The notes beneath the pieces are model-generated. The model did no database searches. It saw nothing but the letters and a program-made list of their open reading frames with translations, and was not told where the DNA came from. Source: Amyloporia xantha (Eukaryota > Basidiomycota > Agaricomycetes > Polyporales > Adustoporiaceae). From it: a DNA stretch of 64,000 nucleotides. Every line of letters begins with the position of its first letter. Position 1 is the first letter of the stretch. Below are positions 1-64,000 of this stretch, one piece after another. The stretch spans positions 124,001 through 188,000 of the forward strand of contig JAYKKR010000044.1 in the NCBI GenBank assembly GCA_036971615.1, in the 5' to 3' direction. The position numbers and the translations under genes are program-made.

Positions 1-392
1 AGACAGCCACAGATTAGAAGTCACCAGATATAGCCCAGAGATGAGAAGAACAATCAATGAGTGAACAGAAACCAAGCAGAAATGTGAAGTGGCAAGGAAG
101 GAGACGAAGCAGAGTGGTTGTTGAGGAAGAAGAGACGCAACGACCATGACTGCTTAATTTGGTCAGAGTTTGACGCGGCAGACTGACACCTATTTTGGGA
201 ACCCAGGTTTAGGGTTAGCAGGGACTTGGGCGCATTTGCCCTTCAAGTTCTCCTCAGCTGTTCCTCCTAGCTGCTACTGCTTGATATCTATTAGCTCTAC
301 TATCTTGGATCTAAAATGCTGTGACTAGGGACTTTATCTTAGTACCTGTGGCTTTGGGGCATGTCTAGTTCACTGGGACTTGACTGAGCATA
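1..392. other. No gene recognised
   Basis: AT-leaning sequence without a convincing reading frame, RNA gene or repeat. It ends at a TA dinucleotide (391-392) that borders the next inverted-repeat element. Confidence 0.4.
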
Positions 393-1748
393 CATCAGGA
401 AAAACCTCCCAAGGTAATTAGTACTATATTATGTGGAAATGTAGCCAAATAAACATAATACCAGTAATTGGGTATAATTAGAACCAATTTCTCAGTCATT
501 TTTCTGTATCTGTGCAAAGCTCTCAGATACAACTTTGAAAGATTTGAAAAGTCCAGAATGCACGAGCCAGAAGCAGAAGCAAAGCCTGTGTAATAGGCAA
601 TAGGCAATAGACAATTGATTGTTTGTGGCTTGAGTGATATCCATATAATTTGGGAGTCATTTCACACCAATATACCACAATTATACCACAATTAGTCAAT
701 AGATATAAGGCTGCTCTATGGAAGCTGCCTATTTCTCATGTTTAATGCCATATTTTTAAAAGTACAGCTACTATTGTTATGTTGCATGACTTGTTGCGGT
801 CACTAATATATTAGCAGTTGAAATCTACACAGAGGACAGAGGGACTTCGTCAATTTGTCCGATGTTCGATCACGTGCTGTGGCTGCCACCATCGGGCCGC
901 GGTCGGAGTTTCAACACGTCATTGGGCAGTACTCGATGACGTTGCTGCTGTCTCCCAACTACCTCCTACATCACACACGCCGCATCATCCGCATCGCGCG
1001 CACCGCATCGCATGTACCTCTAATGACACCGACGACGGAGGACACCGCTGCCGCCGCAGACAGACGACTCGCATCAACAAGGACAATAACGCCGACGGAC
1101 GACACTTACAGTGACAACAACAACCACACCGACGACGACGACGCCAACCGATGATGCCGACACCGACGGACGGACGATGCAGATGACGGGACGACGAGCG
1201 GATGACGGCAGACGACGGACGACGGCAGACGACGGACGACGGACGACGCGGACGACGGACATGACTGCAGACGACGACGGGACGACACGGACGACGGCAG
1301 ATGACCGATGACGACCGACGAAGGCAGATGACCGATGACGACCGACGAAGGCAGATGACCGACGACGGCAGACAACTGACGACGATGAGGAGGAGCGATG
1401 ATGAGGAGAAGCGACGATGGAATGCTTATGATAATAATATGTATCTCTTTGTTGTATATACAGTCAATCAATATGTACATTTTGCTATTCAATACTATCC
1501 ACTGCGAACAAGAATATGAGTAGTAAAGCAGTGCAATATATGAACGAAACATTTGAAACCCATGCGGCTGAATTATGGGAAATTTACATGAATAAACTGC
1601 GTTTTTCGGGAGGGGGACCGCAGAATCCGCAACAATAGAAGGTAATTCTGGATAATGGCCTGAATGGAGATAATTGCATCTATTGTCTGAAATTTAGCTA
1701 CATTATGGTACATTCCTCATAAATTACACTGGGAGGTTTTTCCTGATG
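393..1748. mobile_element. TA-flanked terminal inverted repeat element (non-autonomous)
   Basis: The left end reads catcaggaaaaacctccca and the right end (1730-1748) is its reverse complement. With two mismatches the inverted repeat extends to about 27 bases. TA lies immediately outside both ends (391-392, 1749-1750), the target duplication known for Tc1/mariner-type elements. No transposase frame is visible inside, so it is probably a deletion derivative. The interior carries a GC-rich minisatellite foreign to the AT-rich ends. Family assignment is inference from the TA and the inverted repeats only. Confidence 0.6.
1020..1400. repeat. GC-rich minisatellite (gacgac/gacgg units)
   Basis: Imperfect units of gacgac, gacgg and gatgaccgacgacg run through the interior of the 393-1748 element. 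Because they lack stop codons they produce overlapping open frames on both strands. Their low-complexity content argues against real proteins. Confidence 0.7.
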
Positions 1749-1750
1749 TA

Positions 1751-2405
1751 GACGGTTGTTCTGTCCCTGCTCTGCACTATCTGGTAACTCATGTGAGTCC
1801 TCCTTCTCTCTTTATTATTCTTCACTCTTGGAGAAGAGCCTCAGGGCTGTCCCAGCCTATTCTGTGAAGGTATGAAGGAGTTCTGAGAGATATTGAAGGG
1901 TCTTGGATGGAATGGGCGCTTTTTGCAGTTTTGATTGGGAGATAACTGGGGATCCAATGTGAGTCATCCTTTCGCTTTTATACCATTCTATTTGCATTGT
2001 TAAGCCCTTCCAGATGAGCCCTTGCTCATCTGAATCCGCCCACTCCTTCCTCCTCTGTTGCCCCTTTTTACCAAAAACCTCGTCTTGTCCATATCTCAGG
2101 AATCCATGGACGGTTTCCTTTGATTGTTGTATAGAATGAAAGCCCTAATTACAGGCTTCCAGACGATATATACATTGGTGGGTCTACATCCAGTGGTTTC
2201 TGTTCTATGGCTGCATGTTGAACGACCTCCTCCTCATTCTCCCATTCTTCATATGCACCCTTCTCTATCTATTCCTGCACTGATATATCACATTATTCAA
2301 CCATCTAACACTCCTTTACTTCCACATTCATCTACCCGCAGTCTCTTTTATTGGCCAGAGTCAAGATTTGCAATTCTGAGATGCGTCTTACTCTGTTTTA
2401 GCTGT
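1751..2405. other. No gene recognised
   Basis: Spacer between the inverted-repeat element and the gaacct repeat. A frame of about 110 codons (2124-2456, plus) runs into the repeat and resembles nothing I know. I see no RNA gene or transposon end. Confidence 0.35.
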
Positions 2406-2410
2406 CTCCT

Positions 2411-2565
2411 AAGTTCAGTTCAGTTCAGTTCGGCAGGTATTTTGGCCGAACCCTGAACTGAACCTGCATGCATATGCCCGAACCTGAACCTGAACCTGAA
2501 CTGAACCTGCCGAACTGGTTCGGCAGGTTCGGTTCAGGTTCGTAACTGGTTCGAACCTTCTGAAC
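2411..2565. repeat. gaacct/ttcggcagg short tandem repeats
   Basis: Runs of cctgaa, gttcagttcag and gaactggttcggcagg in both orientations form an imperfect palindromic cluster. A related cluster based on ggttcgg/ccgaacc lies at 3650-3845, on the other side of a gene-like segment. Confidence 0.7.
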
Positions 2566-2689
2566 CTCTAATTTTCCAATTTTCCAATTTTTGTTCATTT
2601 TGTACTTGTCTACCGTACAGATCCACAACATGATAATACCTATTCAGATAAACATACTTATCATCCTTGAAAACAAACTGAATGTACAA

Positions 2690-3600
2690 ACCTGTTGAAT
2701 TCGCACTCAACGCGGAGCCCCCTGCCAGATCAACGCTCGCAGGCAACATGTCTGCGGCGGCGCGAGGTTAGGTTGTCAGCGGTAGCAGCAACAACGTCAC
2801 GTACCTTTAGGGGCCCTGCTGCTAGTACCGACACCCGAGCTTGACGGCGCTGGTCTGCAGTGTGTGGAACAACCATCAGCGTGTACTTCGTCACCGTGCG
2901 TGCATACATTACACCCCATCCACACCTGCAAGAGGCTCTGGTGTGCCCGTCCAGTCCGCAAGCAGCACCACCTGGACGATCGACCCCGGATTTCCCGTAG
3001 CGCGGCCTGAGACGTTAATGATCGGCTGTGGGGCGGACACGTTCGAGCGCGTGCGCAGGACATTGTATGCAATCTTGAAGACGAGGGCGAGTGGGGATGT
3101 ATTGTACAGCGGGCTGTAGGGCGCGGATGGCGGTGGGAGGGCCACGTCAAAGACGACGGCAACAGTGGCAGCGCAACGGATTCGGTCAGCGCAGATGCCC
3201 CCCCCTCCTGCCTGCCCGCGTTCTCCTCTCGCTGCACTCTGGACGGTTTGGGTACATACCTTCACTGCGCCGCCATTACTAGCCATGTCTGCGCGCGGCA
3301 GCCATCATGTTGTGTCCCTGCAGGCATCGGGCTGTTTCCTGAGTGTGATCAAGATCACTCGATTGCGAGCACGAGTGCTGGCGATGTACAACGCCGGCGT
3401 CTTGTTCTTGAGCTGGCGGACCTGACGCAGTTGCTGGTGGGTGCTGACCGAATCTGGTGTTGCTGACGTCGTGGCGCCCAAGCCGAGTCCGGACAATGCG
3501 CGATGTAGCGGCGTCGATGGCGCAAAGGGGCTGGTGGTGGACTCCTGCGGTCAGGCGAGAGGCATGGGGGCGAAGCGTGGGGTCAACGCGGCATAGCCGC
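2690..3600 (-). pseudogene. Possible host-gene remnant, function unknown
   Basis: Two minus-strand frames have non-repetitive, protein-like composition. One (about 3305-3570) contains LKNKTPALYIASTRARNRVI. The other (about 2909-3180) contains SPLALVFKIAYNVLRTRSN. They could be exons of one gene with its start near 3570, but I could not find a complete splice path, and the downstream frame runs into the gaacct repeats. I do not recognise the family. It could also be cargo of a repeat element, since related repeat clusters lie on both sides. Confidence 0.3.
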
Positions 3601-3649
3601 AGCCGTCAAGGATGATGTCTGGAGGAGGGAAAGGCACAGGTTGATCTTG

Positions 3650-3845
3650 ATGAAATCGATCGGATTCCCTAATTGGGTTCTCGGTTCGGACGCTGTTCGG
3701 ACCGCGTTCGACCAATGTGCTGCCACCCCAGAACCGCGGACCGAACCTAGCGGCCAGCGGCTGGACCGAACCTGGACCGAACCTGAACCTCAGGTCCGGT
3801 TCACCGGTTCGGGGTTCGGACCTAGGTTCAGGACCGAACTTAGGA
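3650..3845. repeat. ggttcgg/ccgaacc repeat cluster
   Basis: Imperfect copies of ggttcgga, gaccgaacct and cggttcaccggttcgg in both orientations, related in core sequence to the cluster at 2411-2565. Confidence 0.65.
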
Positions 3846-3859
3846 GACACTACTCTGTT

Positions 3860-4559
3860 TGACCTCTGACTTTTGACCTCTGACTTTTGACTGTTAACCA
3901 TCAGTGAAAGAAAGACTCTGTGGATGTATGGAGTAAATATGAATAAAGGAGAGGAGATGGCTGTGGCTGCACAGAGGTGAGTACACATATTATACTCCTA
4001 CTTTTGCTCACTTCTGATTTCCCTTTTTCATGCCACATAATATCTATAATACTCTTCTTTCTCTCACCATTATATTCCTGCTATTCAGCAGCTCTTTGTG
4101 GTTATTCTGTATGAATGTACATTTCCTATTTCAATATCTCCATTTTAACCAGTACTACAGATCACCTTCACATGTATTTGAGCTAAATTATTCTAATAAA
4201 ACATAGAAATTGAATAGAATGATAGTAAATAGTAGGATACCATAGCTATTTCATAGCCAGTAGAAAATATAGCTCAAATAATGCATATCAGAGATACCAG
4301 GAATTTATTATACAAGCAAGTGAGAAAACAATCTTTTTACATATTATACTGTTTATAAATAATGTATTATAGCTTTATAAATATTCTACAGTCTCAAAAA
4401 GAAACACAAGCTAGCCTAGGATGCTCTGAGAAATCTAAAATATCTCAGAGAAACTCAGGCTTACCTGAGATGCTCTGAAATAACCTGAGCTACTCTGAGA
4501 AACCTCATATATCTCAGAGCACCCTAGGTTACCCCAGAGAAAAAGTGTTTTTCCTGATG
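3860..4559. other. AT-rich segment with CTCAGAG repeats and an element-end relic
   Basis: No gene is seen. From about 4385 to 4535 the motif ctcagag/ctctgag recurs around cctgagat and ccta(g)g. The segment ends with gtttttcctgatg (4547-4559), the same 13 bases that close the inverted-repeat element at 1748. The next base (4560) starts near-perfect homology to 14502 onward. This is therefore a breakpoint where an element end abuts a truncated KDZ copy. Confidence 0.5.
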
Positions 4560-4607
4560 TTCTAGTTGTATGTGACATGCTGACACATTTCTGGTGTTAC
4601 TATTTGG

Positions 4608-4800
4608 ATAGCATTGTGGAGACACCTATCGGATCAACTGCGGCGACATGAGCGCAGTCCTCACTCGTTTGGAAGAGGTCGAGAAGCTCGCCACACGCTT
4701 TGTCGAGAACCGCCATCAAGACGCAGACGAGATCTCCAGGATTTTGGATGGATACAGGGAGGTGCTTTTGCCAGATGAGGTGTGGGGTACTGTCTCCTAG
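4608..4800 (+). pseudogene. Last exon of W-rich KDZ-associated protein (fragment)
   Basis: The acceptor ttggatag is followed by a frame of about 60 codons ending in TAG at 4798-4800, near-identical to the last exon of the full gene at 13956-14742. Upstream exons are missing because homology stops at 4560. Compared with the other copy, two CpG sites near the exon start have become TpG (attgtgg against atcgcgg), as expected from deamination of methylated cytosine. Confidence 0.6.
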
Positions 4801-5775
4801 CGCCATCTCGCAGGTGGGTCTCGTCTGGTTGTGTATGTATTTCTTGTCACTCCCTGTATGAGCACGAGTGCATGACGTCCCCAGTGTCTGCCATTCGTCC
4901 AATGGACCTCGTATTTAAGTGGCTGAATCACATTACCATCCAATCATGTGGATGGCGATGCGATTCAGACACTTAACTTCCGGGTAGCATTGACGAATGG
5001 CCCAGCTCGAGGACACCAGCAAATCATGCTCTTTGGACGTCACGCCATGTCAAAGGTGGGTGTTTCCAGGTGGTGTATGTATTCGTTGCGTCTGCACAGT
5101 GAGAGCATGAAGGCATGATGTCCTTTTGCGCCAGCCGATCCTTCAATGTCCTTGGTATTCAAGCGGCTGAATTGGATGGCCATCCAACAATGGTTGGATG
5201 GCGATTCGATTCAGATGCTTTGATCCAGGGTAGCATTGAAGAATCGTGCAGGTCGAGAATGCGAGCACATCATGCCGGCTGCGCACCATGTGCCACACCT
5301 ACGCGCGCCATGCACGGGCGCCATCGGATGGCGCATATTGCCGCTGAACGAGGCGGCTTCATCTATGACCTTCGGAGCCACAGGTATGCGGCTCTGAAGA
5401 GCATAGATGAAGGCGCCCTGTCTGGCGAGCGATAGCGCCATCTCCCAACAGTGAGCATCAGCGCGCATGCACTTTGCCATCGGATGGCGCCCGTTGCCGC
5501 CGGTCAAGGCCCATTTGACTTATGTCCTTCTGAGCCACAGGTATGCGGCTCGGAGGAACATAAGTCAGGTCTTCCTGTCTGGAGTCTGACTCTCTAACGT
5601 GAGTTTCAAATTTATGGTCTGAATGGATGCGGGATTCATGCATGGCGCTGTTGGATAAAACCCATTAACTCCTTGCTCTCTACGTTCAAACAGTGGAATC
5701 GAGTTGCCCTCCGTGCCATGAGTACTCCGGATGCAGCTGATTTGTCCATCAGCATCAGGGGTCACTAGTGGTGGC
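4801..5775. repeat. Hairpin-rich intergenic module, copy 1
   Basis: No coding frame is supported. Several long imperfect palindromes occur, including one around gccacaggtatgcggc (about 5345-5412) and another ending aacataagtc (about 5515-5570). Palindromic gcgccatcggatggcgc boxes and stems around ccatccaac/gttggatgg (about 5170-5205) are also present. The same module occurs at 14743-15715 and, inverted, at 23740-24700, always beside the W-rich protein gene. Confidence 0.6.
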
Positions 5776-6420
5776 CAGGATTGTAATACAATTGCCCTCA
5801 GACCTCCTGAAATGGTCGTGTATGGTGAGTTAGCATTGTATTGTAATAGATGCCCTGCACAGATTGTGATTGTAGATCCTCACTATATTGTGAATGAGCA
5901 TTGTACAACAAGCATTGTGGATGGGCCTTGTGAGCGCTGTGAATGATTGTGAATGAATATTGTATGTCCTGTAAATGATTGTAGATGGGTATTGTACATC
6001 CTGTGAATGATTGTGGATGGGCATTGTATGTTCTGTAGATCATTGTGGATGAGCATTGTAAGCCCTGTTGATCATTGTGGATGAGCATTGTATGCAACAA
6101 TCTGGTGCAATTATGATTATTGTATTGAATAGCCATATTGGAGTGGATCCCAGTGGCATATAGCAGCCCCAGATTGACCATTACCATATTTGGAATGGCC
6201 CATTCAAATGGTTTCTAATGATGTATAGCAAGCATTGAGCCAATTGGAATTTTGAATAGCCACATTCAAATGGATCCTAATGGTATATCATAACCTTACT
6301 GGACATTACCATATTTGGATTAACAGAAATAAGCGAATTTTAATATGATATTTTGACCCAGAACCTATTCAGTAGAAATACTACAATACCCATCCACAAT
6401 GATTTACAGGATATATGGTC
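5776..6420. mobile_element. Foldback-type element, copy 1, truncated, centre inverted
   Basis: It begins caggattgtaatacaattg. The left arm is made of about 32-base units containing cattgtggatgagcattgta. The unique centre (about 6090-6380) runs in the opposite orientation to that of the fuller copy at 15716-22276. A short piece of the opposite arm follows and homology stops at about 6420. Long inverted arms built of short tandem repeats are the hallmark of Foldback elements. No transposase is encoded. Confidence 0.65.
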
Positions 6421-6659
6421 CGTACATGAAATATGTGACCCAATACGAGTTTCACAAGGGCACCACTCATAGCGATGCTGATGGCAAGCGCGCCATCTGT
6501 ACATTCTATTTTGTCGATATTTGCCAACAGTGCAATGTAATATATGACTTGGCAAATAGAAAAATATTCTCTGAAATACATACAAATGGCACAGTTGATG
6601 GCAGATTGCAATGGAGGATAAATGATGCATAGGAAAGGCAAGGATGTAGTGCAATGAAG
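6421..6659. other. Unassigned internal KDZ-copy sequence
   Basis: A plus-strand frame ending at 6632 gives a protein-like stretch (GKRAICTFYFVDICQQCNVI), but no start, partner exon or homologue is visible in the window. It may be a relic of a gene near the transposase-side end. Confidence 0.25.
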
Positions 6660-7087
6660 CATGAAATTATGGCACGGTAGGCAGACACATCTCCACAGGG
6701 TACATTATAGCGTTGGCCGAAGCTACAGAGCAGGCAAAAATATAGCGGTAGAATATGGCGCAGTGGGCCGACACATCGCACCAGAGTATATTATAGCATT
6801 GGCCGAAGCTACAGCGCAGGCAAAAATATAGCGGTAGAATGCGGCGCAGTGGGCTGACACATCTCCACAGGGTACATTATAGTGTTGGCCAAAACTACAG
6901 CGCAGGCAAAAATATAGTGGTAAAATAGGGCGCAGTGGGCCGACACATCGCACCAGAGTATATTATACCATTGGCCGAAGCTACAGCGCAGGCAAAAATA
7001 TAGCGGTAAAATAGGGTGCAGTGGGCCGCCAGTCTTTTCAGGCGATATTTGCGCCATCGGCTCACACTGCAGCCAAGGCAATATTAT
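6660..7087. repeat. Subterminal repeats of KDZ copy C1 (about 86-base units)
   Basis: Roughly four units contain gtgggccgaca, ttggccgaagctaca and caggcaaaaatatagcggta. Successive gcaaaaatatagc motifs are 86 bases apart. The same sequence appears inverted at 10955-11160. Frames read through these units are repeat artefacts. Confidence 0.75.
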
Positions 7088-7179
7088 GGCGTCGGCAGAC
7101 GTCCGCTCTCCTTACACTGTAGGAAAAATATCACCCATATCTCTCCCTAGTCATTAGGCTATAATGACTGAATGGGCTC
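7088..7179. repeat. Terminal inverted repeat, transposase-side tip of C1
   Basis: From outside inward it reads gagcccattcagtcattatag, then agggagagatatgggtgat, then ctacagtgtaaggagagcgg and the gtcgg/ccgac block. The match to the end at 10859 (ctacagtgtaagg, ccataatattgcc) is closer than to the outer element, so these two ends belong to the same family. Immediately outside is cgactgc (7180-7186). Confidence 0.75.
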
Positions 7180-8290
7180 CGACTGCCTGGCCAGGACACA
7201 TGCTAACTTATGGGGCGTATCTAGAAGGCACCGTTGTTCAAGAACGCGACTGGATCATGATGGCTGTCGTGAACCTGTGCGCCGTCTTGGAATATGGTCG
7301 GCCAAACGCTGTCCTCAGGCGCATCTCCGGTATCGGAGGTCGAGAAGCACACATCGGCAAGGCGAGCGTCAGCCCGATAGTGGCGAACGCCGCAGCTGGA
7401 CGAGTGAAGTTAATGGCAAAGAAGGCGGAGGATGATGAGAAGAGGATGGACATTGATGATGAAGATGTGCCTCCCGAGGCGCTATGCGCACATCACAAGT
7501 CTTCCCCCATGCTCTCTGACACCATCCCATCCCCGAGCAAGCCCGCGCTTCCCCGGCGCTGTTGACAGGTATGCAGCTCGCGTTCTCAATGCTCGCCCAC
7601 GTCCTCGAGAAGCCGATGCGAAAATCATCACCATTCGCACACTCGACCCTCAACCCATACATCACCATCTTCCTTACATTCCTCGCCACCACGCTGAAGG
7701 ACAGCCACGCGCTTGCGATATTGGAGCGCGCTATCCCGTGGAACGTTCTTGCGAAGTTCCTCGAGAGCGTACCCCGTCGGATCATGTACCGCGAGTTTCA
7801 GAAGGAGTGTGGCGATGGCGCGCCGTTGTTGACAAGCGGATCCAAGCCGCTGGCCGAGGACTGGTGCCTGCGAGGCATGGGCTGGAGTGGCAAGAAGGTC
7901 TATGCCATGGGCTTCTGGTCACAGGAGGCTGCATCCGAAGAGCACAACATCGAGATGGAGGTTCTCGACAAGGTCGAGTCCGGCGATCAGACGGACGGGA
8001 TCATTGAGGATGGTGATGATGATGACTCGAAAGGGGACCCGATGCGCGGCGAGCTTTGCAAGCGGTGGGTGTGCGTCGCCCCTGCCGGACTTAAAATTGC
8101 GAAGTACGTCAAAGGTTTCCACTACGTCCCGCCTCCAAGTGGGGATGGCCGAGGGCAGTGGAAAGTCGATGGTGTCCTGGCGGAGAAGGTCTCGAGGTGG
8201 CAGGAAGAGGACAGGTGCAGACTCAGCGTCCACCACGACGCCCTACCACGTCCGTGCATTGCTCGCGCATGCAGCTGGGATCTACTGAAT
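7180..8290 (+). pseudogene. EST1/SMG-like DNA/RNA-binding protein, C-terminal fragment
   Basis: Two successive plus-strand frames contain QERDWIMMAVVNLCAVLEYG (about 7238-7297), then NPYITIFLTFLATTLKDSHA, IPWNVLAKFLESVPRRI and EDWCLRGMGWSGKKVY (7640-7910), and an acidic run. From memory this order matches the C-terminal half of basidiomycete EST1/SMG7-like proteins, which act in telomere maintenance or nonsense-mediated decay. The N-terminal half is absent because coding similarity begins directly at the KDZ element tip (7179), so the element appears to have cut the gene. An intron of about 50 bases near 7510-7560 would link the frames. The 3' end after about 8200 is unclear; a short frame beginning MAPKIEQQVADMRKQIE (8289) may be its tail. 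Confidence 0.6.
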
Positions 8291-8592
8291 GGCACCCAAG
8301 ATCGAACAGCAAGTCGCGGATATGCGCAAACAAATCGAGCGGGACAACGAGGACAGGCCGAATGGCAAGATTTCGGATGCCGACCTCCATATGCCTGGTC
8401 TTTCTGGTGTATATACTCAACCCAAATGGATGATTACAGTCTTCACATATATTTATTGATGAGTTTCAGTCGACTAAGAACATACACGTCTTCCCAACAT
8501 GCGTGCATATATACTCAAATCATACTATCAAAAACGGCACACCAACTCAAGATATGATACAGAACATTACAGAGAAAGTAAATACAATCACC

Positions 8593-10497
8593 CTAATCGA
8601 ATTCCGAGGTGTCAAGTGTGAGATCGATGACCTCACGAGCTTGCTCAGCTTTTGGGATGCATGCCCTGAGGATTCGCCTACATTTCACGGGACACTGAGA
8701 TTGAAGATGATAGTCATGAGAGGGAGACGATGGAAAATTTTCAGAACTGGCCTCTCTTTTGCCAAGAGAGGTTGAACCCAAGGGAAGGAGAGCACGAATG
8801 ACTTCAACAGATGACTCAGTCGAAGGAGTCCCTATGGTCATACTGCTCGAGGTGGATGGCGGATAAGTGGTATCGGGGACTGAAGTGAATGAATGCAACT
8901 CTTCGAGTGCGAGAGACGAACTGCCACCGATCAGAGGTGATAACAGGTGTCGAGTACCACAAGATGGCTGTGAGGATTGTGACGGATCGGAAAGTGGGGA
9001 GCTCTCTGGAATGGGAGGACAAGTGTGGTGAAGGAACATGTTTACTCCCATACAGAGGCCGCAATGGCGGCATCCACCCAAGACGGATAGCAACTGCGTG
9101 TATGCGACACCAGGATTGTCACGACTAATGAGCTTGAGAATGGTGGCATCCATTTCTTCGTCGGACGGAAGCGGCAGGTCATGAATGCCACGGTGAGCAT
9201 ATTCTTGCGGGGTGTAGTCGATATTCGCAGGGGATCGTCAACATAGCCTGGTGCCATGTCTACGTCATGCGTTAGTGGAGAGTAGCAACAAAAGACAGTG
9301 CAAGTACTCACGTTCGAGACCAGGCCAGTCACCTAAACATAGATTATGCATGAGACGACAGTGTTCAGATCTAGAAGCTAAAGGCAACACTTACCAATGG
9401 TAGGTGTCTGAATCCCTGCCGCGGCATAGTATGGCCGACGAGCCTGAGGTGTAGATGTGATAGGCCTCTGAATTCTATATCCATGGCTAAACGGTAACAT
9501 CACGTTCAAATTTGAGAACATTGCGCTGCCGGACGGTGAGGGGGCTCGACTTTATTGTATGAAGCCGGCAACATGCGTTGCTTCCCTATATATGACTGTG
9601 AACCAGCGAAACACTTCTACAATTTAATACTAACCTTTCTGTTGCTGCGAAGAGGGCCCCGGGCCTGCTACAGGTCGTATGCCATCAGCTAGCTGACAGT
9701 ACCGAAGTGTTATATAAAAGAAAACATACCAGCGGAGTTCTCTTTATCAGACATATCTTAGGATTGGCCAGTCAGGCGTGATCACTAGAGGAACAGTTGA
9801 GAATTACTTACTACTCCCAACAGTCCCAAACGGATCCTTCAGAGGGAAAAGTGCATAAGATTGCCCAGTGAGACTAGTAGGCAGACGCAGCAAGCGGCAT
9901 AGATTGACTGTGTGTCACGGCGGAATCAGGAATTACACCGCAAGCAGCTAGGTGTATGTTTACTTACGAAAATATGAGCATCCGGTCACCTTACCACGCT
10001 TCCAATGTGCACAGCCAAGACATGGATTGTCGGCATGTTCGCCTTTCCATGGGACAAAAAGCTTGACTGGATGGTCGGGGCCACCACGCAGCGAGCAAAA
10101 ACAGGTTATGTTTGATAACCAATCAAACTTGTCGCAATAGGCAACAAGTTCATCGAGTGGGATAGGGCGCTGAAGGCTATCGCACGGGCTGAACATGTTA
10201 CTTTAGCAAGACACAATTCTCGAAACTGACTAGAACGGCCACTTACTATGCAGCATCCTTAAGAGACGGTACAGGATCGGCGGTGAATGTCTGAATACGT
10301 GGGGTTATCTTCAATATGTGCTTCCACACGGATTCCTCGTCGTCATAGCGTTCGGACACAGTCAACTCAGAACGAGGTGAGGCTGAGAGCTTGCTGAATA
10401 CCGGAGCCATATGAACGGAGAAAAGAGTTGTGGTAGTGACTTTCAGCGACAGACCCCAGCCAAGTTTTATACGAGCTTTGAGACGCCGGGCAGTCAT
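8593..10497 (-). CDS. Multi-exon host-like gene with a Cys-rich cluster, function unknown
   Basis: The proposed start is MTARRLKARI at 10497. Exon 1 runs to about 10249 and splices (GTAAGTGG...AAAG) to an exon at 10196-9960. That exon carries the segment CFCSLRGGPDHPVKLFVPW followed by CLGC...GCSYF, which vaguely recalls GRF-type zinc fingers. Several short exons follow, and a long last exon (about 9150-8593) contains VLGGCRHCGLCMGVNMFLHH and ends EVIDLTLDTSEFD. Intron spacing is typical of basidiomycetes. Exons between 9950 and 9150 were not resolved. It lies between two outward-facing KDZ ends and looks like host DNA, but I cannot name it. Confidence 0.5.
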
Positions 10498-10858
10498 AGA
10501 ACACACTGACGAGATTTTGGAGACATGTGAATATAGGGACATGAGGATGCAAATCACTTTGCAAAGAGAAAATTTAGGAAAATGAAATAGATAGATGAAC
10601 ATGCGGATGAGGAGAAAATGCGAATCCAGTGACCACGTGGAGGACGGGAACTTGAGCCTCGTTGCATAAATCCTAATGAGGTAGTGTACAAAAGAGGGAA
10701 CAGCAGACACCCGCCCTGTATCTAATGTGGAAGGTGGCGGCTTGAGTGTCTATAGAAGAGGATTGGCGCGAAGCGTGATGTCGGCCCGGTGATGACAGCT
10801 GTCCATCACGCGAAGCTCAAGCCGGGCTGAGCCGGCTTAGTCATTTTGCGACGACTGC
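10498..10858. other. Presumed 5' region of the minus-strand gene
   Basis: No coding frame is supported. An imperfect palindrome with gcgaagcgtgatg and catcacgcgaagc (about 10770-10815) precedes the KDZ tip. The last seven bases (cgactgc, 10852-10858) equal the seven bases just after the other KDZ tip at 7180. Confidence 0.4.
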
Positions 10859-11160
10859 CACACCATACAGTCACTGTAGCCTACACTATAGGGAGAGATA
10901 TGGGTGATATTTTCCCTACAGTGTAAGGAGAGCGGACGTCGGCCGACGCCATAATATTGCCTGCGCTGTAGCTTCGGCCAATGGTATAATATACTCTGGG
11001 GCGATGTGTCGGCCCACTGCGCCATATTCTACCGCTATATTTTTGCCTGCTCTGTAGCTTCGGCCAACGCTATAATGTACCCTGTGGAGATGTGTCGGCC
11101 AACCATGCTATATTCTACCGCTATATTTTTGCCTGCTCTGTTCGGCTATATTTTACCCCT
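10859..11160. repeat. Terminal inverted repeat and subterminal repeats of C2
   Basis: The tip CACACCATACAGTCACTGTAG is followed by agggagagatatgggtgat, the ctacagtgtaaggagagcgg block, gtcggccgacgcc, and about two 86-base subterminal units containing gcttcggccaa and tgtcggccca. The units are inverted relative to those at 6660-7087. 11160-11423 holds no recognised feature. Confidence 0.75.
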
Positions 11161-11423
11161 GGGCGGATGGGTTGGCCATTGCGCCATACATCAACACTAT
11201 AATTCTCCCTGAACTCTACTGTCGGCTGATGTCTTCTACGACATTTCTATACACATAGTGTGTACTGTATGCATTGCAATGACAAATATGCTTGAACACT
11301 GCCTGTTGTTGAGTTTCACATGATGTTTCATTTGTATCACCAATTAGACTACTCAAGCACAGACAGTAATGGGATACATTGACAGTGTGATAACCAATAT
11401 TTACTGTCTACATTGTATGGTAC

Positions 11424-12538
11424 TCAAATATAGCCATCCCACATCATCGATTCCACCTGGCTGACAGCATCGCGAGGGGGCCGAGCAGTGAGCAGAGTTT
11501 TGATAGGCTGGTTGAGCCTGAGGATGGTGTTGGCGACATTGATGTCTTCTTCAATGCGCTTCAGCTTTTCTTGCAAAGCTGCCCCTTGCAAATGCATGAT
11601 TTGGGTATCCCTTGTGCTAGGGAAGCCCTCTTCTCTGCTGTTAGCGAATGGCGAAGACATCAGGCGAGAGACATCCCTGGCGCCATCCCCGACGCCATAC
11701 TCGGTGCCATCCCTGGTGCCATCCCCAACACCATCCCCGGCGCCACTCATGCTGCCATCTACACCGCCATCCGGTAGAGCAACGGGTCCTGTATTGAAAT
11801 GATAGAATGAATGAGTACATCAGACTAATGGAGTGAATGAGACCATACCTGGTGAAGGAGTGGGCGGCAGGTCGAGCAAATCCCAACACACAATGTCAGG
11901 GGGAGATCTAGACACAGCACAGTTGTGGGTGGATGGCGAACGAGGGCCAGTGGACAAGGGGATGTTGAAGTTTCCTCCAGGTCTTGGAGTGTGCTGTGGC
12001 GATGGCGCCAAGTCGAAATAGGGGTCAGCAAGGGAATCCAAGATAGGTGATGTTGGAATATTGAACAGGTCTCGTGATGGCGCAGAGGGCGAGGGCGAGG
12101 GCGACCGTGATAAGTCAAAATCAGCCCTCAACCATTGAGGGAAGGGCCGCTGAGGCTCAGGAGAGATGGGGGTGGGGGAAATCACGAAGTCAACAGCTCT
12201 GTGTGCAGAGGGCCGCGATGGCGCAGGGGATGGTGGGCGTTCCTGGGGTGATAAATTGAACGTTGCATTGCGATTGTCAGGAGATACCGGCGTGGGGGAC
12301 TGGGCGAAGCGGAAATGTTTTGGGGGCGGAGGCGAGTATGGCGAGGATGGCAAGTCGAATGGCGCTCGGGATGGCGCAGGCGTGGCTGTGGGCGAAGGCA
12401 ACAAGTCCAAAATGGGACGGGACTGGGGATCGGACTCCTCCTGTGCAGCATCGAAGTCAAAAGGGGCCGGGCTGGAATGAGTCAGTACATTGGCGGCGTC
12501 AGGCTAAGGAATATTGCATGCGCACCTGGTTGATGCAT
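11424..12538 (-). CDS. SP-repeat coiled-coil protein of KDZ cassette (copy C2)
   Basis: A tiny first exon (ATG near 12538) splices to a long exon rich in Ser-Pro and aromatic repeats (FDLPSSP, FRFAQSPTP, VDFVISPTP, FDLSRSPSPSPS; about 12470-11840). Later exons carry a Gly-Asp run and the C-terminal helix IEEDINVANTILRLNQPIKT, ending MMWDGYI. The helix matches the gene at 56670-58389 nearly residue for residue in the core. The Gly-Asp run is encoded by repeated gatggcgc-like units, the element's hyperabundant motif. It is divergently paired with the Zn2Cys6 gene fragment at 12769. Function is unknown. Confidence 0.6.
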
Positions 12539-12768
12539 GTGGAGGGGCAATGTCAGGGGAAGTGGAGAAAAGCGCAATCGCCCAAGTTTTGCGAGAGGCA
12601 TGTAATAAAGGCTTGAGGGCGACACGTGTAGTTCCGATCGGTTGGCCACGGATCTTTCCGGTAGGCGCCCATCTTCGACTTCCGCGCTGTGCCGAGTGCT
12701 TCTGACTTCATCTCCACGACTCTTACTGCCACCACTGTCCACTCTGCTACCCCCATTCCTCTGCTGTC

Positions 12769-13245
12769 ATGTCTGTCGCGTCCATCCAACCCTCCATCCT
12801 GCTCACCACCGCACGCATTGAAGAGGCGTTGAAGGTCGCGCCGCCCTGAGGAGATCTCCGCTATCAAGAGTTTGAATCAGCGCTGTGGAAAGAGGTGGTA
12901 AGTGAACACCATGTGTTTCATTTGACATGCACATCCCATGGACGCACTGATGCTTTTTCAGAACGACGTGTTTGTGCCGCTGAAGGCGCTCAGCTCGCAC
13001 AATGGACTGCGAGTGCCTCCGCTCCTGGTGAGCGCAATGGCGCAGTTCTCCCTCGCAACCGCAACTAACGTCATTACCAATATCGCCGCCATCAAGCCCG
13101 ACGATCCGCTCATCGAGACGCACTGGCTCTCCAAGTACGTGTGGCGAGGCGATTTCCTCATCGAGAACCTGGGGGAAAATCAATGGTGGAAAGGCAAGTG
13201 GATGGCGTTCTAGCGCCACGTCATTGCTAACACTTGGAGCACAGG
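12769..13245 (+). pseudogene. Zn2Cys6 coiled-coil protein gene, 5' fragment (copy C2)
   Basis: The first exon starts MSVASIQPSILLTTARIEEA. An in-frame TGA at 12847 stands where related copies keep reading and could come from CGA by a CpG transition. After an intron (12898-12960) the second exon encodes VPPLLVSAMAQFSLAT, HWLSKYVWRGDFL and WWKGK, matching 56232-55996. The zinc cluster and coiled coil are absent because the gene stops at the deletion joint. Confidence 0.6.
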
Positions 13246-13289
13246 TTTGCAGAAGTGTTCGAGTGATGTGGTGTTGGGGAAGGGGGAGG

Positions 13290-13682
13290 ATCTCCAGGAG
13301 GCGCTTCTAGCTCGATGATATGACTTAGGTACTCTTCTCGAAGAGGAAGCCATTCTTGCATAAAGTCATTCTGCAACTGGCTCGCTTTCAGCCTTCACAT
13401 TGAACAGCCCAAATATGGCAACAGAGCTCACCTTGTGCAGACTCCTCATCGGCATCACATTGTCGAACACCACATGTTCCTGCAGCGGCTCCGAATATTG
13501 ATCATGAGACGCGGCTTTAGAGGGGACTGTGATGGAGATCTGGCATCTGCGACCTGCAGCGATGCGCGTGGAATCGGTATTTCTTCTGGAACATAAGTTA
13601 CGGCGCCTCTTGCAGTTCGCCGCTCTTTGCGCCGCACAAACATCGCATCGCCACTGATGTCTTGCTTCTTGGTGCGCGCCAT
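13290..13682 (-). pseudogene. KDZ transposase, N-terminal fragment (copy C2)
   Basis: The frame starts MARTKKQ at 13682 and continues through VFVRRKERRTARGAVTYVP, matching exon 1 of the outer transposase (25851). A GT...AG intron follows, then QNDFMQEWLPLREEYLSHII and LEAPPG. It breaks before the cysteine cluster and fuses to unrelated sequence. Neither the cluster nor the catalytic domain remains, so this copy cannot make transposase. Keeping exon 1 and its upstream region also keeps the promoter shared with the W-rich gene. Confidence 0.65.
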
Positions 13683-13955
13683 GACCGAATCACCACGGAC
13701 AGATGACAATTGCCTTATTGTGATCCATGACAGCTTCCTTTTCATACTGAATGAGAAACTCTCATGCCCCTTCCTCATGATGTCTTATCAATAACGGATC
13801 TTATACACACGATCATCTGCAGGTAATTTGCCGATGCTTATCTGCGACAGATCTTCGCCATGACCTTCCCTCAAGGTGATCACCCGATCCCCCATCCACT
13901 GCTCAAATGCAGCCCGCAGATCACGCTATTTTACCCATTCACAACCCACATCACA

Positions 13956-14742
13956 ATGGCTCCCGCTTTTGCTAATTGCGCCAAATCCGTCGCCAACCTC
14001 ATCGCTATCAATTGCCGTCTTGTCGTGTACTACTCCTGGCGCTGCGAACAGGCTATCACCACGGTGCGGACCGCTTGCGCCAATCCAACCAGCAATGTCG
14101 CCATCGACCTCACGTTGGCGAGGTGGGAGATCGGGCTTCGTATGGAAATGGTACCATTTCGAAATTGTCACACCAATACATCTGCACTGACGGCTAACAG
14201 GACGCCATCAACAGGACGCCATCCGCAACTGTCTTGGCCGCCTCGCACTCGTTGGTGTCACCGACGTCGAGCTGCCAGATGTGGTCCAGAAGATCGTCAA
14301 CGCTACCACGTTCGGCACCATCTCCAGGATCGACGTCATGAATATCTTGCCTTACACACCGCTTCCTGTGCCGCCATCGCCACAGCTTCAGCAACTCCAT
14401 ATGGACACTGACCCTGCATGGTGGACTTGGCCTGATGTCCCTCCCAGCAACCTTCCATCGTGGTGGAAGTGTCCACTGGTTGACAGAGTGAGTGCCCGCT
14501 CTTCTAGTTGTATGTGACATGCTGACACATTCCTGGTGTTACTATTTGGATAGCATCGCGGAGACACCTATCGGATCAACTGCGGCGACATGAGCGCAGT
14601 CCTCACTCGTTTGGAAGAGGTCGAGAAGCTCGCCACACGCTTTGTCGAGAACCGCCATCAAGACGCAGACGAGATCTCCAGGATTTTGGATGGATACAGG
14701 GAGGTGCTTTTGCCAGATGAGGTGTGGGGTACTGTCTCCTAG
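13956..14742 (+). CDS. W-rich KDZ-associated small protein (copy C2)
   Basis: Three exons are apparent: 13956 to about 14151 (ending LARWEIGLRMEM), about 14203 to 14490 (CLGRLALVGVTDVELPD ... AWWTWPDVPP ... SWWKCP), and about 14554 to 14742 (RGDTYRINCGDM ... LLPDEVWG). The product is about 190-200 residues. Conserved in all copies are the FxYRAW/YYxWRxxQAL helix in exon 1 and a WWxW(P/D)D...WW motif in exon 2. It is transcribed away from the transposase start (13682). I know no named family. The constant pairing suggests a transposition accessory or regulator, which is inference. Confidence 0.6.
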
Positions 14743-15715
14743 CGCCATCTCGCAGGTGGGTCTCGTCTGGTTGTGTATGTATTTCTTGTCACTCCCTGTA
14801 TGAGCACGAGTGCATGACGTCCCCAGTGTCTGCCATTCGTCCAATGGACCTCGTATTTAAGTGGCTGAATCACATTACCATCCAATCATGTGGATGGCGA
14901 TGCGATTCAGACACTTAACTTCCGGGTAGCATTGACGAATGGCCCAGCTCGAGGACACCAGCAAATCATGCTCTTTGGACGTCACGCCATGTCAAAGGTG
15001 GGTGTTTCCAGGTGGTGTATGTATTCGTTGCGTCTGCACAGTGAGAGCATGAAGGCATGATGTCCTTTTGCGCCAGCCGATCCTTCAATGTCCTTGGTAT
15101 TCAAGCGGCTGAATTGGATGGCCATCCAACAATGGTTGGATGGCGATTCGATTCAGATGCTTTGATCCAGGGTAGCATTGAAGAATCGTGCAGGTCGAGA
15201 ATGCGAGCACATCATGCCGGCTGCGCACCATGTGCCACACCTACGCGCGCCATGCACGGCGCCATCGGATGGCGCATATTGCCGCTGAACGAGGCGGCTT
15301 CATCTATGACCTTCGGAGCCACAGGTATGCGGCTCTGAAGAGCATAGATGAAGGCGCCCTGTCTGGCGAGCGATAGCGCCATCTCCCAACAGTGAGCATC
15401 AGCGCGCATGCACTTTGCCATCGGATGGCGCCCGTTGCCGCCGGTCAAGGCCCATTTGACTTATGTCCTTCTGAGCCACAGGTATGCGGCTCGGAGGAAC
15501 ATAAGTCAGGTCTTCCTGTCTGGAGTCTGACTCTCTAACGTGAGTTTCAAATTTATGGTCTGAATGGATGCGGGATTCATGCATGGCGCTGTTGGATAAA
15601 CCCATTAACTCCTTGCTCTCTACGTTCAAACAGTGGAATCGAGTTGCCCTCCGTGCCATGAGTACTCCGGATGCAGCTGATTTGTCCATCAGCATCAGGG
15701 GTCACTAGTGGTGGC
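14743..15715. repeat. Hairpin-rich intergenic module, copy 2
   Basis: It is near-identical to 4801-5775, with the same long palindromes around gccacaggtatgcggc and gcgccatcggatggcgc. The few differences include single-base indels (cacggcgcc against cacgggcgcc). No coding frame is supported. Confidence 0.6.
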
Positions 15716-16863
15716 CAGGATTGTAATACAATTGCCCTCAGACCTCCTGAAATGGTCGTGTATGGTGAGTTAGCATTGTATTGTAATAGATGCCCTGCAC
15801 AGATTGTGATTGTAGATCCTCACTATATTGTGAATGAGCATTGTACAACAAGCATTGTGGATGGGCCTTGTGAGCGCTGTGAATGATTGTGAATGAATAT
15901 TGTATGTCCTGTAAATGATTGTAGATGGGTATTGTACATCCTGTGAATGATTGTGGATGGGCATTGTATGTTCTGTAGATCATTGTGGATGAGCATTGTA
16001 AGCTCTGTTGATCATTGTGGATGAGCATTGTAAGCCCTGTTGATCATTGTGGATGAGCATTGTAAGCCCTGTTGATCATTGTGGATGGGCATTGTAAGTC
16101 CTGTGAATGATTGTGGATGGACACTGTGAGCCTTGTAAGTAATTGTGAATGAGCATTGTAAGCCCTGTAAATGATTGTAAATGACTATTGTAGGCCCTGT
16201 AAATGATTGTAGATGGGCATTGTAAGCCTTGTAAATGATTGTGGATGGGCACCATATATCCTGTAAATCATTGTGGATGGGTATTGTAGTATTTCTACTG
16301 AATAGGTTCTGGGTCAAAATATCATATTAAAATTCGCTTATTTCTGTTAATCCAAATATGGTAATGTCCAGTAAGGTTATGATATACCATTAGGATCCAT
16401 TTGAATGCGGCTATTCAAAATTCCAATTGGCTCAATGCTTGCTATACATCATTAGAAACCATTTGAATGGGCCATTCCAAATATGGTAATGGTCAATCTG
16501 GGGCTGCTATATGCCACTGGGATCCACTCCAATATGGCTATTCAATACAATAATCATAATTGCACCAGATTGTTGCATACAATGCTCATCCACAATGATC
16601 AACAGGGCTTACAATGCTCATCCACAATGATCAACAGAGCTTACAATGCTCATCCACAATGATCTACAGAACATACAATGCCCATCCACAATCATTCACA
16701 GGATGTACAATACCCATCTACAATCATTTACAGGACATACAATATTCATTCACAATCATTCACAGCGCTCACAAGGCCCATCCACAATGCTTGTTGTACA
16801 ATGCTCATTCACAATATAGTGAGGATCTACAATCACAATCTGTGCAGGGCATCTATTACAATA

Positions 16864-17326
16864 TGTCAAAATCTGTGCTCTGCCAGTCTCCCAGTGTCTC
16901 CTACATCGTCTCAGTGCTCCTATGGCATGTTTCCATTGTTATCCTTCCATTGTATCTGTTCTAGGACTTTCTAGCTCGTTCTAGGCTTATGCCACTCACT
17001 CCATTGTATTGGTGCCACAGTGGCACAATGCACACTTTGAGTGGCAGTGGCACAATAGACCTTCTGTCCATTGTGCCACTCCCCATTGTTCCACTTCCAT
17101 TGTGCCACCCTCTATTGTTCTCTTCCTCTATTGTTCTCTATCATATATATAGGCCCTAGAGTCCTCAGCCTGGTCCCCACCAGTTGCTTACTTTGGACTC
17201 TAGGTATGTTGTATCCCTTACATCCTTAATACACCAGTTGCTTACTTTGGACTCTAGCCCACTTGTGGCTCTCTCAGTCCCTTAGTGCTGCGCCTTAGCT
17301 GTTAGCTGCGCCTTAGCCATTTGACA
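16864..17326 (+). repeat. Copia 5' LTR
   Basis: 463 bases, TG...CA ends. It contains tatatata at about 17146, followed by a transcript-start-like pyrimidine region, and a duplicated ccagttgcttactttggactctag. It differs from the 3' LTR at about 17242 (A against G) and 17301 (G against A). Confidence 0.93.
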
Positions 17327-17345
17327 GGTTATGAGCCCCGTGCTC
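17327..17345 (+). promoter_or_regulatory. Primer-binding site, complementary to Met-tRNA anticodon region
   Basis: ggttatgagccccgtgctc directly follows the LTR. Its reverse complement carries GGGCTCATAACC, the anticodon stem-loop of a methionine tRNA (loop with CAT), not a tRNA 3' end. This fits half-tRNA priming as known for Drosophila copia. Confidence 0.7.
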
Positions 17346-17498
17346 TAACAGTCTATAGCTCAGCCAGTTTTGCACTTTGTTGTCTTTTGGGTTTTTGGTC
17401 GCGCTTTTTCGCATTTTGACCTCCCTATCCCACCCTATCACCTCCTATCTGCTCTCAGCACTCCTTGCTTCATTTTTCCATCACATTTTTTGTCCACT

Positions 17499-20400
17499 AT
17501 GGCCCACTCTTCCCCCACCTTCACCAAACTCAATTCCTCCAACTATGTCACCTGGAGTGGAGACATGACTGCCTGGCTTCGCTCTTCAGGCCTATGGCGT
17601 CTTGTCTCTGGGGTTTCCTCCAAGCCCACTCCAAAGGATCCCTCTGCTCCTACTGATGCTGAAGAAGCAAAGGTAGAAGCATGGGAGGTTCAAGAAGGAA
17701 AGGCTGCTGGTTGGATCTACCTCATGGTAGAGCCTGACCAGAAAGTCCACCTTGCAGGCATTGATGGTGATCCAGTTGCCATGTGGAAGAAGCTGAAGGA
17801 TGTGCACCAGAGGCAGCATCCTGGAGCTCGTTGGAACGCTTGGGAGGCCCTTCTGTCCATCAGAAAGCAGGACTCTGACACTCTTCAGTCTGTGGTCAAC
17901 AGGGCTGAAGAGGCCATGCAGCTTTGCAAAAATCTTCGACCTGCTTCAATGACCATTGAGCAGCTAGAAGAGGAGCTCACAGCGATGGCCATGGTTCTTG
18001 CTCTGCCCAGAGAGGAGTATGGTGCTTTCAGGTCACAGCTTACCACTCAGGGCACACTGGACAAGGCCACCATCATCCAGGCTTTTGTGGCAGAAGATGC
18101 TCAGCGCCGCCATGACTCCACTATGCACTCTCACTCTGCTCTTGCTGCTTCTGCCCCTGCTACTTCGACTCTCTGTGATTTCTGTGGCTTGAAAGGTCAC
18201 CTTCTGGCACAGTGCTTCACCTTCCAGAAGGCACAGAAAGAGGCCAAAGAGCGACGCAAGAACAAGGGCAAGCAGGCCAACAAGACAGCTGAAGTCACAG
18301 AATCTGCTGGAAATGCAAGTCTCTCCTCCCTTGATCCCACATCCCCCTCTACACCTCTACAACTCGATGCTCACTTCGATTGGAATGCAGACACAGGCGC
18401 CACTTCTCACATGACGCCTCATCGCCATTGGCTTCGAAATTACAAGCCATTTTGTGTTCCAATCAAGCTGGCAGACAACAACATTGTCTACTCTGCTGGA
18501 GTGGGGTCTGTGGTTTTTAGACCAAAGATTGGGGGAGAGGATGTTAGAGCTGTGGAATTCTCCAGGGTGTTGCATGTCCCTGAACTGCGAAGCAATCTTC
18601 TTGCATGTCTCTATTTGACTCGCCATAAAGATTATACCATCTCCATTAATTCCAGTGCCATGCACTTCGTTCATTCTGGCCTGACGCGTTTTGTGGCCTC
18701 CATTGACTCCAACAATGCTGCCTACCTCGATGGATTTACAGAGCCTGCTGCTGAGTCTGCTCATCACACTTCTACTGTTCCTCTTGACCTCAATCTCTGG
18801 CATCGGCGTCTAGCTCATCACAATTATGCTGATGTCCAGAAGATGCTCAGAGAAGATCTGGTCACTGGTCTTGAGCTCAGCTCGAAGCAACAGCCTGATC
18901 CTATCTGTGAGCCTTGTCTTGCTGGTAAAATGCGAGCCAATCCCTTCCCTCCCTCTCTCCATCATTCATCCAAACCTCTTGAACTCATTCACTCTGATGT
19001 CCATGGCCCTCTGCCAGTGCGCACACACTCTGGATATCGCTACTGGGTCACCTTCATCGATGACTACTCCAGATTCAGAGTGGTGGTGCCTCTCAAGCAG
19101 AAAAGCGGAGTGTTTGATGCTTTCAAGCGGTTCAAAGCTTATGCTGAAAATCTGCTTGAAGCAAAAATCAAGGCACTTCAGGATGACAAGGGTGGAGAAT
19201 ATATGTCTGGTGAGTTCCTCAAATTCACAGAGAGTGCAGGGATTGTGCGTCGCCATACTGTGCGAAATCGCCCCCAGCAGAATGGTGTTGCAGAGCGAGC
19301 AAATGGAGTTATGGAAAATGCTTGCACAGCCATGCTTTCTGAAGCTAAGCTGCCTGCTTCGTTCTGGGGAGAGTGTCTTGGTGCCATGGTGCATGTGTGG
19401 AATCGCCTTCCCACCTCTGCATTGCCTGGTGCAACTCCCTATGAACTTTGGCACAAGCAGAAACCAGATGTGTCTCACTTGCGTGTTTGGGGCTGCACTG
19501 CCTATGTGCATGTGCAGAAGGACCAGCGCAAGGGCCTGTCACCACACATGCAGAAATGTGTTTTTATTGGGTATCCAGATGGGTACAAGGGCTGGAAATT
19601 CTACAATCCAGACTCCAAGAAAGTGGTCATCTCAGAGCGTGCAGAATTTGATGAGCGCTATTTTCCTGGCCTCAAGCGCACTGCTTCTTCTGATCCACCC
19701 ATTTTGCCCATTCCTTCGTCCATTCCTCTCTCTGTGCCTGTGCAGGATCAAGGGGGGGATGATGCTCTCGGGCCTGCGCCAGCTCCTGCTGTGCCTGAGC
19801 CCATTGCAGTCCCTGTCCATGATCCAGCACAAGTGCCTCCTGCACCTCCTGTGCTTCCTGCGCCTCCAGTTGCTTCTGCTGTCCCTGCTCTTCCAGATGC
19901 TCCAGAAATTATTCCTCCACCTCCAGCCATTCCCCCACCTGCTGCTGTCCCAGAAGATGATCCACTTGACTTGCCCATTGCTCTGCGTCGTCAGCCTCGC
20001 AATGTGCGCCCTCCTGGTGCCTGGTGGACTGTGCCTAGCAGACAAGCTACGCCTCAGTCCCCAGAGCCTTCAGACGACGAGTTGGACATCATTGGACCAG
20101 ATGCAGAATTTGCTCAAGTTCAGTTTGCTGGCCTTGCTGCAGGGGCTGACCCTCGCAATTACAAGCAAGCCATGAGCTGCCCTGATGCAAAGCAGTGGAA
20201 GGAGGCTGCAAACGAAGAGATCATGTCTCTGATTGCAAACAACACCTGGAAGTCTGTGCCCTTGCCTCCTGGAAAGAAAGCCATTGGTTGTGGTTGGGTC
20301 TTCAAAGTCAAGCACAATGCAGATGGCTCTGTGGATCGCTACAAGGCTCGTCTCGTCGCCAAAGGGTACAGCCAGCGGCCTGGTTTTGACTACACAGAGG

Positions 20401-21707
20401 TATTTGCCCCTACATCTCGTCCTGCTGCTCTGCGCATTGTTCTTGCACTTGCTGCCATTGAAGACCTGGAGCTGCATTCTGTGGACATCTCCTCTGCGTT
20501 CTTACAGGGCGACTTGGAGGAGGAGATATACATGCAGCAACCTGAAGGCTTTCCCCAGGGTCCCGAAGGCAATGCTCTGCTTCTAGGTGCGCCACTGTAT
20601 GGTCTCAAGCAGGCTGGTCGTCAATGGAACAAGAAACTTCACAAGGTGCTTGTTTCCATGGGCTTCAAGCGGCTTGAATCAGATCGCAGTGTGTACATCT
20701 ATGTCAGGGACAATGTGCGCATCATTATCCCAGTGCATGTGGATGATCTTACTCTGGCATCCAAGTCCCTAGCTGCCATAGACAGGACCATTGAAGAGCT
20801 GTCCAAGCACTTCAAACTTCGCAATTTGGGGCCTACCACATTTCTCCTGGGCATTGCCATCTCCAGGGATCGTCCAAAGCGCACCATATGCCTCTCACAG
20901 CGTCAGTATATTGTGGACATGCTGGAGCGCTACAATCTGGACAAATGCAACTCTGTGCTCACTCCCATGGAGAATGGCCTGCGCCTTTCAAAGCAGCAGG
21001 CACCCCAAAACGACGAGGAGATTGCATTTATGCAGGACAAGCCATACCTCAATGCTGTTGGCTCTCTTATGTATCTTGCCATCACCACTCGCCCTGACAT
21101 CCAGTATGCTGTTTCCTGTCTTGCTCGCTTCAACTCCAATCCTGGGCCTGCACACTGGTCTGCAGTGAAGCATGTATTTCGCTATCTGCAGGGCACCAAG
21201 GACCACAAGCTTGTGTACAAGCCAGAGGACCTGGGTGCGCCTTTTCTCACTTACACTGATTCTGCTCATGGAGACTGTCCTGACACTGGACGCTCCACTG
21301 GTGGCTATCTGGTGAAAATGGGCTCTGGAGCGGTCAGTTGGAGCAGCAAACTTCAGTCTCTGGTGGCCCTGTCCACTACAGAGTCAGAGTACATTGCTGC
21401 TGTTGATGCTGGCAAGGAGATCATGTGGATGCGCAACATCATGCTGGAGTTTGGCTATCCTCCCAAGGACTCCTCCCCTCTTCTCATGGACAACCAGTCC
21501 TCCATCTCAGTCTCAAAGAATCCAGAGCATCATGGGCGCATGAAACACCTCGATCTTCGCACTTATTGGCTCAGAGACACTGTGGAAAGTGGTCACATCA
21601 AGCCCTCCTATATTCCCACTGGTGAGATGGTTGCAGACACATTGACCAAGCCCCTGCCCTCTGTGAAGGTAGCTTACTGCCGAAGCAAGATGGGTATTTC
21701 TGTGTAA
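17499..21707 (+). CDS. Copia Gag-Pol polyprotein
   Basis: 1402 residues from MAHSSPTF; an upstream in-frame ATG (17370) is less likely because the N-terminus from 17499 matches copia Gag. In order: Gag with a CX2CX4HX4C knuckle (about residues 226-239); aspartic protease DTGA (about 298); integrase with an HHCC finger (WHRRLAHHN, CEPCLAGK, about 434-470) and catalytic D, D, E in SDVHG, DDKGGEY and GVAERA (about 500, 562, 598); a Pro-rich linker; reverse transcriptase from about 913 with HVDD (about 1081); RNase H with TDSAHGD and TTESEYIA (1254-1310). Gag and Pol share one frame, as in most copia elements. The order protease-integrase-RT-RNase H defines the superfamily. No stop or frameshift is seen. 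Confidence 0.95.
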   Translation: MAHSSPTFTKLNSSNYVTWSGDMTAWLRSSGLWRLVSGVSSKPTPKDPSAPTDAEEAKVEAWEVQEGKAAGWIYLMVEPDQKVHLAGIDGDPVAMWKKLKDVHQRQHPGARWNAWEALLSIRKQDSDTLQSVVNRAEEAMQLCKNLRPASMTIEQLEEELTAMAMVLALPREEYGAFRSQLTTQGTLDKATIIQAFVAEDAQRRHDSTMHSHSALAASAPATSTLCDFCGLKGHLLAQCFTFQKAQKEAKERRKNKGKQANKTAEVTESAGNASLSSLDPTSPSTPLQLDAHFDWNADTGATSHMTPHRHWLRNYKPFCVPIKLADNNIVYSAGVGSVVFRPKIGGEDVRAVEFSRVLHVPELRSNLLACLYLTRHKDYTISINSSAMHFVHSGLTRFVASIDSNNAAYLDGFTEPAAESAHHTSTVPLDLNLWHRRLAHHNYADVQKMLREDLVTGLELSSKQQPDPICEPCLAGKMRANPFPPSLHHSSKPLELIHSDVHGPLPVRTHSGYRYWVTFIDDYSRFRVVVPLKQKSGVFDAFKRFKAYAENLLEAKIKALQDDKGGEYMSGEFLKFTESAGIVRRHTVRNRPQQNGVAERANGVMENACTAMLSEAKLPASFWGECLGAMVHVWNRLPTSALPGATPYELWHKQKPDVSHLRVWGCTAYVHVQKDQRKGLSPHMQKCVFIGYPDGYKGWKFYNPDSKKVVISERAEFDERYFPGLKRTASSDPPILPIPSSIPLSVPVQDQGGDDALGPAPAPAVPEPIAVPVHDPAQVPPAPPVLPAPPVASAVPALPDAPEIIPPPPAIPPPAAVPEDDPLDLPIALRRQPRNVRPPGAWWTVPSRQATPQSPEPSDDELDIIGPDAEFAQVQFAGLAAGADPRNYKQAMSCPDAKQWKEAANEEIMSLIANNTWKSVPLPPGKKAIGCGWVFKVKHNADGSVDRYKARLVAKGYSQRPGFDYTEVFAPTSRPAALRIVLALAAIEDLELHSVDISSAFLQGDLEEEIYMQQPEGFPQGPEGNALLLGAPLYGLKQAGRQWNKKLHKVLVSMGFKRLESDRSVYIYVRDNVRIIIPVHVDDLTLASKSLAAIDRTIEELSKHFKLRNLGPTTFLLGIAISRDRPKRTICLSQRQYIVDMLERYNLDKCNSVLTPMENGLRLSKQQAPQNDEEIAFMQDKPYLNAVGSLMYLAITTRPDIQYAVSCLARFNSNPGPAHWSAVKHVFRYLQGTKDHKLVYKPEDLGAPFLTYTDSAHGDCPDTGRSTGGYLVKMGSGAVSWSSKLQSLVALSTTESEYIAAVDAGKEIMWMRNIMLEFGYPPKDSSPLLMDNQSSISVSKNPEHHGRMKHLDLRTYWLRDTVESGHIKPSYIPTGEMVADTLTKPLPSVKVAYCRSKMGISV

Positions 21708-21735
21708 AGTCTCCACTGTTGAGACTTGGCAGATC

Positions 21736-21743
21736 AGGGGGGG
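21736..21743 (+). promoter_or_regulatory. Polypurine tract
   Basis: aggggggg followed by ta lies just before the 3' LTR, the usual primer for plus-strand DNA synthesis. Confidence 0.85.
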
Positions 21744-21745
21744 TA

Positions 21746-22208
21746 TGTCAAAATCTGTGCTCTGCCAGTCTCCCAGTGTCTCCTACATCGTCTCAGTGCT
21801 CCTATGGCATGTTTCCATTGTTATCCTTCCATTGTATCTGTTCTAGGACTTTCTAGCTCGTTCTAGGCTTATGCCACTCACTCCATTGTATTGGTGCCAC
21901 AGTGGCACAATGCACACTTTGAGTGGCAGTGGCACAATAGACCTTCTGTCCATTGTGCCACTCCCCATTGTTCCACTTCCATTGTGCCACCCTCTATTGT
22001 TCTCTTCCTCTATTGTTCTCTATCATATATATAGGCCCTAGAGTCCTCAGCCTGGTCCCCACCAGTTGCTTACTTTGGACTCTAGGTATGTTGTATCCCT
22101 TACATCCTTAATACACCAGTTGCTTGCTTTGGACTCTAGCCCACTTGTGGCTCTCTCAGTCCCTTAGTGCTGCGCCTTAGCTATTAGCTGCGCCTTAGCC
22201 ATTTGACA
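21746..22208 (+). repeat. Copia 3' LTR
   Basis: 463 bases, near-identical to the 5' LTR, followed by the duplicated target caata. Confidence 0.93.
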
Positions 22209-22276
22209 CAATACAATGCTAACTCACCATACACAACCATTTCAGGAGGTTTGAGGGCAATTGTATTACAATCCTG

Positions 22277-22380
22277 TGAACCACAGCTGGAGAGCTGCAC
22301 CACGCTTTGGAGAAGTGCGCCATGAGATATCCAAGAAAGTGCCATGCTCTCAAAGCTGCACCATGAGACTGTGAAAAAAG
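22277..22380. repeat. Start of a 42-base tandem array, cut by the outer KDZ element
   Basis: Units such as gcgccatgagatatccaaga and gagctgcaccatgagactgt match the array at 59158-59715 on the far side of the outer element. The last seven bases, aaaaaag (22374-22380), recur at 59151-59157 as the target duplication. Confidence 0.75.
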
Positions 22381-23030
22381 GAGCCCATTCAGTCATTATA
22401 GCCTACTCTATAGGGAGAGATATGGGTGAAATTTTTATTACTTAGTAAGGAGAGCGGACGTCGGCCGACGCCATCGCTATAGCCTGCAGTGCAGGGTCGG
22501 CCGAGAGGGTATAATATAGCCTGTAGATACGGCGCGGCCGAGTGCGCCATATTTCCCTGGTATATTCTCGCCTTCAAGTAGTGTCGGCCGAGGGCTATAA
22601 TATAGCCTTTAGATACGGCGCGGCCGACTGCGCCATATTTCTGTGGTATATTCTCGCCTGCAAGTAGTGTCGGCCGAGGGCTATAATATAGCCTTTAGAT
22701 ACGGCGCGGCCGACTGCGCCATATTTCTGTGGTATATTCTCGCCTGCAAGTAGTGTCGGCCGAGGGCTATAATATAGCCTTTAGATACGGCGCGGCCGAC
22801 TGCGCCATATTTCTGTGGTATATTCTCGCCTGCAAGTAGTGTCGGCCGAGGGCTATAATATAGCCTGTAGACACGGTGCGGCCGACTGCGCCATATTATC
22901 GTGGTATATTCTCGCCTGCAAGTAGTGTCGGCCGAGGGCTATAATATAGCCTGTAGACACGGCGCGGCCGACTGCGCCATATTATCGTGGTATATTCTCG
23001 CCTTGAAGTAGTATATTCCGCCCTATTGTT
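22381..23030. repeat. Outer element: left terminal and subterminal repeats
   Basis: The terminal block (22381 to about 22470) carries agggagagatatgggtgaa and gtcggccgacgcc. Six or so units of 86 bases follow, each with gtcggccgagggctata, cgcggccgactgcgccata and ggtatattctcgcctgcaag. CGGCCGA appears twice per unit. 23030-23210 holds nothing recognised. Confidence 0.85.
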
Positions 23031-23209
23031 TCCTTTTCTACGCTTTAATTATATGCATTTCAATAAATCTCATGCTGTATGTATAATAATAATAATGCCT
23101 CGCCATCCATTAGGCTTTGCAATCTGTCATTCATCACGACGTTTCGTGTGTGGTCAGGTCAGTGGTGTGACTACAATTCAAAGCGCAAGGACTGATTGGC
23201 CATTTCCGA

Positions 23210-23550
23210 CGGCTCCATACACCCCACCCAAGACACGCGCAGAGACAGGGCCATCTTACATGTGTCCTTCAAAGGATCCAGCTGTGTGGACCCTTTGTGG
23301 GACACAGATCCAATGGCCATCTCAAGCGGCAGCATCGCGCTATATTCTACCGCTATACATATTTCATGTACGCTAAGGTCATTTGAACTTGATCTACCCA
23401 CCTACCAGCATCTAATACATATTCTCGCCCAACCCAAGACACGCGCAGAGACTGGGCCATCTGATATGTGTCCTTCAAAGGATCCAGCTGTCTGGACCCT
23501 CTGCGGGACACAGATCCAATGGCCATCTCCAGCGGCAGCATGCGCTATGG
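23210..23550. repeat. Direct duplication of about 105 bases
   Basis: The segment starting cccaagacacgcgcagagac (about 23219) and running through ttcaaaggatccagctgt to ggccatctc recurs at about 23443. The 225-base spacing contains a subterminal-type cgctatattctaccgctata piece. No gene is apparent to about 23740. Confidence 0.7.
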
Positions 23551-23739
23551 AATCATGGCGCCACCATGTCCAGACGCGCTATGCAACCATGCGCCACGTA
23601 CCTTGCCTGCCACATTGTGAGGCGTATGGCACGCAGGTGTTATGATGTGCTGGCGCTGTTGGACGGGGCCATTTCATCCTTGCTACCCTGGGTCACCCAG
23701 AGGAATCGAATCACCGTCCACGTTTTGAGAGTACCCCTG

Positions 23740-24700
23740 ATGCTGATGGACAATTCAGCTGCATCCGGAGTACTCATGGCGCGGAGGGCAACTCGATTCC
23801 ACTGGTGAACGTAGAGAGCAAGGAGTTAATGGCTTTATCCAACAGCGCCTTGCATGAATCCCGCATCCATGCAGACCATAAATTTGAAACTCACGTTAGA
23901 GAGTCAGACTCCAGACAGGAAGACCTGACTTATGTTCCTCCGAGCCGCATACCTGTGGCTCAGAAGGACATAAGTCAAATGGGCCTTGTCCGGCGGAAAC
24001 GGGCGCCATCCGATGGCGAAGTGCATGCGCGCTGATGCTCGCTGTTGGGAGATGGAGCTATCACTCGCCAGACAGGGCGCCTTCCTCTGTGTCACTCGGA
24101 GCAGCATACATGCGGCTCGGAGGGCCACAGATGGAAGTTGCGCTGTCCGGCAGCGATGAGCGCCATCCGATGGCGCCATGCATGGCGCGCTCATGCTCAC
24201 CGTGAGATGGCGCTATGGCTCGCCAGACAGGGCGCCTTCATCTATGCTCTTCAGAGCCGCATACCTGTGGCTCCGAAGGTCATAGATGAAGCCGCCTCGT
24301 TCAGCGGCAATATGCGCCATCCGATGGCGCCGTGCATGGCGCGCGCTTCTCGACCTGCATGATTCTTCAATGCTACCCTGGATCAAAGCATCTGAATCGA
24401 ATCGCCATCCAACCATTGTTGGATGGCCATCCGATTCAGCTGCTTGAATACCAAGGCCATTGAAGAATTGGCTGGCGCAGAAGGACGTCATGCATTTATG
24501 CACTCACCGCGCAGACGAAACGGATACATACGCCACCTGAAAACACCCACCTTTGACATGGCGCGATGTCCAAAGAGCATGATTTGCTGGCGTCCTCGAG
24601 CTCGGCCATTCGTCAATGCTACCCCGAAGTTAAGCGTCTGAATCGCATCGCCATCCACATGATTGGATGGTAATGTGATTCAGCCGCTTAAATACAAGGT
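23740..24700. repeat. Hairpin-rich intergenic module of the outer element
   Basis: Three long palindromes follow each other. One joins acttatgttcc and aggacataagt (about 23928-23970), one joins cttcctctgtg and cacagatggaag (about 24082-24137), and one joins ggcgccttcatctatg and catagatgaagccgcc (about 24230-24297). Loops resemble gccgcatacctgtggct. Between them lie gcgccatccgatggcgc boxes and palindromes around catccaaccattgttggatg. The module corresponds, inverted, to 4801-5755 and 14743-15700. No frame is convincing. Confidence 0.65.
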
Positions 24701-24820
24701 CCATTGAACAAATGGGAGACGCTGGGGACGTCATGCACTCGTGCTCATAAAGGCAGCGACAAGAAATACATACAGACGACGGCGAGATCCACCTACGACA
24801 TGGCGCGCAGAGACCCGGTC

Positions 24821-25575
24821 TCACTCCTCATCTGGCAACAGCACCTCTTTGAAGGCGTCCAACATCCTTGTGAGGTCGCCGGCATCGCGATGGCGGCTCT
24901 CGGCGAAGCGGGTGACCAGGCGTTCGACGTCATCCAATCGATGGCTGACCGCTCTCATATCGCGGTAGTTGACTTGATAGGTGTCGCCGCGACGCTATGC
25001 GGCAATCGATGCAATTTATGTGAATGAATGTGTTGAAAAGGTGGGAGCGGGGTGGCGACTTACTCTGTCATGCAGTGGATACTTCCACCATGCTGGAAGG
25101 TGACTGGGAGGGTCGTCTGGCCAAGTCCACCACGCGGGCTCGGTTTCTGTGCGCAGCTTCTGTAGCTGCAAGGATGGCGGCGAGGCGAGCGGCGTGAACG
25201 GCTGTATCTCGAGGACGTGGATCCGTGGGACGGCCCCAAAGACGGTGGCGTCGCTGATCTTGCGGACGACGTCGGGGAGCTCGACGTCGGTGACGCCGAC
25301 GAGGGCGAGGCGGCCAAGGCAGTCGCGAAGGGCTTCCTGCTGAGCGTCAGAGCAGACACGTTGGGGAAGGCGAAGCTTACCATTTCCATGCGGAGGCCAA
25401 TCTCCCACCGCGCCAAGGTGATGTCGAAGCCAGCCACCTTGTCTCTACCGGCGGCGACAGACATGATGGTCGCTAGCGCCTGCTCGCAGCGCCAGGCATA
25501 GTATGAGATCAGTCGGCGGTTGATAGCGATGAGGCTGGAGAGGGACTGTTCGCGATTCTTCAAGGCGAGAGCCAT
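24821..25575 (-). CDS. W-rich KDZ-associated small protein (outer)
   Basis: Exon 1 runs from MALALKNREQSL (25575) to LARWEIGLRMEM (about 25384). The intron GTAAGC...CTCAG leads to exon 2 (about 25346-25065) with CLGRLALVGVTDVELPDVV, EPAWWTWPDDPP and AWWKYP. A second intron leads to exon 3 (about 24998-24821), RGDTYQVNYRDM to LLPDEE. The frame is open through all three, about 185 residues. It is divergent from the transposase start at 25851 across 275 bases, so both probably share a promoter. No known catalytic motif; helical N-terminus with YYAWRCEQAL and a tryptophan motif. Function unknown. Confidence 0.65.
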
Positions 25576-25850
25576 TGCGCCGTGGGGTGAATGGGTTGGT
25601 AGGCCAAGGCGAAATGCAAGGCGAATTTGAGGAGTCGATGGTGGATCGGGTGATCGCCTCGAGGGAAGGTCATGGCGAAGATCCGTCGGAGATAAGCATC
25701 GGCCAAGTATCTGAAGGTGATCGCGTGGATATGATCCGTTGTTGATAAGGGATCAGGAGGCAGGGGCGTGAGAGATCGCCATTCAGTATGAAAAGGAAGC
25801 TGTCATGGATCACAATAAGCCAATTGTCATCTGTCCGCAGTGATACGGCC

Positions 25851-28325
25851 ATGGCCCGCACGAAGAAGCAACATGTCAGTGGCGATGCGGTGTTCGTGCG
25901 TCGCGAAGAACGGCGAACTGCAAGAGGCGCCGTCACATACGTTCCCAAGGAAGCACCGCTACCGCGTGCGCATGTGCCGACAAGCGCATCAAGATTGCCG
26001 TCGAAATCCCCCTCTAAAGCCGCGTCTCATGACGCATATTCAGAACCCGTGCAGGAGCATGTGGTGTTTGACGATGTGATGCCGATGAAGAGTCTGCACA
26101 AGGTGAGTACCGTCGCCTTATTTGGGTCGCTCAATGTCAACGCCGAAGGCGGGGCAGTCGCAGAACGACTTTATGCGCGAATGGCTTCCACTTCGCGATG
26201 TGTATCTAAGCCACATCATCGAGCTAGAAGCTCCACCAGGTGAGAGACGATGCAGCAAATGCGCTGATGCGCATGGCGATTGGCGCTGCTTGGAATGCTT
26301 TGGGCGCCCCGTGTATTGCGAGGACTGCCTGCAGTTGACGCATCGCCGCATGCCGCTGCATCGGGTGGAGAAGTGGGCGGATGGGTTCTTCGAACCGGCG
26401 TGGCTTCGGGAGGTTGGGGTGCGGATGCATCTCGGGCATGATGGCGAACCATGTGTGGATGCGGAGTCCCCGATCACGCCGCTGGATGGGGATGCTGATA
26501 GCGATGGCGAAGACGACGACGTGAGTGACGCCGGGGACAATGAAGAGGATGAAGAGCCAATCAAAGCGGACTCGACGGCGCCGCGAAGTCACTACGCATT
26601 TGACACTTTGACCATTGTAGATGTTACGGGGATGCATAGCCTGGACGTTGTGTGGTGTCGGTGCGATAACAGGCTCACTCGAGACCTGCAACTATTGGAC
26701 ATGGGCCTCTATCCTGGGAGCACCAAGCGGCCACGCACTGCGTTCACATTTCGGGTGTTGGATGATTTTTTGCTTACCAACAAGGAGTGCAAAACCTCGG
26801 GGATGAATTACTACAGCAAGCTTCGACGTGTCACAAACTCCGCGTTCCCGCATTCAGTGCAGGTAAGCCGCTATGTGCATATGAAGCTGTTTTCGCCGTT
26901 GAGAAGGGGCTAGAACCGTTACAGAGAGCTTCTGCGGGTGTCCCGCCAATGGCGAAACCTCAAATACCGCAAATGGCATGGATATGGTCATGGCGCCTCC
27001 AACGCGATACCAGCTGGTGGCCTCGCTTTGGGGTGCCCGGCATGTCCCAAGCCTGGCGTGAATCTCGCTTCCGGATGGCGTGATGACCCCGTACAGTGAG
27101 CCATGTAAGACATTTTTTGGGCGGCATGTGTAACGCGATAGCAGATGGAAGTACATGAGGAGCATCGTAATGGACGGCAACTTTAGCGCGGAGCATCTCA
27201 AGATGCGTCGCCCAGAGGACGACGTCATTCTCAGCGATGGCGACGCTTTCATGGTGGGCGATGACACCTACAAGAAGCATCTCGCGGTCGCCATCGAGCA
27301 TAAAGAGGTCCGTGATCGACTCCTAGTGGATGAACCGTTGGACGCTCATAGCCTATGTAGAAATCCTTCTGTCACGATCATCGCGCCGTCAACCAGGCGA
27401 ATGCAGATCGCCATAACCTTGAAGCCACGGGGATTGGCGCCGCGGCCTGTGCGCGCCATGGGTTTTTCATGCCGCATGCGGTGGTTGATTTCCAGAAAGG
27501 CGAGAGGTAAGTGGTTTGCTATTTCCTTTGTTCACTTACACCCGCCATCAGACAGATGAACATGGATTACGCGCTGAGCGAGGTGCTCGCCACCATGGCG
27601 GGTATCCAGGTGCTGCTGGTGATGTACGACATCATGTGTCAATACGGCATCAATCTCATGAAGCGGTTTGGGGAGAGTGAGTATTTGCACATGCCGCCGA
27701 ACGTGGAGATACGGCGCGGAATAGGCCTGTTTCATGTCCACGGCCATCAAGACACATGCTTTCCTCGCTACTCACCCAACTTTATTCCCGGTGCTGGTCA
27801 GATTGATGGCGAAGTGATTGAAACCCTTTGGGCGCCGTTGAATCTCATTTCGGGTAGCACACGCGGCATGACCACAGCACATAGAAAGGAAGTCATTGAC
27901 GATCACATGAATGATTCCAATTGGAAGAAGTTGACCGGGATGGGTGGGCCAACCTTGACATTGGTGGAGAGGTTGATTGACTGTGGTTTCAACAGCGAAC
28001 ACCCTTGTTAGGAAATGGCGAAAGGCCAAAGCCGGCGCCACGGAGAGCGGGGATGTGTTGGAGTTCATTGAGAGATCGAGCACGGAGGAGCAGCTAGGAG
28101 AGTGGCGAGCCGCTGAGGGCGAGGCGCTCGCCATGCGTGACGCTAAAATCAGCGCGATGGATGTCTTTGACGTGCAGATGAGAAAGGGTGAGAGTGCACA
28201 CTAGAGGGTACGGCCATGATTAATGATGTGGCGCAGCACCCACCCGGATGCAGATCCAACTTCAACTAACGCAAACGGAAACATCGCAACATCGCCATCA
28301 GGGCGTAGCTGCATGGATAGCCACG
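25851..28325 (+). pseudogene. Outer KDZ transposase, 5' portion (interrupted by inner element)
   Basis: The start is MARTKKQ, chosen by alignment with the other two copies. Exon 1 is basic (RREERRTARGAV) and ends at 26102. Exon 2 carries the CxC2-type cluster CSKC...WRCLEC...CEDC followed by HRRMPLHRVEKW, an acidic linker, and VDVTGMH (first catalytic Asp region). Later exons include FSAEHLKMRRPEDDVIL, NADRHNLEATGIGAAACARH, MNMDYALSEVLATM with the hallmark YDIMCQY (27630), and GAGQIDGEVIETLWAPLN (catalytic Glu region). Six or more introns of about 50 bases occur. The exon after 28200 is cut at 28325 in the codons for AAWIAT and resumes at 47273 after one 7-base duplication. The frame would be open otherwise. 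Confidence 0.85.
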
Positions 28326-28420
28326 GAGCCCATTCAGTCACATTCACCTGACTCCTAGGATATATATGCCTGACATTGTCCCCTAAGGCATGGGGCGCCG
28401 GACATCGGCCGACACCGCAG
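28326..28420. repeat. Inner element: left terminal repeat
   Basis: It reads inward from GAGCCCATTCAGTCAC through ctgactcctaggatatatat, gacattgtcccctaaggcat and cggacatcggccgacacc. Paired with 47190-47272. Confidence 0.85.
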
Positions 28421-29876
28421 CTATGGCCCTGCAAAGTGGCCCGGCCGGCCCACCATGTGATTTTGCAGGCGCATAGGCTGGCGCGAGATACCGTCACTCG
28501 ACCGCGACTATCCCGCTCATACTCCCTGGTTCGGCCGATATGCCTGTGGTCTCTGTCTACCAGACTCGCGCCACATCCTCGCGTCAGCCGCGACTGACTC
28601 CCTGGCTCAGCCGATATACCTGTCTCTGCCTGTTAGGCTCGCGCGGGATCCCCGCGACGATGATTCCCCTATTCCATGGCTCGGTCGAAGTGCCCATGTA
28701 CTATACCTGCTAGACTCGCGCAAGATCCTGGCATCAGCCGCGACTGTTTCGCTCCTACTCCCTGGCTCGGCCGATATATCTCTGGTGTCTGCCTGCTAGG
28801 TTTGCTCGGGATCCCCGCGAGCAGTCCTCTCTGACTTCCTGGCTCGGCCAATACATCTGTGGTCTCTGCCTGCTAGGCTCGCGCGGGATCCCCCCCACCA
28901 TACTTCTCCTATTCCATGGCTCGGCCGAAGCGCCTGTGTGCCCTACCTGGTAGACTCGCGCGTCCTTCCCGCAACTATGTGGCTCTTACTCCCTGGCTCG
29001 GCCGATTCAGCTCACCACTCTGCTACCAGGCTCGCGCGAGATGCCCGCGACTATACTGCTCTTGCTCCCTGGCTCGGCCGATTCATTTCAGTACTCTGCT
29101 ACCAGGCTCGCGCGAGATGCCCGCGACTATACTGCTCTTGCTCCCTGGCTCGGCCGATTCATTTCAGTACTCTGCTACCAGGCTCGCGCGAGATGCTCGC
29201 GACTATACTGCTCTTGCTCCCTGGCTCGGCCGATTCAGCTCACCACTCTGCCACCAGGCTCGCGCGAGATGCCCGCGACTATACTGCTCTTGCTCCCTGG
29301 CTCGGCCGATTCAGCTCACCACTCTGCCACCAGGCTCGCGCGAGATGCCCGCGACTATACTGCTCTTGCTCCCTGGCTCGGCCGATTCAGCTCACCACTC
29401 TGCCACCAGGCTCGCGCGAGATGCCCGCGACTATACTGCTCTTGCTCCCTGGCTCGGCCGATTCATTTCAGTACTCTGCTACCAGGCTCGCGCGAGATGC
29501 CCGCGACTATACTGCTCTTGCTCCCTGGCTCGGCCGATTCAGCTCACCACTCTGCTACCAGGCTCGCGCGAGATGCTCGCGACTATACTGCTCTTGCTCC
29601 CTGGCTCGGCCGATTCATTTCAGTACTCTGCTACCAGGCTCGCGCGAGATGCCCGCGACTATACTGCTCTTGCTCCCTGGCTCGGCCGATTTAGCTCACC
29701 ACTCTGCCACCAGGCTCGCGCGAGATGCCCGCGACTATACTGCTCTTGCTCCCTGGCTCGGCCGATTCATTTCAGTACTCTGCTACCAGGCTCGCGCGAG
29801 ATGCCCGCGACTATACTGCTCTTGCTCCCTGGCTCGGCCGATTTAGCTCACCACTCTGCTACCAGGCTCGCGCGAC
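28421..29876. repeat. 76-base subterminal satellite of the inner element
   Basis: From about 29030 to 29876 there are eleven near-perfect units of 76 bases, each with ctcgcgcgagatgcccgcga, ctccctggctcggccgattc and tctgctaccagg. Two variants differ in the stretch after cggccgatt (cagctcaccactctgc against catttcagtactctgc). Older, more diverged units extend left to about 28470. 76 is not a multiple of 3 and no frame contains a stop, so ORFs up to 382 codons run through. They are repeat artefacts. 29877-30103 holds nothing recognised. Confidence 0.9.
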
Positions 29877-30103
29877 ATGTCCGATGCAGCCGCGACCGCT
29901 GCCTTCCTCTCGGTATTTGTACAGCCAGTGGGCCACTGTGTGTTACATATGGTCATGAGGAGGGCGTTGTAGAACTAGCATGCGCCATGAGGAATACATC
30001 ACTCATTCAATACTCATCAGGACAAATCATGAATCGGGCAACTCAATCGCGACGTGTGGATTGACAATCGGCATCAAAGAGGACAGAACACGACATCTAC
30101 AAA

Positions 30104-30861
30104 CTACGCGACGAAAGATCGGGTCGCGGTGGTGGTCGCGGCGCACGGATCCTCCTCCTCAATGGCGTAGAGTACCCGCACGACCCCCCGCTGCTCTGCC
30201 TCCTTCATCTCCAACATCCTCCTCGCAATCGTCTCAGCGTGCTGTGAGTGAAGGTCGGCCCTCCTAAGATGATTCGCCTCCATAGGATCTGTCTCGACGG
30301 ATTCCTATATGTTGGAACATGAGTGACAACAGAATTGATTAAACATCAAGTTGCAAGGGCTTACCGTCTTTGGCGAATCCCACCAATCAGGATTGTCATC
30401 GTCGCGATCGGGCCATTCCCACCACGTTGTGTCGAGATGCGCATCCGAGTCCAAGATTTCCTCCGAAGGTGCCGCGACTGGACAGGCAATCGGTACGGAA
30501 GCCAGCGCTTTAATGTTAAGATCCCATTCAATGCCGAACCTCATGTGCGCGATCGTGGCCTGGATGATCTGAGGTAAAACCACCGCTTTTCCGCCGCCCG
30601 CGAGAACCATCTCTCCGATATTGCCCAATGTGTCCCGCTTTGCACGGATGATCAGCATGGTCCACATCAGAATTGATGAGAATAGCAAACCAATTCCTTC
30701 GTAACCGCGACCTTCCAGCGGTCATATTGAAGGTCTGTCCGGGGGAGGTCCCCAGATTCCATCCGTTCGTTCAGCCTAACGAGGGCTTGCTGTATCCGCC
30801 ATGCCCGGTAGCGGAACATCTGGGTCGCAACTTTTTCAAGATGGCGTGCAGAAGAGGACAT
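30104..30861 (-). CDS. W-rich KDZ-associated small protein, inner copy 1
   Basis: Exon 1 runs from MSSSARHLEKVATQMFRYRA (30861) to WKVAVTKEL. Exon 2 (about 30640-30362) has GEMVLAGGGKAVVLPQIIQA and TWWEWPDRDDDNPDWWDSP. Exon 3 (about 30304-30104) has ESVETDPMEANHL and HAETIARRMLEMKEAEQRG. The layout matches the outer copy, with the tryptophan motif conserved. Exon 3 predicts a charged helix. No frameshift was noticed. It is the first of two tandem copies in this element. Confidence 0.6.
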
Positions 30862-31125
30862 TGTACGGTGACAGGAAATACAATGACACTGAAGCCCTTC
30901 CCGGAAAACCTCGTCTAATATTTAGCATGTCTCAACTCTTCGCCTCGTGGCAAACGTGTTTCCCACACACGTGTGCGCCTCATGGTCGTGAAGCACTGGC
31001 GGGAAGGCGGTGATGCGTATGATAGGAAGCCATTTATCTTGAGAAATTTGATTGACAGATCGGCTTATAGCCTTCTATCGTGTCTAGTGAATTGTAGCGC
31101 AGTTGTCGCGGCTTGGGCCAACTAG

Positions 31126-31270
31126 CATTGCTGTTTGACGAGGTCGCGCAACGGTCGAGACAAGCGCGACACAAGGAGTTGACTACGTATTCAAAACATC
31201 ATCAACCAGCGCGCATTCTTAGCCGATCACTTCAGAAGCAGCCAAAGAATACGTCAATATAGACACGAAG
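31126..31270 (+). pseudogene. Relic of KDZ transposase exon 1
   Basis: Degenerate similarity to exon 1 of the transposase at 32546: gacaagcgcgacacaaggag, gttgactacgtattcaaaac and tagccgatcacttcagaagc parallel that exon's codons for the VEKRTTRGVEYVFKD region and the following Ser-rich tail. It sits upstream of W-rich copy 1 in the divergent position expected of a transposase start, so the gene pair was duplicated in tandem and this half decayed. 30862-31125 is the presumed old promoter; 31271-31525 holds nothing recognised. Confidence 0.55.
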
Positions 31271-31525
31271 TCACACCTGACCATTATTACGTATCCGCGA
31301 CAATTCAACAAATACTCCATGGAATATCTTAGACTTCCGCGACAGTCGCATCAGCGCTGAGCGCGGCAGCGGCACCTCTTGACGTCATAATCGGGCATGT
31401 GGCATTCAGCAAGAATTGCCCTCCCTGCGCGCTCGCGGAGTGATGACAGACATTATCAGCGTATTATGACTCTCGCGCTCTCAAGAACACATGTATTTCC
31501 TATGCAACGTAAGATGTAATGAAAG

Positions 31526-32321
31526 CTACGAATCGGATGACTGGGCAGCAGCAGCGGCGGGAGCGGCATCCTTAACGGCGTCGAGGACGCGGAGGATCCC
31601 AAGCTTGTCAGCCTGCCTCATCGCGAGCATCCTCCGCGTGATTATCTCCAAGTCCCTGGAGAGCTCCTCTGCCTTACTGAGGGCATCAACGTCGAATCTG
31701 TCCGCCACTGCATACTCCTGTGTCGTAAACTGTAAGCTAACGTTTGGCTACATCCAGTCCAATTCAACATACCCCTGTCGGCGACTGCCACCATGCCGGT
31801 TTTGAGGGGTCGCGGTCATCCCACTCCCACCACATAGATCCCAGATGGTCCTCCGTAGACAGGATGTCATTAGGGAGGCGGTAAAGGGTGCGTTATTGGA
31901 ACCGACGCGAGCGCGTGGATGTCCAGATCCCAATCCGCGCCGAATGTCGTCTGCTCGATCAGCGCCTCAATAATCTGAGGCAATTTGACCGCCTTCCCGC
32001 GACGCGCGAGGACGATCTCCCCAAACATAGTCGCGTTTCGCGCTGCATATAGGGTGGTCAGCAGAGTCAGTGTGGAGTCGGAGAATGATAACGCACGAAT
32101 TCGTGGGTAAGGGCCACTTTCCAGCGGTCGTATTGTAGTTGATTTCGCGGCAGATCTCCGACAGTGAGGCGATGGTTCAATCTTATCAGTGCCTGCTGGA
32201 TGCGCCACGCGCGATAGCGGAACATGCGCGTCGCGGTACTTTCGAAAGTTGCTCCGCGGACACCGGGCGGAAGCTTGAGGCGGCATGGCAGCGGAAGACA
32301 TTGAAAGTCGATGGGAGGCAA
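31526..32321 (-). pseudogene. W-rich KDZ-associated small protein, inner copy 2 (frameshifted)
   Basis: Exon 1 from 32321 includes TRMFRYRAWRIQQALIRLNH and WKVALTHEF. Exon 2 includes GEIVLARRGKAVKLPQIIEA and DWDLDIHALASVPI, then meets a stop after PLPPP near 31883. The continuation MWWEWDDRDPSKPAWWQSP is one base out of phase. Exon 3 (31708-31526) ends AAPAAAAAQSSDS. A single-base change breaks the frame unless it is a sequencing error. It pairs divergently with the transposase at 32546 across 224 bases. Confidence 0.6.
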
Positions 32322-32545
32322 TCAACTGCGAGCCCAGCCTTTACATGTCTAGTCTAATATTTACCATATCTCTCCTGCTCACCTCGTGGCAGCGTCAGCT
32401 GATGTTCGCAAACACGTGTGCACCTCATGGTCGCGAAGCATAGTGCATGAGTCATAAGCAGGGCCGCGCAAGAGCCATTCCTTTATCTCCATCAACATAA
32501 CAATAGGAGCGTTGTTGAGTCATTCCCATTTTATTCCCTGCAGCT

Positions 32546-35500
32546 ATGGGATCTCGCCCTCGCGGGACTGTCTTCAAGGTGGGACGTGGTGTTCGATTTG
32601 GAACCAGAGTCGAGAAGCGCACTACGCGAGGAGTTGAGTACGTCTTCAAAGACAATCCTCAAGCGTCGCGCTCTCCTAGCCGATCACCCTCAAAATCCCC
32701 CAGTAAACCACGTAATGAAGCCGCGAGCGCGACTACGGCACCTGATGATCAGTATGATGCTCCGCCTATCGAAATGCCCCAGCTTCGACACAAGGTGCAC
32801 GGTAACTGAATTACTATCGAGCGGCATTTGCTCATCGCGTCCCGTTTCACAGGGCCAGAATGACTTTATGCGGGACTGGCTTCCACACCGCGAGGCTTAT
32901 CTCGCCTGCCTGCTGGAGCGGGAAGCACCGCCACCTGACAGACAATGCAGCCAATGCCGTTCCGCGGAGGGTGATTGGCGCTGCCTGGAATGCTACGGAT
33001 GCCCCGTGACATGTCGAGGATGCTTGCAGCGTTCACACATGGTGATGCCGCTTCACCGTATAGAGAAGTGGACTGGTGAATTCTTTACCCCGCGTGGCTC
33101 AATGACGCAGGCGTGCGCATATGGCTTGGGCATGAGGGCCGACCATGTGCCGGAAACGCAGGCCAAGACGCAGGCTACCGCGACTGTTCAGCAATGGAGG
33201 GTCGCGATGAAGAAGAAGCCCCTCTCTCGCCCCCGCCTCTATTCGCCCCCTCCCTTGGACGCGAAACAGACCTCATAGTTGTGGTAGATGTAACCGGTGT
33301 GCATGAGATTGGAGTTGGATGGTGCTCATGCCCTAATGGCGACAGCATGGATAAACAGCTGCTCGCGATGGGTCTTTATCCCGCGACAACATTACGGCCA
33401 AAAACTGCATTCACTTTCCGAGTGCTCGACGACTTTCTCCTTACAAATAAGGAATGCAAGACCTCCGCGATGAGCTATTTTAGCAAGCTGACTCGCGTCA
33501 CCAACAACGCATTTCCGGACAGCGTACCGGTGCGCTCCCCATGGCTGGGGACAAGCATGGATGCTAATGCACCTGGATAGGATCGGTACCGTGAGCTTTT
33601 GCGTCTGTCGCGACAGTGGCGCAATCTCAAGTATCGAAAGTGGCACGGATACGGGCATACAGTAACGGCGCCAATCCCACCAGGGGGATTAGCCATATTC
33701 TGTCCAACATGTCCTCAACCACATATTAATATACCGGAGGATTTTCGCAATGACCCACAACAGTGAGTGCTGCCCATCGCGACCAGCACTAACCAGCCTT
33801 AAACGCGTCGCGACAGGTGGAAGTATATGCGCTCCATTGTGATGGATGGGAACTTCAGTGCGGAGCATCTGCGTATGAGAAATCCTACGGACGATGTGGC
33901 TTTGAGTGACGGACACGGATTTATGGTCGAGGAAAAGCGATACAAGGAACATTTAAAAGTGGCCTTGGAGTTCAAAGAGGTCAGTCGTCCATGGAGTCGC
34001 GGTCGCGCATACCTGATACACAGCTTTGTGTTTGGAATATAGAAATCAGATTGTCATGACCATCGGGCAGTCAGTCAGGCCAATGCCGATCGTCACAACC
34101 TAGAGGCTACAGGCATTGGCGCGGCAGCATGTGCCCGTCATGGGTGTTTTGTCCCTCATGCCGTGGTTGACTTTCAGAAAGGCGAGCGGTTAGTACACTC
34201 GCAACAAGGCCGCGACCGCGACTAATTGTGTGTCTCATGCAGGCAAATGAATATGGACTATTCCCTGAACAGCGTCCTCGCGACGCTGGGCGGAGTGAAA
34301 ATACTCCTTGTGATGTATGATATTATGTGCCAGTACAGCAAGAGGTTGCATCTCAGATTTGAGAAGAATCCATACCTTGAAATGCCACGAGGAGTCAAGA
34401 TACGTAGTGGGATAGGGCTATTCCATGTGCACGGCCATCAAGATAGCTGTTTTCCTCGTTACTCACCCAATTTCATTGAAGGCGCGGGTCAGATAGATGG
34501 CGAGGTAATTGAAACATTATGGGCTCCACTAAATAACATATCAGGAAGCACGCGCGGGATGTCCACAGCGCATAGAAGGGAGGTAATCGACGACCACATG
34601 AATGACTCCAACTGGAAGAAACTAACGGGGATGGGTATGAACGTTGTCGAGCACCTTGTCGCGGCACTGACATTACGCCCATATATATAGGTGCTTCACT
34701 CGTCCGCAAGTGGAAGAAAGCTAAAAATGGACGGCAGGAGAGCTCGGAAGTGCTCGCACAAATGGAAGCCACCGCCAGCGATGAGCAGCTGGAAGCATGG
34801 ACTGCACAGGAGGCGCGCGCAATGGGAAACCGCGACCGCGATGTGCAAGAGATGGATGTTTATGATGTCAAGTTGAAAAAGGGTATGTGCACCATCCATG
34901 TGGGTGATCTCGCGACTTAATTCCCATCGCACAGCCCCTGGAAAGATTGCCATCCAGTTAGCTCTCACTCGCGAGGAGACCGCGGCCGGCCGTCATCAAG
35001 GGGTAGCCCAATGGCTTGCCAATGGACTCAGGATACAGGAAACACAGTATGTTACCTGCTTCAAATGCATGCTGACAATGTACTACCGTGCCTATTCACA
35101 GGCTAAATCTAAGGGCCTTGAAAAAGAAGTTGGGCCGTCATCCCCTCCTCGCGGATCAGCTTCAACTGGAAGAGAAGCGACAGCGGCTGCAAAAACGCAT
35201 TGACACATTTCAGGGGCTGACTTCAACATTCCTGCCTGGTCTTGATGAGGTGGATGCGGACTGTCTCCATGTGCCGTACAATGGTGCGGAGTGGCTGGAT
35301 CTGGAGGAAGAGATTAACCCACTTGAGGAGATGGTCGAGATTGAGAACGAGGCGCGGTTTGAACCGGAGGAGGCAACATTGTGGTTACCATCCGAGCTTG
35401 GCAATGACGTGATGAAGCGGCGACACCTTGAGGAGGTCGCGGAGGAGGAGTTGCGTCTCAGAGAAGGCCAGGCAAACGACGCGCTGCATCTCATTCGACT

Positions 35501-36122
35501 CGCTATTGGATTCAGGTCTGTGCTATATCGCACCGGAGTGCGCGCCGCGACAAGCCAGCGTCTGAAGTTACGCTCATGGGATGAAGTCGCGGTGGTGAAC
35601 AAGACGGTCAATGAAAACGCGCGAGTATACACACAGGCGCGACTCGCCATGGAGGGTTTGGGTGCAGGCGTCGCGACTTTGGGGAAGTATCAGAACCTTG
35701 TGCGCGACAACCTCCGATCCATCACAGCACTTATGGACAACTCAGTGCGTGGAAGCCGTAATTCTGCGCTTTCTTGGATCTGGACTGTGGACTTGGGCGG
35801 AGATGGTGCACAGTCAGACTGGATGGCTGAACGTAAGATTCGGAATACATAAGTGATGTCTGAGCTAATATCGTTCCTCAGTGCACCGGGTCAATTGGCT
35901 CAGGCGCGCGCTCGCCGCGACCGATGGGAGGAGGATTACACTATTCTTATTGCAGAGATGGGCTGGTCGGAAGTCAGCTTCCGCAAACGGAGTTGCGATT
36001 GGCTGTCGCGCGGCAATGTTCCATACATTGGGCGCGGCCACAGGTGTTATGCTCTGCGACAGGCGGCGATGTATACATCCATGGCAGACGCACTGATCGA
36101 GCTTTGTGCTCCCTGCAAATGA
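32546..36122 (+). CDS. Inner KDZ transposase (CxC2 type), one apparent frameshift
   Basis: The start MGSRPRGTVFKVGRG leads exon 1, with a basic N-terminus and SPSRSPSKSPSK. Exon 2 opens GQNDFMRDWLPHREAYLACL and holds the cysteine cluster CSQC...WRCLEC...CRGC with HMVMPLHRIEKW. At about 33091 the frame slips by one base inside a C run; the downstream frame resumes the family sequence (GVRIWLGHEGRPC). Then VDVTGVHE, FRVLDDFLLTNKECKTS, MNMDYSLNSVLATLGGV, YDIMCQY (34318), HGHQDSCFPRYSPNF, GAGQIDGEVIETLWAPLN, and C-terminal exons ending MADALIELCAPCK. KDZ enzymes are RNase H-fold DDE transposases. The shift may be real inactivation or a homopolymer error. Confidence 0.85.
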
Positions 36123-36194
36123 CAGTCTGCTCCATTGTTTCTCTCCTTCGATCAAGGCATTACATAAGTCTCATTTCCCGGAGATGTGCCTGCT

Positions 36195-37466
36195 TTAGTC
36201 ATAATATGTAATGTCCATCCAATGTGGTGCAACTACCCCCATCGCAGCGTGCACGGCATCGCGCATAAAATATGCGTAACAGACTCGATCTCCATCGCAT
36301 GGTCCAACAGAGTGACGAAGAACCTTGCCACAAAGGGCAACCACAGATCCAGGTGGATAATGGACATGGAGACCCACCCCATCCATCTCAAAGACCAGGT
36401 CGCGGTACGATCCGATTGTGGCGAGGAGATCATACCACGGCTTTCGTGAGTTGTTGTCGCGGTGAGGTGGTGTCTCGCGGTTCGATATGATCTGTACGGC
36501 GTTGAATGGGGATCCCCACACCTTCACATCCTCGCAGAGACCAGGGACCTTCTCTAGCTTGAGCATGGTGTCGCGACCAGCCTGGTAAAGTGGGGGTGAA
36601 CTACTGCCAGAATCGCAGACAGAATGGCTGAGGTTTCAGCGATGGCAGACATCCATTGCAGTGCGCTTTCCCTATTGGTCCCCTTCAGACTCGCGGAGTG
36701 CTCGAGGGCATGACTCGGTCCCTGTGCAACATCATTTTCACATGAGCTGCCGATGGTGAGTGTCACACTTACAACGTGACCTTGCTGGTACCATGCGGGG
36801 GATATATTTACAGTGCCTGGTTGAATTCGACACATTGCAGGGTCGCGGAAGAGGCTCGACAATTGTCGCCAACTGCGCGTCCCTTCCTGTGATCCGCCAC
36901 GCAGTCGCGGCCCACACTGCTTGAGTTGCTTGGCTAATAGATCTGTCGCGGCCAGCATTTCGTTCTGGTGTGGATGTGTTAACACACACCATTCAAGTTA
37001 GAATGTTACTTCAGGTGCACCTGCCGTTTTTCAGATAGCAGACCTGGAAGAAGCCAGGCCAGAACCCGCCCGTGCATATCCGTCAGAATGGACGGTTCCC
37101 TCAATGACATCACTTTGTCTGGTAGCAGACGCGGCCACTTAGCGCGCAATGCATCCTCCAACTTGTGGTTCTGACCACTCGCTTGGACGCCTAGTGCATC
37201 TGCATACCTGTCTGCATCCCAAGGGACGCTGACTACTTATCGCATCAGCACCCCATGGCATTACACGGATGAATTGTTACTGTACCGCGATGGAGAAATG
37301 CATGGGCGAGACGGTCTGCAATGACGCTACATTCACCAACGAGATATGTACTAATATTCAGGGAGGATGGCTGTAGTGGCGCGGGTCCTATATCCTTTCG
37401 AAGGATGTGTAATCTTCTACGAAACATGGCTTGCATGTATGCCGCCACCTCGTCGGTTAAGTCCAT
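36195..37466 (-). CDS. TET/JBP-family 2OG-Fe(II) dioxygenase (inner), one apparent frameshift
   Basis: The catalytic exon (36195-36566 and upstream) contains NAVQIISNRETPPHRDNNSR (HxD iron ligands at about 36466-36474), LATIGSY, PPGSVVALCGKVLRHSV (distal His) and DRVCYAYFMRDAV (Arg for 2-oxoglutarate). These are the TET/JBP core motifs. This family oxidises 5-methylcytosine or thymine in DNA. Upstream exons include RIQPGTVNISPAWYQQGHVV (about 36780-36840) and MDLTDEVAAYMQAMF (37466), the furthest start supported by the outer copy. Near 36585 the frame slips by one base in TTT relative to the outer gene. It converges tail-to-tail with the transposase (stops 72 bases apart). Further 5' exons up to about 37900 are possible. 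Confidence 0.8.
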
Positions 37467-37943
37467 CAGCTGTAAGGTTCAGCAACTTGTCGCGATTCAG
37501 GCATAATGGTCACATTGTCGAGATAGCAGCTACCCACAATTTGTGTGAAAACGAGAGCGATGAAATGTTTGTGGAAGTAGCTCCGAGGCCCGTTTACTAC
37601 CTGAGTGCCATGTAGTACATGTGTTTCCAGCATGTCTACCTACATGTATTCACGCGCCCTCTGGAAGAACATTCAGGCACCCGGCGCGCCTCGCCGGAGC
37701 TCAGCTATCTGGCTACCAATGGGAGGACAATGATGTCGGCTTTAAGGCGTAATTGCATTGTCGCGGTGCCGACGCAGGGCGCCACTTGTCGCTTAATGTG
37801 AAACGGTCCACATCGGGCCTGGTCGCGGTTGCAGACGCAATGAGCGCGGTGTTTCACCGATTTGGACTCGCGATGTGTGCCCTGTTGAATTTTCTTATTC
37901 GTACAGCCATTACCTCCCACCAAAAAACCATCCAACCTGCAAA
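37467..37943. other. Intergenic region between dioxygenase and HMG-like gene (inner)
   Basis: A divergent promoter region or additional 5' exons of the dioxygenase. Open frames are short and do not match those in the outer element's equivalent (49703-50153). gtcgcg motifs occur at about 37490, 37760 and 37820. Confidence 0.35.
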
Positions 37944-40900
37944 ATGAGTCTCAAAGGTGCCCACACCAGTTCTTTAGGTGCTGAGCTCGAGCTCTTCAAG
38001 AGTGCCGACCGTAATCAAAGAAAATTAATCGTCGACGCGGCGTTAATCAAGTTACAAACTGCACACCCCACGCTCGTCGACATGGAAAAAGGGGCCTTAC
38101 GAAGGGTACGTCTTCTTCTCTGTTTATCGCGACAACGCTGATACCGGTGCAGCAACTCCTGGAATGGTTCCGTAACAGCAACAGAGGTGATGGGCCGAGA
38201 AAAGCAACTAGATGGGGCGTAAAAGGTCAGGTCCAGAGCAATTTGCACTCGAGAACAGGGAGCTTGTCAAGGCCATGTCTTTGGAGATCACCAATGGGGA
38301 CGCGATTGGAAACAAGAATATCGGCGCGTGGCCGTCCGCGCAAGCTCAACTTTGGAAAGCACTCACTGAGGACGAGCAAACCGCGTATATTGCGAGGGCG
38401 AACGCGCCGACAGCCGCGAAAAGGCCGCTCGTCCTGGCTTCGCAAAAGTTTGTAGTGCCTCTTTGCTGTATCACACCTGTCCCTCATATTTGTGTAGATC
38501 CATCCAAAGGAAATTGGTGCAGCAGCTGAAGGCCTTCACGACTCAGATATACAGCGACTATGGCGTGCGAATGGTTGCGTTCTCCGCCGTTCAGGTTGGA
38601 CCGGACGAAGTCCTCGTAGAAACGTGAGGTCGCGTTTATCTGTAAACGCCTCATGCTGACATAGAATACAGACATGACTACAACAAGGACCTAGAAAATG
38701 CTCCAGCATTTACGGACATGCCGGATTGGAAAGAGAACACATACGAAGAATTCGGCACGTACAGTCGCAACGTATTCTTGGATGGAGAGGTAGCGGACGC
38801 GACAATGGGTACAGCCGCGAGAAAGGCGCGGATCAGGCAGATCATGGACCTCGATGCGGAGGGTCTTCCGTTGATCCCTGATGAGCCTGCGGGTGACGAT
38901 CGCGAGAAGCTCGACGATTTGAAAGCATTGCTTAGGGAGTTCTTGAACATGCATTTTAGTGAGCACATTTCCTTTGTCGCGACAGCCGTCTCTGATGACC
39001 GGACAGAGGCCGCGACTGGAAGTACAAAGGCGCGAGCCCCTTGGACGCATATCACGCAAAATCCTTTCCTATACTTTGACCAAGAGATGACTCCTGAAAG
39101 GATGGGCCTTCGCGATCCTTCTCACATGACCGACGGGCCGCTAAGGAGCCTGCTAGCATACTGGCGCGAGCGACAACTCAGCAATGGGGGTGTCCCCGTT
39201 TCGTTTTAAGGCCTACATGTTAAAACATGACGACGACGGTAATGCGATCATGGCGCCCGCAGTATACGACCAAGCTGTCGTCGAGCGGCCGAAGAAGCAG
39301 ACGCGAAAGAACAAAAAGTCCAAGCCGATGGGGAGCAAGAAAGCCCGTGGCAAACGTCCTGCCCGTCGCGTCCAAGACGAGGATCAGAGTGACGAGTTTG
39401 ATATGGATGTCGGCGCCGAGAGCGATCATTCCTCTGATGATGAGGAGGATGCATCACTCATTCGAATAAAGCCAGCCAGCTGGGCCAAAAACTCGCGCAC
39501 ACGTCGTCATAACTTCCTTGTATCAATAGGCGCGGCGCAGGCATATTTTGAAGCAGTCGAGTTACTCGATGAACTCATGGTGAGTTCACCGCGACGTTAA
39601 TATGTTCCGCGACTAATGCATGCAACTCAGCACGGCACCATACCACACTTCGCGCCCCTTGAGGGAAATGGCTGGACGTGCTGGGATTATGATGACCGCT
39701 ACCTTCCCTCGACAATTCACAGTGATCCTGACGGCCTCGCGGCTGCACTCCGGTGGCTGGGAAGTGCCCCTTATCTCGACAAGACCGCCAGCTTCCCACG
39801 AGACAGTCCTGAGAACAACATAATCGTGGAACAATTTTTACTCATCATCGGCCTTATCACCCGCGAGGCCGATCTTGTGCAATTTGGGTGGGAGGATGAA
39901 GAAGACGCGGTTCAGTCGGGCATCCCAGATCACATTTTGAATTCACAGATTGCATTTATTCCGATTGTGGACGACCAAATTCTTCCAATGGTGATGCTTC
40001 TTCGCGATGTCATGAAGGAGGCCCAGGGATTGGTAAATGCGCCCCCTACAAGTTATGCAGGGAGGGGGTCATCTCGGTCCGGCGTTGAAGGCGCTTCAAG
40101 TTCTTCCCACCTTATACAGGCTCAAGGGTCTCAGGTCAGCTCGGTAATAGCTGTCACGCACAGTCCTGAGATGCAGGAGAGCCTCCAGGAGCAGTTTAGC
40201 ATAGACCGCGACAGGGGCCCCTTGGTATTCGCTGCAGAACCCATGGGCAGCAATGACAACGTCGGCGCGGACAATAATGAGAATGTGGACGTTAATCCAG
40301 AGACACAAAACTTGAAGGACGCATTGGCAGCGGCACTTCTCGCCGTCGAAACATTAAAGAAGTCAAGTGAACAACAAGCCGCAGCCGCGACAGGGAAAGT
40401 CAGTTGCGCTTCGAGGAGGCGAGCCAACCGCGACGGGAAGGAAACACCTCAATGCAGGAGGCCGATACGCATGCTGCAACAAATTCAGATGTCCGCGACA
40501 GGCTAAATCCAGCCCAGCTTGAGATGGAGGCTGTCGCGGCAGCCAAGGAGAACGCACGAATTCAGCAGGAGGCCATCGAAAGGGAAAAAGCAAGGAAGGC
40601 AGCGCAAGTCGCAGCGGAGATGGACGACTTGGCTTGGGCTGAAGGATTGGCGCGAGAGGCAGAGGAGGCTACGAGGGTCGCGGCGCGCGAGGCTAAAGAC
40701 GCGGAGGAGAAGTTGCGCACAAAACAGAATGCAAGGAATAATATTCAACGCCTTGACGCCATGCGTAAGTCGTCCGACGAGAAGGCGGCCGCGGATAAAC
40801 GAGGGAGAATGGCACGCACGCTAGCTCAGCAGGCTCGCGCCGGGACTTCACGGCTTCCTCAAGCTGGACCCATGGCAAGCAGAGGCGAAGAGCCCAAGGA

Positions 40901-41742
40901 GTCTTCACCATCAATAGTGCCCGCAAAGCGCGCTGCTCCTGAATCCGTCGAGGAGCAACGGCAGATCTTACTGGAGCGCGTCAGAAGCCGCTTTGGAGGG
41001 TCACCATTAGTTGCGGACCCTATTCCCCAGAATACACAAACAGCGCCCCCGGTCCTCGAGGGAGAAATACCATGGCGAAATTCAGCTCCACGTCCACCCG
41101 CCGGACGTCCAATGCGTCCAGTTCCCAAAGAGAATCTTGTTGGGGAAGCAGCAACGTTGCTTCTGGTGCCTCGAGCTCATATGCGGTCCGACCAACTGTG
41201 TCGAGTGGAAAGGAGGGCACAGACTCGGATCTCGATGAGCCTCCTCCTGCCCATGCCTGGACGCGGAACATGGCGCGGAAGGAGAAGGACGACATGCTCC
41301 GCGCACCCACCGGTGGATCTGTATCAGATGCTATCGGGAAACCTCGCCACACTCGAGCAAGTGCAAGAGCGCAGGATAAGGGAGCGGATGTCGCTGAGGG
41401 CAGTTCTCAGGGAGGAGTTGGGCCGCGAAAGGATGATAGGACAGCCGCGCGTGGTCGCGGCAAAGCTCGTGCTACCGGTCGCGGACGAGGTGCTGGACGG
41501 GCGCGAGGGGTCGCGGTGGTCGCGGTGGTCGCGGTCGATCCACACTGCCTGTGGTTCAGGAGGACGAAGAGGAGGAAGAGGTTGACGACGACGAAGGGCA
41601 GGAGGAAGCAGAACCTCCGCGAAAGAAAGTCGCGAGACGGGGAATGGACAGAAACGCAAGTAGGGAACGTCTTCAAGTGGTCGCGCCGGAGATGCATCAG
41701 GAATGCATGATCTACGACGATCCCAGTAATTATACTTTATAA
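37944..41742 (+). CDS. HMG-box-like, low-complexity KDZ cassette protein (inner)
   Basis: Multi-exon. The N-terminal exon has DRNQRKLIVDAALIKLQ. An HMG-box-like segment follows (about 38215-38420): EQFALENRELVKAMSLEI, AQLWKALTEDEQTAYIARA. Then MDLDAEGLPLIPDEPAGD, the conserved GLRDPSHMTDGPLRSLLAYW (39108), a Lys/Arg-rich stretch, an acidic run, LAAALRWLGSAPYLDKTA and VEQFLLIIGLITREADLVQF (39740-39890), an Ala/Glu/Lys/Arg coiled-coil segment (40530-40780) and an Arg-Gly-rich tail. The frame jumps near 38215 and again near 41070-41550, so introns, frameshifts or errors exist there. The same domain order occurs at 50154-53431. HMG boxes bind DNA; that role here is inference. Confidence 0.6.
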
Positions 41743-42076
41743 GTCAGATACCTAATACACATGCGCTGTTTACGCGCGCGCGCGACTTTGCCTGCTAGAC
41801 ACATTGGAAACTTCATTATACTTTTGGGGGAGTTGGTATGCTCCTCCCCCGCGGTCGCGACGGTAGTTTACATCAGAATTAACAACGCCTTGCTAATGTA
41901 GACTTCATCCCCACCCTGCTCCACACACTTGCCTATCTACTGAGTATCGGGCGTTCGCCCAGTCGTCGAAGTGGACGCCTGGCTGTCACTGTTGGCCTGC
42001 GACCCCGACGTGAGACGAGACTGTGAGGTGCTGAAGCTGCCGAAAAGACGCGGCGGGACAAAGGCTCGCTCCCTGG
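41743..42076. other. Short convergent intergenic segment
   Basis: Lies between the ends of the HMG-like and Zn2Cys6 genes. It contains gcgcgcgcgcgac and gcggtcgcgacgg, otherwise nothing recognised. Confidence 0.5.
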
Positions 42077-44777
42077 TCAGAACTTGCAGCTGCTGGCGCA
42101 TCCCTCCATCTGGCCAGCGTACCCATCGATCTGTGCGGAAATGGCGTTGAGTGCAGTCTCCACAGTCGAGTTGTCCAGCCTCTGTTGGATCCTCCTCGTC
42201 TCTTCGCGGATGTCCTTGACCGACTGATGGAGCTCCGCAGGCTCGATCGCGATGATACTCTCGGCGAGCTTCTGGATGCGTTGATCCAACGACTCGACGA
42301 CTTTGCCGACCTCCGCATTGTTTTCGCCCACATTCGTCAGTGTCGCGTCCATTCCGTCTTGACGTTCTTCCACTTGCTTGATCCGCGACTGTAGCTCACG
42401 CCCAGTGAGCTCCACAGCGGACATGCGCTCCGTCACCTTGCACAGCTCCGCGTCCGTCGAAGCCATCACGTCGTGGATGTGCTTATCAAACAAGGTCTGG
42501 AGATTCAAAGACGCGTCGATCACAGAGTCGCGGAATTCTTCCTTCGAGACCATGTCGATGGCCTGGCGCTCGTTGATATCCTCCAGCACCGTGACCTTGC
42601 GCTCGAGGGCCTTAACTAGCTCCTGGAGCTTGGTGGCCTCCAGACGGTCTTGATTCGACGGAGCTCCTTGCTGGCTTTCTTCGGCCTCGCTCGCATTCCT
42701 GCCGTCATTGGAGTCGTCGATCAGTTGGTCGGCTTCCTGCTCGACCTCTTGCATGTGATCGGGCTCTTCATTCGCGACCTGCGGAACTCGCGACCCATCT
42801 TCCGCCGGGGGTGTGGAGGTTGCGTGTCGAGGCGTCGCGACAGTGAGCGGGGACGACACGTCGCGAGAAGGCTCGCGTCTTGGTTTCGACGCACACGCCT
42901 CTGGAGCTGACTCGCCCAATTTCTTGGCTTCAGCAATGGCGGCGTTCTTGTATTCCTGCCAAAGCTCCTCTTTGTCGCGAACGAAAACGTAGCGGGGCGG
43001 ATGGGCTGCGAGCTGAGCAGCCAGCTCTGCTTGCTGCTGTTCTTCTCGCAGTTTCGCTTGACTGGGCCTCGCGACAGCGATGGGTGGGATTTCCTCCCCG
43101 TTAACATCGACGGGAGGTGACGTGCGCTCCAAGCGCGGATTACGCTTCGCCCTCTTCTTTTTGGGCGGGCCACTCGCCTCTGTTGCGCGACCCGCTGCCG
43201 CTGCCTTGTCATTCTTGTAGTCCTCGAATGATTGGCCTCCAGGGAGGACGAGCGCGCCCTCATCGTTCTGATGCAAGAACCCCAGCTCGCGGACGAACAC
43301 GCACTCGGTCGGGGGCGCGACCTTGTTCCTCATGCATTCGTCCACGTAATCGTGGAACTTTGTCGCGGCCTCTGTGACGTACTTGTGTCCGGTTATCGTC
43401 TTGCCGGCGGGTGTACGAGGCGTCAGCGAGCACTTGAGTTTGAGTCGAGCGCAGCGCATGCACCGCCCGAAGTACGCAGGCGAGACTTCGCATATCGTCT
43501 TGTTAGTGATACACTGACCGCAGGGCACCACCTGTGGAATACAAATGTGAGTGTAGAACTGATCCAAGGAGGCTCGCACTTACTGAGGCTTTGGCGCACG
43601 CGGTCGCGGCTGCGATTTTCGCGGCTTCGAGTTCCGCCTTTGTGCTGACCTCCTTCTGTTTCTCCTTGTCAGTTCCCGCTTTCGCTCGTGTCGTCCTGCG
43701 CGTGCTAGTCTTGCCTAGGCCCTTCTTCTCACCCCGTCGCGACTGGGCTCCCTCATCCTCGTTCTCACCATCTTCACCCTCGTCGTCCTCATCCTCGTCG
43801 TCCTCATCCTCGTTCTCGTCATCCACACCCTCCTCATTGTTCGCTTCCGGCTCCTCCATGTCATCTCGCATCCGCTTCTTCCCTCCCGTGGCTGCCTTTG
43901 TCCCTCCCGATGCCCCCGTCCTGCTTGGTGCCATGACGTAGACCTTGCGCGTTGGGGCCTTAACTCTCCATTCGTCGCCTGAGTTGTTCACCGCCTTCGC
44001 TGTCGAAGATGGCTTCGCTGGGGGCTGCACTTTGGAGCGCAAAGCGCGCTTTGGCGGACCTATACGCGGCGGCGTCAATGGGCTTGCCGCGGAGGGTGGC
44101 GCTGCGACAGTGGGTTGACGCAAACGGGATTGGCTGGAGGCGTCAGCTTGACGAGAGGGCTTGACGGATTTGGCGGGAGCGGCTTCCCTGTCGCGCTCCA
44201 CAGACGACTTGCGCTTCGTCCCTGCGCGTTTGGATGTAGACGGTTCAGGCGTCGGGACCCGTCGCGTCGTTTTACCTGCAGCGGCAGCAGGAGCCACTTG
44301 TGCTGGAAATACAAAGGTCAGTCAGTGTGCTCGACAAGTCGGAACGCAGTACTCACCTGTCGCGCCCACCACTGCTTCTCACCCAGTCCATCCTGTGCAG
44401 GTGGTGCGGGCACCACATGGACCTTGCGTCTGTACGCGTCGATTTGAGGATCGTCCGCCTTGATGCGGCGCAGATCGGGGTGGTTCGGCGACTCTGCGTA
44501 CTCCCGCGCGGCGCTGAACAGCAAGGCGGGTACGCAAAGTGATGCCCGCACCATCTGGGGCGCGTCGCGAAATACATGCCAGCCCTTTTTCTAGTAACAG
44601 AGGATGGGTCAACCATTAAGCAAGGAGATACACAGGCTCACTCACAAACTCTGCATAGAACGCCTTCTCAAACACGACATACCCCTCTGTGCCAGGGGAC
44701 GGCGCGCAAGAAAGCGCGGCGGCCATGCGCGCGGTCGCGATGTAGATTTGGTTCTGGGTGGAGGCGGCGTCAGACAT
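42077..44777 (-). CDS. Zn(II)2Cys6 coiled-coil protein of KDZ cassette (inner)
   Basis: Four exons. Exon 1 (44777 to about 44665): MSDAASTQNQIYIATARMAA. Exon 2 (about 44590-44360): VRASLCVPALLFSAAREYA and KQWWARQ. Exon 3 (about 44295-43585): Pro/Lys-rich, then a long Glu/Asp tract. Exon 4 (about 43535-42077): CGQC-6-C-9-C-MRC-6-C, exactly the CX2CX6CX9CX2CX6C spacing of fungal binuclear zinc clusters, then about 300 residues of coiled-coil heptads (LQELVKALERKVTVLEDINE). Zn2Cys6 proteins usually bind DNA as dimers through a following coiled coil. Here the cluster is internal, after a novel N-terminal domain. No break was seen. It may bind the element's repeats (inference). Confidence 0.75.
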
Positions 44778-45032
44778 GATCTGTGGAAGGAGCAAGTTTG
44801 TACTAAGAGCAAGAGGAAAGAAAGGGTGGTGGAGGAGGAGGAAGAAAGGACTTGGATGCGCGCGACCTTCAAGTGCTGGACGGGTTGCTAGTTATGTCAG
44901 CAACGGGTCATCTTCTTGTCACGTGCACGTGGTGAAGTCGAATCGAGCGCGACCTCCTTGACTTACCTGCGTTGTTGTGGACATTCTCGAGTACACATCC
45001 CTCCGTCCACGAACATCAATAGCGCGAGCCAT

Positions 45033-46191
45033 GGATTCAGACGCGGAAAATTGTAAGTCGTCCATTCAGCGCCGATAACATCACTACTAACCTACCGCAC
45101 CAAGTTCAAGTTGATCGCGAGCGGTCACCGGTCCTCCTCGATGCGCTGATGTCGGAACCCGATGACTTCGAACATCACGACGGTGAGTGCAGTGATCACG
45201 AGTTTCATCTATGAAGCTCATGAAGTCGCGAACAAATTGACTTGCCGCTCGAAGGCCACGACGTGGAGCGGGCGCGGACTCCAGTTGACCTCGATTTATT
45301 TGAGTTGGAAACAGGTATGTTCCTATCTTCTTGAAACACTTCCACATGAGCAATATATTAAAATCTGCATTAAGAGCCTCTCCTCGAAGGCCACGAATTG
45401 GAGCGGGCGCGGACACCAATTGACCTCGATTTATTTGAGTTGGAAACTGGTATGTTCCCATCTTCTTGTAACACTTCAACATCAGCAAGATTTGAAAATC
45501 TGCATTAAGAGTCTCGCCGTGGACGGAGCCCAATAGATCTCGGCCTCATCAACTCAGACGAAGACATCACCGTGTCTCGCGACCGATCTCCAATTGACCT
45601 CACAGCATTGGGAGAGGACAGCGACAATGACCACGGTCAAGGTGAGTGTACTCCAATCAACGTGATCTGTGCCGGACTAACCATGCGAAACATAACCGCG
45701 TGTTTCTATCGACATCAAATTTCTGATCCGGGTCGAGCCAGGAGATCAAATTCAGTTCTCCACTAGCAGCAAGGATAAAGGCAGGGACAGGGAAATGACA
45801 ATAACTCTAGCGAACGCAGCATTATTGACATCTCCTCTGAGGACGACTTCCCAATAGACCCCGCGATCAAGTACATGACTGCAGGGCCTGCGCGCAACTT
45901 AGACGCGGTCGCGACTGCAGGTGTGATGGCGCCTCTTCCGCCTCCTTCTCATCATTCGCGACTTGCCTACATTAAGGAAAAAGTTACCCTTGGTACGTAA
46001 GAATCATCATATTCTGGACTGGTTCTGATTCCTTCATAGGGTTTCCTTCTGTGAGGGAGGCCACATTTCTCCGCGACGAGCGCCGCCACGCGCGCGAGCA
46101 GCTTATCGCGGTGAACCGCGACATCGAAGCGCTGACCGATATGCTTGTCTTGCAGCAGGCAATCCAGGGGAAGTTCGCAAGAGAACCATAG
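45033..46191 (+). CDS. SP-repeat coiled-coil protein of KDZ cassette (inner)
   Basis: The first exon is only MDSDAEN before GTAAGT. Then come short exons, two of which are near-copies of each other (about 45235-45318 and 45379-45451): EGHDVERARTPVDLDLFELE and EGHELERARTPIDLDLFELE. RSPIDL repeats follow, then a run to the last exon (about 46040-46191) with ATFLRDERRHAREQLIAVNR and DIEALTDMLVLQQAIQGKF. The C-terminal helix aligns with the outer copy (IEEDIDVANAILKLHQPIKS). It is divergent from the Zn2Cys6 gene across 255 bases. Exon limits are partly guessed. Function unknown. Confidence 0.55.
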
Positions 46192-46589
46192 GAGGGAGGA
46201 TGAGAGAGATGGAGCGAATGTTGTGGGAGAAGGAGATTGGCTCTGGCGATGAAGACAAGGAGCACGGCCCTTCACAGTAGCGTAACGACATGCATCGTTA
46301 AAAGTCATTAGTTCTCGCTGGTAATGCGAATACAATTTTCAAATTGGCACGGGCCTAGATCAGAGTAAATGACCATGAACACCACTGACAGCGGGCATAC
46401 CATAAACCGCAAGTTTAGTGTGTGTCGCGTCCGCGACAAAGTGGAGAGAATTCGCTGAAAGTGATACCTGCTAGAGGTGAGTTGTACAAGTACACGCCCG
46501 GAGAGAGTAGAGAGCTTCAGAATTATTTGTCACTACAGAGACCCCTTAATCAGTTAGGGAATGCGAACGTACATATCAACGGAGCCTAC
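46192..46589. other. No gene recognised
   Basis: 3' region of the SP-repeat gene leading into the subterminal repeats. Contains gtcgcgtccgcgac at about 46427. Confidence 0.4.
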
Positions 46590-47189
46590 TGCAAAAAGGT
46601 TGCAGCGCCCGAGCCTTGAGTAGGAACTGCGACGCGAGATCGTCCCTCTGAGGTAGTCGCGGCCGGTCCTACATGTCAGGACAAAAGCTTGGGAGCGGTC
46701 GCGGCTACAGAAAAGAAAACTCAGAAGAATAATCTCGACCGAGCCTACTGCCAGAATGTCGAATAGGGCATCGGCCGAGCCTTGACTAGAAACCGCGACG
46801 CGAGATCGTCCCTCTGAGGTACTCGCGGCCGGTCCTAAATGTCAGGACACACGCTTGGGAGCGGTCGCGGCTACGGAGGAGGAAACTCAGAGGAACAATA
46901 CCGACCGAGCCTACTGCCAGAATGTCAAATAGAGCATCGGCCGAGCCTTGAGTAGGAATCGCGACGCGAGATCGTCCCATTGAGTTCCTCGCGGCCGGTC
47001 CTGCACGCGAAGGAATCAGTTTAGGAGCGGCCGCGCCTACACTATATACACTATAAAGACGGACATGGTCGCGATGTCGGCCGGGGCTAGATCCAGGTGA
47101 TGGAATGACGCATCGGCCGGGCCATACTTCAGGTGATCACAACACACGGCGGCCGGGCCAGTCTCAGAGGCCACTGCTAGGGCGTCGGG
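46590..47189. repeat. Inner element: right subterminal repeats (165-base units)
   Basis: Nearly three units of about 165 bases, each with catcggccgagccttga, gaccgcgacgcgagatcgtc-like text, ctcgcggccggtcct and gaccgagcctactgccagaa. Successive gccttga motifs start near 46614, 46779 and 46944. Shorter cggccgggcc pieces follow to the terminal repeat. The repeat differs from the 76-base satellite at the other end but shares CGGCCG and CGCGA. Confidence 0.8.
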
Positions 47190-47272
47190 CGACGTCCGGC
47201 GCCCCATGCCTTAGGGGACAATGTCAGGCATATATATCCTAGGAGTCAGGGGTACAGTGACTGAAAGGTGTG
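47190..47272. repeat. Inner element: right terminal repeat
   Basis: Reverse complement reads CACACCTTTCAGTCACTG, then ctgactcctaggatatatat and gacattgtcccctaaggcat, pairing with 28326-28420. The 7-base duplication agccacg follows (47273-47279). Confidence 0.85.
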
Positions 47273-48369
47273 AGCCACGGGCATGAAGATTCAGGAATTG
47301 CAGTAGGTAGCGTCATTGAACATCGGGTGCCAAGCTCACAACAGGTCTTAGGTTGGTCATTAGCCAACTGAAACGGAAGATGGGCCGGCATCCGCTGGTG
47401 GCGGACCGCCTTGCGCTGGAGGAGCGCCGTCAGCGCCTTCAGAAGCGTATAGTGACATTCGAGTCCAAAGCCGCTTCGTACATTCCACTTGTGGCCGAGC
47501 CCGATGGGGATGGCGCCTCAGAGGCTTATGACGGGTCTGAATGGGATGCACTGGAGGAAGATGTCAATCCTCTTGATGAGATTTACACCGGTGAGATCGA
47601 TTCTGGAATCCAGCCTGAGAGCGCCATCATTTCGCTTCCATCGCAGCTTGGCTACGATGTTGTCGTGGCCAGCGGTTTAGAGGACATCGCTTCGGAGGAG
47701 TTGAGTTTGCGCATTGGGCAGGCCAATGACGCCCTTCATCAGATTCGCCTCGCCATTGGTTACAAGTCAGTGCTGTTTCGTACGGCGGTTCGTCATGCAA
47801 AGAGCCAGCGCCAAAAGCTCCGGTCCTGGGACGAGGTCATCTCCACGCAGAGGGCGGTGCTAGAGAACGTGCGCATTTACAGTCAAAGCCGCCACGCCAT
47901 CCTCGCTCTGAATCCGACTGACGCCATCAAAGCGCGCTTCCGTGCCATTCAACATGATGACCTCAAGGCGATCACCGCGCTGCTCGACAACTCCATCCGA
48001 GGAACACGGCAGGACAAGTTGTCCTGGATATGGACCGTAGACATCGAGGGCGATTCAACGCAGTCCAACTGGTTGACGGAGTGTGAGTGCGCTTGTGGTC
48101 CGTCCAATGCCCGCAATGCTGACTGCAGCGCGGCAGTGCATCGCGTCAACTGGTTCCGTGCAAAATCACGTAAGGATAGGTGGGCGGAGGAGTTTGTCAT
48201 GGTCACGGCAGAGATGGCGTGGACGCAGGCGAGCTTCCATAACAAGGCGAACCTATGGCGCTCCCGCCTCTATGGGCCTCCAGGTCATGTATGCTATGCG
48301 CGCCGTCAGGCCTCGCTGTGGACGCGCATGGCAGAGCATGCCGCTTCTCGCTTTAATACATGTGTGTGA
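47273..48369 (+). pseudogene. Outer KDZ transposase, 3' portion
   Basis: After the duplicated agccacg the codons for GMKIQELQ continue the exon broken at 28325. Following an intron, the long exon from about 47349 encodes LKRKMGRHPLVADRLALEER, LSLRIGQANDALHQIRLAIG, SQRQKLRSWDEV and LLDNSIRGTRQDKLSWIWTV. A short intron (about 48080-48129) leads to VHRVNWFRAKSRKDRWAEEF and the stop at 48367. Each block aligns with 35110-36122 of the inner transposase. This tail is typical of KDZ proteins and carries no known catalytic residue. Apart from the insertion no break was found. Confidence 0.85.
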
Positions 48370-48436
48370 TGGTTCGCCATTCACGACCCTACTAGATACA
48401 CAAACATAGACTTGACACAAATACAGATCTGTGTAT

Positions 48437-49702
48437 TCAACCATAAGTCCACTCCATCCAGTGCGGTGCCTTGACATTCATCGCGGCATGCACTGAGTCC
48501 CTCATAAAATAAGCGTAGCATATGCGCTCTCCATCGCATCTCTGAACGCCATGGCGCAGAAGCTTTCCGCAAAGCGCAACTACGCTACCCGCCTTGTAGT
48601 CTATAGCGATATTTGGACCATCCAGCTGCATTTCCAATGCGCCGTAGCTCCCTACCGTGGTGAGAAGGTCGAACCACTGCTTGCGCGAGTTTTTATCGCG
48701 GTGTAGCGGCGTCTCGCGATTGCTGATGACCTGAACGCCATTGAAGATCGAAGACCAAGCGCTTACTATTGCGGGATACTCCACTTCGCCAAGAAGCGAC
48801 TCCATGCACGTATGTCCCGCAGCATACAGGTCGGGATGCATGACGGACATCATGGCGGATAGGATGGTGGCTGATTCACGGATGGCGGTCAACCATCGCC
48901 ATCCACTCTGGCCATCTTGATCGCGTAAGCTCGCCGAAGGCAGCATTGGGTCCAATGGGCCCTGGATGTATGCGCCGTCATTCGCCAGTCATCAGAGTTA
49001 ACGGATCGTCAGCGTACCGTGTGACCCAGCGCGTGCCATCCTGGAGACAGATTGACAGTCCCCGGAGGTGTGGTGCAGGTTGATCGATCGCGGAAATATG
49101 CTTCATGGTTTCGCCAACTGACCCCCGGGGCTTTACGCATCAGTTGTGTTGATAGGTGGGCCGTCGCCAATTGTATCTCTCTCTGCCGACACAGCGTAGT
49201 GAGCGCGGTGCATGGCGGAAGATGAATGCGCCCACCTGGCGATTCACATGAAGGACGCCCGGAAGCACCCATGCTAGGATGCGCGAGTGCTGGTCGAGGA
49301 GCACGCAGGGTTCATCTAGAACCACGGTGGTGTCTGGGAGGAGAGGCGGCCATTTAGTCTTGAGCTGCGCCTCCAGATTCACGTTCTGTCCGGTGTTGCC
49401 CACGCCTATAGCATCAGAATAGCGGTCAATGTCCCAGGATAAGCGCACTACTTCCCGGTCAGCGCAGAATGAGTAGATGCCCACAGCATCCAAGAGTACA
49501 CACCAGGTTTGATATATGCCTTTGCGAGCTGGTGCGCGATCTGGCTGCATTCGACGACGATATCGGCGCGGATATGTGTGGGAGGCTGTGGGTTTCTCGG
49601 TTGTCCGGCTGCATTCCGAAGCTTGTGTAGCCAAAACTGAAACATATCGCGCATGCAAGCTGCCAATGTGTCGCTGAGCTCCAAGCCGCTGCCCGCTATC
49701 AT
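48437..49702 (-). CDS. TET/JBP-family 2OG-Fe(II) dioxygenase (outer)
   Basis: Four exons: about 49702-49503 (MIAGSGLELSDTLAACMRDM); about 49449-49235 (VRLSWDIDRYSDAIGVGNTG, LDQHSRILAWVLPGVLHVNR); about 49178-49020 (FRDRSTCTTPPGTVNLSPGW); and about 48970-48437 with the core. The last holds NGVQVISNRETPLHRDKNSR (HxD), LTTVGSY, KAGSVVALCGKLLRHGV (distal His) and ERICYAYFMRDSV (Arg). All catalytic residues of the TET/JBP fold are present and I found no frameshift, unlike the inner copy. Family members oxidise methylated bases in DNA; nuclear action on 5-methylcytosine is expected. It converges on the transposase end (48369) and diverges from the HMG-like gene. Confidence 0.82.
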
Positions 49703-50153
49703 GGCTTACAGACAAGAGATGGATGGAGATACACGCCCCATCTCGCATTATTGCTCAATCTGCCATCTACTGACCATGCTGCAACAGCATGTCCATTAGC
49801 TTTGCACACTTGTTTGGTCGATCACATCGTTGAGCAAGCGCCGGCAAGATCAGGCCCAGCCGATCGGCAAGGCGTGATCCGGTGATCGAGGCGCGTCATT
49901 GGCATGTGGACCGCGATTCTCGACCACGGCGCCATTACGCCGGGGCCTCGGCCTGTGAGATGCCGCGCTCCGCCGGAGAGGATGCCGGTCGGGTCTGCCC
50001 CGACATGGACGCTTGCAGTGTAAGAGAGATCAGCGGGGTTAGAACAGGACGAAAGTATCACCGGAGGTCAGACACGTCTGGGCAAATGTTCAGTTGGGAG
50101 TGCCCAAGTGTCTGTCATCCTGAGAGCATCTCGGTCTGCTTGTTGTCCTCGCC
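49703..50153. other. Intergenic region between dioxygenase and HMG-like gene (outer)
   Basis: A divergent promoter region of 451 bases. A minus-strand stretch near 49760-49880 (ending KLMDMLLQHG) could be an extra 5' dioxygenase exon, since it is followed by GTCAGT. This is not confirmed by the inner copy. Confidence 0.35.
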
Positions 50154-53100
50154 ATGGGAATAGCTATCCTGCAGGCATATCTAGACAAGATCCCAGAGCA
50201 AATAGAGCGATGGCGCAACACCAAAGGCACTGCGAGGGCACCCATTGTCGATGAGGCTGTCAATATTCTCATGGAACAATTCGCAGAGCTGACAGATAAA
50301 AATGGCCTGAAAAGGTCAAACCAACAGTTCATGGCATTGTCATCTTCGTCATTCACACATTTCTATAGTCCCTGGGGACCTATTTCAGCAACCACTACCG
50401 AATCGTAGAACCCCAGGTGCCCATCCCTGGAACGAAAAACGGTCAGCGAGGGATATGTATCAAGAGGAGCACAAAACAGAGCTGCTAAGGGTGGCCAACG
50501 AAAGGACGGGAGGACGAGGTCTGGCCCACCAGGAGATAGGCGCATACACCAAGGTAGTGAGCGAGTATTGGGGCAAACTGGATGAGGACGCAAAGGCGGA
50601 CTACCAGATGAAGGCGGATGCGTTCAACAATGACGCCAAAGAGGTCAAGGCTGGATCTTCGGCGTGAGTGGGAGCGCGACCTTTGTGCTAAGTTAACGGC
50701 AGCTGATGGCGACGCAGGAAAGCGGACAAGGAGCTCATTCCGTTTCTGAGGAAATACGCTCGAGAGGCATACCGACGCCATGGTGTCAGGATCTTTACGT
50801 TGAGTAGCTACAAATCTCCTGATGGGAGAGTCGTCATTCAGGAGTGAGCAGGCAATTTGTATCGCCTCTCACCGCTCTGACCGCTTTTCACAGACACGAC
50901 TTCAACGATGAGATGGAGAATGGAAAAGCCTTTTCCAAGGTGGACGATTGGCACGCAGATACGATGGTCAAATGGGCCAAGTACAGCACAGAGGCATTTG
51001 ATAGCAATCGCGAGGCGAGCGTTGACAACGGAGAGGGAACGTCTCGCGGCACACGGCGAGAGCTGCTGGTCGACGATGGCGGTCTCCCGTTGATACCGCC
51101 AATGGATGGCGAGGATGCGCCATCCCTGCCTGTGATGAAATCCATGATCAGAGACTTTCTGTCTACTCACTACCGTAAGTCTTGATCCACACGGCGCTCA
51201 CAAAGACGCTGATGGCGCCATAGAACGGGCTGCAGGAAGCGCCAAAGAGAAGTGCCCTTGGCGCGCGCTCAAAGTGCGTGGGGCTGAATTTATAGAAGCA
51301 GGAATGGTGCCAGACGGCTTCCAATTCGACGATCCGTCGCATATGGTCAGGAAGGACATCATCGCGGTCCTGCATCATTGGAGAGCGGCGCAAGAGGCAA
51401 ACAAGGGGCAGTGCGCGTTCCGCTTCAAGGCATACCTGAAGAGCAGGGGGGACGAGGATTCGGAGCTAATCCCTGCTGTGTATGAGGCGGCGAGAGCACC
51501 CAAAGGCGCTAAAGGCAAGGCGGGCCCCAAAAAGAAGAAAAAGAAGGCGGTGAAAAGCGGCAAGGGAAAAGGCGTGCAACGTCTCAGCACCGATGACGAT
51601 AGCGCCGTGGACGACGACACCGAGCACGAGACTTTCAATCTGGACATCGACGTCGGGTCAACTTCCGACGAAGATGATGACAGCGAAGATGCAAAGGCGC
51701 CGCCCCCAATTGGGCGCTGCTTTCACGTAGACGGCGTCAGCAATGGCTGGAGGCGGCATCGCCATCGCCAGAATTTCGCGTGATCGTGGACGCGCTGCCT
51801 CGCATGATGGTAGTAACTTCATTTTTCTCCGTAAACTAAGGCTTACCTTGCGAGTGATAGAGTGGGCTGAAGACGACAAAGCGGGCACCGGAAGGCGCCG
51901 ACTGGGCGACCTGGCACAACCCGCATCGACACTTGTCCTATATGGTTCATCGCCACGCCCATGGGCTCGATCCAGTGCTGAAGTGGCTCGACTCGAAGCC
52001 TTATTTGAACAAGTCCGGCAGGCTGACAGGGGACGTCGGCATGATTGAACAAGTGCTCCTCGTGATCGCCATGATAAGCCGCGATCTGACGGCGGCACAG
52101 TTCGCCTTCCAGGATCCCGACGCCCGCCTTCGGACATTCCACGCCATGTCAGCGAGAGCGCCATACCCTTCGCCGTGATTGCCCAGAGGCTCGACCCGCA
52201 TGTATCATCGTTGTGCGCGCTGGTGAAGCAGGCACAATCTGTGCAAGGCGACGCGCCATCCATGGAAGGTAGCTCTGTCACCCGCAGTAGCACTGCGGCC
52301 GCGGCGCAGCCAACACCTTTGGAGGCCCCACCACCGGCGTTGAAATATGGTCCACCACCGCCCCACGTTCCCAGACAGGGGAAGCCATCACCTCGCCCTC
52401 CCATGATGCCCACTGGGAATCTCAACAAGGGTCCACCTCCCCCACTCCGCCCGAAGCCTCGCCATTTGCAAACCCTGCGGGCGGAACAGGAGAGTCGTAC
52501 GCCGGACCCGCCAGCGGCATTGGCGAGGGAAGCCGCGCCAATCCTCACATCCCCTAAGATAAGGCGATCGCGAGACGCGCATAATGGCCAAGTAGCTCAG
52601 CAATCCAGCTCGCCGTTGCCGGAACCTCTGCGAGGCACGCAAAAACATTCGCTTCCGTTTCCAGTCACAGGAAAACCGCCTCCAGCAAGGCCGCTAATGA
52701 CCACGGGAAGATCGGTCTTTCCATCCATACCTAAGCGCGCCTTGGGTATGAGACCGCGTCCACAACTAGAAGAGAGACCGCCATCAATTGACGGCGCACC
52801 GCCTTCCTCGCCAATGGCGCCAGGGCGTGCACCGCCATCCTCCCCCATCGCGCTCAATGACGCAATTGTCCGCCGCGGGAGTATGGATTTCTCCTCCTCT
52901 CCACCTATTGCGATGAATCAGCTCTCACCCGTTCGAGATATGAGGGGCCTACAGGTTCATTTCTCCGACCGTGAAAATCATGACAGTGAAGACGAGAGCG
53001 ACGGCGAGGCCAATCGTGGTCCTTCTCCCTCACTTCCTGTGCCAAAGCGCAAGACACGCCAAACAGCTCGGCAGGCAAAGGAGATCAATATTCAGGCACT

Positions 53101-53431
53101 GCCAACGGCAGGCGGGTCCTCGATCACGGGTGCTCTCAACGACATGAAGGTCGCCACCCACACTCGTCAGAAGACAAAAGCTAAGGAGGAAAAGTTGAAA
53201 AAGCGAAGTCACCGCGTCAGCGAAGAGGAGGAAGAGGAGGAGGAAGCAGAGAAACCACCCCAACCTCGTGAAAAGCGAAAAAAGGCGGGTCGCTCAAAGC
53301 GGGCTCTGGCGGAGACTTATAGCGATGGCGAGGAAGAGCAGGGCGAGCCTGCCCCCGCCATTCGTAGGTCATCGCGCAAGACAGGTAGGGGAGCTCAGCC
53401 CCGACCCACTAAAGCGCGTGGTCGCCGTTAG
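50154..53431 (+). CDS. HMG-box-like, low-complexity KDZ cassette protein (outer)
   Basis: Starts MGIAILQAYLDKIPEQIERW. After an intron comes MYQEEHKTELLRVANERTGG ... VVSEYWGKLDEDAKADYQMK, the HMG-box-like pattern (aromatic, basic, W..L...K..Y). Then KADKELIPFLRKYAREAY, GLPLIPPMDGEDAP, FDDPSHMVRKDIIAVLHHW (51328), a poly-Lys stretch, an acidic run, LDPVLKWLDSKPYLNKSGRL and IEQVLLVIAMISRDLTAAQF (51970-52105), and a long Pro-rich, basic tail to KARGRR (53429). All blocks occur in the same order in the inner gene. A possible frame break lies near 51720-51950, where exon limits are unclear. Probably nuclear from its basic tail. Confidence 0.6.
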
Positions 53432-53654
53432 AATACTATTTCTCATGTACACTACCTCGCATTTAAATTCAATGGCGATGATTGAACTCAGCGCTGCGAA
53501 GGATGGCGATGGCGTGCCGCTCCCTGTGCAAGCCCCCGTGGCTCACTGTGATGCCGAGGGTGTTGCCGTCATCGCACTCTCAATCTTACTGGTCGCTGGA
53601 GAGTGTACACAATGCATTCGTTTGAAAGTACAGCGAAGTTACAAAAAGAATTAT

Positions 53655-56426
53655 CTAAGGCGAAGCGGGAGGCATCTCGGCGTCCTCGACAGCGACGGGT
53701 GATGTTGCGGCATCAGGCTCTCGCTCCTCCGCGGCCACGCTCGCCATCCCGTCGTCGTCGATCTCCAAGGAGAAACGCCTGATTGAAGGTGTGGAGCCAC
53801 CGGCGGGCGTCGACAGAGCTTCATTCGTGAAGTCCGATTGATCTCCTACAGAGCCACGCTCTGAGGTAGACCACGAAATGGGAGTGGCTCCCTCATGAGC
53901 GCTGTCCATGATCGCCCTCGCCTTGCGCCGTCGTTGCGCGTCCTGTTCCGCCTTCTGCACGAGCTCCACCGACAGATGCGCCTTGTCCAATAGCTTCTCG
54001 GCCTCCCGCGTCGTTGTGGCGAGCGACGTCACGGCGCACTGACTCAAACTGCGCGATGAGCCCCTGTAATCTCGCCTCACCTGCCTCAATGCCCGCCATC
54101 GCCTGCCGCGTCCTCTCGCTTCTCATCGCGCACGTTGTCCATCAACGTGTCCACGCGCACCTCCATGTTCGCGACTTGCGCACCAAGGCGATCCATCGCC
54201 ATGTTCTCCTTGGCTGCACGCAGATCGTCCTGCAGAACCGTGACCATCTCCTCGAGCGCGGCGATGCGAGCGACCGAGTCCTCAGAGCGCACATCTTGCA
54301 GAGTCTGCTCCGCGCCTTCAACTCTTGCCAGTAGGCCGCCAATCTGCCCTCGGCGTTATCAATGCGCTCGGTCATGTTGACCTGCTGCCTGTTGATGGCG
54401 AGCAGTGACTGCTGGAAGTTGTCGACCATGCTACCGAAGCGGTCTTGCCACGCCGTCATTATGTTGATGTTCTTCTCGAGTCGGTGGCCTTGCTCAGTGA
54501 GGTACGCCGTAAATGGCTGGAAATGAGACAGCTCCTGGTCCTGCGCGTAGCGCCCTTCATCCATGGCGGTGGGGTCCTTGGAGAATCCTACGTAGTGGTG
54601 GTACTCGCCATGGTGGTCTGGCAGCCACACATTGACTTGGTCAGTTGATCGCGCCGTCCAGAAAGAGTGAAGCCGACTTACATTTTACCTCCCAGGCCTG
54701 AGCCCAAGCCGCGACGAGCGATCGCTCGAGCTGCTGGCCTCTGCCTCCTGGAGAGGACGGTCCGCGCGCTCCTTGCCCTTCCCTTTAGCCACCGCTGGAG
54801 GTGGCTTCCCAACCCACGCCTTCATCGAGCTGAGCGACGTCTTCGGGAGCGGCGCTATTGGGCGGGACGCAGCCGCATCGCTAGTCGCTGACGCCACCCG
54901 CAGCTGGCTGTCCACCTCCGCGTCGTCCTTCGCATCGACATCCGCGCTACCCGCCTTGCCATCGTCCTTTTCCCCTTCTTCTTCATCCACATCCATCTCA
55001 TCGCTCGCCTTCGATTCCGAACCCTTCGCCGCCGCTTTGCCCCGCTTGCCTCTATCCTCCACAAACTCCTTCCTCTCCTCATCCCAGCGCGGTGGAGGAG
55101 GCTTGATGCCATCGGCAAGGCTGTTCTTGATGACGTCCTGATACTTGCTTGCCAGGACTGCACCGTAGGGGCCCCTGATCGGATTGCCACTCAGGTTGTG
55201 TGGCACGATCGAGCAGCCTATCTTGCGCTTCAGGCAGCGCATGCAACGCCGACCGTCCACGACAGCAAGCCTGCATTCAGCTTTGGCCTTGGCGCAATTT
55301 CCGCAAGGCATCGCCTGAAGGCATGTCAGTCAGCATCGCTTGCCGCGCATCTGGTAAACGTACTCACCGAGACAAATGTCTCCGTCTCCTCCATCTCCTC
55401 ACTCTCGCCTTGAGCGTCCTCGTCCATGTCGTCAGCTTCGGGCGCCGGCGACGCGCTTCGCCTTTCCCTTTCCCTTCCCCGTCGATGATCCCGCCTTCGC
55501 CTTCGACCGCGTCTGCCTGGCGTCATCATCCTTTCCCGCAGGAGACTTGCGCGATGAAGCCTTCTCGTTCGTCTTCGACGTCGATGGCCCCGCCTTCGTC
55601 TTCGTCCGCGGCTCAGACTGGGCGGCCGTCGTTTCCTCTCCTGCCGCTTTCGCAGTGGTGGTCTTGACTCCGCCCTTGGATGCCGCCTTAGTTCCCGGCC
55701 GTCGTTGCAGCCCCTCCGCGCCGTGGCTTCTTCGTTACTGGTGCAGCGATGACGACGCCCTCATCGCCGTCCGTCGCTGGTGTCGTTCCCTTTGACCTTC
55801 TAGAGGCCGCCCCTGCGTCGTCATCCGCCCCCTTCTTCGCCACTTTCCCTCGACTCCCGCCTGCCTCTGCCTCCTCCGTCACCCCACTTGGCCCCGCAAC
55901 TCCATCCCCACCCAGCGCAACCTCGCTCGTGCGCTTGCGCAACAGCGCTGCTGAGCCGTTAGTGATGACGTGGCGTATGGTTTCGCAGTGCACTCACCTT
56001 TCCACCAAAGGTTGCCCCCGAGGTCTTCGGCAATGTAATCGCCATTCCACACGTATTTGGAGAGGCCATGGCTTTGAATGGCGGGGTCGTCAACCTTGAT
56101 GGCAGTCAAGTCCACTCCGCGCTTCTTGTGCGACGCCACCGTGTATTGCGCCATGGCGCTGACCAACAGCGGCGGCACTTGTAATCCCTCGCGGTGTTTT
56201 CCCAGCGCCTTGATCTTCGCGAAGATCGATTGCTAGAGGCGCCATTATACAGACTCAGCGCCACAGTGCTCACCCTGATTGTGTTACAATCACTTACCAC
56301 TTCCTCCCAGAAGTTGCTCTCAAACACCTTGTACTTCGCGTCGCGCTTCCCGGGCAGAAACTTCAGCGCCTCTTCCAGGCGCACTGCGGCGATGATGATG
56401 TCGCTGTTGATGCTGGAGGCGGACAT
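53655..56426 (-). pseudogene. Zn(II)2Cys6 coiled-coil protein of KDZ cassette (outer), several frameshifts
   Basis: Exon 1 (56426 to about 56298): SINSDIIIAAVRLEEALKFL, FESNFWEEV. Exon 2 (about 56232-55996): LQVPPLLVSAMAQYTVASHK, LSKYVWNGDYI, WWKG. A Lys/Pro/acidic region follows (55940-55380), with a frame change near 55715. The zinc cluster CGNC-6-C-9-C-MRC-6-C lies at 55306-55210. An acidic and coiled-coil region runs from about 55000 to 53655, with frame changes near 54345, 54105 and 54030. The final frame ends EDAEMPPASP. The same spacing of six cysteines as in the inner copy supports a real binuclear cluster. The repeated shifts suggest decay, or errors in GC-rich DNA. Divergent from the SP-repeat gene across 243 bases. 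Confidence 0.65.
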
Positions 56427-56669
56427 GGTGGTAGAAGCAAAGCGAGATGGGATTTGACAGCTGTGGTGATGGCGGTGGTGGTGGTGGTGGTGGTAGAAGA
56501 AGAGACGAAGTCAGACCCACGCGGTGCATCGCGTTGGTTGATGGCGGGCGCCTGGCGGAAAGATCCGCGCCCGTTCGATCGGCACCGCACGTGTTGCGCT
56601 CATGGGTATATTAGATGCCTCTAGACGAACTTGGCACGTTTCCGCATTCCTTCCGCCTTGCTTTCAACC

Positions 56670-58389
56670 ATGTCGGAACACGCAGACGAGCTAGGTGAGC
56701 ACATCATGTAGATATCCTCACGCCAACCTGCGCTCACTCCCCTCAGCCCGCCAAATACTAGACTTCGACTCCTCGCCCATCAGAGGTGATGCCCCTCGCC
56801 CTACCCTGGACTTCGAGTCCTCGCCCATCAGAGGGGATGTCCCTCGCCCAACTCTGGACTTCGAGTCCTCGCCCATCAGAGGGGATGTTCCTCGCCCAAT
56901 TCTGGATGTGGTGTCTTCGCCTTCGCCTTCGCCTTCACGCACTCTGCCACCAGCGCGTACGCTTGGCGATTTGTCCGCATCGCCATCGCCATCCCCGCCG
57001 CCGCTAAACTTTCGCTTTGCTATGTCGCCAACGCCTGACCTTGCCAACGTTCAGGGGGATCTGCACAACGTAGCACTCCTCTCGATATGCCGCCACCGCC
57101 GTCCGCGCCTACTTCAAAAAGACGTGTGGACCTCGTCTTCCCCCAATTAACGTCCCCTCAACTACGTAGGCCCACAATGCAGTCGGCATCTTCCCAAGAT
57201 ATAGATCTCTTCCGTCCATCGCTCAACATTTCGCCCTCACCGCCGAATACCTCGCTATCAAGACAACCGTTGGATTTCACCTCGCAATCGCGAATGCAGA
57301 CCTCACCTTTTAGATCCGCCCTGGACCTTTCGCCATCGCAGGTAAACACCCCGTTGCACCGTCCACAGCTTGACCTGGAGGCATCTCCAGAGCGAGTGCA
57401 CAGCGCCCAGCCTACCTTCGAGTCGCCTGTCCCTCATCGTGCACACCTCGACTTGTCGCCATCGCTGTCTCCAGTCCTCCAGCTCCCGCGATCAGCTGGA
57501 TCTCCCGGCCACTCCATCCCCAGGTATGTCCACACTCATGTTTTTAAACCTATTTCCTACTGACACTCCATTCCTCTACTATTGAAGATAGAGGCGCGCC
57601 TATGGATGGCGTCGTGGATGGCGGCGTGGACGGCGGCGTGGACGGCGGGATGGACGGCGGGATGGACGGCGCACTTGATCACGACCTTGCGCATAGCCAA
57701 GATGGCGATGTTGACATGGCGGATGAGCGCCTCATCCAACTCAATCGCCAGGTATTTTGCCTCGCTTTCTCTTGCCTTTGTGTTTGAATACTCATAGACA
57801 GTACCTTGACATTATAAATGAGGTGTTGGACGAGCACAACATACCCCGCGGTCCTCTGGTAAGTGAAAGCCCTCCATCGCCTTCATCGTCATGCTGATAC
57901 CACTCCAGGACTTGGAGGCACACCGTCAGCGGCTCAGAGACCGTGGCCAGGATCTCCCTCGTACCTTCGCCCTCGCTCCCATTCTGGATCACGACGAGGA
58001 CATCATTGACTCAAGTAAGTACAGCGAAATTCACCCTTTCACCATACTTAAATATGCAAAGAATTGGAGAATCCATACTTTGATGATGGCAGAGGCCACT
58101 CCCCCAATAGCGCCATGAACGCCATCGAGATTAAATTCGGTATGACACTGCGCTCGCAATTTGCCATTCGCTAAAGAAAACAATAGAAGGTTTTCCTCGC
58201 GAGCGCGAAAACTTGATGTTCCTTCAAGCGCAATCCCTGAGCGAGAGGTTACGACGTATAGAAGAGGACATCGACGTCGCCAACGCAATCTTGAAGCTGC
58301 ACCAGCCCATCAAATCCTTGCTCACAGCCAAGCCACCGCAGGACGGGACCACTGGGGTTGAAGCCATGATGTGGAATGGCGAGATATAA
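56670..58389 (+). CDS. SP-repeat coiled-coil protein of KDZ cassette (outer)
   Basis: The first exon MSEHADEL is followed by GTGAGC. The second carries three near-identical 51-base repeats encoding LDFESSPIRGDVPRP, then FRFAMSPTP-type motifs. Near 57080 the frame changes by one base, continuing as LNISPSPPNTSLSRQPLDF and similar. Then come a Gly-Asp repeat (DGGVDGGVDGGMDGG), a short exon LDIINEVLDEHNIPRGPL, DLEAHRQRLRDRGQDLPRTF, and a last exon with LRRIEEDIDVANAILKLHQP ending MMWNGEI. It is homologous to 11424-12538 and more distantly to 45033-46191. SPxxDF repeats could be phosphorylation or docking sites. Function unknown. Confidence 0.6.
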
Positions 58390-58589
58390 TTCGTTATACA
58401 GTATATACTCCGATGTCGTTGGCATCAAGGACAAAATGTAGTCACAGAATATTGAGTTGCTTTACCAATATACGCGAACACATGACCTGGCGGCGCCGAT
58501 ACCGCGCCATGAAAATACCATCCCAGTGGGCATACCAGGCCCATAAGCGCGGCGCGCCATGATGCGCGATATGAATACCACTGCATCCA

Positions 58590-59150
58590 CCATCGGCCGA
58601 CGCTACTTGAAGGCGATAATATACCACGGAAATATGGCGCACTCGGCCGCGCCGTGTCTAAAGGCTATATTATAGCCCTCGGCCGACGCTACTGGAAGGC
58701 GATAATATACCACGGAAATATGGCGCACTCGGCCGCGCCATGTCTACAGGCTATATTATACCCTCTCGGCCGACACTACTTGAAGGCGATAATATACCAC
58801 GGAAATATGGCGCACTCGGCCGCGCCGTGTCTAAAGGCTATATTATACCCTCTCGGCCGACACTACTTGCAGGCGAGAATATACCACAGAAATATGGCGC
58901 ACTCGGCCGCGCCGTATCTACAGGCTATATTATACCCTCTCGGCCGACGCTACTTGAAGGCGAGAATATACTACGGAAATATGGCGCACTCGGCCGCGCC
59001 GTATCTACAGGCTATATTATACCCTCTCGGCCGACCCTGCACTGCAGGCTATAGCGATGGCGTCGGCCGACGTCCGCTCTCCTTACTAAGTAATAAAAAT
59101 TTCACCCATATCTCTCCCTATAGAGTAGGCTATAGTGACTGTATGGTGTG
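58590..59150. repeat. Outer element: right subterminal and terminal repeats
   Basis: Five to six units of 86-88 bases contain ctcggccgacactacttg, aggcgataatataccac and atggcgcactcggccgcgcc, the inverse of 22470-23030. The terminal block follows from about 59060, with gtcggccgacgtccgctctc and ttcacccatatctctcccta, ending tgactgtatggtgtg. aaaaaag follows. Confidence 0.85.
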
Positions 59151-59157
59151 AAAAAAG

Positions 59158-59715
59158 CACCATCAAATTCTCAAAAATGCGCCATGCTCTGCAAAGCTGC
59201 GCTATGAGATATCCAAGAAAGCGCCATGCTTGGGAGAGCTGCACCATGCTTTGGAGAAGTGCGCCATGAGACTGTCAAAAAAGCGCCATCAAATTTGCAA
59301 AAAAGTGCCATGCTTTACAAAGCTGCACCATGAGATTCTCAAAAATGCGCCATGCTTTATAAAGCTGCCCCATGAGATTCTCAAAAATGCGCCATGCTTT
59401 ATAAAGCTGCACCATGAGAATCCCAACAAAGCGCCATGGTTGGGAGAGCTGCGCCATGCTTTGGAGAGCTGCACCATGAGACTGTCAAAAAAGCGCCATA
59501 AAATTCCCAAAAAAATGTGCCATGCTTTACAAAGTTGTGCCATGACATTCCCCCAAAAAGCGCCATGCTCTACCAAGCTGCGCCATGAGATTGTCAAAAA
59601 AGCGCCATGCTTTGGACAACTGTGCCATCAAATTCCCAAAAAAGCTGCGTGGTTTGCAGAGCTGTAGGATTAAATTCCCAACAAAGTGCCATGCTCTATC
59701 AAGCTGTGCCATGCT
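59158..59715. repeat. 42-base tandem array
   Basis: About 13 imperfect units of the type gcgccatgctttataaagct plus gcaccatgagattctcaaaa. Units alternate between tttggagagctg and tttacaaagctg variants. The first part of the array is at 22277-22380, left of the outer element. Frames through it are artefacts. Confidence 0.8.
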
Positions 59716-60075
59716 GAAATATAGCTAGAGTTTATGGTGCAGGCAGCTGTGCCCTGTCTGTAGGCTATATGATACACCTCGGCCATCCCTACATTGAAGG
59801 CCAGAATATACCACAATAATATGGCGCACTCAGCCGCGCCGTATCTGTAGGCTATATTATAGCCCTCGGCCGACACTACTTGAAGGCGAGAATATACCAG
59901 GGAAATATGGCGCACTCGGCTGCGCTGTATCTGCAGGCTATATTATAGCCCTCGGCCGACCCTTGACTGTAGGCTATAGCGAGGGCGTCGGCCGACATCC
60001 GCTCTCCTGACAAAGTAATAAGAATTTCACCCATATCTCTCCCTATAGAGTAGGCTATAATGACTGAATGGGCTC
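59716..60075 (-). mobile_element. Transposase-side end of a further KDZ-type element
   Basis: Three subterminal units with cctcggccatccc, ctcggccgacact and ggcgcactcggc lead into a terminal block (ggcgtcggccgacatccgct, ttcacccatatctctcccta). The tip is tgactgaatgggctc at 60075. The terminal repeat is closer to the outer element than to copies C1/C2. Outside it reads aggatta. No matching duplication was found at any CACACC tip in the window, so its partner end is missing or rearranged. Confidence 0.75.
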
Positions 60076-60756
60076 AGGATTATTGGGGTCAGCAACTCGG
60101 AGGCGGAAATGAATCATTCGTTCAATGACATTGGCAAAGTGGAGGCGGCGAATGGTGCGAGTGCGAGCCATGAGGAGACCTTCAATCTGGGCATCGAGTT
60201 CCTTTTGCATGCGGTCGAAGGCGAGGAGATGCAGGGAAAGCCAGCGATAGCGGATGATGTCGGCCTGAAGGTTGCGGTCACCGTCGGCCTCCACTGTTGC
60301 CCACAGGGCCTCTGCCTGAGGTCCAGAAGGTGCGTCAATGAAGTCGCGAAATCTGTTGTTGAATTCAGTGACTCGATGGAAAGAAGGATGACTTATGATG
60401 GGCAGAGCAACAAGCTCACTGGGAACATCTAGTTCGACTTGGTCGAGGTCCACCCTGTCGTAGACGACAGTGTAGTGCATCCGTCCATTAGACTCTACTC
60501 CTGGAAGAGGAGTTCGATCAAAAGGTCGTCGTGGTACGAGGTAGTCCAGGCCAGGGAGAGAGTTGTTGGAGAGAGCAGGAGATGGGTCGATGGACGGAGG
60601 GTCGGGGTTAGGTGGACGATACTCAGGTTCCAAATTCGCCAAGTACCTGAGACGTCCCGCGTCATCCAGACCCGGAGTAGGGATAGTGATGCGAATCTCA
60701 GGGGTGGCGGCACGAGGAGGGTTCCGCTGGGCGGCAGACTGGGATGGAGCATCCAT
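60055..60756 (-). CDS. Hypothetical protein next to gypsy pol, 3' end replaced by KDZ tip
   Basis: 233 codons from MDAPSQSAAQRN. The N-terminus is Pro-rich (TPEIRITIPTPGLDDAGRLR). A hydrophilic alpha-helical part follows: VVYDRVDLDQVELDVPSELV, FNNRFRDFIDAP, YRWLSLHLLAFDRMQKELDA, ARTRTIRRLHFANVIERMIH. The last five codons and TAG come from the KDZ terminal repeat, so the native C-terminus is lost. It may belong to the retroelement on the same strand (whose chromodomain ends 712 bases upstream) or be an independent gene. I do not recognise the family. Confidence 0.5.
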   Translation of the reverse strand: MDAPSQSAAQRNPPRAATPEIRITIPTPGLDDAGRLRYLANLEPEYRPPNPDPPSIDPSPALSNNSLPGLDYLVPRRPFDRTPLPGVESNGRMHYTVVYDRVDLDQVELDVPSELVALPIISHPSFHRVTEFNNRFRDFIDAPSGPQAEALWATVEADGDRNLQADIIRYRWLSLHLLAFDRMQKELDAQIEGLLMARTRTIRRLHFANVIERMIHFRLRVADPNNPEPIQSL

Positions 60757-60918
60757 GGCGAACGAAGGAGGATAGATAATACGAGTGAGGAAGATGGTAA
60801 GTAGTCCCTAGGAATGGTGTGGTGTAACAGATGAGCGATGGGGTAGTGATACCCAAAAAGGGCGTACAAGGGTGGAAAGGCGAAGTTGGAAGAAACGACG
60901 AAGGATACAATGTACAAA

Positions 60919-61209
60919 CTAATAGGTTGGCGGTGGCGGATGGTTAAGATTCTGAACTCTAATGCCCCCCTCTCTATCCTGCAGCACCAAAGGAGGTAGA
61001 TGGTGTTCGGTGAGTAGGTCGAGGGAATGCTGATGCAAAGCGCGGAGCTGGTTGTCGACGAGTTGTTGCTGGGTCTGGTATGAGTAAAGGACGAACCAGC
61101 CGGCAGCGGCGACGAGGATGCAGGCAGTGACGAGGACGACGAGGACGAGACCGAAAGAGAGGATGCCAAAGATGAGGAGGAGGACGGTTGGGTCGAGGGA
61201 GTAGGCCAT
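60919..61209 (-). CDS. Small single-pass membrane protein, hypothetical
   Basis: 96 codons from MAYSLDPTVL. A long hydrophobic stretch (about residues 8-44, VLVTACILVAAAGWFVLYSY at its end) predicts one or two membrane helices, followed by a hydrophilic tail (QTQQQLVDNQLRALHQHSLD) ending in PPPPTY. It lies between gypsy pol and the 60055-60756 frame on the same strand. I know no named family. Coding status is uncertain for a frame of this size. Confidence 0.4.
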   Translation of the reverse strand: MAYSLDPTVLLLIFGILSFGLVLVVLVTACILVAAAGWFVLYSYQTQQQLVDNQLRALHQHSLDLLTEHHLPPLVLQDREGGIRVQNLNHPPPPTY

Positions 61210-61281
61210 GGTGCTTTAATATAGTGAGAATCGAGGTGACGCAAAAGAACAAATCGCATAGGAAATACCAAAAACGACGAA

Positions 61282-61458
61282 TTAGTCCCAGGGAGTGGCA
61301 GTGTTGCTCGGAGTTCCCCAATTGGACTGATGAGGGGCTAGGGAAGTACGGCGGGTGATGGAGAATGAAGAGAGGAATATGGCAGTGATAAGTGCACTGA
61401 GGATGAACCCTAACAGGGCAGAGGAGAGTGCGACAAGAGCGATGATGATGAGAGACAT
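61282..61458 (-). CDS. Small hydrophobic ORF, hypothetical
   Basis: 58 codons from MSLIIIALVALSSALL, with a strongly hydrophobic first 30 residues and a short polar tail ending NTATPWD. It starts 10 bases after the pol stop on the same strand. Could be chance; noted because a second membrane-type frame follows at once. Confidence 0.3.
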   Translation of the reverse strand: MSLIIIALVALSSALLGFILSALITAIFLSSFSITRRTSLAPHQSNWGTPSNTATPWD

Positions 61459-61467
61459 GGCAGGAGA

Positions 61468-64000
61468 TCAAAATCCTGGCGCTTTTAACGCTCTGGGATG
61501 ATCCGCATGGAACTGCTCTAACTCCGCCCGTGCATTCTGCAAATTTCGCATGGGCTCCCAAGTATCGTCCGATGGAGAATATCCTTTCCATCGTACGAGA
61601 TAGTGGACCTTCCCACGGATTTTCTTGGATTCGAGGATGGATTCTACTTCGAATTCTTCGTGATCATCAACAATATCTGGCGGAGGTCGGACGAAGTTAG
61701 GACCGTGTTCTGGAGTCTCGTGGTAGCGCGCAAGAAGCTGCACGTGGAAGACTGGATGGATCTTCCAGGTCGGAGGTAGAACAAGCCGGTAAACTAATGG
61801 GGAAAGAACCTCAGCGACTTTGAAAGGGCCATAGCGACGAGGAGCTAATTTGGCTGATGGATGTGTGGTATGGATGTTCTTGCCATCAAGCCAGACCTTG
61901 TCGCCCTTCTCGAAAGGAAGGAAGTTCTGTTGGAAGGTTCTGTCGGCCATTACCTGAGAAGCTAACTTATGACTGGCCGAGATTTCTGCGCAAAGTTTCT
62001 CCAACTTCTCAAGCCTATTCTGATTGGAAGGTGCGAGGCTCGGAGTGACCGCAGGTACATGGGAACGGGGAGAATAGCCCATAAGAGCTTCGAATGGAGA
62101 ACAATGGATGGCGCTATGATACCGGTGATTGTGTGCAAATTCAGCGATGGGGAGGAGTTCAGCCCAATCTTCTCCTCGATGACTGCAAAAGATTCGAAGG
62201 TAGAGTTCTAGTTCTTGGTTAAGACGTTCAGTTCCTCCATCAGTCTGAGGATGGTAAGCGGTAGAAAGCGCTTGTTGGATTTTGAGCGCTTTGAGAAGTT
62301 CGGAAAACATCTTTGATGCGAACTGTGTGCCTCTATCCAAGATCAGTTTCTGGGGAAGTCCATAGTGTCAGAATACTTGGTCTTGATACAGGCTAGCGGT
62401 TTCTTCGGCTGTGCAGGTCTTCTTGCAGGGAATGAATACCACAGCTTTGGTTCCATCGTGATCAGAAACGACAAGGCACGAGTCAAATTCTTTTGATTCA
62501 GGAAGATCTGTGATGAAGTCCATGGATACGACTTGAAATGGTTCAGAATACTTCAGATCAATGGGTTGGGCCGGGATCTTCGGAGGATTAGTCACTGGCT
62601 TTGACATCTGGCAAACTGCACATCCAGTGATGTAGTTTCTGATGAATACACTGATGCCGGGCCACCAGTAATGCCGTTGGAGCAATTCCAGTGTTTTCCA
62701 TCGGCCCGGATGACCTGCAGTAGCTGAGTCATGGAAAGCACTCACAATTTTGCGACGTAGTGCGGGGTCTTTGGGAACATAGACGCGACCCTTGTAGGTC
62801 AAAAGATCGTCTTTGATTTCCCAGTCAGCTAGGTCACGAATAGGCTTTGGACTGTGTCCAGACAGTAAGGTCTTCAGAGCGGATTCGGCTTCGGGATCTC
62901 TGCTATTGCAGGACAGAATCTTTGATCGAAGCTCTGGGTCGTAGGTGAATTCGAAAGTGGTAGCACGAATGAATAAATCGTCCGGTAACAAAATAAGACG
63001 TTCGTCAAAGGGTTCCCCCCCAGTAGGGTCGTGGTCTACATGTCTAGACAGTGCATCCGACTTGCCCATCCTTGAGCCGGGGACGTGGCGCAGGGGTAAA
63101 CTCAAACATGGACAGGAAAAGACTCCATCGTGCTTGGCGTGGAGTGAGCCTTTGAGGCTCGCGGAAGTAGGTCAAGTTCTGGTGGTCGGTGAGGATCTCA
63201 AAGGGTCGCTCGGCACCCTCGAGATAATGTTTCCAGGCGCGCAGGGCACGGACAATAGCGAGGAGTTCATGGTCGTAGATCTCATAGTTGCGCTCGGCAG
63301 GGTTGAGTGATTGAGAAAGATAAGAGCAAGGATGCCACAGACCGTCAGAGTGCTGCTGTGACAGGACACCGCCGGTCGCAAACTTGGAAGCATCAGTTTT
63401 GACACGGTAGGGCAGCATGCGATCAGGTAAACGCAGCAGAGGAGCATTCATGAAGAGGTCTTTCAAGTCCAAGAAGGCTCGGTGCTGAGATGCAGTCCAG
63501 ACAAAGGGCTGCGTTTTCTGTGTGAGATCGAACAACGGACGCGCAATGGTGGAGTAGTCTCGAATGAAGCGTCGATAGAAATTAGCAAACCCTAAAAAGG
63601 ATTGGACTTGCTTCACCGTTGCTGGTGTGGGCCAATCAGCGATACCAGCAAGCTTGACTGGGTCCATCTTCACAAAGCCATTACCGAGGATGAGGCCGAG
63701 GAATTCGATCTGTTGGACATTGAAAATACACTTGTCAGGTTTCAGAAAAAGATCGCTGTCAATGAGTCGTTGCAGGATGCGACAGGTGCGCTCATGATGA
63801 GTAGCTAAGTCCAGGGAAAACCACAAGAAGTCATCCATGTAAATGAGAAGCCAGCCTTCTTTGATCATGTCGTCAAAGGTAGTGTTCATCATGGCTTGGA
63901 AGGAGGCTGGGGAGTTGCAAAGCCCGAAGAACATCACAGTGGGTTCAAAAAGGCCGTGGTTGGTAATGAAAGCGGCTTTCCATTCGTCCCCCTTCTTGAT
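61468..64000 (-). pseudogene. Ty3/gypsy chromovirus Pol (partial, with frameshift and stop)
   Basis: The window edge cuts the 5' part. From 63999 down: reverse transcriptase with GLCNSPASFQAMMN and the YMDD box (about 63830); RNase H (KTDASKFATGGVLSQQ, YEIYDHELLAIVRAL, DHQNLTYF); a one-base shift in a C run near 63098; integrase zinc finger (HDSATAGHPG ... CAVCQMSKP); integrase core (SMDFITDLPESKEFDSCLVV). A TGA at about 62369 interrupts the frame (one transition from CGA). Then LDRGTQFASKMFSELLKAL, FAHNHRYHSAIHCSPFEALM, and a C-terminal chromodomain (VESILESKKIRGKVHYLVRW, YSPSDDTWEP) to 61468. A chromodomain after integrase identifies the chromovirus clade. No LTR was identified. Confidence 0.88.

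Follow-up and report, generated by a model that had tools for sequence, protein, structure and literature searches.

The 64,000-nucleotide stretch of DNA analysed here (the window) harbors two large transposons, one nested in the transposase gene of the other, and both carry a W-rich gene, a CxC2-KDZ transposase gene, a TET/JBP dioxygenase gene, an HMG-like gene, a Zn2Cys6-like gene and an SP-repeat gene in the same order and orientation. Within the 46.8-Mb genome to which the window belongs, the evidence supports a single mobile cassette over a fortuitous assembly. On balance, it seems probable that these are KDZ/Kyakuja-type elements in which the transposase moves the element, the TET enzyme demethylates it, and DNA-binding proteins focus TET on the ends, which are marked by the palindrome TCGGCCGA.

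Element boundaries and nesting

The outer (O) and inner (I) elements, each the representative of a family of the same name, are delimited as follows.

22374..22380, no strand: AAAAAAG, left 7-bp target duplication of O (direct reading)
22381..59150, plus strand: outer element O, family O (tips; 99.5% identity to the intact copy O2)
28319..28325, no strand: AGCCACG, left 7-bp target duplication of I (direct reading; O2 comparison)
28326..47272, plus strand: inner element I, 18,947 bp, within the O transposase exon (tips; unoccupied site in O2)
47273..47279, no strand: AGCCACG, right 7-bp target duplication of I (direct reading; O2 comparison)
59151..59157, no strand: AAAAAAG, right 7-bp target duplication of O (direct reading)

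The tips of both elements are GAGCCC/CACACC; in O, GAGCCC is read directly at 22381 and GGTGTG ends at 59150. Without the insert I and one copy of its duplication, O measures 17,816 bp. The ends and 7-base duplications proposed for both elements in the initial annotation proved exact to the base on direct reading. It had also placed a break in the O transposase exon at 28325, with in-frame resumption past I, and this agrees with O2, an intact copy of O in the same genome (C12:2434433-2453001, L125+L126). At the insertion point of I, O2 is uninterrupted and reads ..GGATAGCCACGGGCATGAAG.., with a single AGCCACG, that is, an unoccupied site, and its transposase model crosses that point in one frame. 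The break is real, and I is inserted into O. An older single element made up of a C end at 10859 and a G end at 60075 ("element 0") was considered and dropped, since the flanks mismatch and the end sequences resemble different families, one E-like and the other O-like.

Recurrence and classification of the elements

Genome-wide, the arrangement is repeated dozens of times, in many near-identical copies and in at least four related families with the cassette (O, E, I and J). Taking HMG matches as anchors and scoring five further markers beside each (five of the six genes being represented, with SP not counted), all five were found in the stated order and strand at 54 of 89 anchors, against a mean of 0.19 over 200 rounds with random anchors. 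At least four were so placed at 70 of 89 anchors, and flipping the anchor strand reduced this to 0 of 89. Exact 7-bp duplications, none of them longer, flank 34 of the 43 tip pairs read versus 3 of 1806 swapped controls, and 8 of 9 pairs in a further set from family J, with all seven bases matching; they were absent from the other 9 and from the one remaining J pair. Repeats are plentiful in the window, among them copia and gypsy fragments and repeated blocks, and it might for that reason be taken for a pile-up of unrelated repeats; the conserved order, strand and spacing, the duplications and the empty site refute such an origin, to which we assign a negligible probability. Within this genome the initial claim of a cassette holds against the chance assembly that had been named as its alternative.

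Of 79 above-cut-off TET matches, 77 have an HMG or KDZ match no more than 4 kb away. Among the 150 KDZ places listed, TET occurs within 4 kb at 74 and HMG within 8 kb at 72, and 10 of 35 weaker TET matches are near HMG. Since about half of the KDZ places and most weak TET matches fall outside it, KDZ- and TET-like sequences occur beyond the cassette too. There are also short elements that share the tips of the cassette elements and gave no HMG match. The tip upstream of the genes is GAGCCC in O, E and I, and CACACC in J. Three loci tried as decayed relics of O (L015, L006 and L017) gave no blastn alignment to O2.

Large, multi-genic elements of this kind could in principle be carrying host-benefit cargo in the manner of Starships. 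All four families, however, have these genes, the ends and 7-bp duplications suit KDZ elements, and the content changes seen in the I/J copies read consist of a doubled W gene (20 of 29 anchors) and an extra Zn2Cys6 copy (10 of 29). We therefore regard host cargo as very improbable, and Starship membership is unlikely given the KDZ transposase and the 7-bp duplications.

Both O and I encode PF18758 and PF18803 domains above cut-off, which places them in the KDZ superfamily, and the 7-bp duplication is that of the Kyakuja lineage; in Zisupton and Dileera it is 8 bp (PMC12730594, main text). Termini of the form 5'-CA..TG-3' without terminal inverted repeats (TIRs) are reported there for two Laccaria Kyakuja families. 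Here, by contrast, the tips comprise one CA end (CACACC) and one GA end (GAGCCC), followed by long inverted subterminal repeats. Being known from two families, the CA..TG feature is treated as variable and not defining. O and I are thus cut-and-paste DNA transposons of the KDZ superfamily and most likely of the Kyakuja lineage, a label assigned from the duplication length and kept at that strength because of the departing tips.

Iyer et al. in 2014 reportedly recognised KDZ transposases with a CxC cluster and a linked TET and divergent HMG-like gene, as in O and I, the association being one of neighbourhood and not of complete elements; we know of no W-rich, Zn2Cys6 or SP-repeat gene or end arrays in that account. 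Kyakuja elements that are complete, bear TET and have 7-bp duplications have been in print since 2025 (Kojima, PMC12730594), and, as far as the main text goes, they resemble those described here in KDZ transposase, AG-type TET/JBP enzyme, duplication length and occurrence in Agaricomycetes. In that main text the words "HMG" and "zinc" do not occur and accessory genes of Kyakuja are not described, and a literature search at the level of listings and abstracts yielded no paper recognised as describing the six-gene unit. The initial view that such a cassette was undescribed therefore stands for its six-gene content, as far as these texts go, but not for TET-bearing Kyakuja elements with 7-bp duplications. 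The KDZ1-KDZ3 elements of Cryptococcus (PMC12810828) likewise combine a KDZ transposase with inverted repeats, and their mobility has been demonstrated; they differ in size (about 9-11 kb), in having CxC1 rather than CxC2 and in their duplications (8 bp for KDZ1, and 4-8 bp), and neither "dioxygenase" nor "HMG" occurs in the main text of that paper.

Genes of the cassette

24821..25575, minus strand: W-rich gene of O, 213 aa model, 3 exons (own gene model)
25880..28325, plus strand: 5' part of the O transposase, CxC2 and KDZ, interrupted by I (Pfam CxC2 4e-27, KDZ 3e-41; approximate start from the O2 model)
30104..30762, minus strand: W-rich gene of I, copy 1 (own gene model)
31526..32286, minus strand: W-rich gene of I, copy 2, tandem duplicate (own gene model)
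32546..36122, plus strand: I transposase, 873 aa model (Pfam KDZ 1.2e-46, CxC2 9.4e-25)
36195..37303, minus strand: TET/JBP dioxygenase of I, partial model (Pfam Tet_JBP 5.8e-16)
38212..41742, plus strand: HMG-like gene of I with G5 block, 970 aa model (own gene model)
41868..44777, minus strand: Zn2Cys6-like gene of I, 869 aa model (own gene model)
45031..46191, plus strand: SP-repeat gene of I, 228 aa model, [ST]P-[IV]-D-L repeats (gene model, profile comparison)
47280..48369, plus strand: 3' part of the O transposase, in-frame resumption past the right duplication (ORF comparison, O2)
48437..49702, minus strand: TET/JBP dioxygenase of O, 366 aa model (Pfam Tet_JBP 2.3e-17)
50455..53431, plus strand: HMG-like gene of O with G5 block and low-complexity C-terminus, start uncertain (ORF comparison, gene model)
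53655..56426, minus strand: Zn2Cys6-like gene of O (own gene model, Cys pattern)
56670..58389, plus strand: SP-repeat gene of O, 428 aa model (gene model, profile comparison)

Comparison of the open reading frames of O and I found five of the six genes collinear on the same strand, with E values from 7e-81 (a transposase piece) to 7e-5 (W gene), and the SP gene was matched solely when profiles of its C-terminal part were compared (O/E versus I/J; probability 93.9, E 1.6e-7). The identity of six-gene order and strand noted at the outset is upheld to that extent, with the qualification that the W gene is tandemly duplicated in I. Between O2 and family E, the W-rich gene is 70% identical across 456 aligned codons.

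The TET genes are placed between the transposase and the HMG gene in collinear copies. Relatives of the O2 model with solved structures are 8jkk (5.1e-32) and CcTET (7vpn, 5.9e-32), and alignment to CcTET reveals the residues of AG-type TET/JBP enzymes, namely the Fe-binding HRD motif, the distal His and an Asp equivalent to CcTET Asp337, with Ser at the position of CcTET Gly331; the same HRD, His and Asp can be seen in the model from I. The roles of these residues in CcTET and the Gly/Ser variation are given in the main text of PMC12730594. A protein search with the TET query returned 8 matches, including Grifola frondosa and Wolfiporia cocos at 41-45%.

The HMG-like gene is present in both elements as first called, but the simple name was incomplete, since a second conserved block, G5, lies within the gene. 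At two J places (C26 and C25) HMG and G5 matches are accompanied by an open frame of 989 aa for both, and in one J copy the two lie within a single open frame. Pfam support was below threshold in O (HMG_box_2, E 0.027, 15.6 bits versus a cut-off of 22.4) and no HMG match was obtained in J; the predicted structure is a three-helix model of modest confidence (helices 2-20, 30-43 and 46-69; pLDDT 65.5). Zn_clus matches among O, I and J were likewise below cut-off (O, E 0.059; I, E 0.032) or, in J, absent. Zn2Cys6 clusters follow the spacing CX2CX6CX5-12CX2CX6-8C. The pattern CX2CX6CX8-9CX2CX6C, which conforms to this spacing, is common to all four families, that of E being taken from an open frame and absent from the E gene model. 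Because the Pfam matches are weak, the naming of both genes rests on the Cys pattern and the three-helix model, and "HMG-like" is the furthest name that these features would warrant. With about 8000 candidates scored, the HMG query found one protein (P0001), which aligns with 82% of the query at 81% identity and has long near-identical stretches; it probably comes from the same species or a very close one and appears to represent a copy of family J. The Zn query found none, and scans of viral and genome contigs yielded no relatives beyond this genome.

SUMO-interacting motifs (SIMs) of the SP protein were enriched in I (4 sites, whereas shuffled sequences average 0.23 and none of 2000 attains that count). 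The O and J counts were reached by 177 and 114 of 2000 shuffles, respectively, and thus not clearly enriched, the truncated E model has 0 sites, and the SIM claim was dropped.

In every gene where it could be measured dN/dS is below 0.4 (0.16-0.39 for O-E, 0.08-0.37 for I-J), the exception being G5, where dS is saturated (pN/pS 0.46-0.49). These ratios show purifying selection on the cassette genes where dS can be estimated. Since O pairs most closely with E, and I with J, in each gene compared, the genes have been inherited together; the suggested selection on the unit as a whole is in keeping with both the ratios, well under 1, and the constant pairing. The observed/expected CpG ratio is 1.04-1.10 in O, I and J, 0.91 in E and 0.30 in a neighbouring copia element. 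CpG retention was dropped as evidence of protection by TET, because 14 of 16 KDZ loci classed as cassette-free, at least one of which (L010) is really a copy of O that was wrongly classed because of distance, also have values of at least 0.93. Singleton differences among eight O copies gave no excess of recent CpG decay (C>T at 3 of 568 CpG bases versus 10 of 1410 other C/G).

Subterminal arrays and a proposed mechanism

22461..22935, no strand: left subterminal array of O, 7 TCGGCCGA copies, mostly 86-87 bp spacing, first at bp 81
28405..29841, no strand: left subterminal array of I, 16 TCGGCCGA copies, mostly 76 bp spacing, first at bp 80
46602..47041, no strand: right subterminal repeats of I, 166-bp units, 2 TCGGCCGA copies (46771, 46937)
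58593..59070, no strand: right subterminal array of O, 7 TCGGCCGA copies, outermost at tip bp 81

The palindrome, which contains two CpGs, is confined to element ends in the window (36 of 36 copies), and it lies near the ends at 23 of 23 positions in O2, 18 of 18 in I and 2 of 2 in E; genome-wide, 830 array steps were counted versus 0 in the control. In 8 of 10 ends read, the tip hexamer is followed by CAGTCA and then by TCGGCCGA at bp 80-81. In O, I and J the palindrome is multiplied into arrays whose unit sequences differ while the motif is kept; E has no such array, and a changed motif occurs at the right end of I and in one array copy.

In the reading that we favor, the CxC2-KDZ transposase would make staggered 7-bp cuts and insert the element, and the TET enzyme would oxidise 5-methylcytosine on element DNA, allowing the element to evade silencing by methylation. 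The Zn2Cys6-like and/or HMG-like proteins may bind the CpG-containing end arrays, which would focus demethylation there and help the transposition complex assemble, with the W-rich and SP-repeat proteins as putative accessory partners. The gene content suggests that the element carries its own kit against silencing, and we infer from it that demethylation may be self-targeted. A stricter and more doubtful version is a self-contained system in which the element's own Zn2Cys6 and/or HMG protein reads TCGGCCGA, recruits its own TET and keeps ends and promoters unmethylated, tip polarity being a second code. Against the favored mechanism one may set the CpG retention at cassette-free KDZ loci, the sub-cut-off or absent Pfam matches of the HMG and Zn2Cys6 proteins, the altered palindrome at the right end of I and in one array copy, the missing E array, the tip pairs lacking a 7-bp duplication (9 of 43 and 1 of 9), the single protein match to the HMG query and the absence of any to the Zn query among about 8000 candidates scored in each search, and the roughly half of KDZ places that lack TET or HMG nearby.

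In the Spm/CACTA (TnpA) and Vandal (VANC) systems, whose transposases belong to superfamilies other than KDZ, element-encoded proteins counter the silencing of their own element in a sequence-specific manner, a function demonstrated there and conjectured here; to our knowledge, neither system includes a dioxygenase. TnpA of Spm-type elements is also a model for accessory proteins that serve transposition itself, through end binding, synapsis or target choice. In a reading less probable than the favored one, the accessory genes would have such a role here, with TET acting diffusely in the nucleus and not aimed at the element. A single palindrome arrayed at each end would suit a platform for the transposition complex, and the C. 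cinerea retrotransposons raised in the discussion of PMC12730594, a paper that also names Vandal families, count on the same side. The conserved position of TET between transposase and HMG gene and the selection on TET count on the other, yet neither requires targeting.

The elements provide complete, repeatedly mobilised TET-bearing KDZ transposons in which the accessory genes have been passed on together and under selection as one unit. Candidate partners can be named for a transposon-borne TET enzyme and a concrete DNA motif is supplied, so that the aiming of transposon TETs at their own element moves beyond speculation and becomes directly testable. A fairly improbable alternative to removal of methylation is that the TET product, 5hmC or another, is a signalling base that governs binding to the element or its expression; the two CpGs inside each TCGGCCGA would fit such a role, and the main text of PMC12730594 treats 5hmC as a regulator itself, considers further TET/JBP products and gives CcTET as active on 6mA too.

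Nested elements and the shared gene cassette

The initial annotation had described two nested KDZ transposons with the same genes. The elements and the cassette that they carry are as follows:

22381-59150, outer element O, both ends read in sequence, flanked on both sides by AAAAAAG
28326-47272, inner element I, both ends read in sequence, flanked on both sides by AGCCACG
C12:2434433-2453001, O2, an intact relative of O elsewhere in the same genome
Cassette order and strand: W-rich gene (-), CxC2-KDZ transposase (+), TET/JBP (-), HMG-like (+), Zn2Cys6-like (-), SP-repeat (+)

The 7-base duplication claimed for each element was thus read directly. O2 is 99.5% identical to O across the two halves (11,891 and 5,846 bases aligned), with a different copy number in the left repeat array. 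The place where I sits in O is empty in O2 and has a single AGCCACG, so that I went into an exon of a pre-existing O transposase gene. In O2 the transposase model, like all gene models here a simple splice model of our own with uncertain ends, runs in one reading frame across the insertion point, bearing out the view that the O exon is broken by I and resumes in frame. Comparison of the open reading frames of O and I gave collinear matches on the same strands, and the identical gene order proposed for the two elements is therefore upheld.

CxC2, KDZ and Tet_JBP domains were detected by Pfam. The O2 TET model has 8jkk (E 5.1e-32) and the CcTET structure 7vpn (5.9e-32) as its nearest solved structures, and aligns the HRD motif, the distal histidine and the equivalent of Asp337 with its solved relatives. 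HMG and zinc-cluster Pfam matches were under the cut-offs for O and I, and none were obtained for the related family J; these two putative identities stand on conserved patterns and a low-confidence three-helix model. Iyer et al. 2014 reportedly noted that KDZ and TET are linked, together with a divergent HMG domain. At the J places on contigs C26 and C25, the matches to HMG and to G5, a second conserved block of the HMG-like gene, fall in open frames of one and the same length, 989 aa, and both blocks lie in a single frame in one J copy examined; they were therefore counted as one gene in the tally of six. The SP gene connects all four families (O, E, I and J) through a C-terminal block and [ST]P-rich repeats.

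Recurrence of the cassette and its termini

The 46.8-Mb genome (60 contigs) that contains the window was searched with the cassette proteins, giving 174 KDZ matches (the best 150 of which were used), 114 Tet_JBP (79 above cut-off), 93 HMG, 101 Zn2Cys6 and 98 G5 matches, and 92 and 117 W matches from two queries. Hand merging of split matches and joining of the two W lists left 89 HMG anchors (the matches around which other markers were counted), 100 Zn, 89 G5 and 132 W places. With W, KDZ, TET, G5 and Zn scored only where side, strand and distance were as expected, SP being left out and the distance windows chosen after inspection of O and I, all five markers were present at 54 of the 89 anchors and at least four at 70, compared with means of 0.19 and 0.51 for random anchors (200 rounds) and none in either class for strand-flipped anchors. 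Wrong-strand matches in the anchor windows numbered eight for W, one for KDZ and zero for TET, G5 and Zn, and four anchors had no more than one partner. Complete sets were found at 29 of 49 anchors in family O, 8 of 11 in E, and 17 of 29 in I and J together. Two W matches occur at 20 of the 29 I/J anchors (a single one at 36/49 O and 10/11 E anchors), and at ten of the 29 an additional Zn2Cys6 paralogue lies some 11 kb upstream of HMG, in J elements (e.g. C4:151962-176290).

Seen from the other markers, 77 of the 79 TET matches above cut-off have HMG or KDZ no more than 4 kb away, the weaker ones being near HMG in only 10 of 35 cases. Among the 150 KDZ places listed, 74 have TET within 4 kb and 72 have HMG within 8 kb; HMG is within 7.5 kb of 73/100 Zn places, and KDZ within 4.5 kb of 95/132 W places. 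Some of the unpartnered places are nested or broken copies, or W and Zn paralogues belonging to J; others are KDZ elements that lack the cassette. Cassette copies are clustered (contigs C34, C12, C23, C21 and C4; 54/89 HMG anchors lie within 60 kb of another), possibly at centromeres or other regions rich in transposable elements.

The tips GAGCCCATTCAGTCA and CACACCWTWCAGTCA occur 110 and 132 times genome-wide, and neither occurs in the reversed control. Pairing the first 100 listed places of each gave at least 68 pairs, 32 of them 16.5-19.8 kb long. Flanks were read for 43 of the 68 (all 26 on C1-C13 and 17 more from the 18-kb class): an exact 7-bp duplication was present at 34, including 27 of the 33 pairs that measure 16.5-20.3 kb, a longer one at none, and two of the remaining nine agree at 6/7 bases. 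Swapping partners gave 3 matches in 1806 (C6:594304/C6:654682; C12:2529082/C12:2420981; C14:657570/C21:10069), in which the 7-bp flank lies at the opposite end of another element; these look like genuine flank exchanges, or inversions, between copies. Twenty tip pairs have no HMG match; 18 of them span 3.5-9.1 kb and are read as deletion derivatives. The J tip, GAGCCCGTTCAGTCA, was found at 16 places; nine pairs assembled by hand (six of 23.4-24.3 kb, three longer) have a 7-bp duplication in eight cases, and one, on C31, encloses a copy of I, so that nesting is seen a second time. The GAGCCC tip is upstream of the genes at all 40 O, E and I anchors within pairs below 26 kb, whereas CACACC is upstream in all nine J pairs, an opposite polarity.

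Selection on the genes and relation to published elements

The nearest pairs were O with E and I with J in every gene compared (W gave no alignment for O2 and I), and the unit thus seems, from these sequence comparisons, to evolve together.

dN/dS by Nei-Gojobori count on aligned open-frame pieces; poorly aligned parts are omitted, so values lean low
Gene; O2 vs E; I vs J
W-rich; 0.39; 0.22
Transposase; 0.19; 0.08
TET; 0.16; 0.10
HMG-like; 0.17; 0.09
Zn2Cys6-like; 0.38; 0.36
Terminal (+) region; 0.31 over 235 codons (SP); 0.37 over 46 codons

In G5, where dS has reached saturation, pN/pS is 0.46 and 0.49. Within this genome, the collinear copies, duplications, empty site and low dN/dS support the earlier proposal of one selected mobile unit.

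That no such complete cassette had been described holds in part. The six-gene unit was not found in print, but complete TET-bearing Kyakuja transposons with 7-bp duplications are already published from Agaricomycetes (Kojima 2025, PMC12730594), so the kind of element is known. The main text of that paper mentions neither HMG nor zinc, and no accessory genes are described for Kyakuja in the parts of its text covered. In the portions of the literature reached by our searches (also PMC8290104, PMC7641404, PMC8889193, PMC12810828), we found no conserved six-gene unit, four families, fixed palindrome with arrays, or opposite J polarity.

Terminal palindromes, CpG content and neighbouring features

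Within the window the 8-mer palindrome TCGGCCGA is present 36 times, exclusively in element ends, against about one expected by our arithmetic from base composition. O2 has 23, I 18, E 2 and J, of which a stretch short of the left end was used, 10, all near an end. The motif came to light through words enriched in ends, so that its presence in J and genome-wide, but not its frequency in O2, E and I, counts as an independent test. The motif is at bp 80-81 in eight of ten ends read, altered to TCGCCCGA in the right end of I and to TCTGCCGA in the end at 7179. Across the genome there are 830 array steps of 72-92 bases, versus 0 in the control, and the 50 array places listed are all within about 1.3 kb of a mapped tip. 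The array units of O, I and J differ in sequence while keeping the motif. Zn2Cys6 proteins usually have CGG triplets as their half-sites, and on that ground the zinc-cluster protein encoded by the element itself may be what binds TCGGCCGA.

Escape from methylation silencing has been proposed for TET-bearing Kyakuja (Kojima 2025, PMC12730594). O, I and J have observed/expected CpG ratios of 1.04-1.10 and E one of 0.91, against 0.30 for a nearby copia element, and C>T singletons in a set of eight O copies show no CpG enrichment (3/568 at CpG vs 10/1410 at other C/G bases). CpG retention as a TET effect was dropped, since 14 of 16 KDZ loci classed as lacking the cassette also have ratios of at least 0.93; self-targeted demethylation by the element is attractive but unproven. 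Two cassette-free KDZ loci, at C12:3143658 (L015, 0.17) and C54:23928 (L006, 0.51), have very low CpG ratios, unlike the other 28 examined, and gave no alignment to O2.

The copia-type element, at 16862-22208, has LTRs 99.6% identical and a 1452-aa open frame (RVT_2, rve, gag); it is strongly CpG-poor despite the near-identical LTRs, and a 901-base probe found six genome copies at 96% or more, including that of the window. An orphan O-like G end at 59733-60075 with three TCGGCCGA motifs, for which no matching duplication was found, adjoins gypsy-type coding sequence at 60076-64000 (-) with RT, RNase H, integrase and chromodomain. A 3.68-kb spacer with CGACTGC on each side lies between a G end at 7179-7186 and a C end at 10852-10859, both of which point away from it. 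By tip coordinates, this G-to-C distance is found again on contigs C16 and C24, as expected if an E-like short derivative lay within a tandemly repeated unit.
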